From contig NZ_JABBHF010000012.1 of NCBI RefSeq assembly GCF_012910715.1, forward strand, positions 1-64,000: a stretch of 64,000 nucleotides of DNA, written 5' to 3'. This document shows positions 1 through 64,000 of the stretch, one piece after another. Numbering within the stretch: position 1 is the stretch's first letter; every line of letters starts with the position of its first letter. A program made the position numbers and the translations under genes. The DNA is from Flavivirga algicola. GTDB lineage: Bacteria; Bacteroidota; Bacteroidia; Flavobacteriales; Flavobacteriaceae. The notes beneath the pieces are model-generated. The model was not told where the DNA came from and ran no database searches. It saw only the letters and a program-made list of their open reading frames with translations.

Positions 1-194
1 CCTTCCAGTTTTGAGGTCACTTCCTGCTCGATAACTTTGGCAGAAGCATCTCTCCAACTGTAATTTACATGTATTGACGGCAAGGTTTTAGTTGGAGCCA
101 ATTGTACACTAATTAGGGGAATAAGACAGGCTCCAACAATGGATAGACATATGAACGCAATAAGCGTAGAGAATGTAGAAAGCTTAAAGTTCAT
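1..194 (-). CDS. RND-family efflux permease, N-terminal fragment (runs off the window)
   Basis: Only the first 64 codons are inside the window; the gene continues beyond position 1. The start is the ATG at 194-192. The visible protein begins with a short cytoplasmic segment, one hydrophobic helix (about residues 9-31), and then periplasmic sequence with the pattern P-S-I-H-V-N-Y-S-W-R-D-A and V-I-E-Q-E-V-T. This matches the start of the first porter subdomain of RND permeases (AcrB/CusA superfamily), which use the proton gradient to export substrates. It is a different protein from the full RND permease at 7013-10096, so the locus carries two permeases. The start codon lies 54 bases downstream of the signal peptidase stop, on the same strand, so the two may be co-transcribed. 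The family is fairly clear from the N-terminus; substrate class cannot be judged. Confidence 0.75.
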   Translation of the reverse strand, partial: MNFKLSTFSTLIAFICLSIVGACLIPLISVQLAPTKTLPSIHVNYSWRDASAKVIEQEVTSKLE

Positions 195-248
195 ATAACC
201 ATTTGTATAAAATTATTATTTACTATGCTTTTTATAACGTTAATTTAA

Positions 249-1436
249 TCAATTGACACTTTTAAATAAACGGTCCCACCTAAACCTGTCTTGATAATTT
301 GAAAATAAAACACATTGTACCTTGCCTATAATATTTGACTCTGGTACAAAACCCCACCTGCGGGAATCTTCGCTACTTTTTCTGTTGTCTCCCATCATAA
401 AATAATAATCCTGGTTAAAGGTATAACTCGTTGATTTTTTATTATTTATATAATACACCCCGTTAATCTCCTTAATTTTGGAATTTTCGGAACTATTTAT
501 TGCCCGTTCGTATAATGAAAACGTTTCTGGACTTAATTCTATTTTCATCCCTTTTTCGGGTACAACAAAAGGCCCCATATTATCAAATGTCCATTTTTTA
601 TCAGGTAATTTTGCAAATAGTTTTTTTTTAATATTAAAGGTGTCAATTTGTATTTCAACTGAGTCTATATAATTCTTTTTGACAAGATGTTCCAGATCCA
701 TTTTTGATAAATTAGCTTCTCCTCTTCCTTTTTTTAGTTTAAAATTCTTAATGGTTAAAGAATCCATTACTTTATACAATGCATTTTTATTTTTAATTGT
801 GAATTCATAATTATTCTTAATACTGTTAGACTCCTTAGCTAACATCCTATTTGTATAAATTTCTGCTTCTCTTATTCTAAACGTATCTCCAGGTAAGGCC
901 ATACAGCGTTTAACTAAAATATATTCTTTTCGCCATGTAGAATTAAAAACACAAATATCATTTTGTTTAATCGTTGTTATACCTGAAAATCTTTTGTATG
1001 ACCACCAATAATCATTTAAGCGCTTTTTCGCATTATTATTAAAGTAAAAAATAATATTCAATAAAGGAATATCAAAAGGAGAACGAGGCAATCTAGGCCC
1101 ATATTTTAGTTTGTTTACAATAATGACATCATTAGTATAAAGAGCGTCTTTCATCGAGTCGCTTGGAATCTTATAAATACCAAGCACTAAAAGTTTAATA
1201 CCAACAACTATTGAAAGCAAAAATAATATCTGAAATGATTTTTTGAGAATTTTTCTTAATCCCTTGTTTTTAATCAAAGCTATTATAATATGCGAAAGTA
1301 AATTGTATAATAATAAAAATAGAATTACACTTATACTTATCCATATTAACTTGAAAACCATAAATAAGAGCAGCAGCAGTATAATTAAAAATATTTTAAC
1401 ATGCTTCTTTGTTTTATTCCCTATTATCCCACTCAT
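249..1436 (-). CDS. lepB: Type I signal peptidase (S26 family)
   Basis: The 395-residue protein starts with about three hydrophobic segments (residues 14-30, 32-54 and 68-88) and then enters the S26 catalytic domain. The nucleophile box is P-S-D-S-M with Ser94 just before Met95. The general base is expected at Lys176 in the box L-V-K-R-C-M-A-L-P-G-D, and the C-terminal box G-D-N-R-x-S-S-E-D-S-R-R-W-G is intact near residue 350. It should cleave signal peptides of exported proteins at the outer face of the inner membrane. About 150 residues separate the Lys box from the C-terminal box, as in long Bacteroidetes LepB proteins. It lies 31 bases downstream of the MG2 protein gene and upstream of an RND permease, so it may be a dedicated peptidase of this export locus and not the housekeeping one. 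That role is inference; the enzyme call is secure. Confidence 0.93.
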   Translation of the reverse strand: MSGIIGNKTKKHVKIFLIILLLLLFMVFKLIWISISVILFLLLYNLLSHIIIALIKNKGLRKILKKSFQILFLLSIVVGIKLLVLGIYKIPSDSMKDALYTNDVIIVNKLKYGPRLPRSPFDIPLLNIIFYFNNNAKKRLNDYWWSYKRFSGITTIKQNDICVFNSTWRKEYILVKRCMALPGDTFRIREAEIYTNRMLAKESNSIKNNYEFTIKNKNALYKVMDSLTIKNFKLKKGRGEANLSKMDLEHLVKKNYIDSVEIQIDTFNIKKKLFAKLPDKKWTFDNMGPFVVPEKGMKIELSPETFSLYERAINSSENSKIKEINGVYYINNKKSTSYTFNQDYYFMMGDNRKSSEDSRRWGFVPESNIIGKVQCVLFSNYQDRFRWDRLFKSVN

Positions 1437-1467
1437 TTTTATCTCTATTTTTTACAAGGGTTGTGAT

Positions 1468-3780
1468 CTATTTCCTTTTTCCAACAAAAAACTCAAAAGA
1501 TCCTGTTCCCAAAAGACCTTCGGCACTTAGTCCCACTCCCTCAACAATACCGATGAATTTCGTATTTATATCGGAGCAATAAAAAATGATATCCGCCTCA
1601 CCCTTTTCATTGGTTATAATGTCCGGTTTCCATAACAAGGTATTTCTATAATCTGGGAAACCATTGATTTGATCTTCCTTATCATAAACGGGTTCATAAA
1701 ACTCCCGTTTTCCATAAAAGCCCTTTAGCATTTTTAAATTGAATTTTTTTAACAAATAGGACTCTGTTAACTCAGGATATTGGTATTTCAAATAACCAGA
1801 TCCAGTAATAGTATATGCATTTCTTTTATCATTCCACTTAAAACCTTCCATGTAATAATACACTTTTCCTTCTATAGGTTTTTTACTTTTATCATTCGAG
1901 TGGGCTTGACAATTTAATGTTCCACAAGGTATTCCAACATAATCGCTATTCATTTCTAATTTAGCCAAACTGTCCAGTCTTCCTAAATACTTGTCCCTGA
2001 ATACCTGTTTTTTATTTGTAGATAAAACAATCTCTTCCAGCTGGTTAAGTTCGTTTGATACGATAAAAGGCTCTGTTTCTTGTTCTCGGGCTTTATCTTT
2101 TAACTTTGATAGCGGATAACTTATGGGTGCTTTTTTTCTATTCGAACTTATAATATCGAACGAGGGATCCTTGATATCAATAACATATTTAGGCTTTTCT
2201 GGGGTCATGGGTTTTACGTATACATAGCCTTTTTCGCCCATTTTTAGATGTTTGTGGTTTATAATGAAAAAGCCTTTGGGATCTGTCATCATAATGTCCT
2301 TGTCCCTTAAAGAGTCCGAGGCAAATACCATTACAACTTGCTGTCCAGATATTTTGGGCCTTTTAGTCTTTTTTTCCAAGTGAATCACACCCGTAATGGA
2401 ATCGGAAAGTAAGGGCTTAATTTGCTTGCTGCCCTCTTTTAAACTAGGTTCGCCCCTTATGTACCGTCTCCATCCCTGAGTGAGCAATAGCAGGTTCAAA
2501 GCGTCCTCCCTATTTTTGTTCGCTTCATTAAAGTAATATGTGGGGTTGTTAATATTTCCTTTTAGCTGGGCGGACAGATAATAGTGCGTCATTATATTCT
2601 TTGGATCCAGCTCGTTTTGGTATAGTTTATCGAAAACACCCAGCCCCAAATGGGCAATTACGGGCTTGTTGTTCTGGTCGGTTACTCTTAGTTTTAAAAC
2701 GGCCTTGTCCCTGGCCTGGTATTCGCTTTTGTCCAATACTGCCCTAATGGTTAATTTCCTATGGGAATTCACATACATTAAACGTTCGGCCTGTGGTTTT
2801 ATATTTTCATCAAAAAGTGTTACCCTGGCTATACCGCTCGGGATATCCTTTAGTGGAATTTTAATGATAAGATCTCTCTTTAATCTCCCAATGGCGACAT
2901 TGTAAATAACCCCTCTGGTCTCTACTTTTAAATATATGGTTTCCTCTTTTAAATTGGCTGTTTGGCTGACCTTGAATACCGCCTGGTCTTTTGTCTTTTT
3001 TAACAACCGTAGTGTTTTTCCGCCAGGTAGAACCTGAGGCAAATCATAGGTCTTGTTACTTAGGGGATCGGTAAGCTGGATATGGTATCTGCTAAGCGAA
3101 TTTGGGAGAAACAGAAAACTTCCCATACCATCGTGAGCGCTTTTAAACTTGACCAGGGGTACGTTATTCTCGTACAATACTCCCGAAACATCCACTGGCA
3201 CCCCTTTTGAGTTCTCTGCTTTAAAGGCCAGTCTGCTTTGGATGCCAGAAACCAAATCTCCTCCTTCTGGAAATGTATTAAAGTTTAAGGTACTGTCATT
3301 TTTTACAGGCTCCCGTTTTTGTTTATGCTTTATGTTTTTAAGAATTTCCAATTTGCGTACCCCGTGGAACACATTTGTGCCTTCATAGAGTGAATGTGTA
3401 CTGTATGCTGCCAGAGTATAGGAACCTGCTCTTAAGGAATCGTTTAGATACAGGTGGCCGTCTACAAAGCCTGCTTCTATCTCATATTTTTCTTCCCAAA
3501 CAGACTTATCGGTCTTATCTTCTATTAATTGGACAAACAATGTCTTGCTCATTAAGGACGGAACGAGCAACTGTGAGTCCAAAACATAGCCCTTAAACCA
3601 TACTGCTTCCTCGGTTTCATAGATTCCCTTGCTCGTTTGCAGATAGACTATTTCTTTCTGATGGTTAGCAGCATATTGTTCCAGATTTGACAGTACATGA
3701 TCTGAAACACCAGTATCGTCTTGAGCATTGGCTTTAACCGAAAATAATACAAGTAGAAAATAAATGTAATTAGCCTTCAT
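1468..3780 (-). CDS. MG2-domain (alpha-2-macroglobulin-like) exported protein
   Basis: The 770-residue protein has a signal peptide ending near A-N-A-Q (residue 20). Residues 45-150 resemble the MG2 domain of alpha-2-macroglobulins (phrases such as Y-x-T-E-E-A-V-W-F-K-G-Y-V and R-A-G-S-Y-T-L-A-A-Y-S), followed by several beta-sandwich-like segments. It is about half the length of a true bacterial alpha-2-macroglobulin, and I see no thioester motif (CxEQ), so protease trapping is unlikely. Proteins of this build are common in Bacteroidota and are generally annotated only as MG2-domain or hypothetical; they are expected in the periplasm or at the cell surface. It sits between the beta-propeller lipoprotein and the signal peptidase on the same strand. 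A role as a structural partner in the export locus is inference. Confidence 0.75.
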   Translation of the reverse strand: MKANYIYFLLVLFSVKANAQDDTGVSDHVLSNLEQYAANHQKEIVYLQTSKGIYETEEAVWFKGYVLDSQLLVPSLMSKTLFVQLIEDKTDKSVWEEKYEIEAGFVDGHLYLNDSLRAGSYTLAAYSTHSLYEGTNVFHGVRKLEILKNIKHKQKREPVKNDSTLNFNTFPEGGDLVSGIQSRLAFKAENSKGVPVDVSGVLYENNVPLVKFKSAHDGMGSFLFLPNSLSRYHIQLTDPLSNKTYDLPQVLPGGKTLRLLKKTKDQAVFKVSQTANLKEETIYLKVETRGVIYNVAIGRLKRDLIIKIPLKDIPSGIARVTLFDENIKPQAERLMYVNSHRKLTIRAVLDKSEYQARDKAVLKLRVTDQNNKPVIAHLGLGVFDKLYQNELDPKNIMTHYYLSAQLKGNINNPTYYFNEANKNREDALNLLLLTQGWRRYIRGEPSLKEGSKQIKPLLSDSITGVIHLEKKTKRPKISGQQVVMVFASDSLRDKDIMMTDPKGFFIINHKHLKMGEKGYVYVKPMTPEKPKYVIDIKDPSFDIISSNRKKAPISYPLSKLKDKAREQETEPFIVSNELNQLEEIVLSTNKKQVFRDKYLGRLDSLAKLEMNSDYVGIPCGTLNCQAHSNDKSKKPIEGKVYYYMEGFKWNDKRNAYTITGSGYLKYQYPELTESYLLKKFNLKMLKGFYGKREFYEPVYDKEDQINGFPDYRNTLLWKPDIITNEKGEADIIFYCSDINTKFIGIVEGVGLSAEGLLGTGSFEFFVGKRK

Positions 3781-3905
3781 TTAGTATATATTATAAATTT
3801 TAGGTTTCGGATAAAGTAATTTATTAAACGTCTTATTTTGATACAAATACTTATCTAAATCAATCACTTATGCTTAGGTTTATATAATAATATTTTAAAT
3901 ATCTT

Positions 3906-5036
3906 CTACAGGATCGTATATTTATAAAAAGTCCTACATTCATCTAAATCTTCCAAACAACCATACTCCAAGTGAGGCTTTTTATTTAAATACAAATAGC
4001 CATCATCCAAAAATGAATTATAACCACTAATCTTAGATGAAACCTCATATTCCTTTAGTAAGTTTAATTCCTTATCGAAAACCAATAAAGATAAATCTAA
4101 AAAGTTGATTAAATATTTCTCTTCTTTGTCTATATGTTTGGGTAAGTGTTGGGCTAATCTATAGAAAACTTCATTATTCTCATCGTAGTGTATATAAGAA
4201 TAAAAACCATTGGATAGATAATTATAATGCGCTTTATAGGAATTATTTGACTCTCCGCTTTTTAATGGTAGTGGATTAATTTTTGAACTCTTCGCAAATA
4301 CTTTTTTAACAAGTTTCCCATCTAAATTATATACATATAAATAATCGGAACTACCAAAACTTACTATTATCCTCTTATCTAACAAAATAAATTTTGGTAT
4401 TAAATATTCCCTCTTCCAAACTTTGTCTTTAAATTCATCTGGGTATTTAATTATTTTCTCTTGTTTTCCTGTAATTAAATCAATTTTTAAAAAAGCGTAT
4501 GCATTATTAACCCCTGATGGCTTATCAAATCTAACAAAATCAACGCCTGGCAAATAAAAAACATAGTTTCTGAGAGCTGGTTTAAAATAAGAATGAAGAT
4601 TAACTGAAAAATTTCCTCCTTGTATTTTAAATTTTTTATTAATTTCAAGTTTATTATTAAATAAATAAAACTCCTTTTCATGTCCATTAAAAACAAAAAT
4701 GGAGTCTTCTGACACATAATGGAACCCATTGGCATTACCTATTCCATGTGGTCCATCTTCTTCAAATTTCAAGATGTCCCAATCATCGTTTTTTAGGTTA
4801 TATTTTGATATTCTTTCAATTGGAAAATCTGAATTTAAAAAAAATGGTTCCTCCACTTTAGTCTTTGAAAAATTCCAATAAATATCTGATATATAAACGC
4901 CCTCTGGCACTTTAAACACTAGAGAATCTTTTAATTCTATGTCAATATTATTTCCTAAACGAGAAACATTAACATTTTTTTTACATGAAAAATTCAACAT
5001 TAGTAAACATATTAATAACTGAAAAATGCGCATCAT
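3906..5036 (-). CDS. Beta-propeller lipoprotein, DUF4221-like
   Basis: The 376-residue protein begins with a lipoprotein signal (hydrophobic run then L-N-F-S-C, Cys at about residue 18). The rest is mostly beta-strand-like, with repeated aromatic and acidic phrases (W-D-I-L-K-F-E-E-D-G-P-H-G-I-G-N near residue 80; Y-L-Y-V-Y-N-L-D-G-K-L-V near 230), as in the six-bladed propeller lipoproteins of Bacteroidota (DUF4221 and relatives). Family knowledge: such lipoproteins often lie near genes for small exported peptides and O-antigen-ligase-like proteins in Bacteroidota; no biochemical role is established. A 259-base gap separates it from the six-gene operon upstream, so it may have its own promoter. 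It is followed after 125 bases by the MG2 gene. The family assignment is by general resemblance. Confidence 0.65.
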   Translation of the reverse strand: MMRIFQLLICLLMLNFSCKKNVNVSRLGNNIDIELKDSLVFKVPEGVYISDIYWNFSKTKVEEPFFLNSDFPIERISKYNLKNDDWDILKFEEDGPHGIGNANGFHYVSEDSIFVFNGHEKEFYLFNNKLEINKKFKIQGGNFSVNLHSYFKPALRNYVFYLPGVDFVRFDKPSGVNNAYAFLKIDLITGKQEKIIKYPDEFKDKVWKREYLIPKFILLDKRIIVSFGSSDYLYVYNLDGKLVKKVFAKSSKINPLPLKSGESNNSYKAHYNYLSNGFYSYIHYDENNEVFYRLAQHLPKHIDKEEKYLINFLDLSLLVFDKELNLLKEYEVSSKISGYNSFLDDGYLYLNKKPHLEYGCLEDLDECRTFYKYTIL

Positions 5037-5295
5037 AGAAAATTTAGATTCTTTTATATTAAATTACTATTTAAGATTTAAATTGTTAAAATCCTATATT
5101 CACTTCGACTAAGCTCAGTGACCACTTAGGGATAAAATTTTCCCTCTGGGTATTTATTTGGGGTATTTCATAGGCTCATTTTTAATTAAACAATATTTTT
5201 AATATTAAATGCTCAGAGGTCTTTTTACATAAATTCATAAGTTTCATACTATATTACAAATCACATACATGACAGGGACAGATTTTGTCACTTTG
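5037..5295. other. Intergenic gap between the export operon and the propeller lipoprotein gene
   Basis: No convincing gene is visible in this 259-base gap. It holds a copy of a short dispersed repeat (separate entry at 5101-5124) and a cluster of GACA/TGTC words at 5271-5290. A 21-codon minus-strand frame at 5184-5247 is the longest small frame seen and has no recognisable leader or precursor features. A promoter for the downstream lipoprotein gene is likely here, but no clear box was found. Confidence 0.4.
5101..5124. repeat. Short dispersed intergenic repeat (CTTCGACT..GCTCAG type)
   Basis: The core ACTTCGACTAAGCTCAGTGA is the same kind of sequence as the core inside the compound repeat at 17276-17343 (CTTCGACTAACGCTCAGACT). 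Sequences of this kind recur between genes in many flavobacterial genomes. It lies in non-coding DNA between the export operon and the propeller lipoprotein gene, where it could form a weak hairpin in RNA. Confidence 0.55.
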
Positions 5296-5496
5296 CTATT
5301 CTTTTAAAATATATTTTTTTCCCTTTCTGCAATACTTAATAACATAGCCTTCGTCTCGTAAATTCGACAACATACGTTTTACTGTTCTTATGCTACAATT
5401 ATAATCGTTCGCTACCTTTTTTAATGAAAAAAGTCTTTCTTGCTCTATTAGATATAATAGATGGTTTTCTTTTTGCTTTTTTTCTGTGTAGGTCAT
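5296..5496 (-). CDS. Small winged-helix (HTH) DNA-binding protein
   Basis: The 66-residue protein is almost entirely one helix-turn-helix plus wing: a first helix around H-L-L-Y-L-I-E-Q, then the phrase S-L-K-K-V-A-N-D-Y-N-C-S-I-R-T-V-K-R-M-L (turn and recognition helix, residues 24-43), and a basic wing (Y-C-R-K-G-K-K-Y). It resembles the DeoR/HTH_11-type domain without any ligand-binding or receiver domain. The start codon lies 2 bases after the TolC-like gene stop, so it is the last gene of the operon that begins at 16223. A plausible role is autoregulation of that operon; this is inference from position. It could also be the remnant of a larger regulator, but its compact, basic C-terminus looks complete. 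Confidence 0.75.
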   Translation of the reverse strand: MTYTEKKQKENHLLYLIEQERLFSLKKVANDYNCSIRTVKRMLSNLRDEGYVIKYCRKGKKYILKE

Positions 5497-5498
5497 GA

Positions 5499-7016
5499 TT
5501 AATCTTTTAATATGGTTTCAAAATCTTGTACTAAATGAGTGCCATCAATAAAATTATAAAGCGTTAATTGCTGCACTTTATAATACAATGTCCAATAATC
5601 CTGCAATGTCCGTATATAGTTTTCATTAGCAAGCTGCCATGCTTTTCTAGAAGATGTTAGGTTTAAATAGTCTACACGTCCCGATAAAAAACGTTTTTCT
5701 GTTAAATTGTACGACTCTTTTGAGATCTCACGGGTTTTTAAAGCTCCGAACACCAGCTCTTTTTGAAGGTTAAAATCTAAAACCTTTAATGTAATGTCCT
5801 GTTTGTAAGTGTCTTCATTTTGTTGTAATTCGATATCGATAACATCCTTATTCATCCTTGCGGTTTTTATTTTGCCTTTCCTTTCTCCCCAATCCAATAT
5901 AGGTACATTAAGCTGTATGGCTACCATCTGTTGATCTAAAAACCTCCCATAGGCATCTACAAAGGTATTGGCTTGTTGATTTAAACCGTAACTGGCCGTT
6001 AAAGACAAGTCGAACCTATTATCTTTTATGGCCCGATCTAAGTCTCTTAAAGCTTCTACTTTTCTTATTTTTAAATCGAGTATATCTGGATTGTTTTGAT
6101 AGGCAAATGCTATAGCTTTATTCAAATCTATGGTTAAATCAGATATCAGTTCTGGTAATTCGGGAATGGACTGCTGCGGTAATTCATCCCTTAAAAATAA
6201 TTGCAGTTCGGCTTCTGTCTTTTGTAAGGCTTGCATGTTTTGTGTTAGATTGGTATTTGCATTATATACATCTAATTCTAGGTTTAAAAGATCATCACGT
6301 TCAATAGCAATTAAATCGTAACGTTTTTTACCAATATTGAACAGTTTTTCGGCCGAAGCCTTATTTTCCCTTGCGATTTCTACTTTTTTACTTGCCAAAG
6401 CCCATTTAAAAAACAAATCGACCGATTTTAGATTAATAGTTTGCAATGCATACAAAAAATCCTGTTTTGCTTTCTGAAATTCCAAGGGCGCCGTTTTTTG
6501 CTGCCATTTAAAAGTATTAAATGCCATGATAGGCTGCGACAGACCAATTCTAACCGGCGTTGCGCTGTAGGTTTCTATTTCTAAGTCCCCAAAATTTTCA
6601 AGCCTGTTAAAACTGGAATTAACAAACAACCGTGTTCCTGTGGCCCTAATATTTTGACTTATAGAAAGGTTTCCAAAACTATTGATGGTTTGCTGCTGTC
6701 TAAATACATCTATGTTTTGTTCGGAGTCGTAGCGCTCTATTAAAGCCCTGTTAAAAGTAAATGGTCGTGCTTCGAAATTTATTTTTGGGAGTAAACTGGA
6801 TTTAAACGATCTAAACTGCCAGTAATTAACACCATATTTTCGTTTGGCCTTAAAAACATCTAGAGACTTTTTACTGGCAAGTTTCAGCACATCATCAAGG
6901 GTTATATTTCGCTGTATACTTCCAGACGACACGTTACTTTGTTGTGCGGTAGCTTTGGTACAGTTTAACACCACACCTATTACAATACATATTAGTTTTA
7001 TCTGAATATATCTCAT
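5499..7016 (-). CDS. TolC-family outer-membrane channel
   Basis: The protein is about 505 residues from the chosen ATG at 7016-7014. That start gives a clean signal peptide (M-R-Y-I-Q-I-K-L-I-C ending A-T-A-Q) and overlaps the RND stop by four bases (ATGA), a typical coupled arrangement; a start 30 bases further upstream is open but gives no proper signal peptide. The body has the two long helical, coiled-coil repeats of the outer-membrane efflux protein family with beta-strand segments between (for example R-L-F-V-N-S-S-F and L-S-L-T-A-S-Y-G-L-N). It should form the trimeric outer-membrane exit duct for the adjacent HlyD-type adaptor and RND permease. Length and repeat layout are normal for the family. 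Confidence 0.92.
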   Translation of the reverse strand: MRYIQIKLICIVIGVVLNCTKATAQQSNVSSGSIQRNITLDDVLKLASKKSLDVFKAKRKYGVNYWQFRSFKSSLLPKINFEARPFTFNRALIERYDSEQNIDVFRQQQTINSFGNLSISQNIRATGTRLFVNSSFNRLENFGDLEIETYSATPVRIGLSQPIMAFNTFKWQQKTAPLEFQKAKQDFLYALQTINLKSVDLFFKWALASKKVEIARENKASAEKLFNIGKKRYDLIAIERDDLLNLELDVYNANTNLTQNMQALQKTEAELQLFLRDELPQQSIPELPELISDLTIDLNKAIAFAYQNNPDILDLKIRKVEALRDLDRAIKDNRFDLSLTASYGLNQQANTFVDAYGRFLDQQMVAIQLNVPILDWGERKGKIKTARMNKDVIDIELQQNEDTYKQDITLKVLDFNLQKELVFGALKTREISKESYNLTEKRFLSGRVDYLNLTSSRKAWQLANENYIRTLQDYWTLYYKVQQLTLYNFIDGTHLVQDFETILKD

Positions 7017-10000
7017 TTTATTTTCTTGGTAAATTGGTAATAACAAAGGGGTATAAAATAGAGACTAACCAAGGTTCCCAAAAGCATCCCTCCTATTAAT
7101 GCTACTGCCAGAGGCGCCTGTAATTCTGCTCCAAGACCACTTGAAAACAGCAACGGGACTAAGGCTAGAATGGTTGTCAAGCTGGTCATAAGTATCGGTT
7201 TTAAACGCCGTTGCCCTGCAATTAATAAGGCTTTTATTAAAGAATATCCCTGACGTTGCAGTTGAATAATAGTATCTATCTTTAAAATGGAATCGTTTAT
7301 TATAATGCCTCCCATAACCACAATGCCTATCATGGACATTAAATTAATACTCATACCAAAAAGCTTTAAAAACAAAAAAGCACCCGCCAAATCTATAGGG
7401 ACTTCCAACAAAATAATAAGAGGCAACAAGAAAGACTCAAACTGAGAAGCCAAAATAAAATAGAGCAACACCAAAGAAATCAACAGCACAATTTTTAATT
7501 CGCCCATGAGTTCTTGATTAGAAAAAAAGCTTCCTGAAAAATTAACATCATACCATTTATTATTGCTTATCACTTGCTTTATATCGGTTATGGTACTCTC
7601 CATATCGCCTTCCTCAATATTAAACACCAAAGGATAGTATGCGCCCTCTTTCCCACCAGTAATACTCTTTAAATCTTCGGCCTTTACAACTTTAACGAAA
7701 TCCTTGACCTGAAAAGTGGTATTCTCATTAGATTTCACTGTTGTTTTTGTAAGTATGTCATTTATATCTCCTGCATGAGCCCCTAAAACTATTGGAACAA
7801 AGTTTTGGTTATCGGCAATAGATAAAATATCCCGTTCATTAAAAGCACTTTTAAGTGTACTAAACAAATGGTTAGGCGTTATATTATATGTGATCAGTTT
7901 TTCTTGATCTGCAACGAGCGTCAGATGTTCCTGCCAGGCTATGGGCTTTAACGCAACATCCTTTAAGTTTTTCTGTATTTGATACCAGACATGTTTTAAT
8001 TGGGTATTTTGATTGCTTCCCAAGTTTTCAACATGTCGTAACCTCGCAACTAATGGGGTTTCATTATTCGAAAAAATTAGGCTAAAAATGTTATCCACTT
8101 CTTTGTACTTGTAAATAATTCCAGCATATTTATTTGCTAAAAAATCATTTAATTGTGATTTTACATTTGATAAGGTTTTTTCACTTTTAGTTTGTAAATA
8201 GATAGTCGTTTCTGATGTTTTTGCTTCTGTATCTTTATCCAATAAAAACTGTTGCGTGCCAACTAAAGCCGTTTGGTTTATTAAGTTTTCCTGTATTGGT
8301 TTGAGTAGTTCTAATACACGACGTTTATTTTCTTCAACGTTTATTTGTTCATTCCAATCTATTTTTAACAAAGTTTCTGTGCTTGTTAAGGCTGGCATTT
8401 GCGACTTTGGTAAAACACTAAATAGGCCTATGGCAATAATTAAAAGCAAGACACTAATGCCCCAGGATACCCTTTGTTTTTTCATGACCCATTTAAAACC
8501 TTTTTCGTAAATAGCTGCGTAATCCAAAGTATTGGTTTTAGCCAAAAAATTACTTATCCAACTAATACGGGAATTATCTTTTAAGTGAAATAAGCGATAT
8601 AGGACAGGTAATAATGTAATAGAAACCAATAACGAAACAAACAAACCGATACTAATTGCCATGGCCTGATCGTAAAATAAAGCCCCACTTATGCCACTTA
8701 AAAAAACCAAGGGCAAAAACACTGCACATGTTGTTAAAGCCGAGCTTAACAAGGGTTTTAAAACTTCGTTAGTTCCCAATACACAAGCTTTTGAAAGCTT
8801 ATACCCTCTTTGTCTGTATTGTGTGATATTATCGATAACAATAATGGAGTTATCTATCATAAGTCCGATACCCAAAACCAATCCAGATAATGAAATAATG
8901 TTTATTGAAATATGTAGCAGGTGAAAAAACAGTAAACAAACGACTAGAGAAGTCGGGATAGTTATTCCTATCAATAAAGGTGATTTTACATTCTTCAAAA
9001 ATAAAAACATAACCACAAAAGCAAGTAGCATACCCCATAACAAGCTCTGAAATAAATTAGAGATAGCATAATCCAATAATTTAGTTTGGTCTCTAGTTAT
9101 TGAAAAATTAATATGAGAATAATCGTTTCTAAGGTTATGTAGCAAATTATTTAAGGCCTTTTTTAAATCACCCATTCTGGCATCACTTTGTTTTATAATA
9201 GCCATGGTGACCGCTTCATCATTATCAGAAAGTACCAAACCTGTTCTGTTCTGGGGATGTTCGACAACTTCTGCTAGCTCTTTTAACTGAAAAATACGGT
9301 GATTTTTATTTATGTAGATCGCTTCAATATCCTTTATATTATTAAGTGAAGTCCCTAAGCGCACATCATATTGATATTGGTTGTCTTTAATCAATAAGCT
9401 TCCAATATCTAAGTCGTTATTCTTTATGGCCAATTCCAAATCATTTAACCCTATACCAAGGGCATCTAATTTATTTTGGTCGGGTATAATCAAAATCTCT
9501 GAAGCCACCAAACCACTTACATCTACCATGGCCACTTCACTAACCTGTTCAATACGCCTACGAATTACTTGATCTGTAAAACGATTAAAATCAACAAATT
9601 CTTGAGATACGGGATAAAGCCTCTTGTTTTGAGATATAGGCTTTTTATGGGTTTTATCTATTTCTTTAAGCGTCATGCTTAAATAAAATACAGGAATATC
9701 TGTGGCACTGGCTTTTATAACTTTAGGTCGCTTAATAGTTTTGGGCAAACTTCCAATAATACGATCAATCTTCTCATTCACTTCAATAAAGGCATAATCT
9801 ATATTACTGCCATGCGTAAAACTCAATCTAATAACTCCCGACTCGTTACTGGATTCACTTTTAATATCCTTTAAATGGCTCACTTGCAGTAAACGAGAAC
9901 GTAACGGTTTTAAAACGGCGTCTTCCAATTGTCTTGCAGACATATTATCGGCCTGTACTTGCACGGTAATTTCTGGAATATCAATATCGGGCATTAATGA

Positions 10001-10096
10001 CACAGGAATAAAACCAAAAGCATACACTCCTAAAATAAGAACACCCAATGTGGTCATTAAAACGGCTATGGGTTTATGTATTAAAAATTTCACCAT
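7013..10096 (-). CDS. RND efflux permease (AcrB/HAE superfamily)
   Basis: A full-length inner-membrane RND permease (1027 residues): N-terminal helix, large periplasmic porter domain, six-helix bundle near residues 345-500, then the repeat of this plan in the second half. The TM4-type segment reads G-I-G-L-M-I-D-N-S, with Asp415-Asn416 where AcrB has two Asp. The TM10-type segment reads G-G-I-I-I-N-D-S with Asp935 and no Lys in the usual position. The proton relay therefore differs from AcrB, as in many Bacteroidota RND proteins. It would export a substrate together with the HlyD-type adaptor (18 bases upstream) and the TolC-like channel (overlapping downstream). The substrate is not predictable; the neighbours argue against a generic drug pump, though that cannot be excluded. 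Confidence 0.95.
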   Translation of the reverse strand: MVKFLIHKPIAVLMTTLGVLILGVYAFGFIPVSLMPDIDIPEITVQVQADNMSARQLEDAVLKPLRSRLLQVSHLKDIKSESSNESGVIRLSFTHGSNIDYAFIEVNEKIDRIIGSLPKTIKRPKVIKASATDIPVFYLSMTLKEIDKTHKKPISQNKRLYPVSQEFVDFNRFTDQVIRRRIEQVSEVAMVDVSGLVASEILIIPDQNKLDALGIGLNDLELAIKNNDLDIGSLLIKDNQYQYDVRLGTSLNNIKDIEAIYINKNHRIFQLKELAEVVEHPQNRTGLVLSDNDEAVTMAIIKQSDARMGDLKKALNNLLHNLRNDYSHINFSITRDQTKLLDYAISNLFQSLLWGMLLAFVVMFLFLKNVKSPLLIGITIPTSLVVCLLFFHLLHISINIISLSGLVLGIGLMIDNSIIVIDNITQYRQRGYKLSKACVLGTNEVLKPLLSSALTTCAVFLPLVFLSGISGALFYDQAMAISIGLFVSLLVSITLLPVLYRLFHLKDNSRISWISNFLAKTNTLDYAAIYEKGFKWVMKKQRVSWGISVLLLIIAIGLFSVLPKSQMPALTSTETLLKIDWNEQINVEENKRRVLELLKPIQENLINQTALVGTQQFLLDKDTEAKTSETTIYLQTKSEKTLSNVKSQLNDFLANKYAGIIYKYKEVDNIFSLIFSNNETPLVARLRHVENLGSNQNTQLKHVWYQIQKNLKDVALKPIAWQEHLTLVADQEKLITYNITPNHLFSTLKSAFNERDILSIADNQNFVPIVLGAHAGDINDILTKTTVKSNENTTFQVKDFVKVVKAEDLKSITGGKEGAYYPLVFNIEEGDMESTITDIKQVISNNKWYDVNFSGSFFSNQELMGELKIVLLISLVLLYFILASQFESFLLPLIILLEVPIDLAGAFLFLKLFGMSINLMSMIGIVVMGGIIINDSILKIDTIIQLQRQGYSLIKALLIAGQRRLKPILMTSLTTILALVPLLFSSGLGAELQAPLAVALIGGMLLGTLVSLYFIPLCYYQFTKKIK

Positions 10097-10114
10097 GTTA
10101 CATGAGTATAACCG

Positions 10115-11212
10115 TTAATTTTCGGGCTTTATTGATATCTCACTATCATGAGCCAAATTCAAATTATCTGAAACAATAATAGTATCCCCGGGTTTTAAAG
10201 ATGCACTGCTTTTATCTGGGTCTGGAACAACCACATATTCCTTACTATTCTCAAGTGTTGTTTTTATATAATTCCAATAAGCTTTGCCTTGATTTACTTT
10301 AAACAAAACTTCTTGGTTATCTCTCAGCACTACAGCAGATTTAGGTACTATAAACTGATCGGGGATATCTTTTTTAATAAACACTTTTACATTCATCCCT
10401 TCTAATAAATCACCATCGTTTTTAACCTGTGCCCTTATTAAAATAGTACCGTCTTCTTCTACCTGGGGGTTTATGTTAGCAATATAACCTTCATAACTTC
10501 TATTAATAGCAAAAGGCTCTATGGTTATTTTATCCTTGGTCTTTATATCTTTTAATTCGGATTCTATGACGTAAAACTCTACTTCAAAAATAGCATCGTT
10601 AATAAGCGTTATAAATGCTTTTCCAGAGTTTACCTGTTCGTATTGTTTACTATTTATATTGGCTATTTTTCCACTAAAAGGGGCTACTAGCCTAGTAGAC
10701 TTTAAATCGAAACGCGCATTTTCTAGCTGGTGCAGGGCATTTTTATAGCCCGATTTAATAGCCATCATATCGTATTCCTTTTGGGCAAGGCTATCTTTAG
10801 CATTAGCGCTAAAACCACGACGCACTTGTAAATCGTTAAACTCTAAAGTGGCTTCTTTTAAATCTATTTCGGCTTTATTTACTTTTTGTCTATATGTAAA
10901 GGCATCTAAGGTTGCTAATAATTGCCCTTTTTTTACATAGTCACCATTCTTTACATAGATCTTATGTAGTTTTTCACTAACATTAAATTTAAGTTCGCTT
11001 TTTTCTAAAGCTACGAGGCGTCCATTACTAACCAATTCTTTTTTAAAGGTATCTTTCTTCAATATGATGATATTCACCTCATTTTTGTTTGGGAGGTATT
11101 CCTTTTTGTTTATAACCTCACCCTCTTTATTTTGTTTTTCTTTATTACAATTAGACAAAGTAATAATGCTAATTATTAAAAAAATCCATTTTACTATTTT
11201 TTGGTACCTCAT
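10115..11212 (-). CDS. Periplasmic adaptor lipoprotein (HlyD/AcrA family)
   Basis: The 365-residue protein has a lipoprotein signal (I-I-T-L-S-N-C, Cys at about 22), a first half-lipoyl segment with the signature V-K-K-G-Q-L-L-A-T-L-D (near residues 97-107), a helical hairpin, a second half-lipoyl segment (V-A-P-F-S-G-K-I-A near 176-184) and the beta-barrel and membrane-proximal domains (G-M-N-V-K-V-F-I near 276). This is the standard layout of membrane-fusion proteins that bridge an RND permease to a TolC channel. It is the fourth-from-last gene of the operon, 13 bases after the O-antigen-ligase-like gene and 18 bases before the permease. The assignment is secure. Confidence 0.93.
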   Translation of the reverse strand: MRYQKIVKWIFLIISIITLSNCNKEKQNKEGEVINKKEYLPNKNEVNIIILKKDTFKKELVSNGRLVALEKSELKFNVSEKLHKIYVKNGDYVKKGQLLATLDAFTYRQKVNKAEIDLKEATLEFNDLQVRRGFSANAKDSLAQKEYDMMAIKSGYKNALHQLENARFDLKSTRLVAPFSGKIANINSKQYEQVNSGKAFITLINDAIFEVEFYVIESELKDIKTKDKITIEPFAINRSYEGYIANINPQVEEDGTILIRAQVKNDGDLLEGMNVKVFIKKDIPDQFIVPKSAVVLRDNQEVLFKVNQGKAYWNYIKTTLENSKEYVVVPDPDKSSASLKPGDTIIVSDNLNLAHDSEISIKPEN

Positions 11213-11225
11213 AGTTGTTTTTTAA

Positions 11226-13124
11226 TTATAGCCCTTTTATTATATTTTTCATTTCTTCTTTCATTTCTTTTATAGCAGTAGACGGTATTTTTACCTCTTT
11301 ATTCAAAATAATTTTTGCCATCGTAATCGCTTTCTCTTTTTCTCCGCTCGATTCATATAATTTTGCCAATAAATAAAGTGGGTAGAACCTGGCAGGAATC
11401 ATATCAGCAGCATGTTTATAAGCTTTTTCTGATTTTTTATATTGTTCTAAACTTTTATACGCATCCCCTAAAGCTGTCTCAATAATAGTTGTGTTGAGGT
11501 GTTTTTTAGCCTCTTTTAAAACTTGAACCGCTTTTTTATCCTGTTTATAAATAGATAAAGCTTTACCATAATTCATTAAAAATTCACCATTATTTTTAAA
11601 TTTCGGGTAAGCTGTCTCGTATACTTTTAGAGCACCCTCATAATCTCCATACTGGTAACTATTTAAGGCCAATTCCCACGATTTAAAACTTTTATCTAAA
11701 CTATTTATGTACTTAATACTTATTGTTATAACTATTAAGATTCCTGCGGTCAAAAAAGTTTTTAACGCAAGTAGCCTACTTTTTTTTTGTACCTGTAAAA
11801 TATTTACTTTATGGCTATCAAGTGTTGCCATAATAGCTAATAAAATAACCAGAATAAGCTTGGTTGGTAAGATTTCCATAGGGTATGAAAAGCATGAAAA
11901 TACACCAATTGCAAGCAAGCCTATTTTTATAATAAAACTTAAATTTTTATATTTTTTTATTGAAGCTATTTTAAATATAAAATACAGAGTAACAATCAGT
12001 AATACAAAACCTACAACGCCGTTCTCAACTATAAATTGTACAAACTCATTAAAGGCATAATAGCTATTGTCGGCAACCAAAGCATCTTGGGTTTCCTCAC
12101 GTTCGACAAAATGGTTGGCTTGATAATTCATGTAATGTGCCTTGAAACGGTCGAAACCAACTCCAAAAGCAGGCTTATCTTCTATAATTTCTGTTGATAC
12201 TTTCCAAATAAACAAACGCCCATCAGAAGACCCTTTTTTAAAATGGTAAATACCGAATAAACTTACACTTATAATTATTAAAGTACAAATAACTATAATC
12301 GTCTTTTTAATAATATTCAACTTAAGGAACAATCTTTTTATAATACCGTACTTTAATTCCAATAAAACCATACTACTCAATAATACCGCTAACCAGGATG
12401 CTCTGGATTGCGCAGCAGGTAACACTAGAACTATACTTATAATCCCTGATAATGGAACATATTCAAAAACATATTTGGTTATGTAATTAAAAAGAAAATG
12501 TTCCCCCTCTGTATTATTTGTAATATACTCGACTATGCTTTCCTTGAATAGATAAACACCTAAGGCTATTGGAAAAACAGCAGCAAGAAACCCAGCATAA
12601 GGTCCTGGATTAAAAAAACTTCCTGTTAATTTAAACCCCGAATGATTGGACGGGCAATACCCCAATAATTGTAAATTGCCATATACAGCTTGAATAATTC
12701 CTGAGATAATAACCAGCAACAATAGCCAATAGATATTTTTTTTATTAAAACTTCTAATTAAAATATATAGCACACTTAAACCTAACAACTCCATATAACG
12801 AATAGAAAAACCATAGGTTGTTTGCAGTAAGTATCTATTTATTGTTATGTAAACAACCAGTATAAATAAAGCCATATCTAATTTAGATAATGATATATTA
12901 GATTGCTTAGAAGTAATAAGTGATGCAGCAGAAAGACCTAAAAGCACTATACAGGCATAGGAAAAAACAATAAATTTACTTGTTACGGTCGGTTGCGGGT
13001 AACCATTAATATCAATATGAGGCAAAACAACTATGACTAGACATACCAAAAATGTAAGTAAAAATGAATAGCTCTTATTATTTCTAATAAAAATAGTATA
13101 AAAATAAGAATACATTCTGCTCAT
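11226..13124 (-). CDS. O-antigen-ligase-like membrane protein with C-terminal TPRs
   Basis: The 632-residue protein has about 11-12 membrane segments up to residue 475, with a Wzy_C-type periplasmic loop containing G-R-L-F-I-W-K and P-A-F-G-V-G-F-D-R-F-K near residue 300. From about residue 490 it carries roughly three to four TPR units (W-E-L-A-L-N-S-Y-Q-Y-G-D-Y-E-G-A-L; A-L-G-D-A-Y-K-S-L-E). Classical members transfer glycans to lipid A, but proteins with this TPR tail are widespread in Bacteroidota outside polysaccharide loci, often beside lipoproteins and exporters, and their substrates are unknown. There are no glycosyltransferases or other O-antigen genes in the window, which argues against ordinary LPS ligation here. 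It is second in the operon. Confidence 0.82.
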   Translation of the reverse strand: MSRMYSYFYTIFIRNNKSYSFLLTFLVCLVIVVLPHIDINGYPQPTVTSKFIVFSYACIVLLGLSAASLITSKQSNISLSKLDMALFILVVYITINRYLLQTTYGFSIRYMELLGLSVLYILIRSFNKKNIYWLLLLVIISGIIQAVYGNLQLLGYCPSNHSGFKLTGSFFNPGPYAGFLAAVFPIALGVYLFKESIVEYITNNTEGEHFLFNYITKYVFEYVPLSGIISIVLVLPAAQSRASWLAVLLSSMVLLELKYGIIKRLFLKLNIIKKTIIVICTLIIISVSLFGIYHFKKGSSDGRLFIWKVSTEIIEDKPAFGVGFDRFKAHYMNYQANHFVEREETQDALVADNSYYAFNEFVQFIVENGVVGFVLLIVTLYFIFKIASIKKYKNLSFIIKIGLLAIGVFSCFSYPMEILPTKLILVILLAIMATLDSHKVNILQVQKKSRLLALKTFLTAGILIVITISIKYINSLDKSFKSWELALNSYQYGDYEGALKVYETAYPKFKNNGEFLMNYGKALSIYKQDKKAVQVLKEAKKHLNTTIIETALGDAYKSLEQYKKSEKAYKHAADMIPARFYPLYLLAKLYESSGEKEKAITMAKIILNKEVKIPSTAIKEMKEEMKNIIKGL

Positions 13125-13157
13125 TAATATTCGATTAATTCGTAAAAAAAGTTATAG

Positions 13158-16100
13158 TCAATTCGCTATTTTCCATGATTCATTAAAATATCCTTGTCCA
13201 AGAACTCTATTATTATAAGCAACATCCTCAACTTCATAATCATAATAACCATCTACTGCCATATTTCCTTTTCGCTTATATACACAATGGTTGTTATTAC
13301 CACCCAATAAAACGATATACTTATCGGGGTTTAATGGGTTTGGATACACTATGCAATAGCCTAGTTTATTTCCTTTATAACTTTGGCTATCTAACTTTAA
13401 TCCATTTGTATTAATCTTTAGAGGTAACTCCTTGTATATTTTTTTGAACCATAAATTGGTATGCTGATTGCCTATTATTATTAAATTACTATGAACTAAA
13501 TCTGCTTTGTCAACATCTTTATCATACTTCACTGGTGGATAAGCATAATACGCCTTATGCCAAGAATCTATGAATGAATTTGCTATTGAGTCATTATAAA
13601 CTTTATCCAATCGGCTTCCTAAACTACCCTTTACAACTATAAAATGACCACCAAATACATCTACAAGTGGTCCCTCTGTAAATTCGTTTTTGGATAGTCC
13701 TACTTCCTTGCTATTTTTATTAAAATTAAATGTGATCGCTTTGTCATAGGGATAACTATATGTATAATTCTCATTATTTATATGTATTAACAAATCATTT
13801 TTACTTTCTATAGGCACCTGATTAGGATGTATAATCAGTTTTTTTGCATTTTTAACAACCACATTTATTTTGTTTCCAGTTACGCTAGCTTTAACATTTG
13901 CTTTTTCACCAGATTTCATTGGAAATAATTGCAACCAATACGCTTTATTGTATCGATGACGGTATGTAGAAAAATCTACCTCTTTCTTTGCTTTTTGGGC
14001 TTTGCCATTAAAAAAATCAAACATTTTATTATGGTAAAATAACTCAGGGTTTCCTTTATTAAATGTTTTAGCTAATTTTTCAAATTGCACACCAGCTTCC
14101 AATTGGTTAGCTTCATCTATAAAGTGTGCCATATATTTAATATCTGTATGGAAATTGTATTCGTTATGAAAGGCATAAATAGGGTTATTCTTTAAATTCT
14201 CCATTATGGCATATGGTCCATCTGTTTGAGAATAGCTATTAGTGGGCGTACTAACTGTCCCGCCTCCTATGCTTAATGCAGCAATTTTATCTGGATAGCG
14301 TTCGGTTAAACAAAGGCTTAAACCAGTAGCACCACATTTTGAATACAAATAAATACGACTTGTATCTATGGGATGGTTTTTTGAAACCTCCTCTATTAAG
14401 GAAAAGAAATCCGATTCAGCTATTGGTGAAATTAGCGAATTTGTATGTGTTCTTAAACCTGGAGCAGCAACATAACAATTATACCTTTCTGCTAATATTT
14501 TATAAAATTCTATATTGGTATTATTAGCAACTCTGGTACTTTTTAAATAATTCAAATGATTTGCCTCTGTTACTGGCATTACAACTACTAAAGGTTTTTT
14601 TATAGGCTTTTTTTCTTCAATCGGTTTATGGAAAGTATAATATTGAGGTACACTATCAACTTTTGAAACAAAAGAATTTATTATAATTTCTTCACTTCTA
14701 AAAGGCTTCTTTAGCTTGGTTAGATCATATAATTCTCTGTACAACAAAATTTTACTTTTTTCAAAGTTTACAGACCAGTTACTTTGATTAGTCGATATAG
14801 CCATATAATTAGGTCGCTCTTTATCAAATTCAAAAAAAACAGGTGTATTTTCCAAACTAGGTCTCCAAAATTCTTTTAAGTTCCCATCTGACATAATTTT
14901 AGATACTGCACTATCACTTACACGTACAGGCCTAATCTCAGAATGTGTATTGTCTTGTTTGTAAAATCTAATTTCTGATATCGGGCGGTTTTGTTTTTGG
15001 GACAAAGAAAACTTTATCTTTTTTGGAGCTTTTAAATTGACCCATCTAGAAGGAAAATTCAAAAAATTAAAAATTGTATCCGCGGTATTTGCTTTACTAA
15101 ACTGCTCTAATATTATTCCATTTCTTTTATAAAAATGGTCATTTATTAGACTATCTCTCTTAATTAAAGCTTTTAGTGTATTTTTTAATTTAAAAGATTG
15201 GCATGTATCAATAATCTTTTGGGCTGCTGATACTTTTTTAGATAATTCATTATCTATATCTCCATAAAAAAAAGATTGATGAAACAAATTTGAATCTGAA
15301 ATTAAATCGGCTTCATATAGCCCAATCTTAAAATCATTAGGTAATTTAATTTCTGATACTCCTTGTTTATCCTCTTTTGTATAAACTAACTTCTCATTTA
15401 TATCATAAATATTTACCTTGTTTATTAATCGAGATTTATGGAATATATCCTTCAATTCCAAAGGAAAAAATTTAGGCAAAACACAAGATTTGAAGTAATT
15501 GGTTTGATTTTTAAGATAAAAACTATAATACCTATCTAAGGACGCCAAATTACAGGAAAAACGCCATTCTTGTTGTTTCCCCACCTTGGTTGGTTTAATA
15601 CATACATTACCTAATTTGATGAGCAAAAAATTGTTTCCTTTTTTCAAATGTCCAAAAACTCTAGTTTTTGGACCTGAATAGTTTCTTGTATCTGCAAACT
15701 CATGAATTACCTTCCCATTAAGGGAAATGATGCAGCTATCATCGCTCCCAAAGAGGATGCATACATCTTTTTCCTTATCACTAAAAATGTTACAGGATAA
15801 GTAAATGACACTTGTCTTTTCTATATCGAAGTAATTCTTAAAATTGATATACCCTTGACTTTGAGAATATTTAGAATTCGTGAATTCATTTACGTAAAAA
15901 AGGGTATCTGAGTAATTATTTTTTTCTACTGAATTCAATATTTTGGGAGTAACTCTTGATGCATTAATTGCATTATAATGTTGTAGAACAGGATAATTTA
16001 TTAAATCCTTAGCCTGAAACAAGCTATCCGCATAAAAAGGCCCCGTAATTTTCCAGTTTTCTAAAAAGATATCATTATTACCTTCCTTGTTAGCAATAAA

Positions 16101-16223
16101 ATTTGTTTCAGATTTTGAAATGTAGTTGCACGAACCAAATAATGGCAAAACCACAATTAATAAAATTAAAACTTTATGCTTTATCACAGTGTATTTTGGT
16201 TCAGAAAATAAACAAAAACTCAT
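13158..16223 (-). CDS. Large lipoprotein of the prolyl-oligopeptidase/alpha-beta hydrolase type, Cys in place of Ser
   Basis: The 1021-residue protein has a lipoprotein signal (hydrophobic run then L-F-G-S-C, Cys32); a GTG 13 codons in would give a shorter signal and is an alternative start. Residues 50-230 look like a sugar- or carbohydrate-binding-type beta domain (G-S-D-D-S-C-I-I-S-L-N-G). The alpha/beta-hydrolase core begins near 545 (P-L-V-V-V-M-P-V). Its nucleophile elbow reads Y-S-K-C-G-A-T-G, so Cys630 occupies the place of the usual Ser; a candidate catalytic His is His731 (F-Y-H-N-K-M-F-D-F-F). A C-terminal domain from about 830 follows the plan seen in long S9-like hydrolases (F-G-G-H-F-I-V-V-K-G). 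It is first in the six-gene operon, so its substrate is probably linked to what the exporter handles. Whether it is a peptidase, esterase or catalytically dead binding protein cannot be decided. Confidence 0.75.
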   Translation of the reverse strand: MSFCLFSEPKYTVIKHKVLILLIVVLPLFGSCNYISKSETNFIANKEGNNDIFLENWKITGPFYADSLFQAKDLINYPVLQHYNAINASRVTPKILNSVEKNNYSDTLFYVNEFTNSKYSQSQGYINFKNYFDIEKTSVIYLSCNIFSDKEKDVCILFGSDDSCIISLNGKVIHEFADTRNYSGPKTRVFGHLKKGNNFLLIKLGNVCIKPTKVGKQQEWRFSCNLASLDRYYSFYLKNQTNYFKSCVLPKFFPLELKDIFHKSRLINKVNIYDINEKLVYTKEDKQGVSEIKLPNDFKIGLYEADLISDSNLFHQSFFYGDIDNELSKKVSAAQKIIDTCQSFKLKNTLKALIKRDSLINDHFYKRNGIILEQFSKANTADTIFNFLNFPSRWVNLKAPKKIKFSLSQKQNRPISEIRFYKQDNTHSEIRPVRVSDSAVSKIMSDGNLKEFWRPSLENTPVFFEFDKERPNYMAISTNQSNWSVNFEKSKILLYRELYDLTKLKKPFRSEEIIINSFVSKVDSVPQYYTFHKPIEEKKPIKKPLVVVMPVTEANHLNYLKSTRVANNTNIEFYKILAERYNCYVAAPGLRTHTNSLISPIAESDFFSLIEEVSKNHPIDTSRIYLYSKCGATGLSLCLTERYPDKIAALSIGGGTVSTPTNSYSQTDGPYAIMENLKNNPIYAFHNEYNFHTDIKYMAHFIDEANQLEAGVQFEKLAKTFNKGNPELFYHNKMFDFFNGKAQKAKKEVDFSTYRHRYNKAYWLQLFPMKSGEKANVKASVTGNKINVVVKNAKKLIIHPNQVPIESKNDLLIHINNENYTYSYPYDKAITFNFNKNSKEVGLSKNEFTEGPLVDVFGGHFIVVKGSLGSRLDKVYNDSIANSFIDSWHKAYYAYPPVKYDKDVDKADLVHSNLIIIGNQHTNLWFKKIYKELPLKINTNGLKLDSQSYKGNKLGYCIVYPNPLNPDKYIVLLGGNNNHCVYKRKGNMAVDGYYDYEVEDVAYNNRVLGQGYFNESWKIAN

Positions 16224-16411
16224 TCTTGATAAAGGTATTTTCTTACCACCACACCAGTGGTTCCATATTGTTCAAAAGCGTAGACAAATTGTTCTAATGA
16301 TAAGAAAATTGCATACACGTTTTAAGTTATAACAATTTTAGCATAATCAGCTTAAATTGTAACTAAATTATAAGAAAATGAATATCGATTTTTTAAGCTA
16401 AACCTTAATTA

Positions 16412-16633
16412 CTAAGACAACTCCCTAATATTCCGAATCATCCCTTCCAACCCATTTATTTTTATTTCATAAACCTGAGCTAGCATGTCTCCTAATTTTC
16501 CTTTTGGAAAGCCTTTATTGTGATACCATGTGAGGTAATATTCTGGTAAATCGATTAAATAGCGGTCTTTATATTTACCAAATGGCATTTTGGTATGGGC
16601 TAAATCTATAAGAAATTGTTTATCTGGAAGCAT
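16412..16633 (-). CDS. DUF3820 family protein
   Basis: This 73-residue soluble protein has the characteristic DUF3820 phrases M-P-F-G-K-Y-K (residues 16-22), D-L-P-E-Y-Y-L-T-W and G-F-P-K-G-K-L-G near the middle. The family is small and widespread in Proteobacteria and Bacteroidota; no function is established. The start codon lies 2 bases from the stop of the DUF922 gene upstream, so the two are almost certainly co-transcribed. It ends 188 bases before the hydrolase operon start and is probably unrelated to it. Confidence 0.85.
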   Translation of the reverse strand: MLPDKQFLIDLAHTKMPFGKYKDRYLIDLPEYYLTWYHNKGFPKGKLGDMLAQVYEIKINGLEGMIRNIRELS

Positions 16634-16635
16634 AT

Positions 16636-17175
16636 TTAATCTACCGATTTGTATTTGGAAAGTTTCTTAAGCTCATTCGCTATATATATGTCCCATTTAG
16701 CTTGCGCTTCAACATTTCTGGAATAATTAGTTTCAGAGTCATATCTGCTTTGCATCTGCGAAAGTTCTTTATTAATGATATTATGAAGTGTTTTTAATTC
16801 ATTCCGAACACTATTGGATACCTTAACCTGACTGATTCGCTGCCTAAATTTACGGGCATGCAACTCGGTGATATCAAAATGTAACTGCTCATGACCTAAA
16901 ACATGAATATCGGCCTGTTCTTTTTTATACCATGATTTTTCTGGGTAAAAATGTGCATACACTTCCGAGGTAAAGCTTACTACGCAATTATCTGAAGTTC
17001 TTACCGAAAAACCAAATGTAATGCCCGATGCTGTAATAGCAACAGCACTTGTGCTTTTATCAGGCGTATCTTTAAAATCACTCCAGGAAAGTTTATAAGA
17101 TGCGTTCCAGGACATAGCGGGTTCGTCTTGTTGAACACAAAGAAAACAGGAAAGAACAAGGAAAGCTTTAATCAT
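16636..17175 (-). CDS. DUF922-type putative secreted metallopeptidase
   Basis: The 179-residue protein has a short signal-like N-terminus (M-I-K-A-F-L-V-L-S-C-F-L-C) and a core typical of DUF922 (W-x-D-F-x-x-x-P near residue 31). It has the zinc-peptidase motif H-E-Q-L-H at 95-99, followed by D-I-T-E-L-H-A-R, where Glu104 or His106 could be the third ligand. By family knowledge DUF922 members are predicted secreted zinc peptidases, without characterised substrates. The C-terminal third is charged and helical. Two bases separate it from DUF3820. Upstream is a compound intergenic repeat, so the promoter must lie within or beyond it. Confidence 0.75.
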   Translation of the reverse strand: MIKAFLVLSCFLCVQQDEPAMSWNASYKLSWSDFKDTPDKSTSAVAITASGITFGFSVRTSDNCVVSFTSEVYAHFYPEKSWYKKEQADIHVLGHEQLHFDITELHARKFRQRISQVKVSNSVRNELKTLHNIINKELSQMQSRYDSETNYSRNVEAQAKWDIYIANELKKLSKYKSVD

Positions 17176-17227
17176 AGCGTTTAGTAAAGTTTAACTAGTT
17201 AAAAAGATATTCTTTTCAAGCAACTAA

Positions 17228-17343
17228 CAGATTGCCACGTCGCTCAAATAGCTCCTCGCAATGATAATAAATACATCATTACAGGTTGCCACAGTCGTTT
17301 GTCTTCGACTAACGCTCAGACTGACACCTCTTTGCAATGAACT
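17228..17343. repeat. Compound intergenic repeat: two related elements, one with an inserted or extended core
   Basis: Two units lie side by side. The first (17231-17264) runs from ATTGCCACGTCGCTC to CTCCTCGCAATGA. The second (17284-17340) starts with GTTGCCAC and ends with CTCTTTGCAATGA, but carries in its centre the CTTCGACTAACGCTCAGACT core that also occurs at 5101-5124. Both unit types are familiar as dispersed intergenic repeats in flavobacterial genomes. The gap between the DUF922 gene and the LysM gene (17176-17374) holds nothing else recognisable. Confidence 0.7.
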
Positions 17344-17374
17344 AATCTGATATGAAAACGTAGCCTATCTATAT

Positions 17375-19306
17375 TTATTTTACCTCAACAATGGCTAAAT
17401 CATCATACTTTACCAAATACACTGTATTGTTATAATAACCACCAAAAAGTTTCTTTTTGTAAGCAAATTTATTTTCTACATACTCAGTAAGTGGTGCTTT
17501 ATTAACAGATGTGTATAGGTTTTCTGAGGACACTAAACGTAATATTACGTCCATCGTTAAATCAAAACCTTTAACGGCTCTGTTATTGGGCGTAACATTA
17601 TAAATTCGACTGTATTCTTTTACAAAAGCATTGTCATCGTTTTCATTATATGATCTTGACATGGTAGCAAAGTGAAATTGTAATTCTGATAAATGGGTGT
17701 TATCTACCTCATCATCTTTAAAAGCATTATTAACATTAGTGGTTACCAATACAATCTCAATCCCTTGTTTTCTTTCTTGTATATTTTCTTCTTGAATTAA
17801 AGCAGCCAAAATACTGGTTACATTCGAAACGAATCCAGCATCCTGAGTTTCTAAAAACACAATGTTTTTCCCTACTTTTAATACTCCTTGGATATCTCCT
17901 TTACTCACAAAGTATTTATCTTCTCCTTTTTTATCCTTTCTGGAAAGAATTTGCTTGGCACGATTAAACTCGCGCTTAATATCATCTGAAACTTCTTTGT
18001 TTTTAGTATCTGAAATAACCACAATATTACTGGTTAAAGTATCTGATTTTACGAAATTTACAATCTTCTTCTTCAACAGATCATTTGAAGGTCTGGATTG
18101 AAATACATTATCGTATAATTTTAAATTTGTTCCAATTGGAGATATAATAGGGGTATTATATTTTCTTAATTCTGAAGCCGCTGCTTCAAAATTGCTAGGT
18201 GTTAACGGACCAATAACAGCATCAACATTTTCAAAGTCGTTGTCATCAATAATACGTTTTACTTCTCCCAATTCATATTTAGTATCATATACGTCTACTT
18301 TAAGAGAAACTCCTAGTTTTTTTAAGGAATCTAAAGCCATGAGGACACCTGAATGAAAATCTAACGATGCATCTAGATAAGGATCTTTAGTAATACTTTT
18401 TTTGATATCCGATTCAGAATCAAAATCCACTCGATTAAGTCTAAAAGGCAACATAATGGCAATATGCTTTGTATTAAAATCGGTAATACTATCTGCCAAA
18501 TTAACTCTATTATCTAACTCCACGATACCATCAGATAAATTGGAATAAGGTATCTTTAAAATCATACCTGCTTTTAACCCTCCTAGTTTTAAGACTGGAT
18601 TTAAAGCTTCTAATTCTGCTTGTTCTAGACCTAATTTAAGTTTGAGTCTGTAAAACCCTTCTTTTGGCAGTACTTTATAATAACTATACTGTTCGTCTAC
18701 TTCCTTTTCTTCATCATTACCGATGTTGGGTACGTTTAAAATCTGACCTTCTTGCAAAACCGCTCCTATATCTGGATTAAGCTCTTCAAGTTCTTTTACT
18801 GTGATTCCAAATTTATATGCAATACGCCATTTACCTTCCTTAGGGAGTACTGTATACTTTTTAGTAAGTTCATTCACTTCTTCAACCTCAATGACTTTAA
18901 ATATCGGTATTTGAAGTTTATCCCCTTTTCGCAAGGGCTCAGCATATAAAAACTTATTGTGCTTTTTAATTTCCTCTATAGAGACATTATACTTTTGCGA
19001 TAAATTATAAAGTGTTTCTCTTTTTTTAGTTCTATGCTTTTTAAAACCGTCTAATTCTCTAACCGTTACTACTTTAGGAATATTTGATTCTTTCGCCTTA
19101 GGAATAATTAAAACAGAATTAACTCTTAATTCCTTTTTAGCATCAGGGTTTAGACTATAGATATCTGAAGGTGTTACAAAATATTTTTTTGCAATACTTT
19201 CAATAGTTTCTCCTTGCTTAACTTTATGAGTACTATAATTTTGAGCTTGAGCAGTACTAAAACTAAATAATAGTACCAAGCATAAAACGAAAAAGAATTT
19301 ATTCAT
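17375..19306 (-). CDS. LysM-repeat protein with a type 1 periplasmic-binding domain
   Basis: The 643-residue protein has a signal peptide (ends S-T-A-Q-A-Q near residue 22), then four LysM-like segments: about 28-70 (V-K-Q-G-E-T-I-E-S-I-A-K-K), 90-136 (R-E-T-L-Y-N-L-S-Q-K-Y), 150-193 and 208-254. From about 275 it carries a type 1 periplasmic binding fold (I-A-I-M-L-P-F-R; A-V-I-G-P-L-T-P-S-N; A-V-K-G-F-D-L-T-M-D). It should bind peptidoglycan through LysM and perhaps sense a small ligand or wall fragment with the C-terminal domain. This architecture, next to guaA, recurs in flavobacteria. It lies 286 bases downstream of guaA on the same strand. Function beyond binding is unknown. Confidence 0.85.
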   Translation of the reverse strand: MNKFFFVLCLVLLFSFSTAQAQNYSTHKVKQGETIESIAKKYFVTPSDIYSLNPDAKKELRVNSVLIIPKAKESNIPKVVTVRELDGFKKHRTKKRETLYNLSQKYNVSIEEIKKHNKFLYAEPLRKGDKLQIPIFKVIEVEEVNELTKKYTVLPKEGKWRIAYKFGITVKELEELNPDIGAVLQEGQILNVPNIGNDEEKEVDEQYSYYKVLPKEGFYRLKLKLGLEQAELEALNPVLKLGGLKAGMILKIPYSNLSDGIVELDNRVNLADSITDFNTKHIAIMLPFRLNRVDFDSESDIKKSITKDPYLDASLDFHSGVLMALDSLKKLGVSLKVDVYDTKYELGEVKRIIDDNDFENVDAVIGPLTPSNFEAAASELRKYNTPIISPIGTNLKLYDNVFQSRPSNDLLKKKIVNFVKSDTLTSNIVVISDTKNKEVSDDIKREFNRAKQILSRKDKKGEDKYFVSKGDIQGVLKVGKNIVFLETQDAGFVSNVTSILAALIQEENIQERKQGIEIVLVTTNVNNAFKDDEVDNTHLSELQFHFATMSRSYNENDDNAFVKEYSRIYNVTPNNRAVKGFDLTMDVILRLVSSENLYTSVNKAPLTEYVENKFAYKKKLFGGYYNNTVYLVKYDDLAIVEVK

Positions 19307-19592
19307 GTAATCTGTTTTTAAATTGCGCTAAAGGGGCTATTCCCGCGATTTTACTCAAGATAAGCGACCCTTTCTTTTTAATAATACATATAATATGCCA
19401 AAAAATGAAAGAAGAAAAGGCTTAACCTGATCATATTTTTGAATTCACCTAAGTATATACGCTTATTTATAATAATTAAGATGATTTCAAAAAATAAATA
19501 TAGTTTATAAATACTATAACGTCCAACTTAATCATAGTATTTTGACTCATTTATTCTATACTAAATATTGACATAAACAACCTAAGTATGTA
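19307..19592. other. Intergenic region between guaA and the LysM gene
   Basis: No gene of credible length is visible on either strand in these 286 AT-rich bases. The gap must hold the end of guaA transcription and the promoter of the LysM gene, but I found neither a clear hairpin plus T-run nor a TAnnTTTG box close to the LysM start. Confidence 0.4.
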
Positions 19593-21128
19593 TTACTCCC
19601 ACTCTATAGTGGCTGGTGGCTTCGAGCTAATATCATAAACTACTCTATTAACGCCTTTTACCTTGTTTATTATATCGTTTGATGTTTTTTGTAAAAATTC
19701 GTAAGGTAAATTTACCCAATCTGCCGTCATACCATCTGTACTTTCTACAGCTCTAAGCGCCACACACTTTTCATATGTACGCTCATCTCCCATTACTCCA
19801 ACACTATTAACGGGAAGTAGCATAGCACCTGCTTGCCAAACTTTATCATACAGCCCCCATTCCTTTAAACCGTTTATAAAAATAGCATCAACTTCTTGTA
19901 AAATTCTTACTTTCTCTGCTGTGATATCTCCTAAAATACGAATTCCCAGACCTGGACCAGGAAATGGGTGACGCCCCAATAATTCTGGATCAATTCCCAG
20001 AGTGGCTCCTACCCTCCTAACCTCATCTTTAAAAATAGCTCTTAACGGCTCTACTATTTTAAGTTTCATAAAGTCTGGCAAACCGCCAACATTATGATGG
20101 CTTTTTATAGTTGCCGAAGGTCCCCCTGTAGCAGAAACACTTTCTATAACATCTGGGTAAATAGTCCCTTGTGCCAGCCATTTAACATCTTCAAGTTTAT
20201 GAGCTTCATCATCAAAAACCTCAATGAATGCATTTCCTATGGCTTTACGTTTTTTCTCTGGGTCTTCAATGCCAGCCAAGGCATCTAAAAAACGTTGTGA
20301 AGCGTCAACACCTTTCACATTAAGCCCCATACCCTTGTATTGATTTAAAACACTTTGGAATTCATTCTTACGAAGCAAACCATTGTTAACAAATATGCAA
20401 TACAAATTCTCTCCAATAGCTTTGTTAAGCAAAACTGCCGCTACTGTAGAATCTACACCACCTGAAAGACCAAGAACCACCTTATCGTTACCTACTTTTT
20501 CCTGAATGGCTTCAACTGTTTCCTCTACAAAAGAATCTGGAGTCCAATCTTGATGAAGCCCTGAAATATTCACCAAAAAGTTTTCTAATATTTGCTTCCC
20601 ATCTGTTGAATGATATACTTCTGGATGAAATTGAATCGCATAGGTTAGCTCTCCCTCAATTTTATATGCAGCATTTTTAACATCATGCGTACTTGCTATT
20701 AAAACACTCCCTGTTGGCAACTCCTTAATCGTATCACTATGGCTCATCCAAACCTGACTTCCCTGACCAACATTTTCAAAAAATGGCTCGTCATCTTTTA
20801 TAAACGATAAATTAGCTCGACCATATTCTCTGGTATTTGAAGGTGCTACTTCGCCTCCTGAGAAATGCGCTAAATACTGTGCGCCATAGCATACTCCTAA
20901 AAGCGGTTTTTTTGCACGTATTTGAGATAAATCTGGATGTAAAGCTTCTTCGCCCCTAACAGAATAAGGACTACCAGAAAGTATCACGGCTTTATAGTCT
21001 TCTAAATTTGCTGGAATTTTATTAAATGGATGTATTTCGGAGTATATGTTGAGTTCCCTAACTCGACGGGCAATAAGCTGTGTGTATTGCGATCCGAAGT
21101 CTAAAATTAGTACCTTATCATGTTGCAT
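19593..21128 (-). CDS. guaA: GMP synthase (glutamine-hydrolysing)
   Basis: GuaA converts XMP, glutamine and ATP to GMP. The N-terminal class I glutamine amidotransferase has [10 protein letters not shown] (residues 8-17), nucleophile Cys80 in G-V-C-Y-G-A-Q-Y, and the His/Glu pair in Q-F-H-P-E-V-Y-H near residue 170. The ATP pyrophosphatase domain has the P-loop [11 protein letters not shown] near 218, and the C-terminal dimerisation domain ends in the conserved [10 protein letters not shown] start at the ATG at 21128, giving 511 residues; a TTG two codons further upstream is open but overlaps a strong promoter box. The box lies only 3 bases from the ATG, suggesting a leaderless message. Confidence 0.97.
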
Positions 21129-21131
21129 GCG

Positions 21132-21162
21132 CAAAAGTAATAATTGATTTTAGAATGACGAA
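21132..21162 (-). promoter_or_regulatory. Candidate Bacteroidetes promoter of guaA
   Basis: On the minus strand the box TACTTTTG (21139-21132) fits the Bacteroidetes -7 consensus TAnnTTTG, and TTCG (21162-21159) sits 19 bases upstream, where TTTG is expected. Transcription would begin within a few bases of the guaA ATG at 21128. Confidence 0.55.
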
Positions 21163-21346
21163 TTAGGAACCATAGTTTTTTAAACAAATTGTTGTGAATA
21201 ACTGTATGAAGATTTCAAATCTTTCTTTTATTTTTTGTAATAAAAACACTTCATTTAATAACAAGGAGACTCAATCACCAGTATTTATTTGAATTTCAGA
21301 TATTTAATATATATTTTTATCCAAACAACACAATCTGACCTAACAA

Positions 21347-23197
21347 ATGAAACGCCTCTCACTTTACCTGTACCTTGTACTTATTCCCTGTTTTTTATCC
21401 TCTCAGAACGATAAGAAAATTGATAGTCTTTTAAAGACTCTTAATAACCTACCTGATGGTATTGAAAAAGTAAATACCATAAGTGCACTTTATAATGCTT
21501 ATCTATATAAAGATATTAATGTGGCTAAAAAGTATGCTAATGATGAATTAGCCTTATCAAAAAGAATAAATTTTGAAAAAGGAACAGCTACTAGTTTATA
21601 TCATCTGGGTGTTTATTATAATAATATTGATGAAGTAGATTCTTCCAAAGCTTACTATACTAAATCCTTAAAAATATTTGAAAAAATAAATGACAATGCA
21701 GCAAAAGCAAATGTAAATCACGGTTTTGCAATTTTAGAATATTCACAGGGAAACTTTAAACAAGCTCTTGAAATACTTAAAGAAAATATAGCTCTTTACT
21801 CTAAAACACCTGTAGACTCATCGGGATTAGCTGTCACCTATGTATTACGCTCTGGTATTTATAGACAACAAGGTAAATACAATATAGCTTTAAAAGAATC
21901 GCTTTCTGCTGTAAGAATATATGAAGGTTTAGATGAGGCCATAAGAAAAGCTGATGCTTTAGGGGCTCTTGCAGCTATTGAATTTAATCTGGAAAACTTT
22001 TCTGAAAGTATAAAATATAACCGTCGGGCTCTTGATATTTACCAAGAACATAACGATCAAATGTACTCTGCACAAGCCATGAACGATATTGGGAATACTT
22101 ATTATTATCTTGAACAATATGATGATGCTTTAAAGTATCTTGAAATGAGTTTATCCCTATCAAAAAAAGTAAACTCAAAAGATCTGACAGCCACTGCATT
22201 GGGAAATATGGGAAAGGTATATACCAAACTAGATAAACCAGAGCAGGCGATATTCAACTTCAATAATAGTATAGATTTAACTAAAAAAAGTGGCAATCAA
22301 TATAAAACGATCGAGAGTCTTAATGATTTGGGAATCGTATATAATAAAATAAACAAACCCAAAAAGGCCATTCCATTATTTGATGAAGCCATAACATTAG
22401 GAAAAAACATTGAGGCAAATCAAAATTTGAGAATCAGTCATTTTAATAAATCTAAATCGTACTCTAAACTTAATAAATATAAACTAGCATTTGATGAATA
22501 CAAAAAATTCGCTGCAGTTAGTGATTCTATTTTTAATACATCTAAATCTAAACAAATTGAAGAATTACGAACTATTTACGAAACCGAAAAAAAAGAGCAG
22601 CAAATTTTACTTCAACAAAATGAAATCAGTCTTTTAAAACAAAAAGGTGAAATTAATAATCTTTACAAAATTCTATTTGGGATTGGTTTCCTATTATCGT
22701 TAATCGGGTTTTATGCTGTTCGGCAAAAACTAAAACATAGCAGAGTTGAAAAAGAGAAATTAGATCTTGAATTAGACTTTAAAAAGAAAGAATTAACCAC
22801 CCACGCTTTACACCTTGCCAAAAAGAATGAAGTCTTAGAAGGCTTAAAACAACAGGCCAAATCGTTTAAAGCTTCGGAAAGTGGACTAAAAGGTTACAAT
22901 CAATTAATTAGAACCATAAATTTTGATTTGAAAGATGATAATAACTGGGAAAATTTTAGCAGATATTTTCAAGAGGTACATAAAGATTTTAATGCTACTG
23001 TAAAGCAAAAATTCCCTGAGCTTACGCCAAATGAACTCCGCTTAATGTCTTTATTGAAAATGAATTTATCCTCTAAAGAAATTGCCAATATTCTTAATAT
23101 TTCCCAAGAAGGCATTAAAAAAGCACGTTACAGACTTAGAAAAAAATTAAATATTTCCACGGAAGAATCTTTGCATGATTTGATCTTAAAGATTTAG
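21347..23197 (+). CDS. Membrane-anchored TPR protein with C-terminal LuxR-type HTH
   Basis: The 616-residue protein has a signal peptide (residues 1-20), then about seven to eight TPR units from 50 to 410 (for example A-M-N-D-I-G-N-T-Y-Y-Y-L-E-Q-Y-D-D-A-L-K-Y-L; G-N-M-G-K-V-Y-T-K-L). A single membrane helix follows near 443-460 (I-L-F-G-I-G-F-L-L-S-L-I-G-F), then a coiled coil and a C-terminal HTH (L-T-P-N-E-L-R-L-M-S-L-L near 555; S-S-K-E-I-A-N-I-L-N-I-S). The layout is that of Bacteroidota one-component regulators, with a periplasmic TPR sensor linked to a cytoplasmic DNA-binding domain. Neither neighbour is an obvious target: guaA is divergent, the decarboxylase convergent. The signal it senses is unknown. 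Confidence 0.88.
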   Translation: MKRLSLYLYLVLIPCFLSSQNDKKIDSLLKTLNNLPDGIEKVNTISALYNAYLYKDINVAKKYANDELALSKRINFEKGTATSLYHLGVYYNNIDEVDSSKAYYTKSLKIFEKINDNAAKANVNHGFAILEYSQGNFKQALEILKENIALYSKTPVDSSGLAVTYVLRSGIYRQQGKYNIALKESLSAVRIYEGLDEAIRKADALGALAAIEFNLENFSESIKYNRRALDIYQEHNDQMYSAQAMNDIGNTYYYLEQYDDALKYLEMSLSLSKKVNSKDLTATALGNMGKVYTKLDKPEQAIFNFNNSIDLTKKSGNQYKTIESLNDLGIVYNKINKPKKAIPLFDEAITLGKNIEANQNLRISHFNKSKSYSKLNKYKLAFDEYKKFAAVSDSIFNTSKSKQIEELRTIYETEKKEQQILLQQNEISLLKQKGEINNLYKILFGIGFLLSLIGFYAVRQKLKHSRVEKEKLDLELDFKKKELTTHALHLAKKNEVLEGLKQQAKSFKASESGLKGYNQLIRTINFDLKDDNNWENFSRYFQEVHKDFNATVKQKFPELTPNELRLMSLLKMNLSSKEIANILNISQEGIKKARYRLRKKLNISTEESLHDLILKI

Positions 23198-23236
23198 TTA
23201 ATAACAGTTTACGGCAACAAATTTCTTTAAAATTTT

Positions 23237-24607
23237 CTAAATCATAGAATCCAAAATCATCTTTATATCCTTCTCTGTAGTGTCAGGATTAATAAAGCAG
23301 AATCGGGAAACGGTCTCGAATGTATTTCCTATTTTCCATTTTGTGGGAGTTACCAATGCAAATCCTTTTCTATGGTTTTCGTAAGTCCAATTAGTATAAT
23401 CTTCTGGTTTCCATCCTATCCTTCTATATAATACACAAGACAAACTTGGTTCTCTAACGAGTTCTACATGAGAGCTATCAGTAATCATCTTACCTGCTAT
23501 TTGAGCTAATTCTATCCCGCGTTCTACGGCTTTTTTGTATAGATCTGTTCCATGTGTAGCCAACGAAAACCATAGAGGTAAACCTCTCACACGACGTGTT
23601 AGTTGAATCTGGTAATCGGTCGGATTAAAACCATGTGCACCTTCATCCTTAAAAATATCGAGATACGACCCTTGCTGCGCATGTGCCTGTTTTGCTAATT
23701 CGGGATTTTTATAAATAACCGCTCCACAGTCATAGGGAGAGAACATCCATTTATGTGGATCGATAGTAATGCTATCTGCTTTTTCTATACCATGAAACAA
23801 ATGCCTCACAGAATCTGCCGCTAAGGCACCACCTCCATAGGCAGCGTCCACATGAAACCACAGGCTTTCTTTTTCACAAATATTGGTAATACCTTCTAAA
23901 TCATCAATAATGCCTGCATTGGTTGTTCCTCCTGTCGCTACCACAGAAAATAATCGCTTACGTTGGTCCTTTGTTAAGCCATCAATAGTATGTTGTAACT
24001 CTTCACCATGCAATTTATCTTCGCTTTCTACCAACAAGACATCCACATCTATAACTTTTGCCATGGCCTTAATTGAAGAATGAGCTCCTATTGAAGTAAT
24101 AATAAGTCCCTTTTCATTTTTAAAAGTATCATTTTCTCTCCAATGTTCGCGAGCCGTTACCATGGCCGAAAGGTTTGCTGCCGTACCACCACTTGTAAAT
24201 ACACCAAATGCGCCTTCTGGTAAACCCGTTAATGAGACAATCCATTTCATGGCTTCATTTTCACAAAAAATACCTCCGGCACCTTCCATCCAATAGGCGC
24301 CATGAATACTAGAAGCAGAGGTCACTAAATCAAATAGAATGGATGCTCTAGTTGGAGAGGCTGGAACAAAAGCCAAATGCCTTGGATGGTCTATAGGCAC
24401 GGTCGCCTTTGTTAAATATTTCTTCCATAAATTAAAAGCATACTCGCCCCCAATCCCCTTATCTGTAATAGTTTCACCAACTAGCTCCTTAAGCTTCGCT
24501 TCGCTCTGGGGTTTGCCTATTTTACTTTGTGTTACAGAAAGCCTGTCTATGGCATACTTCATAACATCCATAGTCATTTCAACCAATTCAATATCAATCT
24601 TGTGCAT
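23237..24607 (-). CDS. PLP-dependent group II decarboxylase
   Basis: This 456-residue enzyme belongs to the aromatic/glutamate-type amino acid decarboxylases. Visible elements are the cofactor-phosphate loop F-T-S-G-G-T-A-A-N (near 140), the conserved H-V-D-A-A-Y-G-G (near 255) with the Asp that contacts the pyridine nitrogen, and the PLP lysine Lys286 in D-P-H-K-W. Substrate cannot be read from sequence; aspartate, glutamate, tyrosine and tryptophan enzymes all share these motifs. The start codon lies 3 bases after the bshC stop, so the two genes are almost certainly one unit. That raises a possible link with thiol or cysteine-derived metabolism, which is inference only. Confidence 0.88.
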   Translation of the reverse strand: MHKIDIELVEMTMDVMKYAIDRLSVTQSKIGKPQSEAKLKELVGETITDKGIGGEYAFNLWKKYLTKATVPIDHPRHLAFVPASPTRASILFDLVTSASSIHGAYWMEGAGGIFCENEAMKWIVSLTGLPEGAFGVFTSGGTAANLSAMVTAREHWRENDTFKNEKGLIITSIGAHSSIKAMAKVIDVDVLLVESEDKLHGEELQHTIDGLTKDQRKRLFSVVATGGTTNAGIIDDLEGITNICEKESLWFHVDAAYGGGALAADSVRHLFHGIEKADSITIDPHKWMFSPYDCGAVIYKNPELAKQAHAQQGSYLDIFKDEGAHGFNPTDYQIQLTRRVRGLPLWFSLATHGTDLYKKAVERGIELAQIAGKMITDSSHVELVREPSLSCVLYRRIGWKPEDYTNWTYENHRKGFALVTPTKWKIGNTFETVSRFCFINPDTTEKDIKMILDSMI

Positions 24608-24610
24608 GTA

Positions 24611-26209
24611 TCAAAGATTTAGTATTATGAACGCTCCTTTTAAAGGTTCAAGATGTTCAACAAGCTTAGGAACGAGCTGGTCTCCATACTCTAAATAAAA
24701 CTCAGAAAAATTGGTGTTTCGCTCTTGTAAACTTCGACCAGGAAACAGTTGTTCTTGTAACTCGGTGATTCTGGAAACCTGATCTGCCAAGGTTTTCTTT
24801 TGAGCTTTAAGCAATCGTTTTTCTAGATTTTCTAAGCCTTTTAATTGTTTTGCTTCTTGTGCTTTTACTGCTCCCAAAAACGACTTGTCTGTTTGCTCCG
24901 CCAGTTTAAACAATGTCTCAAATTGTGTTTTTAAATGCACCTTTTGAGGCGAAAAGTTAATGTCTATATTCGATATTTCCCTTACTTTTTTATTGATAAA
25001 GGTATCTCGTTTTAAAAAAATATCTTCATCAGAAATATTTAATTTTTTTAATTTGCCTGCTTGTTGTTTTGTCTTAATCAAAACAGAGTTTCGTAATAAC
25101 AATATTGGAAATGGTACATTAACAGTATTAAAAAACTGTTTTAATTGAAACCAATAAGCTAATTCGCCTCCGCCTCCAATATAACAGAGATTAGGCAATA
25201 TGACTTCTTGGTACAATGGACGCATAATCACATTTGGAGAAAACCTTTCTGGGTGCTCTAAAAGTTCCTTTTGTATACCTTCTTTTCTCCAACTAATTTC
25301 GGTATTTAATACTTTGTATACATCATTTTCAAAAACAATGCGTTCTCTCAGGTTTTCTTTTAAATAGAACAAATTGATCTCGCGCGGATTTACCTGAATA
25401 TTATATGTTTTAGAAAGTGTTTGGTTTGTTTCTAAAACAGATTTAAAAGCATTTTGATTTAGCAATTCATCTTCTATAAAAGGCGCAAACTGCTTTTTTA
25501 AATCAGCATCATTGGCATCGATAATTACTAAAGCGTAATCTTTAAACAACTCATTGGCCAGATAGCGTGTGGCATCTGCCAAATTATCATGATTTAAATA
25601 GGCATTACTGAATAAATTTCTTAAATAATCCGCATTTTTACTAACCCCTAATTCTTTAGTGTATAAGTTAAACACGTCTTCTAATCCTTCTAGAGGCAAT
25701 TCTCCAACAGCTCCTCGAGACTCTCTATTCCAGTGTACCTTCTTACCTTTAAAATTAAAATAATTGATTTCATCAAAATCATGATCTTCTGTAGCCATCC
25801 AATAAACGGGTACAAAATCGTATTCTGGGTAAGTTTCTTTTAGCTTCTTTGACAGATTAATTGCTGAAACAATTTTATATAAAAAGTACAAAGGCCCTGT
25901 AAATAAATTAAGTTGATGGCCCGTTGTAATGGTAAATGTATTTTTAGATTGTAAGCTCTCTATATTTTGAAGTGTCCCCCCAGAAGCTTCTATATTTCGA
26001 TATTGTTTTTTTAATGTTGAAACTAATGTATGACGATGCAACTCGGAATTAAGTCCTGAAGCTTTTCGCTCTTCAATTTGGACCTTAAAACTTTCTAAAG
26101 TTGGAAAGTGATTGTAAAACTGTTTTAAATTGGGCTTTTCATCTAGGTAATCACATATTAAAGAAGAAAAATAGCCTGTACTCTGAAACGGTAAATAACT
26201 CTGCTGCAT
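24611..26209 (-). CDS. bshC: Putative cysteine ligase of bacillithiol synthesis
   Basis: BshC adds cysteine to glucosaminyl-malate in the last step of bacillithiol formation. The 532-residue protein has the family plan: a Rossmann-like core with T-T-G-H-Q-L-N-L-F-T-G-P-L-Y (near 95-108), V-Y-W-M-A-T-E-D-H-D-F-D-E-I (near 140), Y-I-G-G-G-G-E-L-A-Y-W (near 345), and a long C-terminal coiled coil (about 400-500). These phrases are diagnostic. Length is normal for the family. It is first in a two-gene unit with the decarboxylase downstream. Bacillithiol is the main low-molecular-weight thiol in many Bacteroidota. bshA and bshB are not in this window. Confidence 0.95.
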   Translation of the reverse strand: MQQSYLPFQSTGYFSSLICDYLDEKPNLKQFYNHFPTLESFKVQIEERKASGLNSELHRHTLVSTLKKQYRNIEASGGTLQNIESLQSKNTFTITTGHQLNLFTGPLYFLYKIVSAINLSKKLKETYPEYDFVPVYWMATEDHDFDEINYFNFKGKKVHWNRESRGAVGELPLEGLEDVFNLYTKELGVSKNADYLRNLFSNAYLNHDNLADATRYLANELFKDYALVIIDANDADLKKQFAPFIEDELLNQNAFKSVLETNQTLSKTYNIQVNPREINLFYLKENLRERIVFENDVYKVLNTEISWRKEGIQKELLEHPERFSPNVIMRPLYQEVILPNLCYIGGGGELAYWFQLKQFFNTVNVPFPILLLRNSVLIKTKQQAGKLKKLNISDEDIFLKRDTFINKKVREISNIDINFSPQKVHLKTQFETLFKLAEQTDKSFLGAVKAQEAKQLKGLENLEKRLLKAQKKTLADQVSRITELQEQLFPGRSLQERNTNFSEFYLEYGDQLVPKLVEHLEPLKGAFIILNL

Positions 26210-26303
26210 AGTTTAGTTGAAAAATCACGTAAATATACAGCTATTACATTTTTAAAATCTAAAAATTAAGTTAATACCCTCTTCTATTTTAATAAAGTTT
26301 CAA

Positions 26304-27020
26304 CTACAATACCTTAAATTGAAATACATCGGAATCTGAAGTATTACCAACAGCATCCTTCGTAACAACTTTCCAATAATAAATGGTTCCAGAGGTTACA
26401 GATACGCTTAGCTCATTTGTAGTAACATCACTAGTATGTATATCTGGGTTATTATTTGTTCCTAAATATATGTCATACCCAACAATATCATTATCAACAT
26501 CGCTCCCTGTCCACTGCAAGGTTACATTGCCTCCATTTATCGATGCTGCCATCGCTGGAGCATTAATAGTCGCAGGAAAAGGGGCATATGTTTGCACACC
26601 TGGACCTGCATTAAAAAATTTCCAGGTGGCACTTTTCTCAGACTTAGTCCCGTCGCTTGATTCTACATACCATGAATAGGGCGTTGCTCGATTTATAACC
26701 ACAGGAACCTTATCATTAGTTGTTTGTCTTTGAATAACATCTCCTGTTAGTATGTTTTTAATGTAAACCACATAGTTTTCTGCCTTATCACTAGCTTGCC
26801 ATTCAAAAAATACCGTGCTTTCCGTTGGGGTTAAATCAGTCCCCTCATTACATAAAGAATCTTCATGTGGAAATACCAATGTAACAGCTAATGGAGAATC
26901 TGGATTTGGATTTTCATCTGGATTTTCGATATCTTCTCCACCATCACCATTATCAACAGAAGATCTGCTACATCCAAAAACTAAAAAAGCTAAACAGATA
27001 ATATATATTAGTTTTCTCAT
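26304..27020 (-). CDS. Lipoprotein with two fibronectin type III-like domains
   Basis: The 238-residue protein has a lipoprotein signal (A-F-L-V-F-G-C, Cys17), an acidic, Pro/Asn-rich linker (residues 24-42), and two beta-sandwich domains: about 45-135 (F-E-W-Q-A-S-D-K-A-E-N-Y-V-V-Y) and 145-238 (V-T-L-Q-W-T-G-S-D-V-D-N-D). The W and Y spacing fits fibronectin III-type modules. Its start codon overlaps the stop of the giant LRR gene by four bases (27017-27020), which implies translational coupling, so the two products probably act together at the cell surface. The lipoprotein could help anchor or stabilise the LRR protein; this is inference. Confidence 0.78.
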   Translation of the reverse strand: MRKLIYIICLAFLVFGCSRSSVDNGDGGEDIENPDENPNPDSPLAVTLVFPHEDSLCNEGTDLTPTESTVFFEWQASDKAENYVVYIKNILTGDVIQRQTTNDKVPVVINRATPYSWYVESSDGTKSEKSATWKFFNAGPGVQTYAPFPATINAPAMAASINGGNVTLQWTGSDVDNDIVGYDIYLGTNNNPDIHTSDVTTNELSVSVTSGTIYYWKVVTKDAVGNTSDSDVFQFKVL

Positions 27021-30000
27021 TTTTTTACAATTTTAAAGGTAGACAACGAGGTATTCGATTCTACAAACAAAGTATAAAGCCCAGAAGCAAAAGTATTGGT
27101 ATCAATATTCAAATTAGTCCTGTTGTCTTTGTCTGTTACGGTTTTAGAATATATCAACTGCCCCAAATATGAATAAACATTGATATTAATGCTTCCAGCC
27201 CTTTCATTGCCTAAATAAACATTAACATGGTTCTGAAAAGGATTTGGAGATACAAATGGTTCATCAATATTAAGAATAGTTTCTTCATACACGCCTTGAC
27301 ACTCTAAATCTGTTGTTATTTTAACGGTATTAGCTCCTTTTTCTAAACTTAATGTAAGTTCTGAATCGTTAGTCGTAAAACTAAATCCATTAAATTCGAT
27401 ATGATAATTGGAACTTCCCGACATGGCAAAAGACACTTTTTTACTGTTGGTTTGTTTTCCCGTGATAACTTCTAAATGATCTGGATGATTAATTACAACA
27501 TCATAACATCTTAAATAATCAGGCCATTCGTCAAGAGTGATACATAAACGATACGTCCCTGCTAATAAATTCAGTATATCTATTTCGTTTGTAAAATTAT
27601 AGTCTTTATTAAAATCATCGTTAGATAAATTAGCCTTATAATTATGTAGTTCTTTTGTGGTGATATTTATTTTCCCATTATTATTATTTAAACAGGTTTC
27701 ATCAGTAATTAAAACAGTGAAATTATCATCTGGTAAACTTAAAAATGGGCATCCAAACAAATCCACAGGTGCTCCAAATGGTGTGTTAGGACACATATCA
27801 TCTGTATTAGTAACACCATCATTATCTGCATCTTCGCATATACTTTGGTAGCTCGCAGAAATATCTTTAAACCAATTATCGTAAGTACCATTAGTATTTG
27901 TAACCACTTCAAAAGGATTATCAACCAAAATACATCTTAAATCAGGGTTATCGGTAGCATTAAAGGTTCCCAAATTTTCATTCGCCCCATTTTGAATATT
28001 CAATCTATCCTGAATAAACAAATTTGAAGCACATAATAGTTCTATTAAATTAGGATTCGCAGTAACGCTTAAAGCATCTAATTCATTTGATGAACAATTC
28101 AATCTTTCTATATCAGTCAATGCATCAACATCTAAAGTCGTTAGCATATTACTTGAAATGTTCAATTCTACTAACCTTGAATTGGTATTTAGATTTATTT
28201 GGGTCAATGCATTATTAGAGACATTTAATTGTATTAAATTAGAATGAAATGATACATCTAATGAAGTCAACGTATTATTTGATGCATTCAAATTTTGTAA
28301 AAGAACATTTTTGCTTAAATCTACATTAGCAACAGTATTATCTTTAAAATTTAATATGCTAAGGTTGATAAAATCTTCAATTCCTGTTAAGTCTGCAATA
28401 CCAAGCCCGCTAACATCCAAAAATGATATACCATTTATACTTGATGTCGGTACATAATCATCTAAAGCACCAGAATCATAACCAAAATTTATTAATGCGG
28501 TTTCAAAAGCATCATCTGGCACATAGGTTTCTCCATAATGACAATCGATTGCGTACTCGGTTGTAGCATCTTTAACCCAGGTAACTCCAGCAGGTACGGT
28601 ACCTGTATCGGTTTCTATACAGGTTAAATCTAAATTATTCTGTGTATTTAAACTTGCAAGATTTGGGTTCTGACCATTTTTAATATTTAAGCGTTCTAAA
28701 AGATTAGAAGCACAGTTCAAACTAGTTAAAGCTATATTCATACTTAAATCTAAATCAACTAACTGGTTGCCATCACAATTTAAAAGTTGTAATGATGCTA
28801 TGCTACTTGGGGTAAATTCTGAAAAATTATTATTGGCAATGTTTAAATTTGTAACATTCGTATTTGCCGTTAAATTTAACTCTGTTAATGTATTACCAGA
28901 ACCATTTATAGTTATTAAAGCTGTATTGTTGCTAACATCTAAATCTGATAAACCGTTATTGGAAACATCCAAATCGGTTAAAGCTGTATTCTTGCTTAAG
29001 TCTAAAGTTGTTAATGCGTTGCTTGATATGTTTAAATTTTGAAGAGCCTTAAAATCTTCTATGCCTGTTAAATCGGAAATATTGTCTCCACTAAGGTCCA
29101 AAACAGTTCGTGCTTCTATATTTACCGTTGGCACATAATCGTTTAAAGGTCCCGAATCATAGCCAAGTAAAATCAAAGCTTGTTCGAAATTATCATCAGG
29201 CACATACGTTTCCCCAAATCGGCAATCTATACTATATTGTGATGCTGTATCTTTCTGCCAATTAGCAGGGATATTATTTACATCGTCTACTTGTATACAG
29301 CTTAAATCAGAATTAATATTAGCATTAAAATTTAAAATGTCGTTATTAGCACCATTTTGAACATTTAAAAACTCCAACAGGTTATTTGATACATTAATGG
29401 TTATAGTAGACGGACAGACCTCTTCAGGTTTATTGGGATCTATTGGTGGACATGCACCCGTACCCATGGTACTTAAATCTAAACCTCCTATTAATACATT
29501 GTTACTACAATTAAATGTTTTAAGCTGATTTAAGTCGTTAGATAATGTTAAATCTGACAGGTTATTTGAACTGACATTCAACTCAATTAAATTTAAATTA
29601 TTACTGAGGTCCAAACTTGTTAGCTGGTTATTAGTACAACTTAAATATATAAGAAATGCTGCCGTATTAACCGTAATCTGGTTTATTTGATTGTTATCAC
29701 AATTTATATGTTCTATCGGGGAACTTGCTGGTACAGTTAATTGAGTCAACTGGTTTTGTGCACCAAATAGTTTGATTAAACTCGCATTAAGACTAATGTC
29801 AATACCAGCAATTTGATTATTGGTAAAATCTAAAACCTCCAATAAGGTATTGCTAGTCGTATTGAGCTGTTGTAATGCATTCGATCCACAATTTAAATCC
29901 ACTAAGCTTACATAATCATCTATTAGTAACGTCACTAATTGGTTGTTAGAGCAACTCAAGTGAGTTAGCGTGGTATTGTTTACATTCGACGTCACCAAAT

Positions 30001-32836
30001 TACTAATAGAATTACTATTACAGTTGACATCTTCTATAGCCAAATTGCTACTAATATCTAAATCCACCAGATTGTTATTAGAACAATTAAGTTCTTTAAG
30101 CAGTGTGTTTCCTGTAATAAGCAGATTGGTAATTTTGTTATCAGCACAATCCAATTCTTCTAAATTTAGGTTTAGAGAGGTATCTAAATCTGCTAAATTA
30201 TTACCCGAACAAAATAATATTTTTAAGTTGGTTGTTCCTGTTGTATTAAGCAGACCATTGGTATTTGAAATATTATTGGTCAGAAAATAATTTGAGCTAC
30301 AATACAGTTCTTCTAGATATGTCATGTCACTAACATCTAAACTATCTAAGTAATTATTACTGCAATCTAATTCCCTTAATAACGAAAATCCTTTTATGCC
30401 CTCTAAATTTTGAATTTGTCTATCGGTAACGTTTAATGTCAGCACATGTTCAATATTGGCCGTTAAAACACGATTATCCAATGGCCCCGAATCTAGTCCC
30501 AAGTCAATTAAAGCTTGCTCAAAAAAAACATCGGGAATATCCGTAAAACGACTGCCATCACAATCAGCACTATAATCTGCTGTTAAATCTTTTTCCCAGT
30601 TTCCAGGAATATTTCCAATCATGTTATCATCAACATTAATACAAAATAAACTTGGGTTATTTAAAGCCTCGAAAACGTTTTGATTACTATTATTTCCATT
30701 TTTAATATCTAAAGTAAATAACGCATTGTTATTACAAAGCAAGGAATTTAAGACCGTATTTAAACTAAGATCCAGATTCTCGATCTGGTTAGACGAACAA
30801 TCTAGTATCTGCAATAAAGTATTTGCTGTAACATTTAAACTAGTCAACGCATTATTAGCACAATTGAGTTCCTGTAAAGCATCAAAATCTTCAAGCCCTG
30901 TAAGGTCGGTAATATTTAACCTCTGAACTTCAAGTCTTAAAACAGCATTTATTTTATTGCTCGGCACAAAATTATTCATAACACCATCTCCCATACTATT
31001 TGGGTCTCCTAAAGGCACTACTGTTAAGTCTACTTGGTGTGTTTCCAGGTAATTCTCAAAATTATTATCAGGTACATATGTTCCACAACCTAAACTGTAT
31101 GATGCCGTCCCATCTTTATACCAATCTAATTCTGTATCAGAATAAGTAATATTATCAACTTCAATACACACTAAATCCGCATTGTTTGTTGCATTAAAGG
31201 AACTAAGATTTGTTGTGTTGGTAGTGTTCTTGACATTCAGGGACAATAATCTATTATCATTACATAGTATCGACAATAAATTTGCATTGGTTGTGGCATC
31301 TAAATTTTCAATTTGATTGAACGAGCAATCCACATCGGTCAACAAAGTATTCGTACTTATATCTAAAGCACTTAATACATTGTTGGAGCAATTCAGGCTT
31401 AGCAATGCTACGTTTGCAGTTATATTTAAAACATCAAACGAATGGTTATTACTAGCATCTTGAAGGTCTACATAAGGTGTTTGAGAGGAACAATCCAGCG
31501 TTGTTAATAGCAAATTATTACTTAAATCGATAGGTGGTAAAATATTATCAGAACAATTAAGAGTCGTTAAGTTTGTATTAGCCGTTAAGTTCAAATGCGT
31601 TATTTGGTTGCTGCTACAGTCTAAAGTTCGTAGTGCCATAAAATCTTCAACACCTGTTAAATCTTCTATGCTGCTATTTTGAATATTAAGAGACAAAACG
31701 GTCTCAATCCTTTCAGTAAGCACAAAATTATTTCCTGCCACACCATCTCCCATACTATTGGGATCTCCAACAGCAACATTACCCCCAACAGCATCATGGG
31801 TTTCCAGATAATTCTCAAAATTATCGTCTGGAACAAAAGTAAATATATCGGTACAGACCATTTCTCCATAATAGGTCCAGTCATCTTTTGTCCAAGCCAT
31901 TGGTAGTGGCGGTGTAAAACCATTATCTATTTGTATGCAGTATAAATCTTGGTTGTCTTCTGAATTAAACGTAGAAATAAGACCATTAAACCCATTCCCT
32001 ATATTTAAAGAAGTTAACCGATTATTAGAAACGTTAATTGAAGCTGTCCCTTGGCAAACCGTTGGTGGATCGGATTGCGGATTAGGGCAAGCAACCGTAT
32101 TTATGGAACTTAAATCCAAGCTTGTTATTAAGTTGTTAGATACATCAATCGTTTTTAATAAGGTATTGGATGTCAGGTTTAAAAGATCTATTTGATTAGA
32201 AGTACAGAATAAACTCTCTAAATTTGTATTGCTACCCACATTTAATTCGCCACTTAATTGATTCTCTGAAACGGCAAGAAAGGTTAATGCGTTATTTTGG
32301 CTTACATCCAAATTACTTAATCTATTGTTCGAGCAAGTAAGCCTTCTCAATAAGGGGTTATTAGCCGTATTTCCTTGTTGTAATATTAATTGGGTTAATT
32401 GATTGCTAGAACAATCCAAAACCTCAAGTGCATTATTGGATTGCACATCTAAATCGGTTAATTGGTTTAAACCACACAATAATGATTTTAAATTGGTAAG
32501 GGCAGAAACATTAAGAGTTGTTAAATCATTATTACTACAAATTAGTGTTTCTAAATTTGTAAAACCAGCTATTCCTGTTAGGTCTGAAATATTTTGATAG
32601 CTTACATTTAGAGATGTAACATCTTGAATATTCGCATTCAAAACAAACTCATTATTGGCTATGCCATCCCCCATACTTGAAGGGTCTCCAATGTTAACTA
32701 GATTTCCTGAAGCATCATGGGTTTCCAAATAATTTTCAAAATTAGAATCGGGAACCCTTGTTGTTTGCGCCACTAAAAACGAGGTGAAAAAACATGAAAT
32801 CAAACAAACTAGAAAATACTCTCTTAAATAGCTCAT
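27017..32836 (-). CDS. Giant leucine-rich-repeat surface protein with T9SS sorting domain
   Basis: The 1939-residue protein has a signal peptide (ends near A-Q, residue 24) and six LRR blocks, each opened by a cap phrase. Blocks at about residues 27, 334 and 585 open with P-D-x-N-F-E-N-Y-L-E-T-H; those at 765, 1209 and 1437 open with P-D-x-x-F-E-x-A-L-I and G-x-D-S-G. Within blocks the 21-23-residue repeats carry L-x-x-L-x-C-S-x-N-x-L. A thrombospondin type 3-like Ca-binding segment (D-A-D-N-D-G-V) follows at about 1667, and the C-terminus (about 1860-1939: S-P-N-P-F, then ending F-K-I-V-K-K) is a type A T9SS sorting domain. It should be exported by T9SS and act in adhesion or ligand binding. 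It lies downstream of the 754-residue protein gene. Confidence 0.92.
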   Translation of the reverse strand: MSYLREYFLVCLISCFFTSFLVAQTTRVPDSNFENYLETHDASGNLVNIGDPSSMGDGIANNEFVLNANIQDVTSLNVSYQNISDLTGIAGFTNLETLICSNNDLTTLNVSALTNLKSLLCGLNQLTDLDVQSNNALEVLDCSSNQLTQLILQQGNTANNPLLRRLTCSNNRLSNLDVSQNNALTFLAVSENQLSGELNVGSNTNLESLFCTSNQIDLLNLTSNTLLKTIDVSNNLITSLDLSSINTVACPNPQSDPPTVCQGTASINVSNNRLTSLNIGNGFNGLISTFNSEDNQDLYCIQIDNGFTPPLPMAWTKDDWTYYGEMVCTDIFTFVPDDNFENYLETHDAVGGNVAVGDPNSMGDGVAGNNFVLTERIETVLSLNIQNSSIEDLTGVEDFMALRTLDCSSNQITHLNLTANTNLTTLNCSDNILPPIDLSNNLLLTTLDCSSQTPYVDLQDASNNHSFDVLNITANVALLSLNCSNNVLSALDISTNTLLTDVDCSFNQIENLDATTNANLLSILCNDNRLLSLNVKNTTNTTNLSSFNATNNADLVCIEVDNITYSDTELDWYKDGTASYSLGCGTYVPDNNFENYLETHQVDLTVVPLGDPNSMGDGVMNNFVPSNKINAVLRLEVQRLNITDLTGLEDFDALQELNCANNALTSLNVTANTLLQILDCSSNQIENLDLSLNTVLNSLLCNNNALFTLDIKNGNNSNQNVFEALNNPSLFCINVDDNMIGNIPGNWEKDLTADYSADCDGSRFTDIPDVFFEQALIDLGLDSGPLDNRVLTANIEHVLTLNVTDRQIQNLEGIKGFSLLRELDCSNNYLDSLDVSDMTYLEELYCSSNYFLTNNISNTNGLLNTTGTTNLKILFCSGNNLADLDTSLNLNLEELDCADNKITNLLITGNTLLKELNCSNNNLVDLDISSNLAIEDVNCNSNSISNLVTSNVNNTTLTHLSCSNNQLVTLLIDDYVSLVDLNCGSNALQQLNTTSNTLLEVLDFTNNQIAGIDISLNASLIKLFGAQNQLTQLTVPASSPIEHINCDNNQINQITVNTAAFLIYLSCTNNQLTSLDLSNNLNLIELNVSSNNLSDLTLSNDLNQLKTFNCSNNVLIGGLDLSTMGTGACPPIDPNKPEEVCPSTITINVSNNLLEFLNVQNGANNDILNFNANINSDLSCIQVDDVNNIPANWQKDTASQYSIDCRFGETYVPDDNFEQALILLGYDSGPLNDYVPTVNIEARTVLDLSGDNISDLTGIEDFKALQNLNISSNALTTLDLSKNTALTDLDVSNNGLSDLDVSNNTALITINGSGNTLTELNLTANTNVTNLNIANNNFSEFTPSSIASLQLLNCDGNQLVDLDLSMNIALTSLNCASNLLERLNIKNGQNPNLASLNTQNNLDLTCIETDTGTVPAGVTWVKDATTEYAIDCHYGETYVPDDAFETALINFGYDSGALDDYVPTSSINGISFLDVSGLGIADLTGIEDFINLSILNFKDNTVANVDLSKNVLLQNLNASNNTLTSLDVSFHSNLIQLNVSNNALTQINLNTNSRLVELNISSNMLTTLDVDALTDIERLNCSSNELDALSVTANPNLIELLCASNLFIQDRLNIQNGANENLGTFNATDNPDLRCILVDNPFEVVTNTNGTYDNWFKDISASYQSICEDADNDGVTNTDDMCPNTPFGAPVDLFGCPFLSLPDDNFTVLITDETCLNNNNGKINITTKELHNYKANLSNDDFNKDYNFTNEIDILNLLAGTYRLCITLDEWPDYLRCYDVVINHPDHLEVITGKQTNSKKVSFAMSGSSNYHIEFNGFSFTTNDSELTLSLEKGANTVKITTDLECQGVYEETILNIDEPFVSPNPFQNHVNVYLGNERAGSININVYSYLGQLIYSKTVTDKDNRTNLNIDTNTFASGLYTLFVESNTSLSTFKIVKK

Positions 32837-32890
32837 AATAAAATGTTTGTTTACTTAAATAATTACGTACTTATTTATCAATGCTATTTT

Positions 32891-35155
32891 TTAATGCTTC
32901 GCTTTTTTACTAACTTCTTTATGGTAATGTAATTGCTTATGGAACTTTGTTTGTAATTTTCCCCTTAGCTTCTCTTTAAACATAGGGTCGTTGTTTATAC
33001 GTTTCCAAAGGATATGATTTTCTAAATCTACACCTTCAGAAAGCAGCTGTTCCTGTGCCATTTGAAGTCCATGTTCAAAATCTTCGTTTCTCATTTCAAA
33101 GTAAATGATTTCTCCTTCTGGACTATCTAAAATTTCATACTTTCTTTCGTCATGGGTATCTTTTTTACCAGATGCAGTTTGGTTGATTGAAGCTGGTGAA
33201 ATACCTTGCTCTATGTTTGATAACTTCTCTAATATTTTAGTCATTTGCGTCTTTAAAACATTTATTTCTGCCGACTGCTCCAAAACTTTTTTCTCTAGTT
33301 TTTCGATAATAGGATTATTATCATTTCTATTCAGTCCTACCGCAACATTAACCATGCTAAAGCCTGTATTGCCACCTTTTTCTTCCCACGCAATACCTAC
33401 AATATTTTTAACATTCTCAAGGCTAATATCAGAAGGATTTACAGCGACGCCGACGCCATCGTTTTTACCACTGGCTATGATATAATCCCCCATATTTACC
33501 TTACCAAAAACCTTAACAGGCACTTGCCCCATAAAGGCTACTTTTTCATAGGCCTCTTCTTTATGAGCTTCTGGCATATTACCCAATACAATTGGTTTTA
33601 AAGAAACCACCATTAGGCGTTCTGCCCCATGCGTATGCTTTGATACTTTTCCACCCTTTACACCAACAATATCTCCAAAGGTTATTTTTTCGCTTCTATG
33701 CTCCCTCAATAAGTATTCGGCATAGTCACCAGCACCAGAAGCATAAGTAACCCCTTGGTATGTTATTTTATTGGCATCATAATTATCTCTATTAGTATCG
33801 GCCCTAATTTTAGCTGCAATGGCAAAACCTTCTTTTGTAAGCACTAAAGCAACAGACGCTACAGATGCTGCTATATCTGCAAAACCAGGACTTGTTGTAC
33901 AGGCTCCAAAACCTAAGCAGGGTCTAAAATCTGTGTACGCAGCAGCTAAATCAAAACCTTCAATAACAATATCAATCGTTGCCCAAGCCAAGTCAAGATC
34001 GGCATCAAATATGTCATAACTCAAAGAAGCCTGGTCGAATAAATAATCTGCATTATTGTCAAACTCGCTAGGGGTCTCCCCTTCTATGCGTCCCCACATG
34101 GTTGAGGGCCTTGCGTTTCCTACCATTTGTCCATTAGGATCTGTATCCCAAAAAGAAACAAAATTATTTGCGTTTGTTCTATTGCCTTCAATTTTAATCG
34201 CTAGTCCTTGGTTTCCGCCTTGAATAATCATTGGGTAGTTACCAATACCTTCATCGTCACCAGATACTGTAGATGTGATGTTGATTTGTTTATCGGAACT
34301 TATAGAAAGACCACCCGTCATGTTTATAACATCATTGTTACTGTTACCAATATTAACGATACTATCTAAAAGAGTATATTCCTTTACTTCCAATGTATTA
34401 GCTATTAATTCGTTAAAAGTAGATTGACCAGTAGCTTCAAAATCAGTAACCGTGGTTTTCCCTACAACATTTAAAGTCCCATTAAGCACTGTTGGCGCAT
34501 CAACATCTTCTACTCCAGTTGCTTCTCCTACATTTAATGCTCCCGATAAATTGGTTGTGCTTTTATTATTTACATCTAAAGTCCCATTAAGATTGGTAGC
34601 ACCATCAACCGTTAAGTCTCCTGTAAGGCTTGTTTCATTGCCATCATTTACAGATAACGTACTATTTAAATTGGTAGGTCCATTAACCGTTAATTCACGA
34701 TTTAAAAAGGTATCGTCATCAACATCCAGAGTACCTGTCGCCGTAATATTTCTATGATAGGCATAAGGTACAAAAGTAAGCACCTCTCTACTCATATCAA
34801 CAAAATTACTGCCCCCCTCAAAATCGATTTCAACCGCAAGATCTTTGGCCGTACCATCCCAACTAATTTTTTCAAAATCATCATGCTCGACAGCCCCTAT
34901 AATGAGATTAATTCTACCAAATTCATCCGTAGTTGTTACTTGGACTTCTTGAAATTCAACCTCGTTACCAGAATCAAAAATTGTAAAACGAATAGCCACC
35001 GTAGTGGTTGGCAAATAATTCCCTTCAGAATCTACTCCTGGCAATTCTAACACATCTGGCCCAATAATAACGGCTTGATAAGTTATACCATCGGTCTGTG
35101 CCGATATTTTCAAGCATAAAAAAAGAAATAATAATAGAGTAAAAATACGTTTCAT
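32891..35155 (-). CDS. Exported repeat/coiled-coil protein of tail-fibre-like build
   Basis: The 754-residue protein has a signal peptide (ends I-S-A-Q near residue 20), an N-terminal domain common to Bacteroidota surface proteins (I-T-Y-Q-A-V-I near 25), then four to five short repeats of the kind L-T-V-x-G-x-T-N-L-N-x-T-L-x-V (about 140-230), which would form a stacked beta structure. A hydrophobic Ala-rich stretch lies near 400-440, and a domain with F-G-D-I-V-G-V-K-G-G near 515 is followed by a coiled coil (about 628-665: L-E-K-K-V-L-E-Q-S-A-E-I-N). The C-terminus is basic and lacks a T9SS domain. The build recalls phage tail fibres and their cellular relatives, but there are no phage genes nearby. 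It lies between the short T9SS protein and the LRR gene on one strand; function unknown. Confidence 0.72.
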   Translation of the reverse strand: MKRIFTLLLFLFLCLKISAQTDGITYQAVIIGPDVLELPGVDSEGNYLPTTTVAIRFTIFDSGNEVEFQEVQVTTTDEFGRINLIIGAVEHDDFEKISWDGTAKDLAVEIDFEGGSNFVDMSREVLTFVPYAYHRNITATGTLDVDDDTFLNRELTVNGPTNLNSTLSVNDGNETSLTGDLTVDGATNLNGTLDVNNKSTTNLSGALNVGEATGVEDVDAPTVLNGTLNVVGKTTVTDFEATGQSTFNELIANTLEVKEYTLLDSIVNIGNSNNDVINMTGGLSISSDKQINITSTVSGDDEGIGNYPMIIQGGNQGLAIKIEGNRTNANNFVSFWDTDPNGQMVGNARPSTMWGRIEGETPSEFDNNADYLFDQASLSYDIFDADLDLAWATIDIVIEGFDLAAAYTDFRPCLGFGACTTSPGFADIAASVASVALVLTKEGFAIAAKIRADTNRDNYDANKITYQGVTYASGAGDYAEYLLREHRSEKITFGDIVGVKGGKVSKHTHGAERLMVVSLKPIVLGNMPEAHKEEAYEKVAFMGQVPVKVFGKVNMGDYIIASGKNDGVGVAVNPSDISLENVKNIVGIAWEEKGGNTGFSMVNVAVGLNRNDNNPIIEKLEKKVLEQSAEINVLKTQMTKILEKLSNIEQGISPASINQTASGKKDTHDERKYEILDSPEGEIIYFEMRNEDFEHGLQMAQEQLLSEGVDLENHILWKRINNDPMFKEKLRGKLQTKFHKQLHYHKEVSKKAKH

Positions 35156-35194
35156 AATGAGGTTGGTTTTGATGCGAAATATTTTTATTTGTGA

Positions 35195-35731
35195 TTATAT
35201 TTTGATAAGTTTTGCATTTAATAATTTCCCATTGGAAATAGCTTTTAAAAGATAGGATCCATTAGAAATATGTTTCAGATCCAAATCAATGCGCTTAGAT
35301 GGTTGAAATTCTCTTGAATAAATAAGTTTCCCTCTTATATCATAAACTAAAACAGCAATTGCTTTGGTCATGTTTTCGGTAAAAGCTATGGAAACTGTTT
35401 GCTCAAAAGGATTTGGATATACCGTTGCTAATAAATTATTAGTGTTAGATTGTTTTACAATTTTAATGTTATGGGGCGGCTGTTGATAGCCCTGCCTTAA
35501 ATAATAACCATTGTTGGTATACGTACCAATAATACTGGATTGCCCAATACTTTGGCTTACTGTGTATTGTCCTTTTGAAGTAAATAACATTCTGGAAGAT
35601 CCTCCCGCGCCTAAGTTAGATCTCATAATTTTATATGAGTCACCATCACCTTTTTGCTGTGCTTGAGTTGAAAACACAAAACAAATGGCTAACAAGAAAA
35701 ACACGTACACTTTGGGTAATTTTCTATTCAT
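35195..35731 (-). CDS. Short exported protein with T9SS type A sorting domain
   Basis: The 178-residue protein has a signal peptide (ends S-T-Q-A-Q near residue 25), a central segment of about 65 residues (R-S-N-L-G-A-G-G-S-S; Q-S-I-G-Q-S-S-I-I-G), and a C-terminal sorting domain from about 105 (A-T-V-Y-P-N-P-F, Y-D-I-R-G-K-L-I-Y-S, ending A-K-L-I-K-I). The mature passenger is very small, so it may be a structural or accessory surface protein. It is first in the surface-protein unit that continues with the 754-residue protein and the LRR giant; 39 bases separate it from the next gene. A paired GGACA element lies about 60 bases upstream of the start. Confidence 0.85.
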   Translation of the reverse strand: MNRKLPKVYVFFLLAICFVFSTQAQQKGDGDSYKIMRSNLGAGGSSRMLFTSKGQYTVSQSIGQSSIIGTYTNNGYYLRQGYQQPPHNIKIVKQSNTNNLLATVYPNPFEQTVSIAFTENMTKAIAVLVYDIRGKLIYSREFQPSKRIDLDLKHISNGSYLLKAISNGKLLNAKLIKI

Positions 35732-35791
35732 ACTTTAATGCTTCCGTTTCTTTTTATCTAAACTATAATAAATATCAATACCTAAATAAGG

Positions 35792-35807
35792 TGTCCACCA
35801 TTTGTCC
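35792..35807 (-). promoter_or_regulatory. Paired GGACA element upstream of the T9SS surface-protein unit
   Basis: On the minus strand two GGACA words stand 11 bases apart (GGACAAATGGTGGACA). A nearly identical pair, matching at 13 of 16 positions, lies at 36747-36762. Both are 60-65 bases upstream of a minus-strand start codon. One-turn spacing suggests an activator that binds direct repeats, such as a LytTR-type regulator; this is inference. Confidence 0.5.
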
Positions 35808-35845
35808 ATAACACAAAATATCTAATCCCAGAATAGACATCTATA

Positions 35846-36490
35846 TTAAAAATCACAATAACAGGTTGGTAGATTTATAATAAAACCTATTCCAAATTGG
35901 TGTGCATTCAATTTTAATTTTTCTTCACTTTCACCACTATTAATCAATACAGATTTTCCAATGGAATACCCCGCGTAAATTGCTGTACTACTAGAAATAG
36001 GATATTGCATAATTAGGCCACCTCTAAAAAAAAGAATATTATTATTAAATTCATCTTCTCCTACTAGGTTAAATACATCATTGTTTATGGTTTGGTTTCC
36101 CCGCACTAAAAACTCAGAAGCCACAGAACCATTTAAGAAAAAAGTAAGATCTCTTAGTTGAAATAATTTCACATCAACCCCTGCTTTTATTCCCAGATAA
36201 CTAACATCCCAAGCAAAAAAGTTATCTACACTAGATTCGCTGCCAATAGCTCCGTAACTATTATAAGTGGCTCCAGCTTTTAAAAACAAAGTTTTTGCAT
36301 CATTAAGGGTATGCCTATAGCCCATACCGAAATAGGATTTGGATGTCGATAATAAATTGTTGAGTGGCCGACCTTGGGAGTTTTTATAATCGAACGAAGA
36401 GATTGTAGAACCATACTCCATGTATAGCTGCTGACAGTATCCTGATAGACTGGTTAAAACAATAAGAAAGGTTAGTAGTTTTTTCTTCAT
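35846..36490 (-). CDS. Outer-membrane beta-barrel protein
   Basis: The 214-residue protein has a signal peptide (ends S-G-Y-C-Q near residue 20) and alternating amphipathic strands with aromatic ends (Y-F-G-M-G-Y-R-H-T-L; L-F-L-K-A-G-A-T-Y; I-L-F-F-R-G-G-L-I-M-Q-Y; A-I-Y-A-G-Y-S-I-G-K), as in eight-stranded OmpA/OmpW-sized barrels. No C-terminal OmpA peptidoglycan-binding domain is present. A small membrane-peptide frame lies 41 bases upstream on the same strand, and the paired GGACA element is upstream of that, so the barrel appears to share control with the neighbouring T9SS surface-protein unit. It could be a partner for surface-protein assembly, but this is not shown by sequence. Confidence 0.78.
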   Translation of the reverse strand: MKKKLLTFLIVLTSLSGYCQQLYMEYGSTISSFDYKNSQGRPLNNLLSTSKSYFGMGYRHTLNDAKTLFLKAGATYNSYGAIGSESSVDNFFAWDVSYLGIKAGVDVKLFQLRDLTFFLNGSVASEFLVRGNQTINNDVFNLVGEDEFNNNILFFRGGLIMQYPISSSTAIYAGYSIGKSVLINSGESEEKLKLNAHQFGIGFIINLPTCYCDF

Positions 36491-36531
36491 ACAAAAAATA
36501 GGGTTAGCAAATTTTAGAAAGGATATAATTT

Positions 36532-36681
36532 CTAATTAGATTTCTGTATAACCAGCGGCGCATAAGATAATTTAGCTATATCAAAATCTCCAAAAACGAC
36601 TCTAGGCTTTCTTAAAATTAGAATATGGCTTAAAATAAATGATAGAACTATTGTAAAGGCTAGTAAAAGGTTGGTTAGCAT
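36532..36681 (-). CDS. Possible 49-residue single-span membrane peptide
   Basis: A short open frame (ATG at 36681) encodes a hydrophobic N-terminal helix (M-L-T-N-L-L-L-A-F-T-I-V-L-S-F-I-L, about residues 1-23), then a basic turn (R-K-P-R) and a 25-residue tail (F-G-D-F-D-I-A-K-L-S-Y). I do not recognise a family. It is supported mainly by position: 41 bases before the beta-barrel gene on the same strand, and 65 bases downstream of the paired GGACA element, the same distance as at the other copy. It could still be leader sequence of the barrel transcript and not a gene. Confidence 0.35.
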   Translation of the reverse strand: MLTNLLLAFTIVLSFILSHILILRKPRVVFGDFDIAKLSYAPLVIQKSN

Positions 36682-36746
36682 GATTAATTAAATTGGTTAA
36701 AACGAATGTATTGGTATAGTGCTTATAAAAAAAATAAATCCGATAA

Positions 36747-36762
36747 TGTCCCACTTTTGTCC
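36747..36762 (-). promoter_or_regulatory. Paired GGACA element upstream of the beta-barrel unit
   Basis: The minus-strand sequence GGACAAAAGTGGGACA is the second copy of the element at 35792-35807, with the same 11-base spacing. It lies 65 bases from the start of the small membrane-peptide frame. No further intergenic copy was noticed in the window. Confidence 0.5.
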
Positions 36763-36940
36763 ACCATAAAACATCCTACCCATCAACCCCTAATAGAAAT
36801 GTAAGAATAAAAACACCTCATTAGGTCTTCTTAACGTTGCGATAACAGTTTTAATAAATGGATAACTTTATTAACATTACTATAACCCTAAATTGATACA
36901 ACAACATTAATGACTTAACAAGTTTCAAATAGTCTGAATA

Positions 36941-36948
36941 TAAATTTG
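36941..36948 (+). promoter_or_regulatory. Candidate -7 box for the PhoX-like gene
   Basis: TAAATTTG matches the Bacteroidetes consensus TAnnTTTG and lies 37 bases upstream of the ATG at 36986. A matching -33 TTTG was not found at 19-21 bases, so the assignment rests on the -7 box alone. Confidence 0.4.
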
Positions 36949-36985
36949 CCATAAAATTAATTAACCCAAAATATGTATTTAGATT

Positions 36986-38566
36986 ATGAAAAAATTACTC
37001 AAATTTCTTTTATTATTTGTTGCTCTTACCGTAACTAGTGTATCTGTTACAAGCTGTGATGTTGAAGACGGAAAAGATGGAAAAGACGGTATTAATGGCG
37101 TAGATGGACAGAATGGGCAAGATGGCAAAGATGGTGATGATTTAACATTGGAGCCAACCATGTTTGAAAATAAATCAAATTTAAAACCATTAATAGCCAT
37201 GTCCCCCCAATTTAATTTTGTGGAAACCTATTCTCTTGTTAGTTCTAGTGATGTATTCCAATTTAACGGTGCTGATTTTAGAATTGGTGGTGGTGCCGAT
37301 GGTGCTGGATTCCTAAAAAATGGAGACGGTTATGAATATGTAGTAAATTTTGAAGATCATTTTGCTGTAGCCAGATTGTCTTTAGATGAACATTTTAATA
37401 TTACTAATGCTACATATCTGTTAAATTCGAGCGTTGCCGATTTTGCACGTCAATGTTCAGGCACCATGTGGGAAAAAGAGATACATGGTGGTGATAAAGA
37501 TTTATTTTTATCGGCTTCTGAAGCATTTAGTTACGACGTAAAAGGTATTGATCCTTTAGTAGAGACACCGACACCTACTGCCGATTTTGGATTGGATGCC
37601 TTAGGTGAATTTTCTTGGGAAAATGCAACGCCGCTTCCTAAAGGAACATACGCTGGTAAAACCGTAATTATTGGTGGTGATGATGATTCCAGTGATTCTG
37701 AAGGTCAAGTAACTATGTATTATTCTGATGCTGGTGATGCGGATTTAACTGGTGGTAAAATTTATGTTTTAAAATTTAAACAAATCTCTGATGGTGCTGA
37801 TGGTATTCAAGATGTGGCAGCAAACACCCAGTATGATGAGAGCAATTTAGATTTCCAAAAAGAATACGATGTAGAGTTTGTTGAAATAGTAGATGGCAAG
37901 AACTTATCTAAATCTGAAATGGAAACGGCTTGTAATGACGTTTTTGCTTCACAATTTATGCGTGTTGAGGATGTCGATTACCAAAAAGGTAGTGATGCTA
38001 ACGCAGTAAATGTATTTTTTGCTGTTACTGGTCGTGGTCCAGGGAGAGGAACTTATAACGATTGGGGAACGATTTACAAATTAGTATTAGACGCCTCTAA
38101 TCCTTTAAGAGGAAAATTAACTCAGGTTATAAGTGGGAATACAGATACCAATAACATGGATGGAAATCTAGCCGATTTACAAAGTCCTGATAATATTTGT
38201 GTAACCGAACATTACATCTACACGCAAGAAGATCCTAATTCATTCTCAAGAGGTCACTCTGCCTATATCTACCAATCAGACTTAAACGGTGATAACTCTA
38301 GAGTTGTTATGGAATTAGTTGTTAGAAATGATTTAGCTAAAGATAAGTCTACTGGTTTGAGCGGTGAATATGGTTCTTTAATTGACATTTCAGATAAAGT
38401 AGGGGAACCAGATACATTTATGTTGGCTTTGCAACCTCACTACTGGAAAAATGATGATTTTGCTGGTGTTGATGGCGGTACAAATTCCCTAACACATCCT
38501 TGGTTGAGTAACGGTCCATATTTAGAAGGATCTCAAATTGTTATTTTAAAAGGACTACCTAGATAG
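36986..38566 (+). CDS. PhoX-like (DUF839) lipoprotein with collagen-like linker
   Basis: The 526-residue protein has a lipoprotein signal (V-T-S-C, Cys24) and then eight Gly-X-Y triplets rich in Asp and Lys (G-K-D-G-K-D-G-I-N-G-V-D, about 29-52), a collagen-like spacer found after the lipid anchor in many Bacteroidota lipoproteins. The rest resembles the beta-propeller of PhoX/DUF839 proteins: F-A-R-Q-C-S-G-T-M-W-E-K-E (near 151), G-G-K-I-Y-V-L-K-F-K (near 254), G-T-I-Y-K-L-V-L-D (near 360) and L-Q-S-P-D-N-I-C-V-T-E (near 399). PhoX enzymes are Ca/Fe-dependent phosphatases; phosphatase activity here is not proven. It is followed by a terminator and then by the di-haem peroxidase gene. Confidence 0.75.
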   Translation: MKKLLKFLLLFVALTVTSVSVTSCDVEDGKDGKDGINGVDGQNGQDGKDGDDLTLEPTMFENKSNLKPLIAMSPQFNFVETYSLVSSSDVFQFNGADFRIGGGADGAGFLKNGDGYEYVVNFEDHFAVARLSLDEHFNITNATYLLNSSVADFARQCSGTMWEKEIHGGDKDLFLSASEAFSYDVKGIDPLVETPTPTADFGLDALGEFSWENATPLPKGTYAGKTVIIGGDDDSSDSEGQVTMYYSDAGDADLTGGKIYVLKFKQISDGADGIQDVAANTQYDESNLDFQKEYDVEFVEIVDGKNLSKSEMETACNDVFASQFMRVEDVDYQKGSDANAVNVFFAVTGRGPGRGTYNDWGTIYKLVLDASNPLRGKLTQVISGNTDTNNMDGNLADLQSPDNICVTEHYIYTQEDPNSFSRGHSAYIYQSDLNGDNSRVVMELVVRNDLAKDKSTGLSGEYGSLIDISDKVGEPDTFMLALQPHYWKNDDFAGVDGGTNSLTHPWLSNGPYLEGSQIVILKGLPR

Positions 38567-38597
38567 TTTTAAAATCAAACTAAATGATATAAAAGTC

Positions 38598-38630
38598 CCC
38601 TATAGCATAATTTTGTTATAGGGTCTTTTG
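38598..38630 (+). terminator. Rho-independent terminator after the PhoX-like gene
   Basis: A 10-pair stem (CCCTATAGCA with TGTTATAGGG, one G-U pair) and a six-base loop are followed by a T-rich tail. It separates the PhoX-like gene from the peroxidase gene. Confidence 0.8.
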
Positions 38631-38649
38631 CATATTAAATGTTAAGCTC

Positions 38650-40485
38650 ATGAACCAAAATATATATAAGGTTATTGTTTTTTCTGTATTAGTCTTATTG
38701 TCTTGCAATAAGACAAAAAAATCAGAACACATTCCTTTAAAAGCAAACAAAGTACATTGGAAAAATGCCCAAGACTACTATATCAAAAATATGGATTCTG
38801 TAATTAATCTATTGGATTCTTTGAGAAAGCAAGGCGTTAAAAATCCAAAAGCCAAGCAATTATTTTTTGATATCAGAAAAGTTTTTAAAAAGGCCGAACC
38901 TTATGCTGGAGTTTTGAATCCAGAAGTAACCCATAGAGCGAATGGTCCAGCACTACCAGTTTATAAAGACGATAGTGGTAGAGTTATAGAACCCGTAGGC
39001 TTACAAAAACTTGAAGAAACTATATTTGACGATGATACCAATATCAATCTAAAAGAATTTAATAGAGATATTTATTTTCTTGAAGGTTTTTTTAAAAATT
39101 TAAAAGAAAACATTTCAAAACGAGCAGTAAATCCCAAACGTTTTTTTCTAGCCACCCACCAGCAGTTAATGCGTATCGTTAGCTTGTCCTTGGCAGGTTT
39201 TGACACACCTGTAAGCGGACATAGTATTTCCGAAATTGCTATTTCACTTCAAAGCCTTTACGAGGTATATAACCTTACCATTCAACCTATCATAAAAGAA
39301 AAAGATTTAAAACTAGATAGAGCATTTAAAGTTAATATTCAAAAAGCTATTCATTTTATTGATCAAGAATCTAATTTTGAAACATTTGATAGATTTTATT
39401 TCATAAAAAATCATTTTAATCTCATTACAAAAAACTGGGTAGAGATCAGACAAACTAGTGATTTGTGGGATGCTGACGACACACCTTTCCCATTTAATTT
39501 TAATGCCCCCACCTTCTTTGAAGAAGACAGTTTTAATGTGAATTTTTTCTTGGATGTTAACGATAGAAACCCGTCCAAGGAAAAAATAATGCTAGGTAAG
39601 AAATTATTTTTTGATGAAAGTTTATCTCAAAAAGGAAATATGTCCTGTGCTACTTGTCATTTGCCCGAAAAAGCTTATGCAGACGGCTTAAAATTAAGTA
39701 AAGGTAATGATGGTAGTTTGCTACAAAGAAACACCCCTACTTTATTAAATAGTATATACCAAAAAGCCTTTTTTTGGGATGGTAGAGCAAATACTATTGA
39801 AAATCAAATTAACTCTGTTTTTAATAATGATAAAGAATTTAACACAGGTGTTCATCGGTTCTCAGGAAATATTCTAAAAGACACGACTTACATTCGTCTT
39901 TTTAAAGAGGCTTATGGTATTGTACCAAAAAGTAATAAAGAAACTGTAAGGGCTATTTCCGTATTTGTATCAACATTACATGGTTTAAATTCTAAATTTG
40001 ATAGAAACATAAGGAACGAGGAAGACAGTTTTACCGAACAAGAAAAAAGAGGCTTCAACTTATATATGGGGAAGGCACTATGCGCCACCTGTCATTTTAT
40101 TCCGCTTACCAATGGTACGGTGCCTCCGTTTTTTAGTGAAACTGAAAAAGAAGTCATTGGTGTACCAGCAACTAAAGAAAACAAAAGTATAGATACAGAT
40201 AAAGGGTTTTATTGGGTATTTGAAGAAAAAATTCATGAAAACATGTTTAAAACACCCACACTCAGAAATGTAGAAGCAACGGGACCTTATATGCATAACG
40301 GTGTTTATGAAACTCTAGAAGAGGTTATGGATTTTTATAACAAAGGTGGTGGTTCTGGGTTGGGTTTCGATGTGCCACATCAAACATTACCTTTTGATAA
40401 CTTAAATCTTTCTGAAGAAGAAACACAAGCTATTATTGCTTTTATGAAAACACTTACCGATAGCGATATTTCCGAGACATATTAA
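38650..40485 (+). CDS. Di-haem cytochrome c peroxidase with N-terminal imelysin-like domain
   Basis: The 611-residue lipoprotein (L-L-S-C, Cys19) combines two parts. Residues 30-260 are helical and resemble the imelysin fold; where imelysins have G-x-H-x-x-E, this protein reads G-L-Q-K-L-E (117-122), so the His is replaced. Residues 300-605 are a MauG/CcpA-type peroxidase domain with two haem c sites, C-A-T-C-H at about 333 and about 478, and later Met/His-rich phrases (M-F-K-T-P-T-L-R-N-V; G-P-Y-M-H-N-G-V-Y). Family members reduce hydrogen peroxide or oxidise protein-bound substrates in the periplasm. This fusion recurs in Bacteroidota. Coupling with the preceding PhoX-like lipoprotein is possible, but a terminator lies between them. 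Confidence 0.88.
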   Translation: MNQNIYKVIVFSVLVLLSCNKTKKSEHIPLKANKVHWKNAQDYYIKNMDSVINLLDSLRKQGVKNPKAKQLFFDIRKVFKKAEPYAGVLNPEVTHRANGPALPVYKDDSGRVIEPVGLQKLEETIFDDDTNINLKEFNRDIYFLEGFFKNLKENISKRAVNPKRFFLATHQQLMRIVSLSLAGFDTPVSGHSISEIAISLQSLYEVYNLTIQPIIKEKDLKLDRAFKVNIQKAIHFIDQESNFETFDRFYFIKNHFNLITKNWVEIRQTSDLWDADDTPFPFNFNAPTFFEEDSFNVNFFLDVNDRNPSKEKIMLGKKLFFDESLSQKGNMSCATCHLPEKAYADGLKLSKGNDGSLLQRNTPTLLNSIYQKAFFWDGRANTIENQINSVFNNDKEFNTGVHRFSGNILKDTTYIRLFKEAYGIVPKSNKETVRAISVFVSTLHGLNSKFDRNIRNEEDSFTEQEKRGFNLYMGKALCATCHFIPLTNGTVPPFFSETEKEVIGVPATKENKSIDTDKGFYWVFEEKIHENMFKTPTLRNVEATGPYMHNGVYETLEEVMDFYNKGGGSGLGFDVPHQTLPFDNLNLSEEETQAIIAFMKTLTDSDISETY

Positions 40486-40490
40486 ATGCT

Positions 40491-40522
40491 ATAATTGGAT
40501 AATTGGATAATTGGATAATTGG
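40491..40522. repeat. Tandem repeat of ATAATTGG, four copies
   Basis: Four perfect copies of an eight-base unit begin 6 bases after the stop codon of the peroxidase gene. The 212-base gap to the next gene (40486-40697) holds no other feature that I can name. Copy number may vary between strains. Confidence 0.9.
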
Positions 40523-40697
40523 AACTATATAATTTTCTGAAAATATAAAAAAATAATCTCTTATAAAGCTTTCTAGCACAAGGTGTGAAATAATCTCGAC
40601 ACTGTAATTAACTACGATTAGAATGTTAAAAATCCTTTAATTATCAAGTATTTATACTTTTTTTTTGTATATTAATTCGATAAACCTATTAAACATT

Positions 40698-41993
40698 ATG
40701 AAAAGTCTTACACCCCTAACATTAAGAGCTTTTATTCTTCTTTTAATTTTTAGCTTTTCTACCATAACTGCACAAGATGCCGACAAGCTATTCGTAAAGG
40801 AAATTAAGGGCAAAGTTATTAACCAAAAAACTAAAAAAGTTTTAGTTTTTTCAGATGTAGCCATTGCTGATTCCAATATTAGTACTGTGACTAACACCGA
40901 CGGTGAATTTCTTTTAAAAGTACCTCAGGATTTATTAAATGGTACTTTAGTTATTTCCCATTTGGGTTATGAAAAAAAAGAAATTGAAATTTCTACCTTA
41001 GAAAACAAGGTAAAAATAGCTCTAGAGCCTGCTATTACAGAATTAAATGCTGTTGAAATTGATACGTATAAAGATGCAAAAACACTCTTAGAAGCAACAC
41101 TTAAAAAGAAAAGTGAATTATACAATAACAGTAATACGTTAATGACTGCTTTCTATAGAGAAACTATTAAGAAAAGAAGGCGCAATGCCTCATTATCTGA
41201 AGCCGTAGTACAAATACATAAACGTCCTTACGCCAGCTATAAAAGAGATGCTATCGAGCTTGTTAAATCAAGGAAAAAAACAGATTATACAAGACTAGAT
41301 ACGCTTGCCGTAAAATTACAAGGTGGCCCCTTTAGTAACCTGTACACTGATATTATAAAATATCCTGAATATATTTTTAATGATGAAGGTATTGATCTTT
41401 ATGATTTTAGCTTTGATCAATCGACTCGAATAAACGAAAATTTAGTTTATGTTATTAATTTCAAACAAAAACAAAACGTTTCAACACCTTTATACTACGG
41501 TAAACTTTATATCGATTCCAAAACTTTAGCACTTACTAATGCTGTTTATAGTTTAAACGTTGAAAACAAAAGATTGACCAGCGAGATGTATGTACGTAAA
41601 AAGCCTGGCTCCGCTACGGTTTACCCAACCGAAGCGACCTATAGAGTGAATTACAGAACTAAAAATGGTAAATGGCATTATGCCTACAGCAACATTTCTT
41701 TGACTTTTAAAGTGAACTGGAAAAGGAAATTGTTTAACAATGTATATACACTAAATAGTGAAATGGCTGTTACCGATTGGCGAATTAAAGATGCTAATAT
41801 TGAGAAGCCTAGAAATAAAATGATGCGTCCAACAACTATTTTAGCTGATGCGACCTCTGGTTTTGCAGATCCTAAATTTTGGGGCTTATACAATATTATA
41901 GAGCCAGAAAAATCGATTGAATCTGCTATAAAGAAAATACAAAAACAATTAAAAAAAGCTGAAGAAAATAGGGCAAAAACAAATAAAGTATAA
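40698..41993 (+). CDS. Exported protein with carboxypeptidase-regulatory-like domain
   Basis: I start at the ATG at 40698, which gives a good signal peptide (M-K-S-L-T-P-L-T-L ending T-I-T-A-Q); a start 33 bases upstream is open but adds a non-signal tail. The 431-residue protein has a carboxypeptidase-regulatory-like beta-sandwich (residues about 37-120: V-K-G-K-V-I-N-Q-K; T-N-T-D-G-E-F-L-L-K-V; G-Y-E-K-K-E-I), as found at the N-terminus of Bacteroidota TonB receptors, followed by a mostly beta domain with F-Y-R-E-T-I (near 142) similar to DUF5686-type proteins. It has no barrel or plug. It is an architectural paralogue of the protein at 51292-52764. The role at the envelope is unknown. Confidence 0.8.
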   Translation: MKSLTPLTLRAFILLLIFSFSTITAQDADKLFVKEIKGKVINQKTKKVLVFSDVAIADSNISTVTNTDGEFLLKVPQDLLNGTLVISHLGYEKKEIEISTLENKVKIALEPAITELNAVEIDTYKDAKTLLEATLKKKSELYNNSNTLMTAFYRETIKKRRRNASLSEAVVQIHKRPYASYKRDAIELVKSRKKTDYTRLDTLAVKLQGGPFSNLYTDIIKYPEYIFNDEGIDLYDFSFDQSTRINENLVYVINFKQKQNVSTPLYYGKLYIDSKTLALTNAVYSLNVENKRLTSEMYVRKKPGSATVYPTEATYRVNYRTKNGKWHYAYSNISLTFKVNWKRKLFNNVYTLNSEMAVTDWRIKDANIEKPRNKMMRPTTILADATSGFADPKFWGLYNIIEPEKSIESAIKKIQKQLKKAEENRAKTNKV

Positions 41994-42040
41994 TATTTAT
42001 ATTAGTATTTCTTTTAGCGACTACATAGATTAATGATTAA

Positions 42041-42075
42041 AAAGCCTGTTATTTAAACAATAACAGGCTTTCTTT
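42041..42075 (+). terminator. Rho-independent terminator
   Basis: A perfect 13-pair stem (AAAGCCTGTTATT with AATAACAGGCTTT) with a five-base loop is followed by TCTTTATTAT. It closes the carboxypeptidase-regulatory-like gene; the A-run on the other side could also let it work in reverse. Confidence 0.9.
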
Positions 42076-42167
42076 ATTATGCCTTTACATTTCTGCTTTA
42101 AAGAGAAAAAATATAATCCAAAAGTATCATTATAAGCGTATATATGTTTTTAACATATAAATATTAG

Positions 42168-43283
42168 ATGAAAAACTTAACCTACACCATCATCAAGAGT
42201 ATATGGATTATAGCTCTTGTCTTCACTTTTACGAATTGTTCTAAAGAGAATGATAATACCGTACCTTCTATCCACAATCCACTAGAAAACCCTGAAAATG
42301 GGCCAGCAGCTGGAAATCCTGAAGGAAACTCTGCAATTCCTGCTGAAGCAGATTTAGAAGATGTTTCTAATCCTGATGTTGTTGTTGGTGACGGGACACC
42401 AGAAAGTTGTACTTGTGAAGCTGTTATAGATGCTGTAGCCCAAGGTGGGAAAATAGTGTTCAATTGTGGACCAACCCCACACACAATTGTTATGGACAAA
42501 CCAGCTAAAGTAGTTAATAATGCTAACCCCGATGTTATTATAGACGGTGGTGGATTAATTACTTTAAGCGGTGGTGGAAACACACGTATTTTATATATGA
42601 ACACCTGTGACCCCGATCAAGTATGGACAACAGATCATTGCCAGAATCAAGACCACCCAAAACTCACAGTACAGAACATCACGTTTGCGGATGGTAATTC
42701 TACTTCAGAGACCGAGTATACTGGAGGCGGTGCCATATGGGTTCGTGGAGGACGATTTAAGATTATAAATTCACGTTTTTTTAATAATGTATGTCAAAGT
42801 ACGGGACCTGATGTAGGTGGTGCCGTGCGAGTTTTTAGTCAATATAATGATCAGCCTGTTTATGTTGTAAACACAACCTTTGGAGGTGCCGATGGCTATG
42901 GTAATGTAGGATCTAATGGTGGTGGTATAAGTAGCATAGGTGTATCCTGGACCATTATAAACAGTCTTTTTTCTTATAATAGAGCCATTGGTAATGGCGG
43001 TAACCCAGCACAAGCGGGTACACCTGGAGGCGGTAGCGGGGGTGCAATATATAATGATGGAAACACCATGACTTTAACCATACTAGGTACGCGTATTGAA
43101 GAGAACGAAGTAAACGCTTTTGGTTCTTCTATCATCTTTGTTAGTAATGATCATACAGGCAACATCGTAATAGATAATTCTATAATACAAAATAATATTG
43201 GAGGCTCCTGGTATCCCGTTTATCCGAGTATTTCTATGCATTCGGATACTCCTATAGCGGTAACAAATTCAACTATTGAATAA
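42168..43283 (+). CDS. Right-handed parallel beta-helix lipoprotein
   Basis: The 371-residue protein has a lipoprotein signal (F-T-N-C-S, Cys25) and a linker rich in Pro, Asn and Gly (30-75). From about 80 it has the short Gly/Asn-rich repeats of a parallel beta-helix: V-I-I-D-G-G-G-L-I-T-L, L-T-V-Q-N-I-T-F-A-D-G-N, F-K-I-I-N-S-R-F-F-N-N, W-T-I-I-N-S-L-F-S-Y-N-R, I-V-I-D-N-S-I-I-Q-N-N. This fold is shared by pectate lyases and by surface proteins of the polymorphic membrane protein type. Paired Cys residues (for example C-T-C near 82) may form disulfides. I see no conserved lyase active site, so binding or structural roles are as likely as polysaccharide cleavage. Confidence 0.75.
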   Translation: MKNLTYTIIKSIWIIALVFTFTNCSKENDNTVPSIHNPLENPENGPAAGNPEGNSAIPAEADLEDVSNPDVVVGDGTPESCTCEAVIDAVAQGGKIVFNCGPTPHTIVMDKPAKVVNNANPDVIIDGGGLITLSGGGNTRILYMNTCDPDQVWTTDHCQNQDHPKLTVQNITFADGNSTSETEYTGGGAIWVRGGRFKIINSRFFNNVCQSTGPDVGGAVRVFSQYNDQPVYVVNTTFGGADGYGNVGSNGGGISSIGVSWTIINSLFSYNRAIGNGGNPAQAGTPGGGSGGAIYNDGNTMTLTILGTRIEENEVNAFGSSIIFVSNDHTGNIVIDNSIIQNNIGGSWYPVYPSISMHSDTPIAVTNSTIE

Positions 43284-43314
43284 ACTTCCTTGCGAAATGG
43301 GTAATAGACTTCTA

Positions 43315-45963
43315 TTAAAATAAAGTCGCCTGTCCCTTGTCATCAGAATTATTATCTCCCTCAGATAATTTTGTATCATTTTTAGAAGCTTCAGCTGTAA
43401 CTTCTGTTTCATCAATAACTTCTATGTCATCTGCATGCACTTCTTCTGGAGCTTCGAAAGGTAATGGATCTAGCAAATTAACTTGATTGACTTTATCTCT
43501 GGTCAACTGATTTCCTAAAGCTGTTAGACCTTTGATAGAAATAAATTCCTCAAGGTTTATTTCCAAATTAGCTTTTCTGTCCTTCCCTCGCTCTTTAGCA
43601 AATACAACTTCTGCAACAGGAATCCAATCTGTAGATACAATTTCCAATTGCGAATTAGGATGCTCTGAAATAAATGATTCCTCACGTCCTTCATTTTCAA
43701 TTAAAAAACGCTTAACGTAATAGAGCTCTTTTTCACCATTGTAATAAATGGCAGATATTGGTTTTTTAGGCACCCATTTTTCCATAACGATCATATCGTC
43801 ATCAAAATGCATAGTAACTTCTGGTGTAACAGTTTTAACGATTCCAGATTGATTGATAATAAGCAACTTATCTTCCCCTCTAAATTCTCCAATTAACTCA
43901 CCTCTACCATCAACATTTAAACGTCGCACAGCATCATCAAACCATATTTTACGTGGTTTTAATGTAGAAACGCCTTTTTCTTTTAATTCAACACGTTTCA
44001 CAGAGTATTTAGTCACTAAATTTCCTTTAGAGACTCTTCCTTTTATAAGGATATCGGCAAAGTCTATATCCCATTTTAATTTCTTAATGCTTCCTGCTTG
44101 TCTTAAAAATACTGTAATAACTTCAGCTTCTCCATTTGGATTGGCAGAAAAATAAAGCACTGTAGAGCCTTTATTTCCGTTTGTTAAATCGTAATCCTTA
44201 TCTCTTGTTACTCCAGTAACCGCAAATCTTTTAATGTATGACGGTCCACTTTTTCCATCGCGATAAATCATATTATAAATGGTACGTTTATCCTTCTTTT
44301 TAAAGACAGCAACATGAATAATATCTTTTCCTATAAACGTTTTTGTACCTACCTTTGTAATCATCATTTTTCCTTCCTTGGTAAATACTATAATATCATC
44401 TATATCACTACAATCGCCTACATACTCATCACGACGAAGCGATGTGCCTATAAAACCTTCTGCTCTATTAACATAAAGTTTTGTGTTTCTTATCACAACT
44501 TTGGTAGCATCAACATCATCAAAAACACGAATCTCTGTTTTACGCTCCCTACCTTCCCCATAATCTTTCTTTAGTCTTGTAAAATAGGCTATGGCATAAT
44601 CAATAAGATGTTCTAAATGATGCTTTATCTCTGCTATTTGATCCTCAAGAGCTTCAATTTTTTGCTGGGCTTTATCGATGTCGAATTTTGAGATACGTTT
44701 AATTCTAATTTCGGTCAACCTCGTAATATCATCTTCAGTAACAGCTCGTTTTAAATGTTTTATATGCGGTTGCAACCCTTTATCAATAGCACCTATAACA
44801 CCTTCCCAAGTTTCTTCTTCTTCAATATCCCGATAAATTCTATTTTCAATAAAAATGCGCTCTAAACTTGCAAAGTGCCATTGTTCTTCAAACTCGCCTA
44901 GTTTAATTTCCAGCTCACTTTTTAGGAGCTGAACGGTATTATCTGTAGAACGGCGCAACATTTCCGAAACACCTATAAATAAAGGCTTATTGTCTTCGAT
45001 AACACAACCTAATGGAGAAATAGACGATTCACAGCTTGTAAATGCATACAGTGCATCAATGGTTTTATCTGGTGATAAGCCTGAAGGCAAATGCACTAAA
45101 ATTTCAACTTCAGCTGCTGTATTGTCTTCTATTTTTTTAACCTTTATTTTTCCTTTATCATTCGCTTTTAAAATAGAATCTATAAGTGATGATGTGGTCG
45201 TACCATATGGAATCTCCGAGATAACCAATGTATTTTTATCTAACTGCGAAATTTTAGCACGCACCCTTACCTTACCACCTCGTAAACCATCATTATAATT
45301 AGAAAAATCTGCAATTCCAGCTGTTGGAAAATCTGGTAATATGGTAAATCGTTTTCCCTGCAAATGCTTAATGGAAGCGTCAATAAGTTCAATAAAATTA
45401 TGAGGTAATATTTTTGTTGATAGTCCCACCGCAATACCTTCACCACCTTGTGCCAATAATAAAGGAAACATTACAGGCAGGTTAACAGGCTCTTTACGCC
45501 TACCATCGTAACTGGCTTGCCATTCGGTTATTTTTGGATTATACACTACATCCAATCCAAATTTAGAAATACGAGCTTCAATATAACGCGATGCTGCAGC
45601 ACGGTCTCCTGTTAATATATTTCCCCAGTTTCCTTGGGTATCTATCAATAAATCTTTCTGACCAATTTGTACCATGGCATCTGCGATACTGGCATCACCA
45701 TGCGGGTGATACTGCATCGTATGACCAACAATATTCGCTACCTTGTTATAGCGGCCATCATCTAAATCTTTCATAGAATGCATGATACGTCGTTGTACAG
45801 GCTTAAAACCATCTTCAATGGCTGGTACAGCACGCTCTAAAATAACATAGGAGGCATAATCCAGAAACCAATCTTGATACATCCCTGTAACTCGGGTAAT
45901 GGTTTCCTGAGGCTCGTCTTGTTGGTTAATTAAATCGTCGTTTGGTTCTTCGTCTTCAGTCAT
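43315..45963 (-). CDS. parC: DNA topoisomerase IV subunit A
   Basis: ParC cuts and rejoins DNA to unlink chromosomes. The 882-residue protein has the N-terminal breakage-reunion domain with R-A-V-P-A-I-E-D-G-F-K-P-V-Q-R-R-I (about 44-60), H-P-H-G-D-A-S-I (86-93) and the catalytic Tyr127 in A-A-A-S-R-Y-I-E-A-R. A coiled-coil arm lies near 430-460, and the C-terminal propeller is shorter than in GyrA, without an obvious GyrA-box. The acidic tail (about 850-880) is typical of Bacteroidota. With parE upstream and a small membrane protein gene between, this is the topo IV unit and not gyrase. Confidence 0.94.
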   Translation of the reverse strand: MTEDEEPNDDLINQQDEPQETITRVTGMYQDWFLDYASYVILERAVPAIEDGFKPVQRRIMHSMKDLDDGRYNKVANIVGHTMQYHPHGDASIADAMVQIGQKDLLIDTQGNWGNILTGDRAAASRYIEARISKFGLDVVYNPKITEWQASYDGRRKEPVNLPVMFPLLLAQGGEGIAVGLSTKILPHNFIELIDASIKHLQGKRFTILPDFPTAGIADFSNYNDGLRGGKVRVRAKISQLDKNTLVISEIPYGTTTSSLIDSILKANDKGKIKVKKIEDNTAAEVEILVHLPSGLSPDKTIDALYAFTSCESSISPLGCVIEDNKPLFIGVSEMLRRSTDNTVQLLKSELEIKLGEFEEQWHFASLERIFIENRIYRDIEEEETWEGVIGAIDKGLQPHIKHLKRAVTEDDITRLTEIRIKRISKFDIDKAQQKIEALEDQIAEIKHHLEHLIDYAIAYFTRLKKDYGEGRERKTEIRVFDDVDATKVVIRNTKLYVNRAEGFIGTSLRRDEYVGDCSDIDDIIVFTKEGKMMITKVGTKTFIGKDIIHVAVFKKKDKRTIYNMIYRDGKSGPSYIKRFAVTGVTRDKDYDLTNGNKGSTVLYFSANPNGEAEVITVFLRQAGSIKKLKWDIDFADILIKGRVSKGNLVTKYSVKRVELKEKGVSTLKPRKIWFDDAVRRLNVDGRGELIGEFRGEDKLLIINQSGIVKTVTPEVTMHFDDDMIVMEKWVPKKPISAIYYNGEKELYYVKRFLIENEGREESFISEHPNSQLEIVSTDWIPVAEVVFAKERGKDRKANLEINLEEFISIKGLTALGNQLTRDKVNQVNLLDPLPFEAPEEVHADDIEVIDETEVTAEASKNDTKLSEGDNNSDDKGQATLF

Positions 45964-45993
45964 GCTTTATATTCGGTTCTTAGTAGGAGAATC

Positions 45994-46173
45994 TTATTTC
46001 TTATCTTTCATTAGTTGCCTTATGCCAAAAATAATTAATAGCACCATTATCAAAATCCCTAGATAAGCAGTACTATTATTATTATAACTTAAATCGTTGT
46101 AATCAACTTTAAAGAGCCATGCAATCAATAAAATAACAGATATTATAGTAATTCCCAGTCGTGCTTTTTTCAT
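45994..46173 (-). CDS. Small two-helix membrane protein between parE and parC
   Basis: A 59-residue protein starts at the ATG at 46173, only 2 bases after the parE stop, and ends 30 bases before parC. It has two hydrophobic helices (about 7-21: I-T-I-I-S-V-I-L-L-I-A-W-L, and 37-52: Y-L-G-I-L-I-M-V-L-L-I-I-F) joined by an Asn/Tyr/Asp-rich loop, with basic ends (M-K-K-A-R; M-K-D-K-K) that suggest both termini are cytoplasmic. I do not recognise a family. Close packing between the two topoisomerase genes is good evidence that it is translated; a role near topo IV or the divisome is speculation. Confidence 0.8.
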   Translation of the reverse strand: MKKARLGITIISVILLIAWLFKVDYNDLSYNNNSTAYLGILIMVLLIIFGIRQLMKDKK

Positions 46174-46175
46174 AG

Positions 46176-48035
46176 TTAATTTGTTTCTTCTATTAAATCC
46201 ATTTCAACTTTTAGGTTATCAATAATAAACTCCTGACGTGATGGGGTGTTCTTGCCCATGTAGAAGGATAATAACTCTTCAATAGACATATTATCATCTA
46301 ACATAATAGGATCTAATCGGATATCATCACCTATAAAATGTTTAAATTCATCTGGTGATATTTCTCCCAATCCTTTAAATCGTGTTATTTCTGGTTTTGG
46401 CTTTAACTTTTCAATAGCATTGATGCGTTCTTCTTCTGTATAGCAATAAATAGTTTCTTTTTTATTTCTTACTCGAAACAAAGGTGTCTGTAATATATAC
46501 AAATGTCCTTCTTTAATGACTTCGGGAAAAAATTGAAGAAAAAATGTAATGAGCAGCAAACGAATATGCATCCCATCCACATCGGCATCTGTGGCAATAA
46601 CCACATTATTATATCTTAAATCCTCTAAGGACTCCTCTATATTTAAAGCAGCCTGTAATAGATTAAATTCTTCATTTTCATAAACAATCTTTTTGGTCAA
46701 CCCATAGCAGTTTAAAGGTTTTCCTTTTAAGCTAAAAACGGCTTGGGTATTAACGTCACGAGATTTTGTAATACTTCCAGAAGCAGAATCTCCCTCAGTA
46801 ATAAAAAGGGTAGTTTCTAAATTACGTTCATTTTTGGTATCTCCAAAATGGACTCTACAATCTCGTAATTTTTTATTGTGAAGACTTGCCTTTTTAGCAC
46901 GATCTTTTGCCAATTTTCTAATACCAGAAAGTTCCTTACGCTCTCGCTCTGCTTGCAATATTTTACGCTGAATAGCTTCTGCTGTGTCTTGATTTTTATG
47001 TAGAAAATTGTCTAATTGCGTTTTTACAAAATCATTTATATAGGTTCTCACGGTTGGTAAATCACCTCCCATATCCGTTGAACCGAGTTTTGTTTTAGTC
47101 TGACTTTCAAAAACGGGTTCCATAACCTTAATAGCTATGGCTGCCGCTACAGATTTCCTAACATCGGAAGCATCATAATTTTTACCATAAAACTCACGCA
47201 CGGTTTTTACTAATGCTTCTCTAAATGCATTTAGGTGGGTTCCTCCCTGGGTTGTATTTTGTCCGTTTACAAAGGAATGGTACTCTTCACTATATTGTGT
47301 TTTACTATGTGTTAACGCTACTTCTATATCATCGCCCCTTAAATGAACAATAGGATATAGCCTATCTGATTCATTAATATTCTCACTTAATAAATCTTTC
47401 AGTCCATTTTCACTAAAATATTTCTCGCCATTAAAAACAATGGTCAATCCCGGGTTAAGATATACATAGTTTTTCAACATCTTAACGATGTACTCATTTC
47501 TAAATTTATAGTTCTTAAAAATGAGGTCATCTGGAATAAAAGATACCTTGGTTCCTTTTCTTCTCGTTGTAGTATCTAACGTTTCTTTATTAGTTAGGTT
47601 TCCTTTTTCAAATTCCGCAGAAGCTGATTTATTATCACGTGTAGATTCTACTCTAAAATATGATGACAATGCATTTACTGCTTTGGTCCCCACTCCATTT
47701 AACCCTACAGATTTTTTAAAAGCTTTAGAATCATACTTTCCTCCTGTGTTCATTTTAGAAACGACATCGACCACCTTGCCTAGAGGAATACCACGTCCAT
47801 AATCCCGAACAGTTACTTTAGTGCCTTGAATGGATATTTCAATGGTTTTTCCAGCCCCCATAACAAACTCATCAATAGAGTTATCCAAGACCTCTTTCAA
47901 TAGGATATAAATACCATCATCTGGAGACGACCCATCACCCAGTTTACCAATATACATTCCAGGACGCATACGGATATGTTCCTTCCAGTCAAGTGATCGT
48001 ATATTATCTTCGGTATAATTGGATTGTGCAGCCAT
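46176..48035 (-). CDS. parE: DNA topoisomerase IV subunit B
   Basis: ParE supplies ATP hydrolysis for topoisomerase IV. The 619-residue protein has the GHKL ATPase motifs E-V-L-D-N-S-I-D-E (near 47), D-Y-G-R-G-I-P (near 77) and [13 protein letters not shown] (near 110), the transducer domain, and the TOPRIM domain with [10 protein letters not shown] (near 410) and [10 protein letters not shown] (near 500). Its length, near 620 residues, is that of short Bacteroidota topo IV B proteins. It is the first gene of the parE - small membrane protein - parC unit. Confidence 0.95.
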
Positions 48036-48146
48036 AGAAACGAGCTATATTTTATGATAGAATGCTAATATAATACAACGCTCTAAAAAATAAAACCTCC
48101 GATACACAAAGTAATTAACAATATAAAATTGTTTTTGTTGAGAACC

Positions 48147-49055
48147 CTATACTGTAGTTTTTGTCTTATTTATTGACACCAAAAAAATACCGATTATAAC
48201 TGCCAGAGCACCAAAAAGTTGTAATAGTGTTAGTGTTTCATTTAAGAAAATCGCAGCCAAAACAATGGTAGAAATAGGTCCAATGCCAGCAACAATTGCG
48301 AAATTCGACGAGCTAATCATCTTTATAGATGCCGATACCAAAAACGAAGGAATTACGGTCGCAAAAACAGCAATTAAAAACCCTAAAAAATAGACTTCCC
48401 ATGAAAAACTAAATATATCAACTTCACTTATAACACTATAATGGACAAATACGCAGATACATGAAACAATCATAGCGTATGCGGTAAACTTCATCACTCC
48501 AAATTTCGGAATTAACCAGCCACTACCAACCAAATACGAAGCATAGGTTATGGCACTAAGTAAAATAAAAACACCTCCAAGGTAAGTATCTTGCCCAGAG
48601 ATAGCGACTTCATCCCAAAAAGCAATAACGATTCCCAAATAGGTTAAAGCAATCGCTCCAGCTTGCACTTTAGTTATTGGCTTCTTTAAAAAAATTTTAT
48701 TTAAAAGAAGTACAATTGTAGGGTACAAAAACAAAATAATACGTTCTAAGCTTGCTTTTATGTAAGTTAGCCCTACAAAGTCGAAATAACTGGCCAAATA
48801 ATAACCAATAAACCCAAAGAAAACAACCCAGACATAATCTTTATTTTTTATGGCAACTTCACTATTCTGATGCCTATACAAATAGGCTATAACAATATAA
48901 AAAGGAAAAGAAAAGAGCATTCTGATAAGTAGAATACTTATAGCATCTACATCATATTGGTAAGCAAGTTTTACCATAACTGCCTTTGAGGAAAATAGTA
49001 CAATACCAAAAATTCCTAAAAATATACCGTAAACAAATGTCCTTGTTGTTTGCAT
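48147..49055 (-). CDS. EamA-family (DMT superfamily) transporter
   Basis: The 302-residue protein shows ten hydrophobic segments arranged as two EamA halves (about 7-140 and 155-297). Recognisable features are the first-helix charged positions, the inner repeat Y-L-G-I-V-I-A-F-W near 145, and the second-half G-P-I-S-T-I-V-L-A-A-I-F-L-N-E-T-L-T (near 258-275), a common EamA signature. Such proteins export metabolites or amino acids, but substrate is not predictable. It lies 111 bases downstream of parE's start on the same strand, and appears to be its own unit. Confidence 0.88.
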   Translation of the reverse strand: MQTTRTFVYGIFLGIFGIVLFSSKAVMVKLAYQYDVDAISILLIRMLFSFPFYIVIAYLYRHQNSEVAIKNKDYVWVVFFGFIGYYLASYFDFVGLTYIKASLERIILFLYPTIVLLLNKIFLKKPITKVQAGAIALTYLGIVIAFWDEVAISGQDTYLGGVFILLSAITYASYLVGSGWLIPKFGVMKFTAYAMIVSCICVFVHYSVISEVDIFSFSWEVYFLGFLIAVFATVIPSFLVSASIKMISSSNFAIVAGIGPISTIVLAAIFLNETLTLLQLFGALAVIIGIFLVSINKTKTTV

Positions 49056-49382
49056 GGGTGCGAAAGTAGCACGGTGTTTTAGAGTAATATTTTAGAAAGT
49101 TAGTTAATTACGATGTTCAAGGTTTAACAGTGCTATCTTTATAAGTGAATTATTCATTTTTTGCTAGTCCAAAAACAAATCAAAAAAACCTTCAAAACAA
49201 GGCATTTATTCAGTTTTAAAACAAAGAAACCGATTTTAAAAGCTCTGAACTAGACTTCGCCCTCCTGTTTCCGAAACTTTCTCCCATCTATTCTTTGCCC
49301 TGAATTCCAACACTATACATTGATTTCGAGCGACATGAATATTAAACGATCTATAATTATATTTTGAATAAACAGAAAATTA
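49056..49382. other. Intergenic gap with no recognisable gene
   Basis: In these 327 bases between the EamA gene and the SRPBCC gene I see no coding frame of credible length. A TACTTTCG box (minus strand, 49068-49061) lies 5 bases from the EamA start and could be a -7 element with one mismatch. The rest is AT-rich and unstructured as far as I can see. Confidence 0.45.
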
Positions 49383-49841
49383 TCAATTCGTCAAACGCTC
49401 TGCTTTTTCTTTTAAAAACCGATTTCTTGTTATTAAAAGTTTTTTCATATAACGTTTAAGAAATAATACATTGGCTAACCGACCAAAAATTCCGAAAGGC
49501 GATTCAAAATAAAAGATATCGATCATAATTGTTTCTTTTTCTTTTTCATGAAAAATATGCTCATGTTTAAAAGATTTAAATGCTCCAGAAACCATTTCAT
49601 CTACAAAATAGTCTGGAGGTTCAAATTCAGTAAGTTTTGAAGTAAGTTTTTGTTTAATTCCAAAATGAACAGCTTCCCAAGTAACCCATTCTCCTAGTTC
49701 TATTAAACCAGATGTTTTTCCGGCTATTGCTTTTTCTTTTGAATGCTTGAGTGATTCTTTATGAAAGTCGATATTACGAGATAGATCAAAACAGACTTTA
49801 ATGTCTGCTCTAATTTCTGTTTGTAATTTTATTAGTGGCAT
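49383..49841 (-). CDS. SRPBCC (START-like) family protein
   Basis: The 152-residue protein fits the SRPBCC/START helix-grip fold: N-terminal strand (I-K-L-Q-T-E-I-R-A-D), helix C-F-D-L-S-R-N-I-D-F-H (17-27), central strands (W-V-T-W-E-A-V-H-F-G; L-T-S-K-L-T-E-F-E-P-P), a glycine-bearing loop (F-E-S-P-F-G-I-F-G-R-L near 112-122) and a long basic C-terminal helix (F-L-K-R-Y-M-K-K-L-L). This is the cyclase/dehydrase-like subfamily common in flavobacteria; ligand unknown. No neighbour gives a clue to function. Confidence 0.82.
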   Translation of the reverse strand: MPLIKLQTEIRADIKVCFDLSRNIDFHKESLKHSKEKAIAGKTSGLIELGEWVTWEAVHFGIKQKLTSKLTEFEPPDYFVDEMVSGAFKSFKHEHIFHEKEKETIMIDIFYFESPFGIFGRLANVLFLKRYMKKLLITRNRFLKEKAERLTN

Positions 49842-49956
49842 TATAGATATAGATTAGGTTAATTATAAACAAATACTCCAACGAGCAGTGTCCACCAAGC
49901 AGTAAACCAGTCTACAATCTATAGTCCATGACCAAAAATAGCTTCTAGCCCCAAAA

Positions 49957-51051
49957 CTACACGTTAAACAAGAAATGCATCACATCCCCATCTTTAACAA
50001 CATAGTTTTTACCTTCCACACGCATTTTACCTGCTTCTTTTACTTTAGGTTCACTACCGTATGTTACATAATCATCGTATCCTATAACCTCTGCTCGAAT
50101 AAAGCCTTTCTCAAAATCGGTGTGTATCACACCTGCTGCCTGTGGTGCACTAGCCCCTATGTCAATGGTCCACGCTCGGACTTCTTTAACACCTGCCGTA
50201 AAATAAGTTTGTTGATTTAATAATTTGTAAGCAGCACGAATTAATTTAGCTGAACCTGGTTCTTCTAATCCAATATCTTGTAAAAACATTTGACGCTCTT
50301 CATAATCGTCCAATTCGTTAATATCCGCTTCTGTCCCAACAGCTAGTACCAAAACCTCTGCTTTTTCATCTTTAACAGCATCTCTTACTTTCTCAACATA
50401 GGCATTCCCTGAAACAGCCGCACCTTCATCTACATTACAGACATACATAACTGGTTTATCGGTGATAAACTGAGACGGTTTTACAAAATCGGCATAATCT
50501 TCATCACCAAACTCTAAAGCACGAACTGACTTTCCTGCTTCTAAGCCTGCTTTTATAGCCAACATGACTGCCTCTTCTTTTTGAGCATCTTTGTTTCCTG
50601 TTTTTGCTGCACGCTTTACTTTATCCAGTTTTTTATCGACAGTCTCTAAATCTTTGAGTTGCAATTCCATATCGATGGTTTCCTTATCCCTAATGGGGTC
50701 TACGCTACCATCTACATGAACAATATTATCATTATCGAAACAACGCAATACGTGCAAGATCGCATCGGTTTCTCTAATGTTTGCTAAAAACTGATTTCCC
50801 AAACCTTCTCCTTTGCTAGCTCCCTTAACCAAGCCAGCAATATCTACAATCTCAACAGTTGCAGGCTGCACGCGTTCTGGACTAACCAATTCCTCTAATT
50901 TTTCCAATCTTGGATCTGGCACATTAACCACGCCAATATTAGGTTCTATTGTACAAAACGGAAAGTTGGCACTTTGTGCTTTGGCATTAGATAAACAATT
51001 AAATAACGTTGACTTTCCTACATTAGGCAATCCTACAATTCCTGCTTTCAT
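49957..51051 (-). CDS. ychF: Redox-regulated ribosome-associated ATPase YchF (OLA1 family)
   Basis: The 364-residue protein has the P-loop G-L-P-N-V-G-K-S-T (7-15), switch G3 D-I-A-G-L-V-K-G-A (near 70), the non-canonical N-V-D-E where G-proteins have NKxD (ATP preference), a helical coiled insert (about 130-165) and a C-terminal TGS domain ending in [10 protein letters not shown]. The Obg-related YchF family binds the ribosome and affects stress responses. Length is exactly that of the family. A -7 box and a small GC hairpin lie in its 5-prime leader. Confidence 0.97.
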
Positions 51052-51070
51052 TGAAAATTTATTTTTTATG

Positions 51071-51109
51071 CCCGTAAACGGGAATCTATTTTTAGCGAGT
51101 GCAAAGATA
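51071..51109 (-). promoter_or_regulatory. Candidate -7 box and leader hairpin of ychF
   Basis: The minus-strand box TATCTTTG (51109-51102) matches TAnnTTTG and would start a leader of about 45-50 bases. The leader contains the short inverted repeat CCCGTTTACGGG (51082-51071), 20 bases from the ATG. A -33 TTTG is not obvious. Confidence 0.45.
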
Positions 51110-51291
51110 TATTATATTACTAGTATTTTATAATTTTTATGGAATTCAATATTTATAAGGTTTAAAGGCAGCAAAAACTTATTTTTATAAACTAATAAAT
51201 AGATGTGCTCATATCATTTTGTACATTTTTATGTAACAATATTTTAATTAATTCGTCAAGCTTATAAATCATCAATTATAAAAAAATAGTC

Positions 51292-52764
51292 TTGAAAAAA
51301 TCAATCCTACTTACAGTATTCTTATATATTGGCATGTCTCTTAATTCGCAAAATATTACAGCCAAACTCATCGATAAAAATAATGGAACCCCAATACCTT
51401 ATGCTACCATTAAAACCGGTAAATTTAGTGGCGTTATTTCTAACGAAGAAGGTTATTTTAGTTTAAACCTGGAAGATATCGAGGCTAAAATCGTTACTAT
51501 TTCTTGTATGGGATATCAAAGCAAAACACTTCAAATAGAAGCTATTAAAGCTTTAGATTTTTTAATCCCCCTAGAAACTGCGATTAACCAACTTAATGAG
51601 GTTTATATTAGCAACAAAAGGCCAAACGTAGATTCTATCATAACCAGAGCGAGAGCCAAACTTAGTGAGAACTACGACATTAATCTAAATAAATACAATA
51701 TATTTTATAGAGGCACCGAATATGCCGATTTTAAAAATTTAGATTTTGAAATTGAAAAAGCTTCACATGTTAAATCAAAAAATTTAAAAAAGGCTAACAA
51801 GAGTCTTGACTCTCTTTCAAAATTTGTTGTATCCAGCAACATTATCCATTTTTTAGATTTTAAGGGAGAATTGTTAAGCCTGGATGAGGATAGTAGCAAA
51901 CTAGTTGTTAATAAAGCCACCAAACTGATTGACCACAAGAACGATTTCTCTATTGATGCTGTTCAGGAAAAAGCACAAACATTGCTTTTAAAATATCTGG
52001 ACACAACCAAAACCTATAAATTAAAAACTGGGCTGTTTAAAATTGAAGATTCGTTGTCTTTAAAAAGCGAAGGCTTCAATGACGATGAAAAAAACGGCAA
52101 TGAAATGGATCATTTAAAAGGCACAACAAGTTCTCTATTACGTAAATCCATGTTTGTAGATAACACCTTATTAAAAAATATATTAAATCCTAAGCTATAT
52201 GATTATACACTTGAAAACATAGGCTATAACAATGATGACCTCATTTATACTGTAAGTTATAAACCAAGAAAAGGGAAAGCTAAATATTCTGGCAAATTAT
52301 TTATATCAGACGAAAATTATGCTATTCTCAAAGTAGATTATAAATATTACAGATCACGTCATGGAGAAAAAGTCAACCTAAAATTCATTTTAGGTATCAA
52401 GTTTGTAGAAAATGTTAGTGAAGGTACATATATGTATGAAAAAGACAGTGCAAACAAGTACCACCCAAAATATATTAAAAAAGTAGAAGGTTCCTATTTT
52501 TATATCAATAGAGATTTAAAGCTTATTGAGAATAGTCAAGAAAAAAACAAAATTGGTTTTAGCTTTAAAATTGAAGGTGACAACCGCAATAAAGAAGAAC
52601 TCCTTTTCACAGCTATTAACGATATTAATTTAGAAGATTTTGCCTCTACTAAACAAGAAAAAGAGGTGTCATTTACCATGCTAAACTCTTTTGAAAAAAC
52701 CATTTGGCAAAATGAAGAAACTATAGAGCCCCTGGAAGAAATGAAACAATTTGGTAGTGAATGA
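51292..52764 (+). CDS. Exported protein with carboxypeptidase-regulatory-like domain (TTG start)
   Basis: The best start is TTG at 51292, because it alone gives a complete signal peptide (K-K-S-I-L-L-T-V-F-L-Y-I-G-M-S ending N-S-Q); the only early ATG lies inside that signal. The 490-residue protein has a carboxypeptidase-regulatory-like domain (about 22-105: I-P-Y-A-T-I-K-T-G; S-N-E-E-G-Y-F-S-L-N; G-Y-Q-S-K-T-L-Q-I), then a beta-rich region (Y-T-V-S-Y-K-P-R-K-G-K-A-K-Y-S-G-K-L-F-I-S near 325) like its paralogue at 40698-41993. It belongs to the plug-less relatives of TonB-receptor N-termini in Bacteroidota. Function unknown. It is convergent with the sulfatase gene, with only 2 bases between stops. 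Confidence 0.82.
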   Translation: MKKSILLTVFLYIGMSLNSQNITAKLIDKNNGTPIPYATIKTGKFSGVISNEEGYFSLNLEDIEAKIVTISCMGYQSKTLQIEAIKALDFLIPLETAINQLNEVYISNKRPNVDSIITRARAKLSENYDINLNKYNIFYRGTEYADFKNLDFEIEKASHVKSKNLKKANKSLDSLSKFVVSSNIIHFLDFKGELLSLDEDSSKLVVNKATKLIDHKNDFSIDAVQEKAQTLLLKYLDTTKTYKLKTGLFKIEDSLSLKSEGFNDDEKNGNEMDHLKGTTSSLLRKSMFVDNTLLKNILNPKLYDYTLENIGYNNDDLIYTVSYKPRKGKAKYSGKLFISDENYAILKVDYKYYRSRHGEKVNLKFILGIKFVENVSEGTYMYEKDSANKYHPKYIKKVEGSYFYINRDLKLIENSQEKNKIGFSFKIEGDNRNKEELLFTAINDINLEDFASTKQEKEVSFTMLNSFEKTIWQNEETIEPLEEMKQFGSE

Positions 52765-52766
52765 TT

Positions 52767-54158
52767 TTATTCCCTGTAAGCATCCATTCTTTCCATGGCC
52801 TTACCTTCATATTTCCTTAGTAATTGCCACTTGGGACGATCTAGAGTCAATTCCCATTCAAATAGTTTTTTATACATCATCTTTACTTTATCTGGGTATT
52901 TAGTAGCCAAATTATTGGCCTCCGAAATGTCTTCTGCAATGTTATAAAGTTCTGCAGGTCGATCTGGAAAACGGAGTAATTTCCAATCATTCTTACGAAT
53001 GGCACCTCGGTTTTCCTTTTTCCAATATAAAGTCTCATGCGGCCTGTTTTTATTTTCTCCCAAAACGTATGGTATCAGATTAACACCATCGATATCAGAC
53101 ATCTTATCCATAGTTCCTCCTGCTGCTTTAAAAAATGTAGGTAATAAATCGAGCATGCTAATGGGAAAATCGTATTCTGTATTTTCAGGAATGACACCCG
53201 TCCACCTCATTAAAAACGGTACACGAATACCTCCCTCCAAATGATTCGCTTTAGTTCCGCTCAAAGGGCTATTTATAGAGGCATTAGTATCTGAAGGCCC
53301 TCCATTATCGTTTGTAAAAATCACTAGGGTATTTTTATCCAAACCTAAATCCTTTAGTTTTTGCAAAACACGCCCACAGGCACGATCCATAGACAACGTC
53401 ATAGCTGCCAGTTTTTGGCGTTTTCCCGTAAGATTAGAAAACTCGGCTAAATCTTTATCATCAGGCTGCATGGGTGTATGCACAGCATTGAAAGATAAAA
53501 AGACGAAAAATGGTCGGTCTTTGTTTTTTTCAATAAAGGCTATGGTCTGGTCTGCAAATGCATCGGTTAAATATTTTTCAGTCTCATAATAGTTACCAAA
53601 TCCGTGCTCTAGCCAATCTTCTTGTTTTGTATTTGGATTTCCCTCTTTAAATTCATAATAACTCCTGGCACCGCCTCTAAATCCATAAAACTCATCAAAT
53701 CCCCTCTTTAAAGGATGAAACCTATCGGCGTTACCCTGATGCCATTTACCAATAATGGCTGTTTTGTATCCTAATGGTTTTAAATAATCCCCAATGGTTT
53801 TCTGGTCTAAAGGCAAGCCCATATCATCTCCCAATGTCCCCGACTCACTCATATAACCTGGCACATTATTTTCCTCAAAGCCAAAACGCTGTTGATATTT
53901 ACCCGTTAAAATGCCTGCTCTCGACGGACCACAAACAGCCGCAGATACATAAGCTTGCTTAAACTTCACACCTTGAGATGCTAATTTATCTAAATGAGGT
54001 GTTTTCATCACATTGCTTCCATGAAATCCAAAATCGGCATAACCCGCATCATCTGAAAGAATTAATACTATATTGGGCTTTTGTTGCGCAAATACTGAAG
54101 ACTGTACAAAAAATACAAGAACAAAAAAATGTGTAGTTGAAATTAAATAATTTTTCAT
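52767..54158 (-). CDS. Exported sulfatase (arylsulfatase family)
   Basis: The 463-residue protein has a signal peptide (ends S-V-F-A-Q near residue 25), the metal-binding start [13 protein letters not shown] (about 32-44), the formylglycine motif with Cys76 in C-G-P-S-R, G-K-W-H (near 138), and a second metal site F-T-N-D-N-G-G-P-S (near 283). All catalytic elements are present, so it is probably active after formylglycine formation by an anaerobic or FGE-type maturase, which is not in the window. Substrates are typically sulfated polysaccharides from algae or animals; the exact S1 subfamily cannot be assigned by eye. No polysaccharide-utilisation susC/susD pair lies nearby, so it is an isolated sulfatase. 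Confidence 0.93.
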
Positions 54159-54219
54159 CTAGCTTATAAACTTAGTTGGCACGTAAATTTAGCAGATATA
54201 TTTAAAAAGAAAAATAAAA

Positions 54220-54244
54220 AATCCCAAGTAACAAACTCAGGATT
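54220..54244 (-). terminator. Rho-independent terminator downstream of the SDR-like gene
   Basis: As minus-strand RNA this forms a 10-pair stem (AATCCTGAGT with ACTTGGGATT, using two G-U pairs) and a five-base loop, followed by a T-rich tail. It pairs fully only in the minus direction, matching the gene at 54370-54999. It resembles the terminator at 55922-55945. Confidence 0.75.
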
Positions 54245-54369
54245 CTATTTTAAGACCGATTATATAGCACTCTTTTCGATATGGTAAAAAATATAACAAG
54301 CTCTATAAATACTGCATGATGAAGATATGGTTCGAATTAAGTTGAAACAGTTCCAATTTTCATAATACT

Positions 54370-54999
54370 TTAGTATGATAGCCCTGGTGTTTTATGAAGA
54401 TAATAGGTGTCTGTAACTTGTTTTAAAATGAAATCGGCCACATCTGCTCTTGAAATCTTAAGTTTTAATGATTTTGTTTTAGAGCTAAATCCATGCTTAT
54501 ACCTTTCTGTTTTTTCTCCATTAGTAAAAGCCCCTGGTCTTACAATAGTCCAATCTAAATGACTGTTCTTTACATAATGTTCTTGCAATTCGTGATCTAT
54601 AAAAACTTGTTTTAAAAACCATCCGAACATAATATATTTCCAAAAGAAATTAAGGTTCTCTTCACTTTCATAAGTACCTAAAGTACTTTGACAAATTAAT
54701 CGGTTCACGCCATTATTATTCATGGCAGTAATGATGTTTTTTGTGCCTTGAGACCTCACAATACTTTTTTTGCTTCCCGACCCTAGAGTAATAATAACAA
54801 CTTCTTGCCCCTTTATCGCCGAGGAAACATCATCAAGATTAAATACATCCCCCTCCTTTATTTTTAAATTTGGATTTGAAAATGCATTAAGTTTCTCCGC
54901 ATTTCTGCAAAAAGCCAATACCTGATGCCCTTTTTCTAAAGATTGCTCAATAAGATGCTTGCCTATAGTTCCTGTAGAACCAAATATGACTACTTTCAT
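54370..54999 (-). CDS. NAD(P)-binding oxidoreductase (NmrA/SDR-like)
   Basis: The 209-residue protein starts with the Rossmann motif V-I-F-G-S-T-G-T-I-G-K-H (4-15) and has D-V-F-N-L-D-D-V near 52 and the Ser/Thr-rich strand Q-S-T-L-G-T-Y near 105. This is the atypical short-chain dehydrogenase group of NAD(P)-binding NmrA-like proteins. The usual SDR Y-x-x-x-K catalytic pair is not obvious, so it may be a sensor or reductase of a quinone or flavin type. It lies 74 bases after the AraC regulator gene on the same strand, and the regulator may control it. Confidence 0.85.
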   Translation of the reverse strand: MKVVIFGSTGTIGKHLIEQSLEKGHQVLAFCRNAEKLNAFSNPNLKIKEGDVFNLDDVSSAIKGQEVVIITLGSGSKKSIVRSQGTKNIITAMNNNGVNRLICQSTLGTYESEENLNFFWKYIMFGWFLKQVFIDHELQEHYVKNSHLDWTIVRPGAFTNGEKTERYKHGFSSKTKSLKLKISRADVADFILKQVTDTYYLHKTPGLSY

Positions 55000-55073
55000 A
55001 ATTTTTAAATTTTAAGATTATGAAGCAAAAGTATTCAGTAGGCTCTTCTAAAAATTGAATAAAACCGACAAAA

Positions 55074-55862
55074 TCACCTATTGGATAAATGATTAAGATA
55101 ATAAGATGGTGTTTGTCCTGTGTAGCTTTTAAAAGTTCTTATAAAATGAGATTGATCAGAAAAACCACTGTCATATCCAATATCCAACAAAGAGTTATAA
55201 GTAGATTGTGTTAATTTGTTTATTGAACTTTGAAACTGAATTATTTTAGAAAACTGTTTAGGTGTTAAGCCTATATATGCCATAAAATTCCGTTCTAACG
55301 TACGTTCTGTCATATATATTTTATCCAATAATTCCTTTATTTTTATTTGTCCATTATTCTGAATTATTATCGAAATTGCCTTTTCTATTTTATCGTTTTC
55401 AGAAATTTTATGAGTCCTTATTAACGCTCTCATTAAATCTGAAATAATTTTTACTTGTGTGTCTAGGTTATTCGTTTGTATTAATGACTGTCTGTATTTT
55501 TCAACATTTATATAGTTTATTTCTAATAAATCATAACAATCGTCATTTAAAACTTTAGGATCTATACCCAATAAATATTTAGAAGCAAAAGGGTACAACT
55601 GAATAACGACAAATTTATACGCGCCTTTTATGTCCAAGGAAACTGGTTCCAACGTTTGACCAAAAAGAAAGAGTTGTGATAGTTTTTTATTTTTAGGAAG
55701 AAGAAAGAAACCATTTTCTGTTTGCTGAAACATAATTCCAGGATATCCATCAGCATACAAAGGAATATTAGTATGCCCGTTAACATCGAAATTCTCGTCC
55801 GTATATATACAATTAACATAAGGGGCTAAATCTCGATCTATTATAAATGCCGTTTCTTTCAA
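55074..55862 (-). CDS. AraC-family transcriptional regulator
   Basis: The 262-residue protein has an N-terminal sensor half (about 1-150) and a C-terminal double helix-turn-helix (about 165-258) with the AraC signatures L-L-D-K-I-Y-M-T-E-R-T-L-E-R-N-F (180-195), Q-S-S-I-N-K-L near 220, and D-I-G-Y-D-S-G-F-S-D-Q-S-H-F-I-R-T-F-K (near 228-246). The N-terminal half fits the DUF6597-type sensor seen in such flavobacterial regulators. It is 74 bases upstream of the SDR-like gene, which it may regulate. No inducer can be predicted. Confidence 0.92.
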   Translation of the reverse strand: MKETAFIIDRDLAPYVNCIYTDENFDVNGHTNIPLYADGYPGIMFQQTENGFFLLPKNKKLSQLFLFGQTLEPVSLDIKGAYKFVVIQLYPFASKYLLGIDPKVLNDDCYDLLEINYINVEKYRQSLIQTNNLDTQVKIISDLMRALIRTHKISENDKIEKAISIIIQNNGQIKIKELLDKIYMTERTLERNFMAYIGLTPKQFSKIIQFQSSINKLTQSTYNSLLDIGYDSGFSDQSHFIRTFKSYTGQTPSYYLNHLSNR

Positions 55863-55921
55863 GATAATATTACATTTCTAATTTTTAAAGTTAAAATAAC
55901 TTTTTATTATTTCAATAAAAA

Positions 55922-55945
55922 AATCCCAAGCAAAAGCTCAGGATT
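55922..55945 (-). terminator. Rho-independent terminator downstream of the ferredoxin gene
   Basis: Minus-strand RNA forms a 10-pair stem (AATCCTGAGC with GCTTGGGATT, two G-U pairs) around a TTTT loop, followed by a run of T. The G-U pairs exist only in the minus direction, so it belongs to the ferredoxin gene that ends at 55976. Confidence 0.8.
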
Positions 55946-55975
55946 CATTATTATTTTTTAATTATAACTTCTTAA

Positions 55976-56329
55976 TTATCCTTCTGGATGCATAAAGCGT
56001 TGTTTAGCTAACAACTCTTCTTCTGTTTCTACAACATCTTCATCAGGCACACAACAGTCAACAGGACAAACAGCAGCACATTGAGGCTCATCATGAAACC
56101 CTTTACACTCTGTACATTTATCTGGAACAATGTAGTAGATCTCATCACTTACGGGCTCTTGAGCTTCGTCAGCATCCACTTCGTTTCCATTAGTTAAAAC
56201 AACAGTACCTTCTAAACTTGTACCGTCTTTATAACGCCAATCATCAGCGCCTTCGTATATTGCTGTATTTGGACACTCTGGTTCGCAAGCCCCACAATTT
56301 ATACATTCATCTGTTATTATAATAGCCAT
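55976..56329 (-). CDS. 2[4Fe-4S] ferredoxin
   Basis: I start at the ATG at 56329 (117 residues), because the conserved N-terminus is [10 protein letters not shown]; longer frames upstream overlap the promoter. Cluster-binding Cys are at 9, 12, 15 and 19 ([12 protein letters not shown]), with the second set in C-T-E-C-K-G near 73 and C-A-A-V-C-P near 85. An acidic insert of about 45 residues lies between them. It is the Alvin-type low-potential electron carrier of flavobacteria, conserved beside the divergent acyl-CoA reductase gene. The electron partners are not visible here. Confidence 0.92.
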
Positions 56330-56367
56330 ACCTTTTTTTCTCTTGAGTTTGCTTAAATTTGCAGATG

Positions 56368-56399
56368 CAAAAATAACGCCAAAACCATTCATAACCAAA
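56368..56399 (-). promoter_or_regulatory. Promoter of the ferredoxin gene, near-perfect Bacteroidetes type
   Basis: On the minus strand TTTG (56399-56396) is followed after 20 bases by TATTTTTG (56375-56368), an exact match to TTTG-N19-21-TAnnTTTG. The message would begin around 56361 and give a leader of about 30 bases. On the plus strand TAAATTTG (56354-56361) is a candidate -7 box for the divergent acyl-CoA reductase gene. Confidence 0.7.
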
Positions 56400-56405
56400 T
56401 ACAGA

Positions 56406-57464
56406 ATGAATTTACAACAAAGAATTAACGCTTTTGTAAAATTAGGAGATTTTTTAAGTCAATTTTCCAATGAAGTTATTGTAAAAAAAGATAATGTTGA
56501 ACATAACGATTTATTCTTTGATGGTTTTAAACACCAGATAAGGTTAGCTGAAGAAAACAATGGCTGGTTTACACAAGAAAACATTCGATTTTCACTCGAG
56601 GGTTGGGTAGCATCCTTAACAGCAACCAATTTGAATAAATGGGTAGCCCCTTATCCAATTAATAATGTCACTTCAAAGCAAGTTGCCATTATTATGGCAG
56701 GAAATATACCTCTTGTAGGTTTTCACGATTTTTTATCGGTACTCATATCTGGACACCATGTTTTGGTAAAACAATCATCAAACGATAAACACCTACTCCC
56801 CTATTTGTCTAAATATTTAGAATTTGTAGAACCAGAATTTAAAGACATTATAACATTTACTGAAGACAAAATTGAAGGTTTTGATGCCGTTATAGCTACT
56901 GGTAGCGATAATACAGCACGCTATTTTGAGTACTATTTTAAAGACAAACCTTCAATTATAAGAAACAATAGGAATTCCGTAGCAATTTTAGATGGTAAAG
57001 AATCCAAAGAAGAACTGAAAGCACTTTCTGAAGATATTTTTAGATATTATGGTTTGGGTTGCAGGAATGTCTCTAAATTGTTTGTTCCAAAAAATTACAA
57101 TTTTGATGCCTTTTTTGAATCTATATACCATTGGCATCCTATTATTGATAAAGCTAAATATGCCAATAATTACGATTATAACAAGGCCGTATATTTAATG
57201 AGTGAATTTGATATGTTAGAAAATGGTTTTTTAATGATAAAGGAAGATAAAAGTTACGCATCTCCTATTGCCACCGTTTTTTATGAATATTATGATTCTA
57301 CCGAACAATTGAAAGAAAAATTAGATATTGAAAGGCAACAAATTCAATGTATTGTCTCTAATGGATTTACAAAAAATGAAATCGCTTTTGGAGCCACTCA
57401 AAAACCTCAACTTTGGGATTATGCGGATAGTGTTGATTCTATTGAATTTTTGTTAGCAATTTAA
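56406..57464 (+). CDS. Acyl-CoA reductase
   Basis: The 352-residue protein belongs to the acyl-CoA reductase (LuxC-related) family: W-V-A-P-Y-P-I-N-N near 79, [15 protein letters not shown] (near 95-109), K-Q-S-S-N-D-K near 120, [10 protein letters not shown] near 162 and the catalytic Cys region G-L-G-C-R-N-V-S-K (near 218). The ATG at 56406 gives the usual start (M-N-L-Q-Q-R-I); an open extension upstream overlaps the ferredoxin promoter. It should reduce a fatty acyl thioester to an aldehyde; the acyl donor is unknown. The gene sits 76 bases upstream of serC, a layout known from other flavobacteria. Confidence 0.9.
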
Positions 57465-57540
57465 TTAAAAAATTATTGAATTTTTAACGTTAAATACCCA
57501 ATTAATTAGCAACTTTGCATCTTAAATTTTACTACAAAAA

Positions 57541-58605
57541 ATGAAGAAACATAACTTTAGTGCAGGCCCGTGTATTTTACCCCCAGAAGTGTTGATTAAA
57601 GCTTCGGAGGCAGTCGTTGATTTAGATAACAGTGGTTTATCCTTAATTGAAATCTCACACAGAAGCAAAGCTTTTGTTGATATCATGGAAAAAGCCAGAG
57701 CTTTAGCTTTAGAATTACTTGGTTTAGAGGGTAAAGGCTACAAAGCTTTGTTTTTACAAGGCGGTGCGAGTACACAGTTTTTAATGGTTGCCCTAAATCT
57801 TTTAGAAAAAAGAGCTGGGTATTTAAATGCTGGTACTTGGGCGGCTAAAGCTATCAAAGAAGCAAAAATTTACGATGATATTTATGAAGTAGGCTCTTCA
57901 AAAGACGCCAACTATAATTATATTCCAAAAGGCTACGAAATCCCTTCAGAATATGATTATTTTCACTGTACATCAAATAATACGATTTTCGGAACACAAA
58001 TGAAAGCATTTCCAAAATGTGACATTCCGTTAGTTTGTGATATGAGTAGCGATATTTTTTCTCGTTCACTGGATTTTACTCAATTCGATTTGATTTATGC
58101 GGGTGCTCAAAAAAATATGGGACCAGCAGGAACAACCCTGGTAGTTATCAAAGAGGATATCCTTGGAAAAGTATCTCGTAAAATTCCATCGATGATGGAT
58201 TATAAAGTGCATATAAGCAAAGGCAGTATGTTTAATACACCTCCTGTTTTTGCAGTATATACTTCTATGTTGACCTTAGAGTGGTTAAAAGATCTTGGTG
58301 GTATTGCAGCCATTGAAAAAGAGAATGAGAAGAAAGCACGGTTAATGTATTCTGAGATTGATTTAAATCCATTATTTAAAGGGTTTGCAGTTAAAGAAGA
58401 CCGTTCCGATATGAACGCTACGTTTACTCTGGAAAACGAAAACTTAAAAGAAACTTTTGAAACCATGCTTAAAGAAGCAGGAATTAATGGTTTAAATGGC
58501 CATAGAAGTGTTGGTGGGTATAGAGCATCTATGTACAACGCATTGCCTTTAGACAGTGTAAAAGCATTGGTTGAGGTTATGAGTGAATTAGAAAGTAAAG
58601 CTTAA
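57541..58605 (+). CDS. serC: Phosphoserine aminotransferase
   Basis: SerC transaminates 3-phosphohydroxypyruvate in serine synthesis. The 354-residue PLP enzyme begins K-H-N-F-S-A-G-P-C-I-L-P, the classic SerC opening, has L-F-L-Q-G-G-A-S-T-Q-F near 71-81, and the PLP lysine in Y-A-G-A-Q-K-N-M-G-P-A-G near 190. The C-terminal G-H-R-S-V-G-G-Y-R-A-S-M-Y-N-A-L is diagnostic. serA follows after a 136-base spacer rich in simple repeats. Confidence 0.97.
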   Translation: MKKHNFSAGPCILPPEVLIKASEAVVDLDNSGLSLIEISHRSKAFVDIMEKARALALELLGLEGKGYKALFLQGGASTQFLMVALNLLEKRAGYLNAGTWAAKAIKEAKIYDDIYEVGSSKDANYNYIPKGYEIPSEYDYFHCTSNNTIFGTQMKAFPKCDIPLVCDMSSDIFSRSLDFTQFDLIYAGAQKNMGPAGTTLVVIKEDILGKVSRKIPSMMDYKVHISKGSMFNTPPVFAVYTSMLTLEWLKDLGGIAAIEKENEKKARLMYSEIDLNPLFKGFAVKEDRSDMNATFTLENENLKETFETMLKEAGINGLNGHRSVGGYRASMYNALPLDSVKALVEVMSELESKA

Positions 58606-58610
58606 AATAT

Positions 58611-58740
58611 AGTTTGCAGTAATTAGTTGCAGTTTGCAGTTGCTTACTCGAACACATAAAAATAAATTTAATAAAAAAGTATAAAGTCTAAATTGTTAAC
58701 TCTACTTTAAACTTTAAACTTTTCAACTTTAAACTTAAAG
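58611..58740. repeat. Simple-repeat-rich spacer between serC and serA
   Basis: AGTTTGCAGT occurs at 58611-58620 and 58631-58640, and ACTTTAAACTTTAAACTTTT with ACTTTAAACTTAAAG fills 58703-58740. These low-complexity units are common between genes in flavobacteria. They end 2 bases before the serA ATG, so the serA ribosome-binding region lies inside the repeat. Confidence 0.75.
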
Positions 58741-58741
58741 A

Positions 58742-59692
58742 ATGAAAGTATTAGCAAACGATGGTATTTCTCAAAGCGGAATTGATGCCTTAGAAAAAGG
58801 TGGTTTTGAAGTTATCACTACAACAGTCGCACAAGAACAATTAATCAATTATATAAACGAAAAAGACATCACTGTTTTATTAGTACGTAGTGCTACTACG
58901 GTACGCAAAGACTTAATTGATGCTTGTCCAAACTTAAAAATCATTGGTCGTGGCGGTGTTGGTATGGATAATATCGATGTTGAATACGCCAGAGAACAAG
59001 GCCGTAGTGTTATCAACACACCTGCCGCATCTTCACACTCGGTTGCCGAGTTAGTATTTGGTCACTTATTTGGCTTAGCTCGTTTTTTACATAACTCAAA
59101 TAGAGAGATGCCATTAGAAGGTGATTCTAACTTTAAAGGATTAAAGAAAGCTTATGCTAAGGGTACCGAGTTAAAAGGGAAAACTTTAGGTGTTTTAGGC
59201 TTTGGTCGTATTGGTCAAGCTACCGCAAAGGTTGCTATTGGAGCAGGTATGAAAGTGGTTGCTTTTGACCCTTTTATAGATGAAGCAAATTTGCAACTAG
59301 ACTTTTTTGATGGTCAAAAATTGAATTTTAACATTAAAACTATTTCTAAAGAAGATGTTTTAAAGCAAGTGGATTTCTTAACACTTCATGTGCCTGCTCA
59401 AGACAAATACGTTATAGGTAAACCTGAATTGGATATCATGAAAGACGGTGCTATTCTTGTTAATGCTGCTCGTGGTGGTGTGGTTGATGAAGTGGCCCTT
59501 GTTGAAGCTATTTCTAGTGGAAAAATTGCTAGAGCAGCTTTAGATGTTTTTGAAAAAGAACCAAAACCAGAAATGCAATTGTTAATGAATCCTGCCTTAT
59601 CATTAACGCCACATACTGGTGCGGCAACAAATGAAGCACAAGATAGAATTGGTACAGAATTAGCTGAACAAATTATCAGTATATTAAAATAA
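58742..59692 (+). CDS. serA: D-3-phosphoglycerate dehydrogenase (short type)
   Basis: SerA oxidises 3-phosphoglycerate in the first step of serine synthesis. The 316-residue enzyme has L-L-V-R-S-A-T-T-V near 41, R-G-G-V-G-M-D-N-I-D (near 77-86), the NAD-binding L-G-V-L-G-F-G-R-I-G (near 146-155), and the catalytic Arg in N-A-A-R-G-G-V-V-D-E (near 240), Glu in the following helix, and His in L-T-P-H-T-G-A-A (near 285). It lacks the C-terminal ACT domain of larger SerA proteins, so it is probably not inhibited by serine through that route. A strong terminator follows. Confidence 0.92.
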   Translation: MKVLANDGISQSGIDALEKGGFEVITTTVAQEQLINYINEKDITVLLVRSATTVRKDLIDACPNLKIIGRGGVGMDNIDVEYAREQGRSVINTPAASSHSVAELVFGHLFGLARFLHNSNREMPLEGDSNFKGLKKAYAKGTELKGKTLGVLGFGRIGQATAKVAIGAGMKVVAFDPFIDEANLQLDFFDGQKLNFNIKTISKEDVLKQVDFLTLHVPAQDKYVIGKPELDIMKDGAILVNAARGGVVDEVALVEAISSGKIARAALDVFEKEPKPEMQLLMNPALSLTPHTGAATNEAQDRIGTELAEQIISILK

Positions 59693-59696
59693 TAAT

Positions 59697-59720
59697 TTTA
59701 GGTTACACATGTGACCTAAA
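59697..59720. other. Near-perfect palindrome downstream of serA
   Basis: TTTAGGTTAC and its near-complement GTGACCTAAA flank ACAT, giving a hairpin with one mismatch. It lies 5 bases after the serA stop, before the terminator, and could act as a first mRNA-stabilising or terminating hairpin. Confidence 0.5.
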
Positions 59721-59731
59721 CATAATAATGG

Positions 59732-59761
59732 AGTCCTAACTATATGTTAGGACTTTTTTTG
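59732..59761 (+). terminator. Rho-independent terminator after serA
   Basis: A perfect nine-pair stem (AGTCCTAAC with GTTAGGACT) and TATAT loop are followed by an uninterrupted T-run of eight. Confidence 0.92.
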
Positions 59762-59816
59762 TACATTGAACAATCAATTTCACTAACTAATTTTTTCAAT
59801 TAAATAATAAAATAAT

Positions 59817-60458
59817 ATGGCAGGAATTTTAGACTTATTAAACAGCGACCTTGGCAAAACAATTATTAGTGGTGTAGCAGGTCAAACGGGGCAAGACGAG
59901 AATAAAACAGGAAGTGTACTTACTATGGCGCTGCCTGTATTAATGCAAGCTATGAAACGTAACTCAGCAACGCCTCAAGGAGCAGAGGGTTTACTTAGTG
60001 CATTAAACAACAATAAACACGATGGCAGCATTTTAGACAACTTAGGCGGTTTATTTGGAGGTGGCGTAGATTCTAATGTATTAGATGATGGTCAAAAAAT
60101 ATTAGGGCATGTTTTAGGTGGCAAGCAACAAAACGTTGAAAATGCTTTAAGTCAGAAATCTGGCATGGATGCTGGATCTGTGGCTCAAATATTAAAAGTT
60201 GCCGCCCCAATACTAATGGGTGTTTTGGGTAAACAAAGCAGACAACAAAATGTAAATAACTCAACTGGACTTGACGGACTATTAGGTGGGTTACTTGGAG
60301 GGAATTCTCAACAACAAGAACAAAGTTTTTTAGAATCTATTCTTGACGCAGATGGTGACGGAAGTGTTATTGATGACGTAGCAGGTATGGTACTAGGCGG
60401 TAACAAAAAGAAAAGTGGCTTAGGCGGGTTACTTGGTGGTCTTTTTGGAGGAAAATAA
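59817..60458 (+). CDS. DUF937 family protein
   Basis: The 213-residue protein is the Bacteroidota form of DUF937. It begins M-A-G-I-L-D-L-L-N-S-D and is helical and rich in Gly, Asn and Gln, with Gly-rich linkers (G-G-L-F-G-G-G near 80; G-L-L-G-G-L-L-G-G-N near 155). A segment D-A-D-G-D-G-S-V-I-D-D-V near 178 resembles a single Ca-binding (dockerin or EF-like) loop. The C-terminus repeats G-L-G-G-L-L-G-G-L-F-G-G-K. There is no signal peptide. Function unknown. Confidence 0.88.
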   Translation: MAGILDLLNSDLGKTIISGVAGQTGQDENKTGSVLTMALPVLMQAMKRNSATPQGAEGLLSALNNNKHDGSILDNLGGLFGGGVDSNVLDDGQKILGHVLGGKQQNVENALSQKSGMDAGSVAQILKVAAPILMGVLGKQSRQQNVNNSTGLDGLLGGLLGGNSQQQEQSFLESILDADGDGSVIDDVAGMVLGGNKKKSGLGGLLGGLFGGK

Positions 60459-60481
60459 GTCTATAAAAAATATAAGTTACT

Positions 60482-60513
60482 AAGCGTCAAACAGTCATGT
60501 TTGGCGCTTTTTT
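60482..60513 (+). terminator. Rho-independent terminator after the DUF937 gene
   Basis: An 11-pair stem (AAGCGTCAAAC with GTTTGGCGCTT, one G-U pair) and a six-base loop are followed by TTTTTTG. Confidence 0.88.
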
Positions 60514-60690
60514 GTTAAATTCATTAAAAAACACCTATTTTAAAGGATGATTTTTGTAAATTTAGTAGAACCAAAGCACTATTTAAAAAGCATACGTTGC
60601 TCAATGGGAACACGAGTTGACTCATTCTTGTTTTTATAACATGATGATGCCTCCTATTTTCGAAGAACAATTAAAAAATCCATCAACACT

Positions 60691-61134
60691 ATGAAAAAAG
60701 TTATTTGTATATTATTATTCTCTGTATTTGTTTTCAATTGCAACACCTCAAAACCTATTGCGTCTGGTATCAACACATCCGAAAAGGAACTTGCACAAAT
60801 AGACAATGATACGGTTATTATTGCTAATGAAGATTTGGAATACGAAATTATCATTATAGAACCTCGTTTTAATACCTGGCTACTGAGCATTGCTAAACCC
60901 GAAGGTTTCTATTCACAGAAATATCTTGAAAACAGAAACCTTATTTATGTAACAGAATGGAACCAGAGAGTGCTTCAACCGCAACGTTTCGACCCGAATT
61001 TATACGAATTGCAAATTGATTATCAGCCTGGCATAGATTATGGTTATGATGTTAATTATAAGCTCTTTAATTACTTTATCTTCTTTCAATTAACATATAA
61101 CCAACGATTAGGCGGGTTTGTTCCTAGAATTTAA
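60691..61134 (+). CDS. DUF6146 family lipoprotein
   Basis: The 147-residue protein has a lipoprotein signal (V-F-V-F-N-C-N, Cys17) and the DUF6146 core: Y-E-I-I-I-I-E-P-R-F-N-T-W-L (near 50-63), Q-K-Y-L-E-N-R-N-L-I-Y-V-T-E-W-N (near 78-93) and a C-terminal Y-G-Y-D-V-N-Y-K-L-F-N-Y-F. The family is confined to Bacteroidota and has no known function. A 17-codon frame upstream (60641-60694) overlaps its start by four bases. Confidence 0.85.
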   Translation: MKKVICILLFSVFVFNCNTSKPIASGINTSEKELAQIDNDTVIIANEDLEYEIIIIEPRFNTWLLSIAKPEGFYSQKYLENRNLIYVTEWNQRVLQPQRFDPNLYELQIDYQPGIDYGYDVNYKLFNYFIFFQLTYNQRLGGFVPRI

Positions 61135-61146
61135 AGTCTTTTTATT

Positions 61147-61154
61147 TACTTTTG
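61147..61154 (+). promoter_or_regulatory. Candidate -7 box upstream of the DUF6787 gene
   Basis: TACTTTTG matches TAnnTTTG exactly and lies 17 bases before the GTG start at 61172. TTTG at 61117-61120 is a possible -33 but is 26 bases away, more than the usual 19-21. Confidence 0.4.
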
Positions 61155-61171
61155 CACTTTAAATCGTATTT

Positions 61172-61474
61172 GTGGAAAAATTAAAAGCACGTTGGGGCAT
61201 AGAACATAATTGGCAAATCATTATTATTTTGTGTGTATTTGCCATTACTGGGTCTACGGCTTCCTATATTGGCAAACCCATTTTAAACTATTTAAATATT
61301 ACTACTGAAGTATTTGGGAGTTTTGGATACTGGACCATCCGAATTCTTTTATTATTTGTCATGTACCAATTTATGTTGGTTTTCTTTGGATGGCTTTTTG
61401 GACAGTACAAGTTTTTTTGGAATTTTGAAAAGAAAATGCTTCGTAGAATAGGATTAAAACGCTTTGTTGATTAG
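61172..61474 (+). CDS. DUF6787 family membrane protein (GTG start)
   Basis: The 100-residue protein begins at a GTG (M-E-K-L-K-A-R-W-G-I) and has two hydrophobic helices (about 16-35, I-I-I-L-C-V-F-A-I-T-G; about 53-75, W-T-I-R-I-L-L-L-F-V-M-Y), then a basic aromatic tail (K-F-F-W-N-F-E-K-K-M-L-R-R-I-G). The pattern matches DUF6787 of Bacteroidota. Its stop codon overlaps the GTG start of the next gene by one base (TAGTG), so they are translated together. Confidence 0.85.
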   Translation: MEKLKARWGIEHNWQIIIILCVFAITGSTASYIGKPILNYLNITTEVFGSFGYWTIRILLLFVMYQFMLVFFGWLFGQYKFFWNFEKKMLRRIGLKRFVD

Positions 61475-61812
61475 TGGAACAGATTAAACAGCATATCACA
61501 TTTAAGATAACAACCCTATTACTGGTTGCTGTTTTACTTGTACCTACTGCTGTCAAATTTGCTCATATTTTATCGCATCATGAACACGAGCATGAAGTTT
61601 GTTTAGGAGAACAAACAACCCATCTGCATGAAATAGATTTAGATTGTGAATTTTATAAGTTCCAACTAAATAACCATTTTCTACTAGTTACAGATTATGA
61701 TTCTTGCTTATATACGCTTCCTAATCATAAAGTATTACCTTTAACATACAAATTCCTTAATAATTATCGGCAATTATCTTTCTCTTTAAGGGGGCCACCT
61801 GTTTTAATTTAA
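61474..61812 (+). CDS. His-rich small exported protein, probably metal-binding (GTG start)
   Basis: The 112-residue protein begins at a GTG overlapping the previous stop. It has a membrane or signal helix (about 9-26: F-K-I-T-T-L-L-L-V-A-V-L-L-V-P-T-A-V) and then a histidine- and acid-rich patch (H-I-L-S-H-H-E-H-E-H-E-V-C-L, about 31-44; T-H-L-H-E-I-D-L-D-C, about 48-58) that could bind a metal such as zinc or copper. No family recognised. It is immediately upstream of a TonB-dependent receptor (43 bases), which makes metal capture for that receptor the most natural guess. Confidence 0.78.
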   Translation: MEQIKQHITFKITTLLLVAVLLVPTAVKFAHILSHHEHEHEVCLGEQTTHLHEIDLDCEFYKFQLNNHFLLVTDYDSCLYTLPNHKVLPLTYKFLNNYRQLSFSLRGPPVLI

Positions 61813-61855
61813 AATTAAGTTACTCTCTTTTTATTAAAACTAAATTCAGAAATGA

Positions 61856-64000
61856 ATGAAAGATTATCTGTTGCTATTATGCTATTGTGCAATAAATATC
61901 TCATTTGCACAAGAATGCGACCATAAATTTTTTGGTGAAGTTCATGATTTTCATGATGGATCACCTATTGTAAATGCTACTATTTATATAAAAAACATTA
62001 ATAAATATGCCACTACAGATCTAAACGGTAAGTTTATTATGGAAAATATATGCCCTGGCGAAATTAACATTGTGGTTTCTCATGTAGGATGCAAAGACAA
62101 GGTTTTTAATGTTAAAATTAAGGGAGATACTTTCAAAATAATAAATTTAGAGCATCATTTTGAAGAACTGCATGTTGTTGAAGTAAAAGGCAATAACCCG
62201 AACAAGGTTACCCAAACCGCCCAAGAAACCATTTTAAAAACCAAAACGATTGAGCGTTACAATTCACTTAGCCTTGGAGATGCCTTAAAACAAGTAAGTG
62301 GAGTATCATCCATTAATACGGGTAATACCATAGTTAAGCCCATGATAAATGGTTTACACAGTAGCCGAATAGCTATTATAACAAATGGTGTCCGATTACA
62401 GGATCAAGAATGGGGAATTGAACATGCTCCAAACGTTGATTTGAGTTCGGTTGGAGACATTAGCGTGATAAAAGGTTCCAACGCTTTGGCACATGGAGGA
62501 GGCGCTATTGGAGGGGTTGTTGTTTTAAATCCATCAAGGGTTATCTTAAAGGATTCTCTTTATGGAAAATCTATAATAAGTGGACAAAGCAACGGTAGGG
62601 GTTTTAGTTTCAGCTCTACCTTAACAAAAACCTATACAAAAGGGTGGTATGTAAATGCAACAGCCTCTCTAAAAAACTTAGGAGATTTTGAGACACCCGA
62701 TTATAATTTAACCAATACTGGATTGAACAGTAAGGGCTTCTCTGCAAGTACTGGATATAGAACTCTGGAAAAAGGATTTAATATTTTCTATAACTACCTG
62801 AATAATGAAATAGGTATTTTAAGAGCTTCTCATATAGGTAATATTGAAGATTTGGTAAACTCAATAAACGGATCTCAACCAGCTGTGATTGAACCGTTTG
62901 GCCGAAGCATCAATGCTCCCAAGCAAGAGATTACACATCAAGTGTTTATGGTTGATTTTTATAAGCGATTTAAAAAGCTGGGACGCTGGGAACTTCAATA
63001 CGATTTTCAAAACAACCAGCGCTTTGAGTTTGACATACGCCTTGGAGATGATCGAGATAAGCCAGCTCTGGATTTAAACTTAAAGACGCATAATATCTCA
63101 TCGAGCATTAAAGTTGATGCTTTTGAAAATGTTAAATATAACTTTGGTTTAAGCGGAACTTATCAAAATAATTTTGCGAATCCAGATACAGGTATTAGGC
63201 GATTAATACCTGATTACGACAAGTACGATTTTGGTATTTTTGCTATCTCTAATGTTAAGCTTGGAAGTAGTACAAATTTCGATCTGGGATTACGATATGA
63301 TTTCACTCGTATTGATGCTCAGAAGTTTTATTTGAAAAGCAGATGGGAAGAACGAAATTATGACGTTATTTTTCCTAGTCTGGTTATTGAAGATTTTGGC
63401 ACACAATTACTAACAAATCCCGTTTTCGATTATCATAATATCTCAGTTTCTGCTGGCGTATCTCATGATTTTAATGAAAAACATGCTGTTATATTTAATT
63501 ACGGTTTGTCTCAAAGGCCTCCTAACCCTTCCGAACTGTTTAGCGATGGCTTACATCATTCTGCCGCAAGGATAGAATTAGGTGACTTACGGATTGGTAA
63601 AGAAACGTCAAATAGGGTTTCTGCGACTTATAAATATAAAGTAAATGATGTTTCATTAAACCTGGAAGGTTTTTATAATCACATTAATAATTTCATATAT
63701 ATAAGCCCTACAGGAACAGAACAAACCATAAGGGGAGCCTTTCCTGTTTGGAATTTTCAGCAAACCAATGCCAGGTTATTTGGATTGGATCTTTCTGCAA
63801 ATTATTATTATAATGAACAATGGTCATTAATCAACAAATCTTCAATAATAAAGGCTAGAGATATAAGTGCCAAGCAAGCATTGATTGAAATACCTTCATT
63901 TAAAAGTGTTAACTCACTAAAATTTTCGAATAAGAAATGGTTGGATCTTAATACTGAATTACAAAGTGAATTGGTATTAAGACAAAACGAGTATCCAAAT
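61856..64000 (+). CDS. TonB-dependent outer-membrane receptor (runs off the window)
   Basis: The visible 715 residues start at the ATG at 61856; a nearby ATG at 61852 is in another frame and closes after 24 codons. A signal peptide (ends S-F-A-Q near residue 18) leads to a carboxypeptidase-regulatory-like domain (about 24-100), a plug domain (about 125-230: L-G-D-A-L-K-Q-V-S-G-V; V-I-K-G-S-N-A-L-A-H-G-G-G-A-I-G-G) and the beta-barrel. The barrel phrases S-E-L-F-S-D-G-L-H-H-S-A-A-R-I-E-L-G-D and I-Y-I-S-P-T-G recall the ZnuD group of metal receptors. With the His-rich protein upstream, zinc or another metal is the best guess for the ligand. The C-terminus is outside the window. Confidence 0.9.
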   Translation, partial: MKDYLLLLCYCAINISFAQECDHKFFGEVHDFHDGSPIVNATIYIKNINKYATTDLNGKFIMENICPGEINIVVSHVGCKDKVFNVKIKGDTFKIINLEHHFEELHVVEVKGNNPNKVTQTAQETILKTKTIERYNSLSLGDALKQVSGVSSINTGNTIVKPMINGLHSSRIAIITNGVRLQDQEWGIEHAPNVDLSSVGDISVIKGSNALAHGGGAIGGVVVLNPSRVILKDSLYGKSIISGQSNGRGFSFSSTLTKTYTKGWYVNATASLKNLGDFETPDYNLTNTGLNSKGFSASTGYRTLEKGFNIFYNYLNNEIGILRASHIGNIEDLVNSINGSQPAVIEPFGRSINAPKQEITHQVFMVDFYKRFKKLGRWELQYDFQNNQRFEFDIRLGDDRDKPALDLNLKTHNISSSIKVDAFENVKYNFGLSGTYQNNFANPDTGIRRLIPDYDKYDFGIFAISNVKLGSSTNFDLGLRYDFTRIDAQKFYLKSRWEERNYDVIFPSLVIEDFGTQLLTNPVFDYHNISVSAGVSHDFNEKHAVIFNYGLSQRPPNPSELFSDGLHHSAARIELGDLRIGKETSNRVSATYKYKVNDVSLNLEGFYNHINNFIYISPTGTEQTIRGAFPVWNFQQTNARLFGLDLSANYYYNEQWSLINKSSIIKARDISAKQALIEIPSFKSVNSLKFSNKKWLDLNTELQSELVLRQNEYPN

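Follow-up and report, generated by a model that had tools for sequence, protein, structure and literature searches.

What does the pump encoded at one end of this Flavivirga algicola contig export, and do the envelope genes beside it belong to the same system? We addressed this question in the window (the whole stretch of DNA analysed, 64,000 nucleotides) and in related genomes, and propose that the locus is most probably dedicated to the secretion of small cysteine-rich peptides with NVEALA-type leaders.

Gene content of the locus

A first-pass annotation had described ten consecutive minus-strand genes, the first six at most 33 bases apart or overlapping. All ten open reading frames were found, and their coordinates and spacing were confirmed: the gaps between the hydrolase, ligase-like TPR, HlyD and RND1 genes are 33, 13 and 18 bases, RND1 and TolC overlap by 34 bases, and 2 bases separate TolC from the mini-HTH gene. 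The following features are referred to below.

13158..16223, minus strand: lipoprotein with an alpha/beta-hydrolase-like part, 1021 aa; lineage-specific accessory
11226..13124, minus strand: membrane protein of O-antigen-ligase fold with C-terminal TPR, 632 aa; marker gene of the survey; Wzy_C 68.2 bits (cut-off 31.7)
10115..11212, minus strand: HlyD/RND-type periplasmic adaptor; TIGR01730 160.8 bits (cut-off 94.9)
7013..10096, minus strand: RND permease 1 (RND1); ACR_tran 573 bits; linkage kept in relatives
5499..7046, minus strand: TolC-type outer membrane channel; OEP 94.1 bits
5296..5496, minus strand: winged-helix putative regulator (mini-HTH), 66 aa; HTH_Mga 24.2 bits (cut-off 23)
5277..5289, minus strand: candidate operator, near-palindrome GACAAAATCTGTC, directly past the HTH stop codon
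5140..5224, minus strand: 5' portion, left as a remnant, of the conserved element associated with precursors; cmsearch 56.9 bits
3906..5036, minus strand: propeller lipoprotein (DUF4221); 96.3 bits
1468..3780, minus strand: MG2-like protein, 770 aa; MG2 25.6 bits, under the cut-off of 32.8
249..1436, minus strand: additional type I signal peptidase (S26); TIGR02227 114.2 bits (cut-off 47)
3..194, minus strand: RND permease 2 (RND2), first 64 codons, cut by the contig end; full gene on C36
1..628, minus strand: exact repeat of 628 bp (S26 3' end and RND2 5' end), common to both C16 ends and the C36 start

Profile matches above cut-off supported the earlier family calls for Peptidase_S26/TIGR02227, DUF4221, HTH_Mga, OEP, ACR_tran, RND_mfp and Wzy_C; those for MG2 and the hydrolase (Esterase_PHB, 18.9 against 23 bits) were sub-threshold only. 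An RND permease, an RND_mfp adaptor and an OEP channel, the components of a tripartite RND pump, thus stand in one gene run.

The precursor gene and its cassettes

The first-pass annotation had found no precursor gene, which holds for the window, and had advised looking beyond position 1. Position 1 of the window is the terminus of contig C4 and falls within the 628-bp repeat; following this repeat led to a precursor cassette on C16 and to the full RND2 gene on C36. On C16 the gene for an NVEALA-type precursor of 79 aa is accompanied by those for a propeller lipoprotein and for a thioredoxin-like lipoprotein with CxxC; since the precursor gene lies on this contig, which bears the window's terminal repeat, it is not visible in the window. 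From the common repeat we infer that the contigs are adjacent in the order C4-C16-C36. A second cassette of the same genome is located on C32. In the relative G006 the locus is uninterrupted, with the same genes and a precursor-propeller-Trx cassette, and in G009 three such cassettes surround the same pump; cassettes may have been gained or amplified through flanking repeats. The comparison with relatives supports a precursor peptide as well as one recurring locus with the pump, S26, the ligase-like protein and propellers. The cassettes of peptide, propeller and thioredoxin-like protein, and the 5' element described below, were absent from the first-pass annotation.

The precursors, of about 60-160 aa, follow the NVEALA-type plan: a basic start, a membrane-anchor hydrophobic leader, a small-x-small cut and a variable core. 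The putative A-x-A cut falls about 25 residues beyond the hydrophobic segment; it was placed by pattern, the A at -1 and partly at -3 being fixed by the pattern's construction. Two or more Cys residues were present in 53 of 55 cores, and Cys made up 8.5% of cores against 0.3% of leaders and 1.1% of all ORFs. Leaders were at least 75% identical in 11 of 22 same-genome precursor pairs, and in 10 of these 11 (two being repeat counts from overlapping loci) the cores were only 21-37% identical, shuffled cores giving 24%. In the remaining 11 pairs leader identity was 20-56%. For this comparison a false cassette (L085, 1-411) was left out, the identical cores of the overlapping loci L109/L114 were skipped, and the leader ends of L077, L088 and L099 were adjusted manually.

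Like members of NVEALA family PF14055, these precursors have the same leader plan, and three of four non-flavobacterial precursors (G190, G224, G316) scored above its cut-off. The fourth (G368) did not, nor did the flavobacterial precursors tested: the four of G006 and G009 gave no PF14055 match, and the two of the window genome matched no Pfam family at E<=1, this whole genome being without a PF14055 match above cut-off. The Pfam name itself carries no function. PF14055 was tried as a genome-wide marker and rejected as too narrow (one of 296 genomes of the phylum scored above cut-off).

Among the cassette proteins, a CxxC motif was present in 25 of 26 Trx-like proteins against 25 of 208 other ORFs, the seed proteins already having CxxC. 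"Trx-like" is our label, three tested proteins having no Pfam thioredoxin match; likewise, "TG-like" is our label for a Cys/His motif seen by eye, the one protein tested having no Pfam transglutaminase match.

Variable Cys-rich cores behind conserved leaders, together with multiple, satellite and repeated cassettes, raise the possibility that the peptides are candidate antagonistic, bacteriocin-like toxins with the propellers as immunity proteins, one exporter serving several toxin-immunity cassettes. Bacteroidetocins are an earlier example of antibacterial peptides that contain Cys and come with a thiol oxidoreductase, and the same account reports no immunity protein in the producers (PMC6671954). 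Core and propeller divergence were uncorrelated (rho -0.04), so that cognate pairing is not supported, and both precursors shared one downstream propeller gene in 5 of 22 same-genome pairs. We regard this reading, which would refine peptide secretion and is compatible with it, as possible but rather doubtful.

The ligase-like TPR protein and the signal peptidase

The AlphaFold model of the TPR protein (pLDDT 91.5) had as its best structure match the O-antigen ligase WaaL (7tpg_B, Z 19.0, rmsd 4.2, 365 residues aligned); plain Foldseek listed TPR repeats, and VIA-align ranked WaaL first. The protein is thus assigned to WaaL by profile and fold, and differs from it by its C-terminal TPR domain and its linkage to peptide cassettes. 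This fold, together with Arg241 and Arg303, which were invariant in 75 sequences, would fit a role of the protein in the transfer of oligosaccharide or lipid, with the peptide as the acceptor that remains tethered or is presented on the cell surface rather than freely secreted. Such a glycoconjugate system nevertheless seems unlikely: the ten window genes include no glycan synthesis family, and the presumed counterpart of the ligase histidine seems to be Phe358, in a conserved FNE motif, although the pattern used to search the relatives itself included such a motif.

The S26 protein scored above the TIGR02227 cut-off, and Ser94 and Lys176, which we take by motif to be the catalytic dyad, were invariant in 36 of 36 sequences; these data identify it as a signal peptidase I. 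A separate S26 ORF of 532 aa on C35 is presumed to be LepB.

Linkage across Bacteroidota

The survey covered 80 named loci, the best 80 of 290 relatives, centred on the TPR protein; its constancy is uninformative because the loci were chosen by it, and the loci are not independent because several genomes give two (L080/L081, L106/L112, L109/L114, L126/L148). Among these 80, S26 was present in 41, HlyD in 40, RND1 in 37, TolC in 30, a propeller in 46 and a cassette in 40. Among the loci 21 kb or longer, 42 of 43 had at least one of exporter, S26, cassette and propeller; the same held for none of 20 control regions, drawn from 8 genomes of which only two also supply named loci. Ten of the 80 contained none of the four, nine of these being shorter than 21 kb, and S26, HlyD and RND occurred together in only 19 of the 80 within the stretch examined. 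Judged from these sequences, the linkage of the window genes exceeds chance. An ordinary RND drug-efflux operon standing by chance beside envelope genes is thus very improbable: RND, HlyD and TolC are generic families, but their linkage to precursors, S26, propellers and the TPR protein recurs in many Bacteroidota genera and in 0 of 20 controls.

The grouping of hydrolase, ligase, pump, propeller and peptidase into one system was supported in relatives for all but the hydrolase, which was present in 3 of the 80 loci (best of 290), including a fragment of 132 aa where a contig ends, and is therefore accessory, not core. Three of 12 genomes of the same genus encode it at full length, the others giving weak partial matches, and for this reason it was rejected as a marker of the system. 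A Cys at the expected nucleophile elbow was conserved in all three covering sequences (window, G006, G009), and since no conserved His was seen after it, the protein is a candidate Cys-type enzyme only; its AlphaFold model (pLDDT 36.5) was not used. MG2-like relatives were found in 13 of the best 80 loci of 290.

Related loci occur in scattered Bacteroidota, from Flavobacteriia through Bacteroidales. Bacteroides thetaiotaomicron apparently carries the locus as BT0662-BT0669, for which PMC10434189 gives the order ligase-like protein, hypothetical protein, propeller, signal peptidase and RND adaptor. The TPR family extends beyond the system, which is absent from the loci of G431, G437, G418, G182 and G522 and from one of the two in G724.

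Candidate regulatory elements

Mini-HTH homologues of at least 100 bits were found in 13 of the 80 loci (best of 290), and all 13 related loci contain a palindrome resembling GACAAAATCTGTC; with up to 3 mismatches allowed, the 21-bp sequence surrounding GACAAAATCTGTC has a single occurrence in the window genome. A structured 5' element, conserved in Flavobacteriia, lies upstream of precursors in 30 of 36 matches, which include the ten sequences from which the RNA model was built; the search covered 58 of the 80 named loci, 8 stretches from the window genome or G009, and the 20 controls. No precursor follows the remnant at 5140..5224. The element had no Rfam match, and RNAalifold on 25 elements gave four pairs with zero covariation; a hand-made structure outperformed RNAalifold on ten close elements, but was derived from those ten. 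A scan for sigma-70-type promoters and terminators gave no excess over shuffles.

A model for peptide export

The linkage of the genes, the anatomy of the precursors, the assignment of families and folds and the 5' element are read from the sequences; from these we infer every transport step, every chemical step and the regulation of the locus. Sec would insert the precursor through its N-terminal hydrophobic segment, leaving it anchored until the locus S26 cleaves after A-x-A, about 25 residues past this segment, and frees the core into the periplasm. The CxxC thioredoxin-like lipoproteins of the cassette may manage core disulfides, and HlyD-RND1-TolC, probably with RND2, would move the core across the outer membrane. 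The propeller lipoproteins could serve as a receptor, an adaptor or a partner in immunity, and a glycan or another group may be attached by the WaaL-fold TPR protein, either to the peptide or to an anchor. Control of expression would fall to the mini winged-helix protein together with the 5' element.

This scheme resembles the two-step export of Escherichia coli heat-stable enterotoxin II by MacAB-TolC, which, as described in PMC5985334 and PMC8277102, comprises Sec, leader removal, periplasmic disulfides and a tripartite pump; here these steps are proposed from genes. MacAB-TolC uses the ABC-type MacB, whereas here both putative permeases are RND, with an extra S26, propellers and the WaaL-fold protein. 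Bacteroidetocins are likewise small Cys-containing Bacteroidetes peptides with a thiol enzyme encoded in the cluster, yet they have double-glycine leaders of 15-16 aa and use an ABC peptidase-transporter (PMC6671954), in contrast to the membrane-anchor leader, A-x-A and RND pump proposed here; no ABC/C39 family was found among the ten window genes, and the precursor leaders are without a terminal GG.

In the open-licence literature, annotations of components were found and a description of the whole system was not. We tentatively suggest, as a serious possibility short of an expectation, that several orders of Bacteroidota possess an undescribed exporter working in two steps, Sec and then RND, and served by a dedicated signal peptidase and by a TPR enzyme of WaaL fold through which hypervariable Cys-rich peptides are modified or tethered. 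In Flavobacteriia these peptides would be controlled by a new structured leader RNA, and cassettes would perhaps be gained or amplified through repeats. The uncharacterised NVEALA-type peptides would gain a candidate machine, with exporter, processing enzyme and partners, and the 5' element could be used as a search key for precursors. If the model is true, RND pumps would be dedicated exporters of Sec-delivered ribosomal peptides, and a large pool of unseen Cys-rich peptides would become discoverable.

Precursor genes and the contig end

The ten minus-strand genes that the first-pass annotation had described at positions 1-16223 were all present in the window, the first 64 kb of a 135-kb contig (C4) in a 5.02-Mb genome of 37 contigs. 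Pfam and NCBIfam models supported S26, DUF4221, HTH, OEP, ACR_tran, RND_mfp and Wzy_C plus TPR, while the MG2 and hydrolase genes gave sub-threshold matches only. The closest relatives compared were the same-genus isolate YR2-1303 (uncultured Flavobacteriaceae; G006) and Flavivirga rizhaonensis RZ03 (G009). The former carried all ten genes, nine with 87.9-99.2% protein identity and the start of RND2 with 84%, and had three extra genes between MG2 and propeller, for a 75-aa precursor, another propeller and a CHGC-containing lipoprotein. In RZ03, HlyD, RND1, TolC and HTH were 80-87% identical to the window proteins, the O-antigen-ligase-like membrane protein with C-terminal TPR ("TPR protein") 58%, S26 57% and the hydrolase 38%; three precursor-propeller-Trx cassettes were interspersed among the locus genes.

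Using the YR2-1303 precursor as query, we found two copies in the F. algicola genome (C16:1331 and C32:297250), along with a further match below significance. The first-pass annotation had found no precursor gene; both copies lie outside the window. Extending the locus past position 1, as had been proposed, was informative: the 4,196-bp contig C16, which carries one precursor, shares a repeat with the end of C4, and C36 runs on from this repeat into a complete RND2. The features concerned are as follows.

Window 1-628 (C4 end), both ends of L031 (stretch from C16) and L042 (stretch from C36) 1-628: direct repeat of 628 bp, identical in all copies, on either side of the precursor cassette
L032 (C32:297250-299286): another precursor-propeller-Trx cassette of this genome, no exporter adjoining
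Window 5140-5224, L072:19658-19839 and L031:1117-1292: copies of a conserved, structured 5' element

The repeat comprises the 3' end of the S26 gene and the 5' end of RND2. The simplest reading of the contig sequences would be the order C4-repeat-(cassette-repeat)n-C36, with n being 1 or more. The same contigs would come from an excised circle that carries the repeat. The repeat could be a route to cassette excision or amplification that leaves S26 and RND2 intact. No exporter was found near the C32 cassette within the 35 kb read.

Linkage across Bacteroidota

We fetched 80 named loci, the best 80 of 290 by TPR protein alignment, and scored each with HMMs built on sequences of the window and of its relatives. 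Of the exporter and peptidase genes, S26 occurred in 41, HlyD in 40, RND1 in 37, TolC in 30 and RND2 in 21; the other counts were propeller 46, cassette 40, TG-like (labelled from a Cys/His motif seen by eye) 36, Trx-like 25, HTH 16 and MG2 13. S26, HlyD and RND occurred jointly in 19, and 70 had one or more of the exporter, S26, cassette and propeller genes. Forty-three of the loci spanned 21 kb or more; among these the counts were propeller 31, cassette 27, RND1 26, HlyD 25, S26 23 and TolC 20. In this neighbourhood comparison, of the kind suggested by the first-pass annotation, 42 of these 43 loci contained at least one such gene, whereas in 20 arbitrary 20-kb control regions all 12 HMMs stayed below 40 bits (highest score 17.6) and no cassette was identified. 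One typical Bacteroidota-like locus (L097) lay on a contig assigned to Candidatus Campbellbacteria, probably through an error of binning.

In a less selected test, the TPR protein was found in 9 of 296 phylum genomes. Precursor cassettes and at least an RND gene adjoined it in four (G000, our genome; G190; G724, contig C6; G566), the precursors of G724 and G566 being recognised by eye; of the four, G000 and G190 alone showed S26. In G641 the TPR protein had nothing but propellers beside it, and at most a TG-like gene was seen nearby in G431, G437, G182, G522 and a second G724 locus. A class sample gave matches in 9 of 395 genomes, and five of the eight other than G000 (G368, G190, G455, G224 and G316) held the system or its peptide-propeller-S26 part.

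The hydrolase, which had been proposed as part of the system, was present in just 3 of the 80 named loci and is an accessory of the locus. A TG-like lipoprotein was found in none of these three; with three cases, one a contig-edge fragment, this exclusion is only suggestive.

Precursors and enzymes

Fifty-five cassettes, one a false call, were called in 41 loci. Cores had at least two Cys in 53 of 55 (the false call being one of the two exceptions), and the Cys content was 8.5% in cores, against 0.3% in leaders and 1.1% across all ORFs. Leaders of all 1647 precursor pairs averaged 34% identity (shuffled 20%) and cores 25% (shuffled 24%). Among 22 same-genome pairs, leaders were at least 75% identical in 11, with cores at 21-37% in ten and 87% in one (locus L120); in the remaining 11, identity was 20-56% for leaders and 19-58% for cores. 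NVEALA scored over cut-off for precursors from the G190, G224 and G316 loci, and for neither the G368 precursor nor the flavobacterial precursors tested. CxxC occurred in 25 of 26 Trx-like lipoproteins versus 25 of 208 other similar-sized ORFs, a partly circular comparison, as the seeds had the motif. In G566 (L205/L206), several precursors shared almost the same leader and differed in their cores. Membrane proteins judged by eye to be MauE/DoxX-like lay near cassettes there and in G724 (L201/L202), which suggests thiol chemistry.

The A-x-A leader end, its -1 Ala fixed by the search pattern, lay a median of 25 residues past the most hydrophobic stretch (range 9-32; 58 precursors). Ordinary signal peptidase sites lie nearer that stretch, and a site beyond them would explain a dedicated S26. 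Ser94 and Lys176 of the locus S26 were kept in 36/36 sequences; a separate S26 ORF on C35 (32% identity) is presumed to be LepB. The predicted TPR protein model (pLDDT 91.5) matched WaaL 7tpg over 365 residues (Z 19.0, rmsd 4.2), with Arg241 and Arg303 invariant in 75 sequences.

Candidate regulatory elements

A palindrome (GAC-N7-GTC, once GTC-N7-GAC) stood directly 3' of the HTH stop codon in all 13 related loci, reading GACAAAATCTGTC in the window. In Flavobacteriia, a conserved element of ~180 nt upstream of precursors is a candidate new cis-regulatory RNA. Scored on the same ten close sequences from which it was drawn, a 25-pair structure had 97.2% of cells paired (shuffled 94.9, sd 0.4) and a covariation score of 0.185 (shuffled 0.138, sd 0.009), with two-sided changes at four pairs; RNAalifold, given 25 elements, recovered just four pairs and detected no covariation. 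The stretches tested had one chance-level Rfam match, and the element had none. Our model matched 36 times in 86 sources, with no match in the 20 control regions among them, and a precursor-type ORF followed within 260 nt in 30 of 36 (20 of 26 once the ten sequences used to build the model are set aside).

Sixty relatives' genomes yielded 14 matches in seven genomes, five being building sequences; by our reading 13 lay in loci of this kind, with neighbouring locus genes seen and no precursor called in G004 and G029. The other (G003:C1:3555706; L222), not evidently in one, preceded a 312-aa lipoprotein-like ORF. The window copy (5224-5140), a 5' part followed by the propeller and no precursor, is probably a remnant. 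Where its 3' half would be expected (5101-5122, minus strand) stands GTCACTGAGCTTAGTCGAAGTG, which we take to resemble a flavobacterial REP-type repeat.

A proposed export route and its precedent

The peptide would be inserted by Sec, lose its signal, form disulfides and be exported by the tripartite pump. The same order of steps stands in the model published for MacAB-TolC and enterotoxin STII (excerpts of PMC5985334 and PMC8277102), but our locus has RND permeases, an extra S26 and a WaaL-fold protein, by which it would be a variant for which we found no published counterpart in the open-licence PMC literature; absence there is not absence in print. Searching that literature for NVEALA by name found nothing; Pfam/DUF names returned apparent Plasmodium gene names (by titles) and a 2007 phylogeny that mentions BF3164 once. 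A term search of a Bacteroidales RiPP survey gave no propeller, signal peptidase, RND, HlyD or O-antigen (PMC10352776). In table passages of a study of iron in Bacteroidetes (PMC10434189), B. thetaiotaomicron genes BT0662 (O-antigen ligase family), BT0663 (hypothetical), BT0664 (6-bladed beta-propeller), BT0667 (signal peptidase I) and BT0669 (RND adaptor) are tabulated separately, p mostly >0.1, and not treated as a system. The names and order of these genes suggest that this model gut strain carries the locus.
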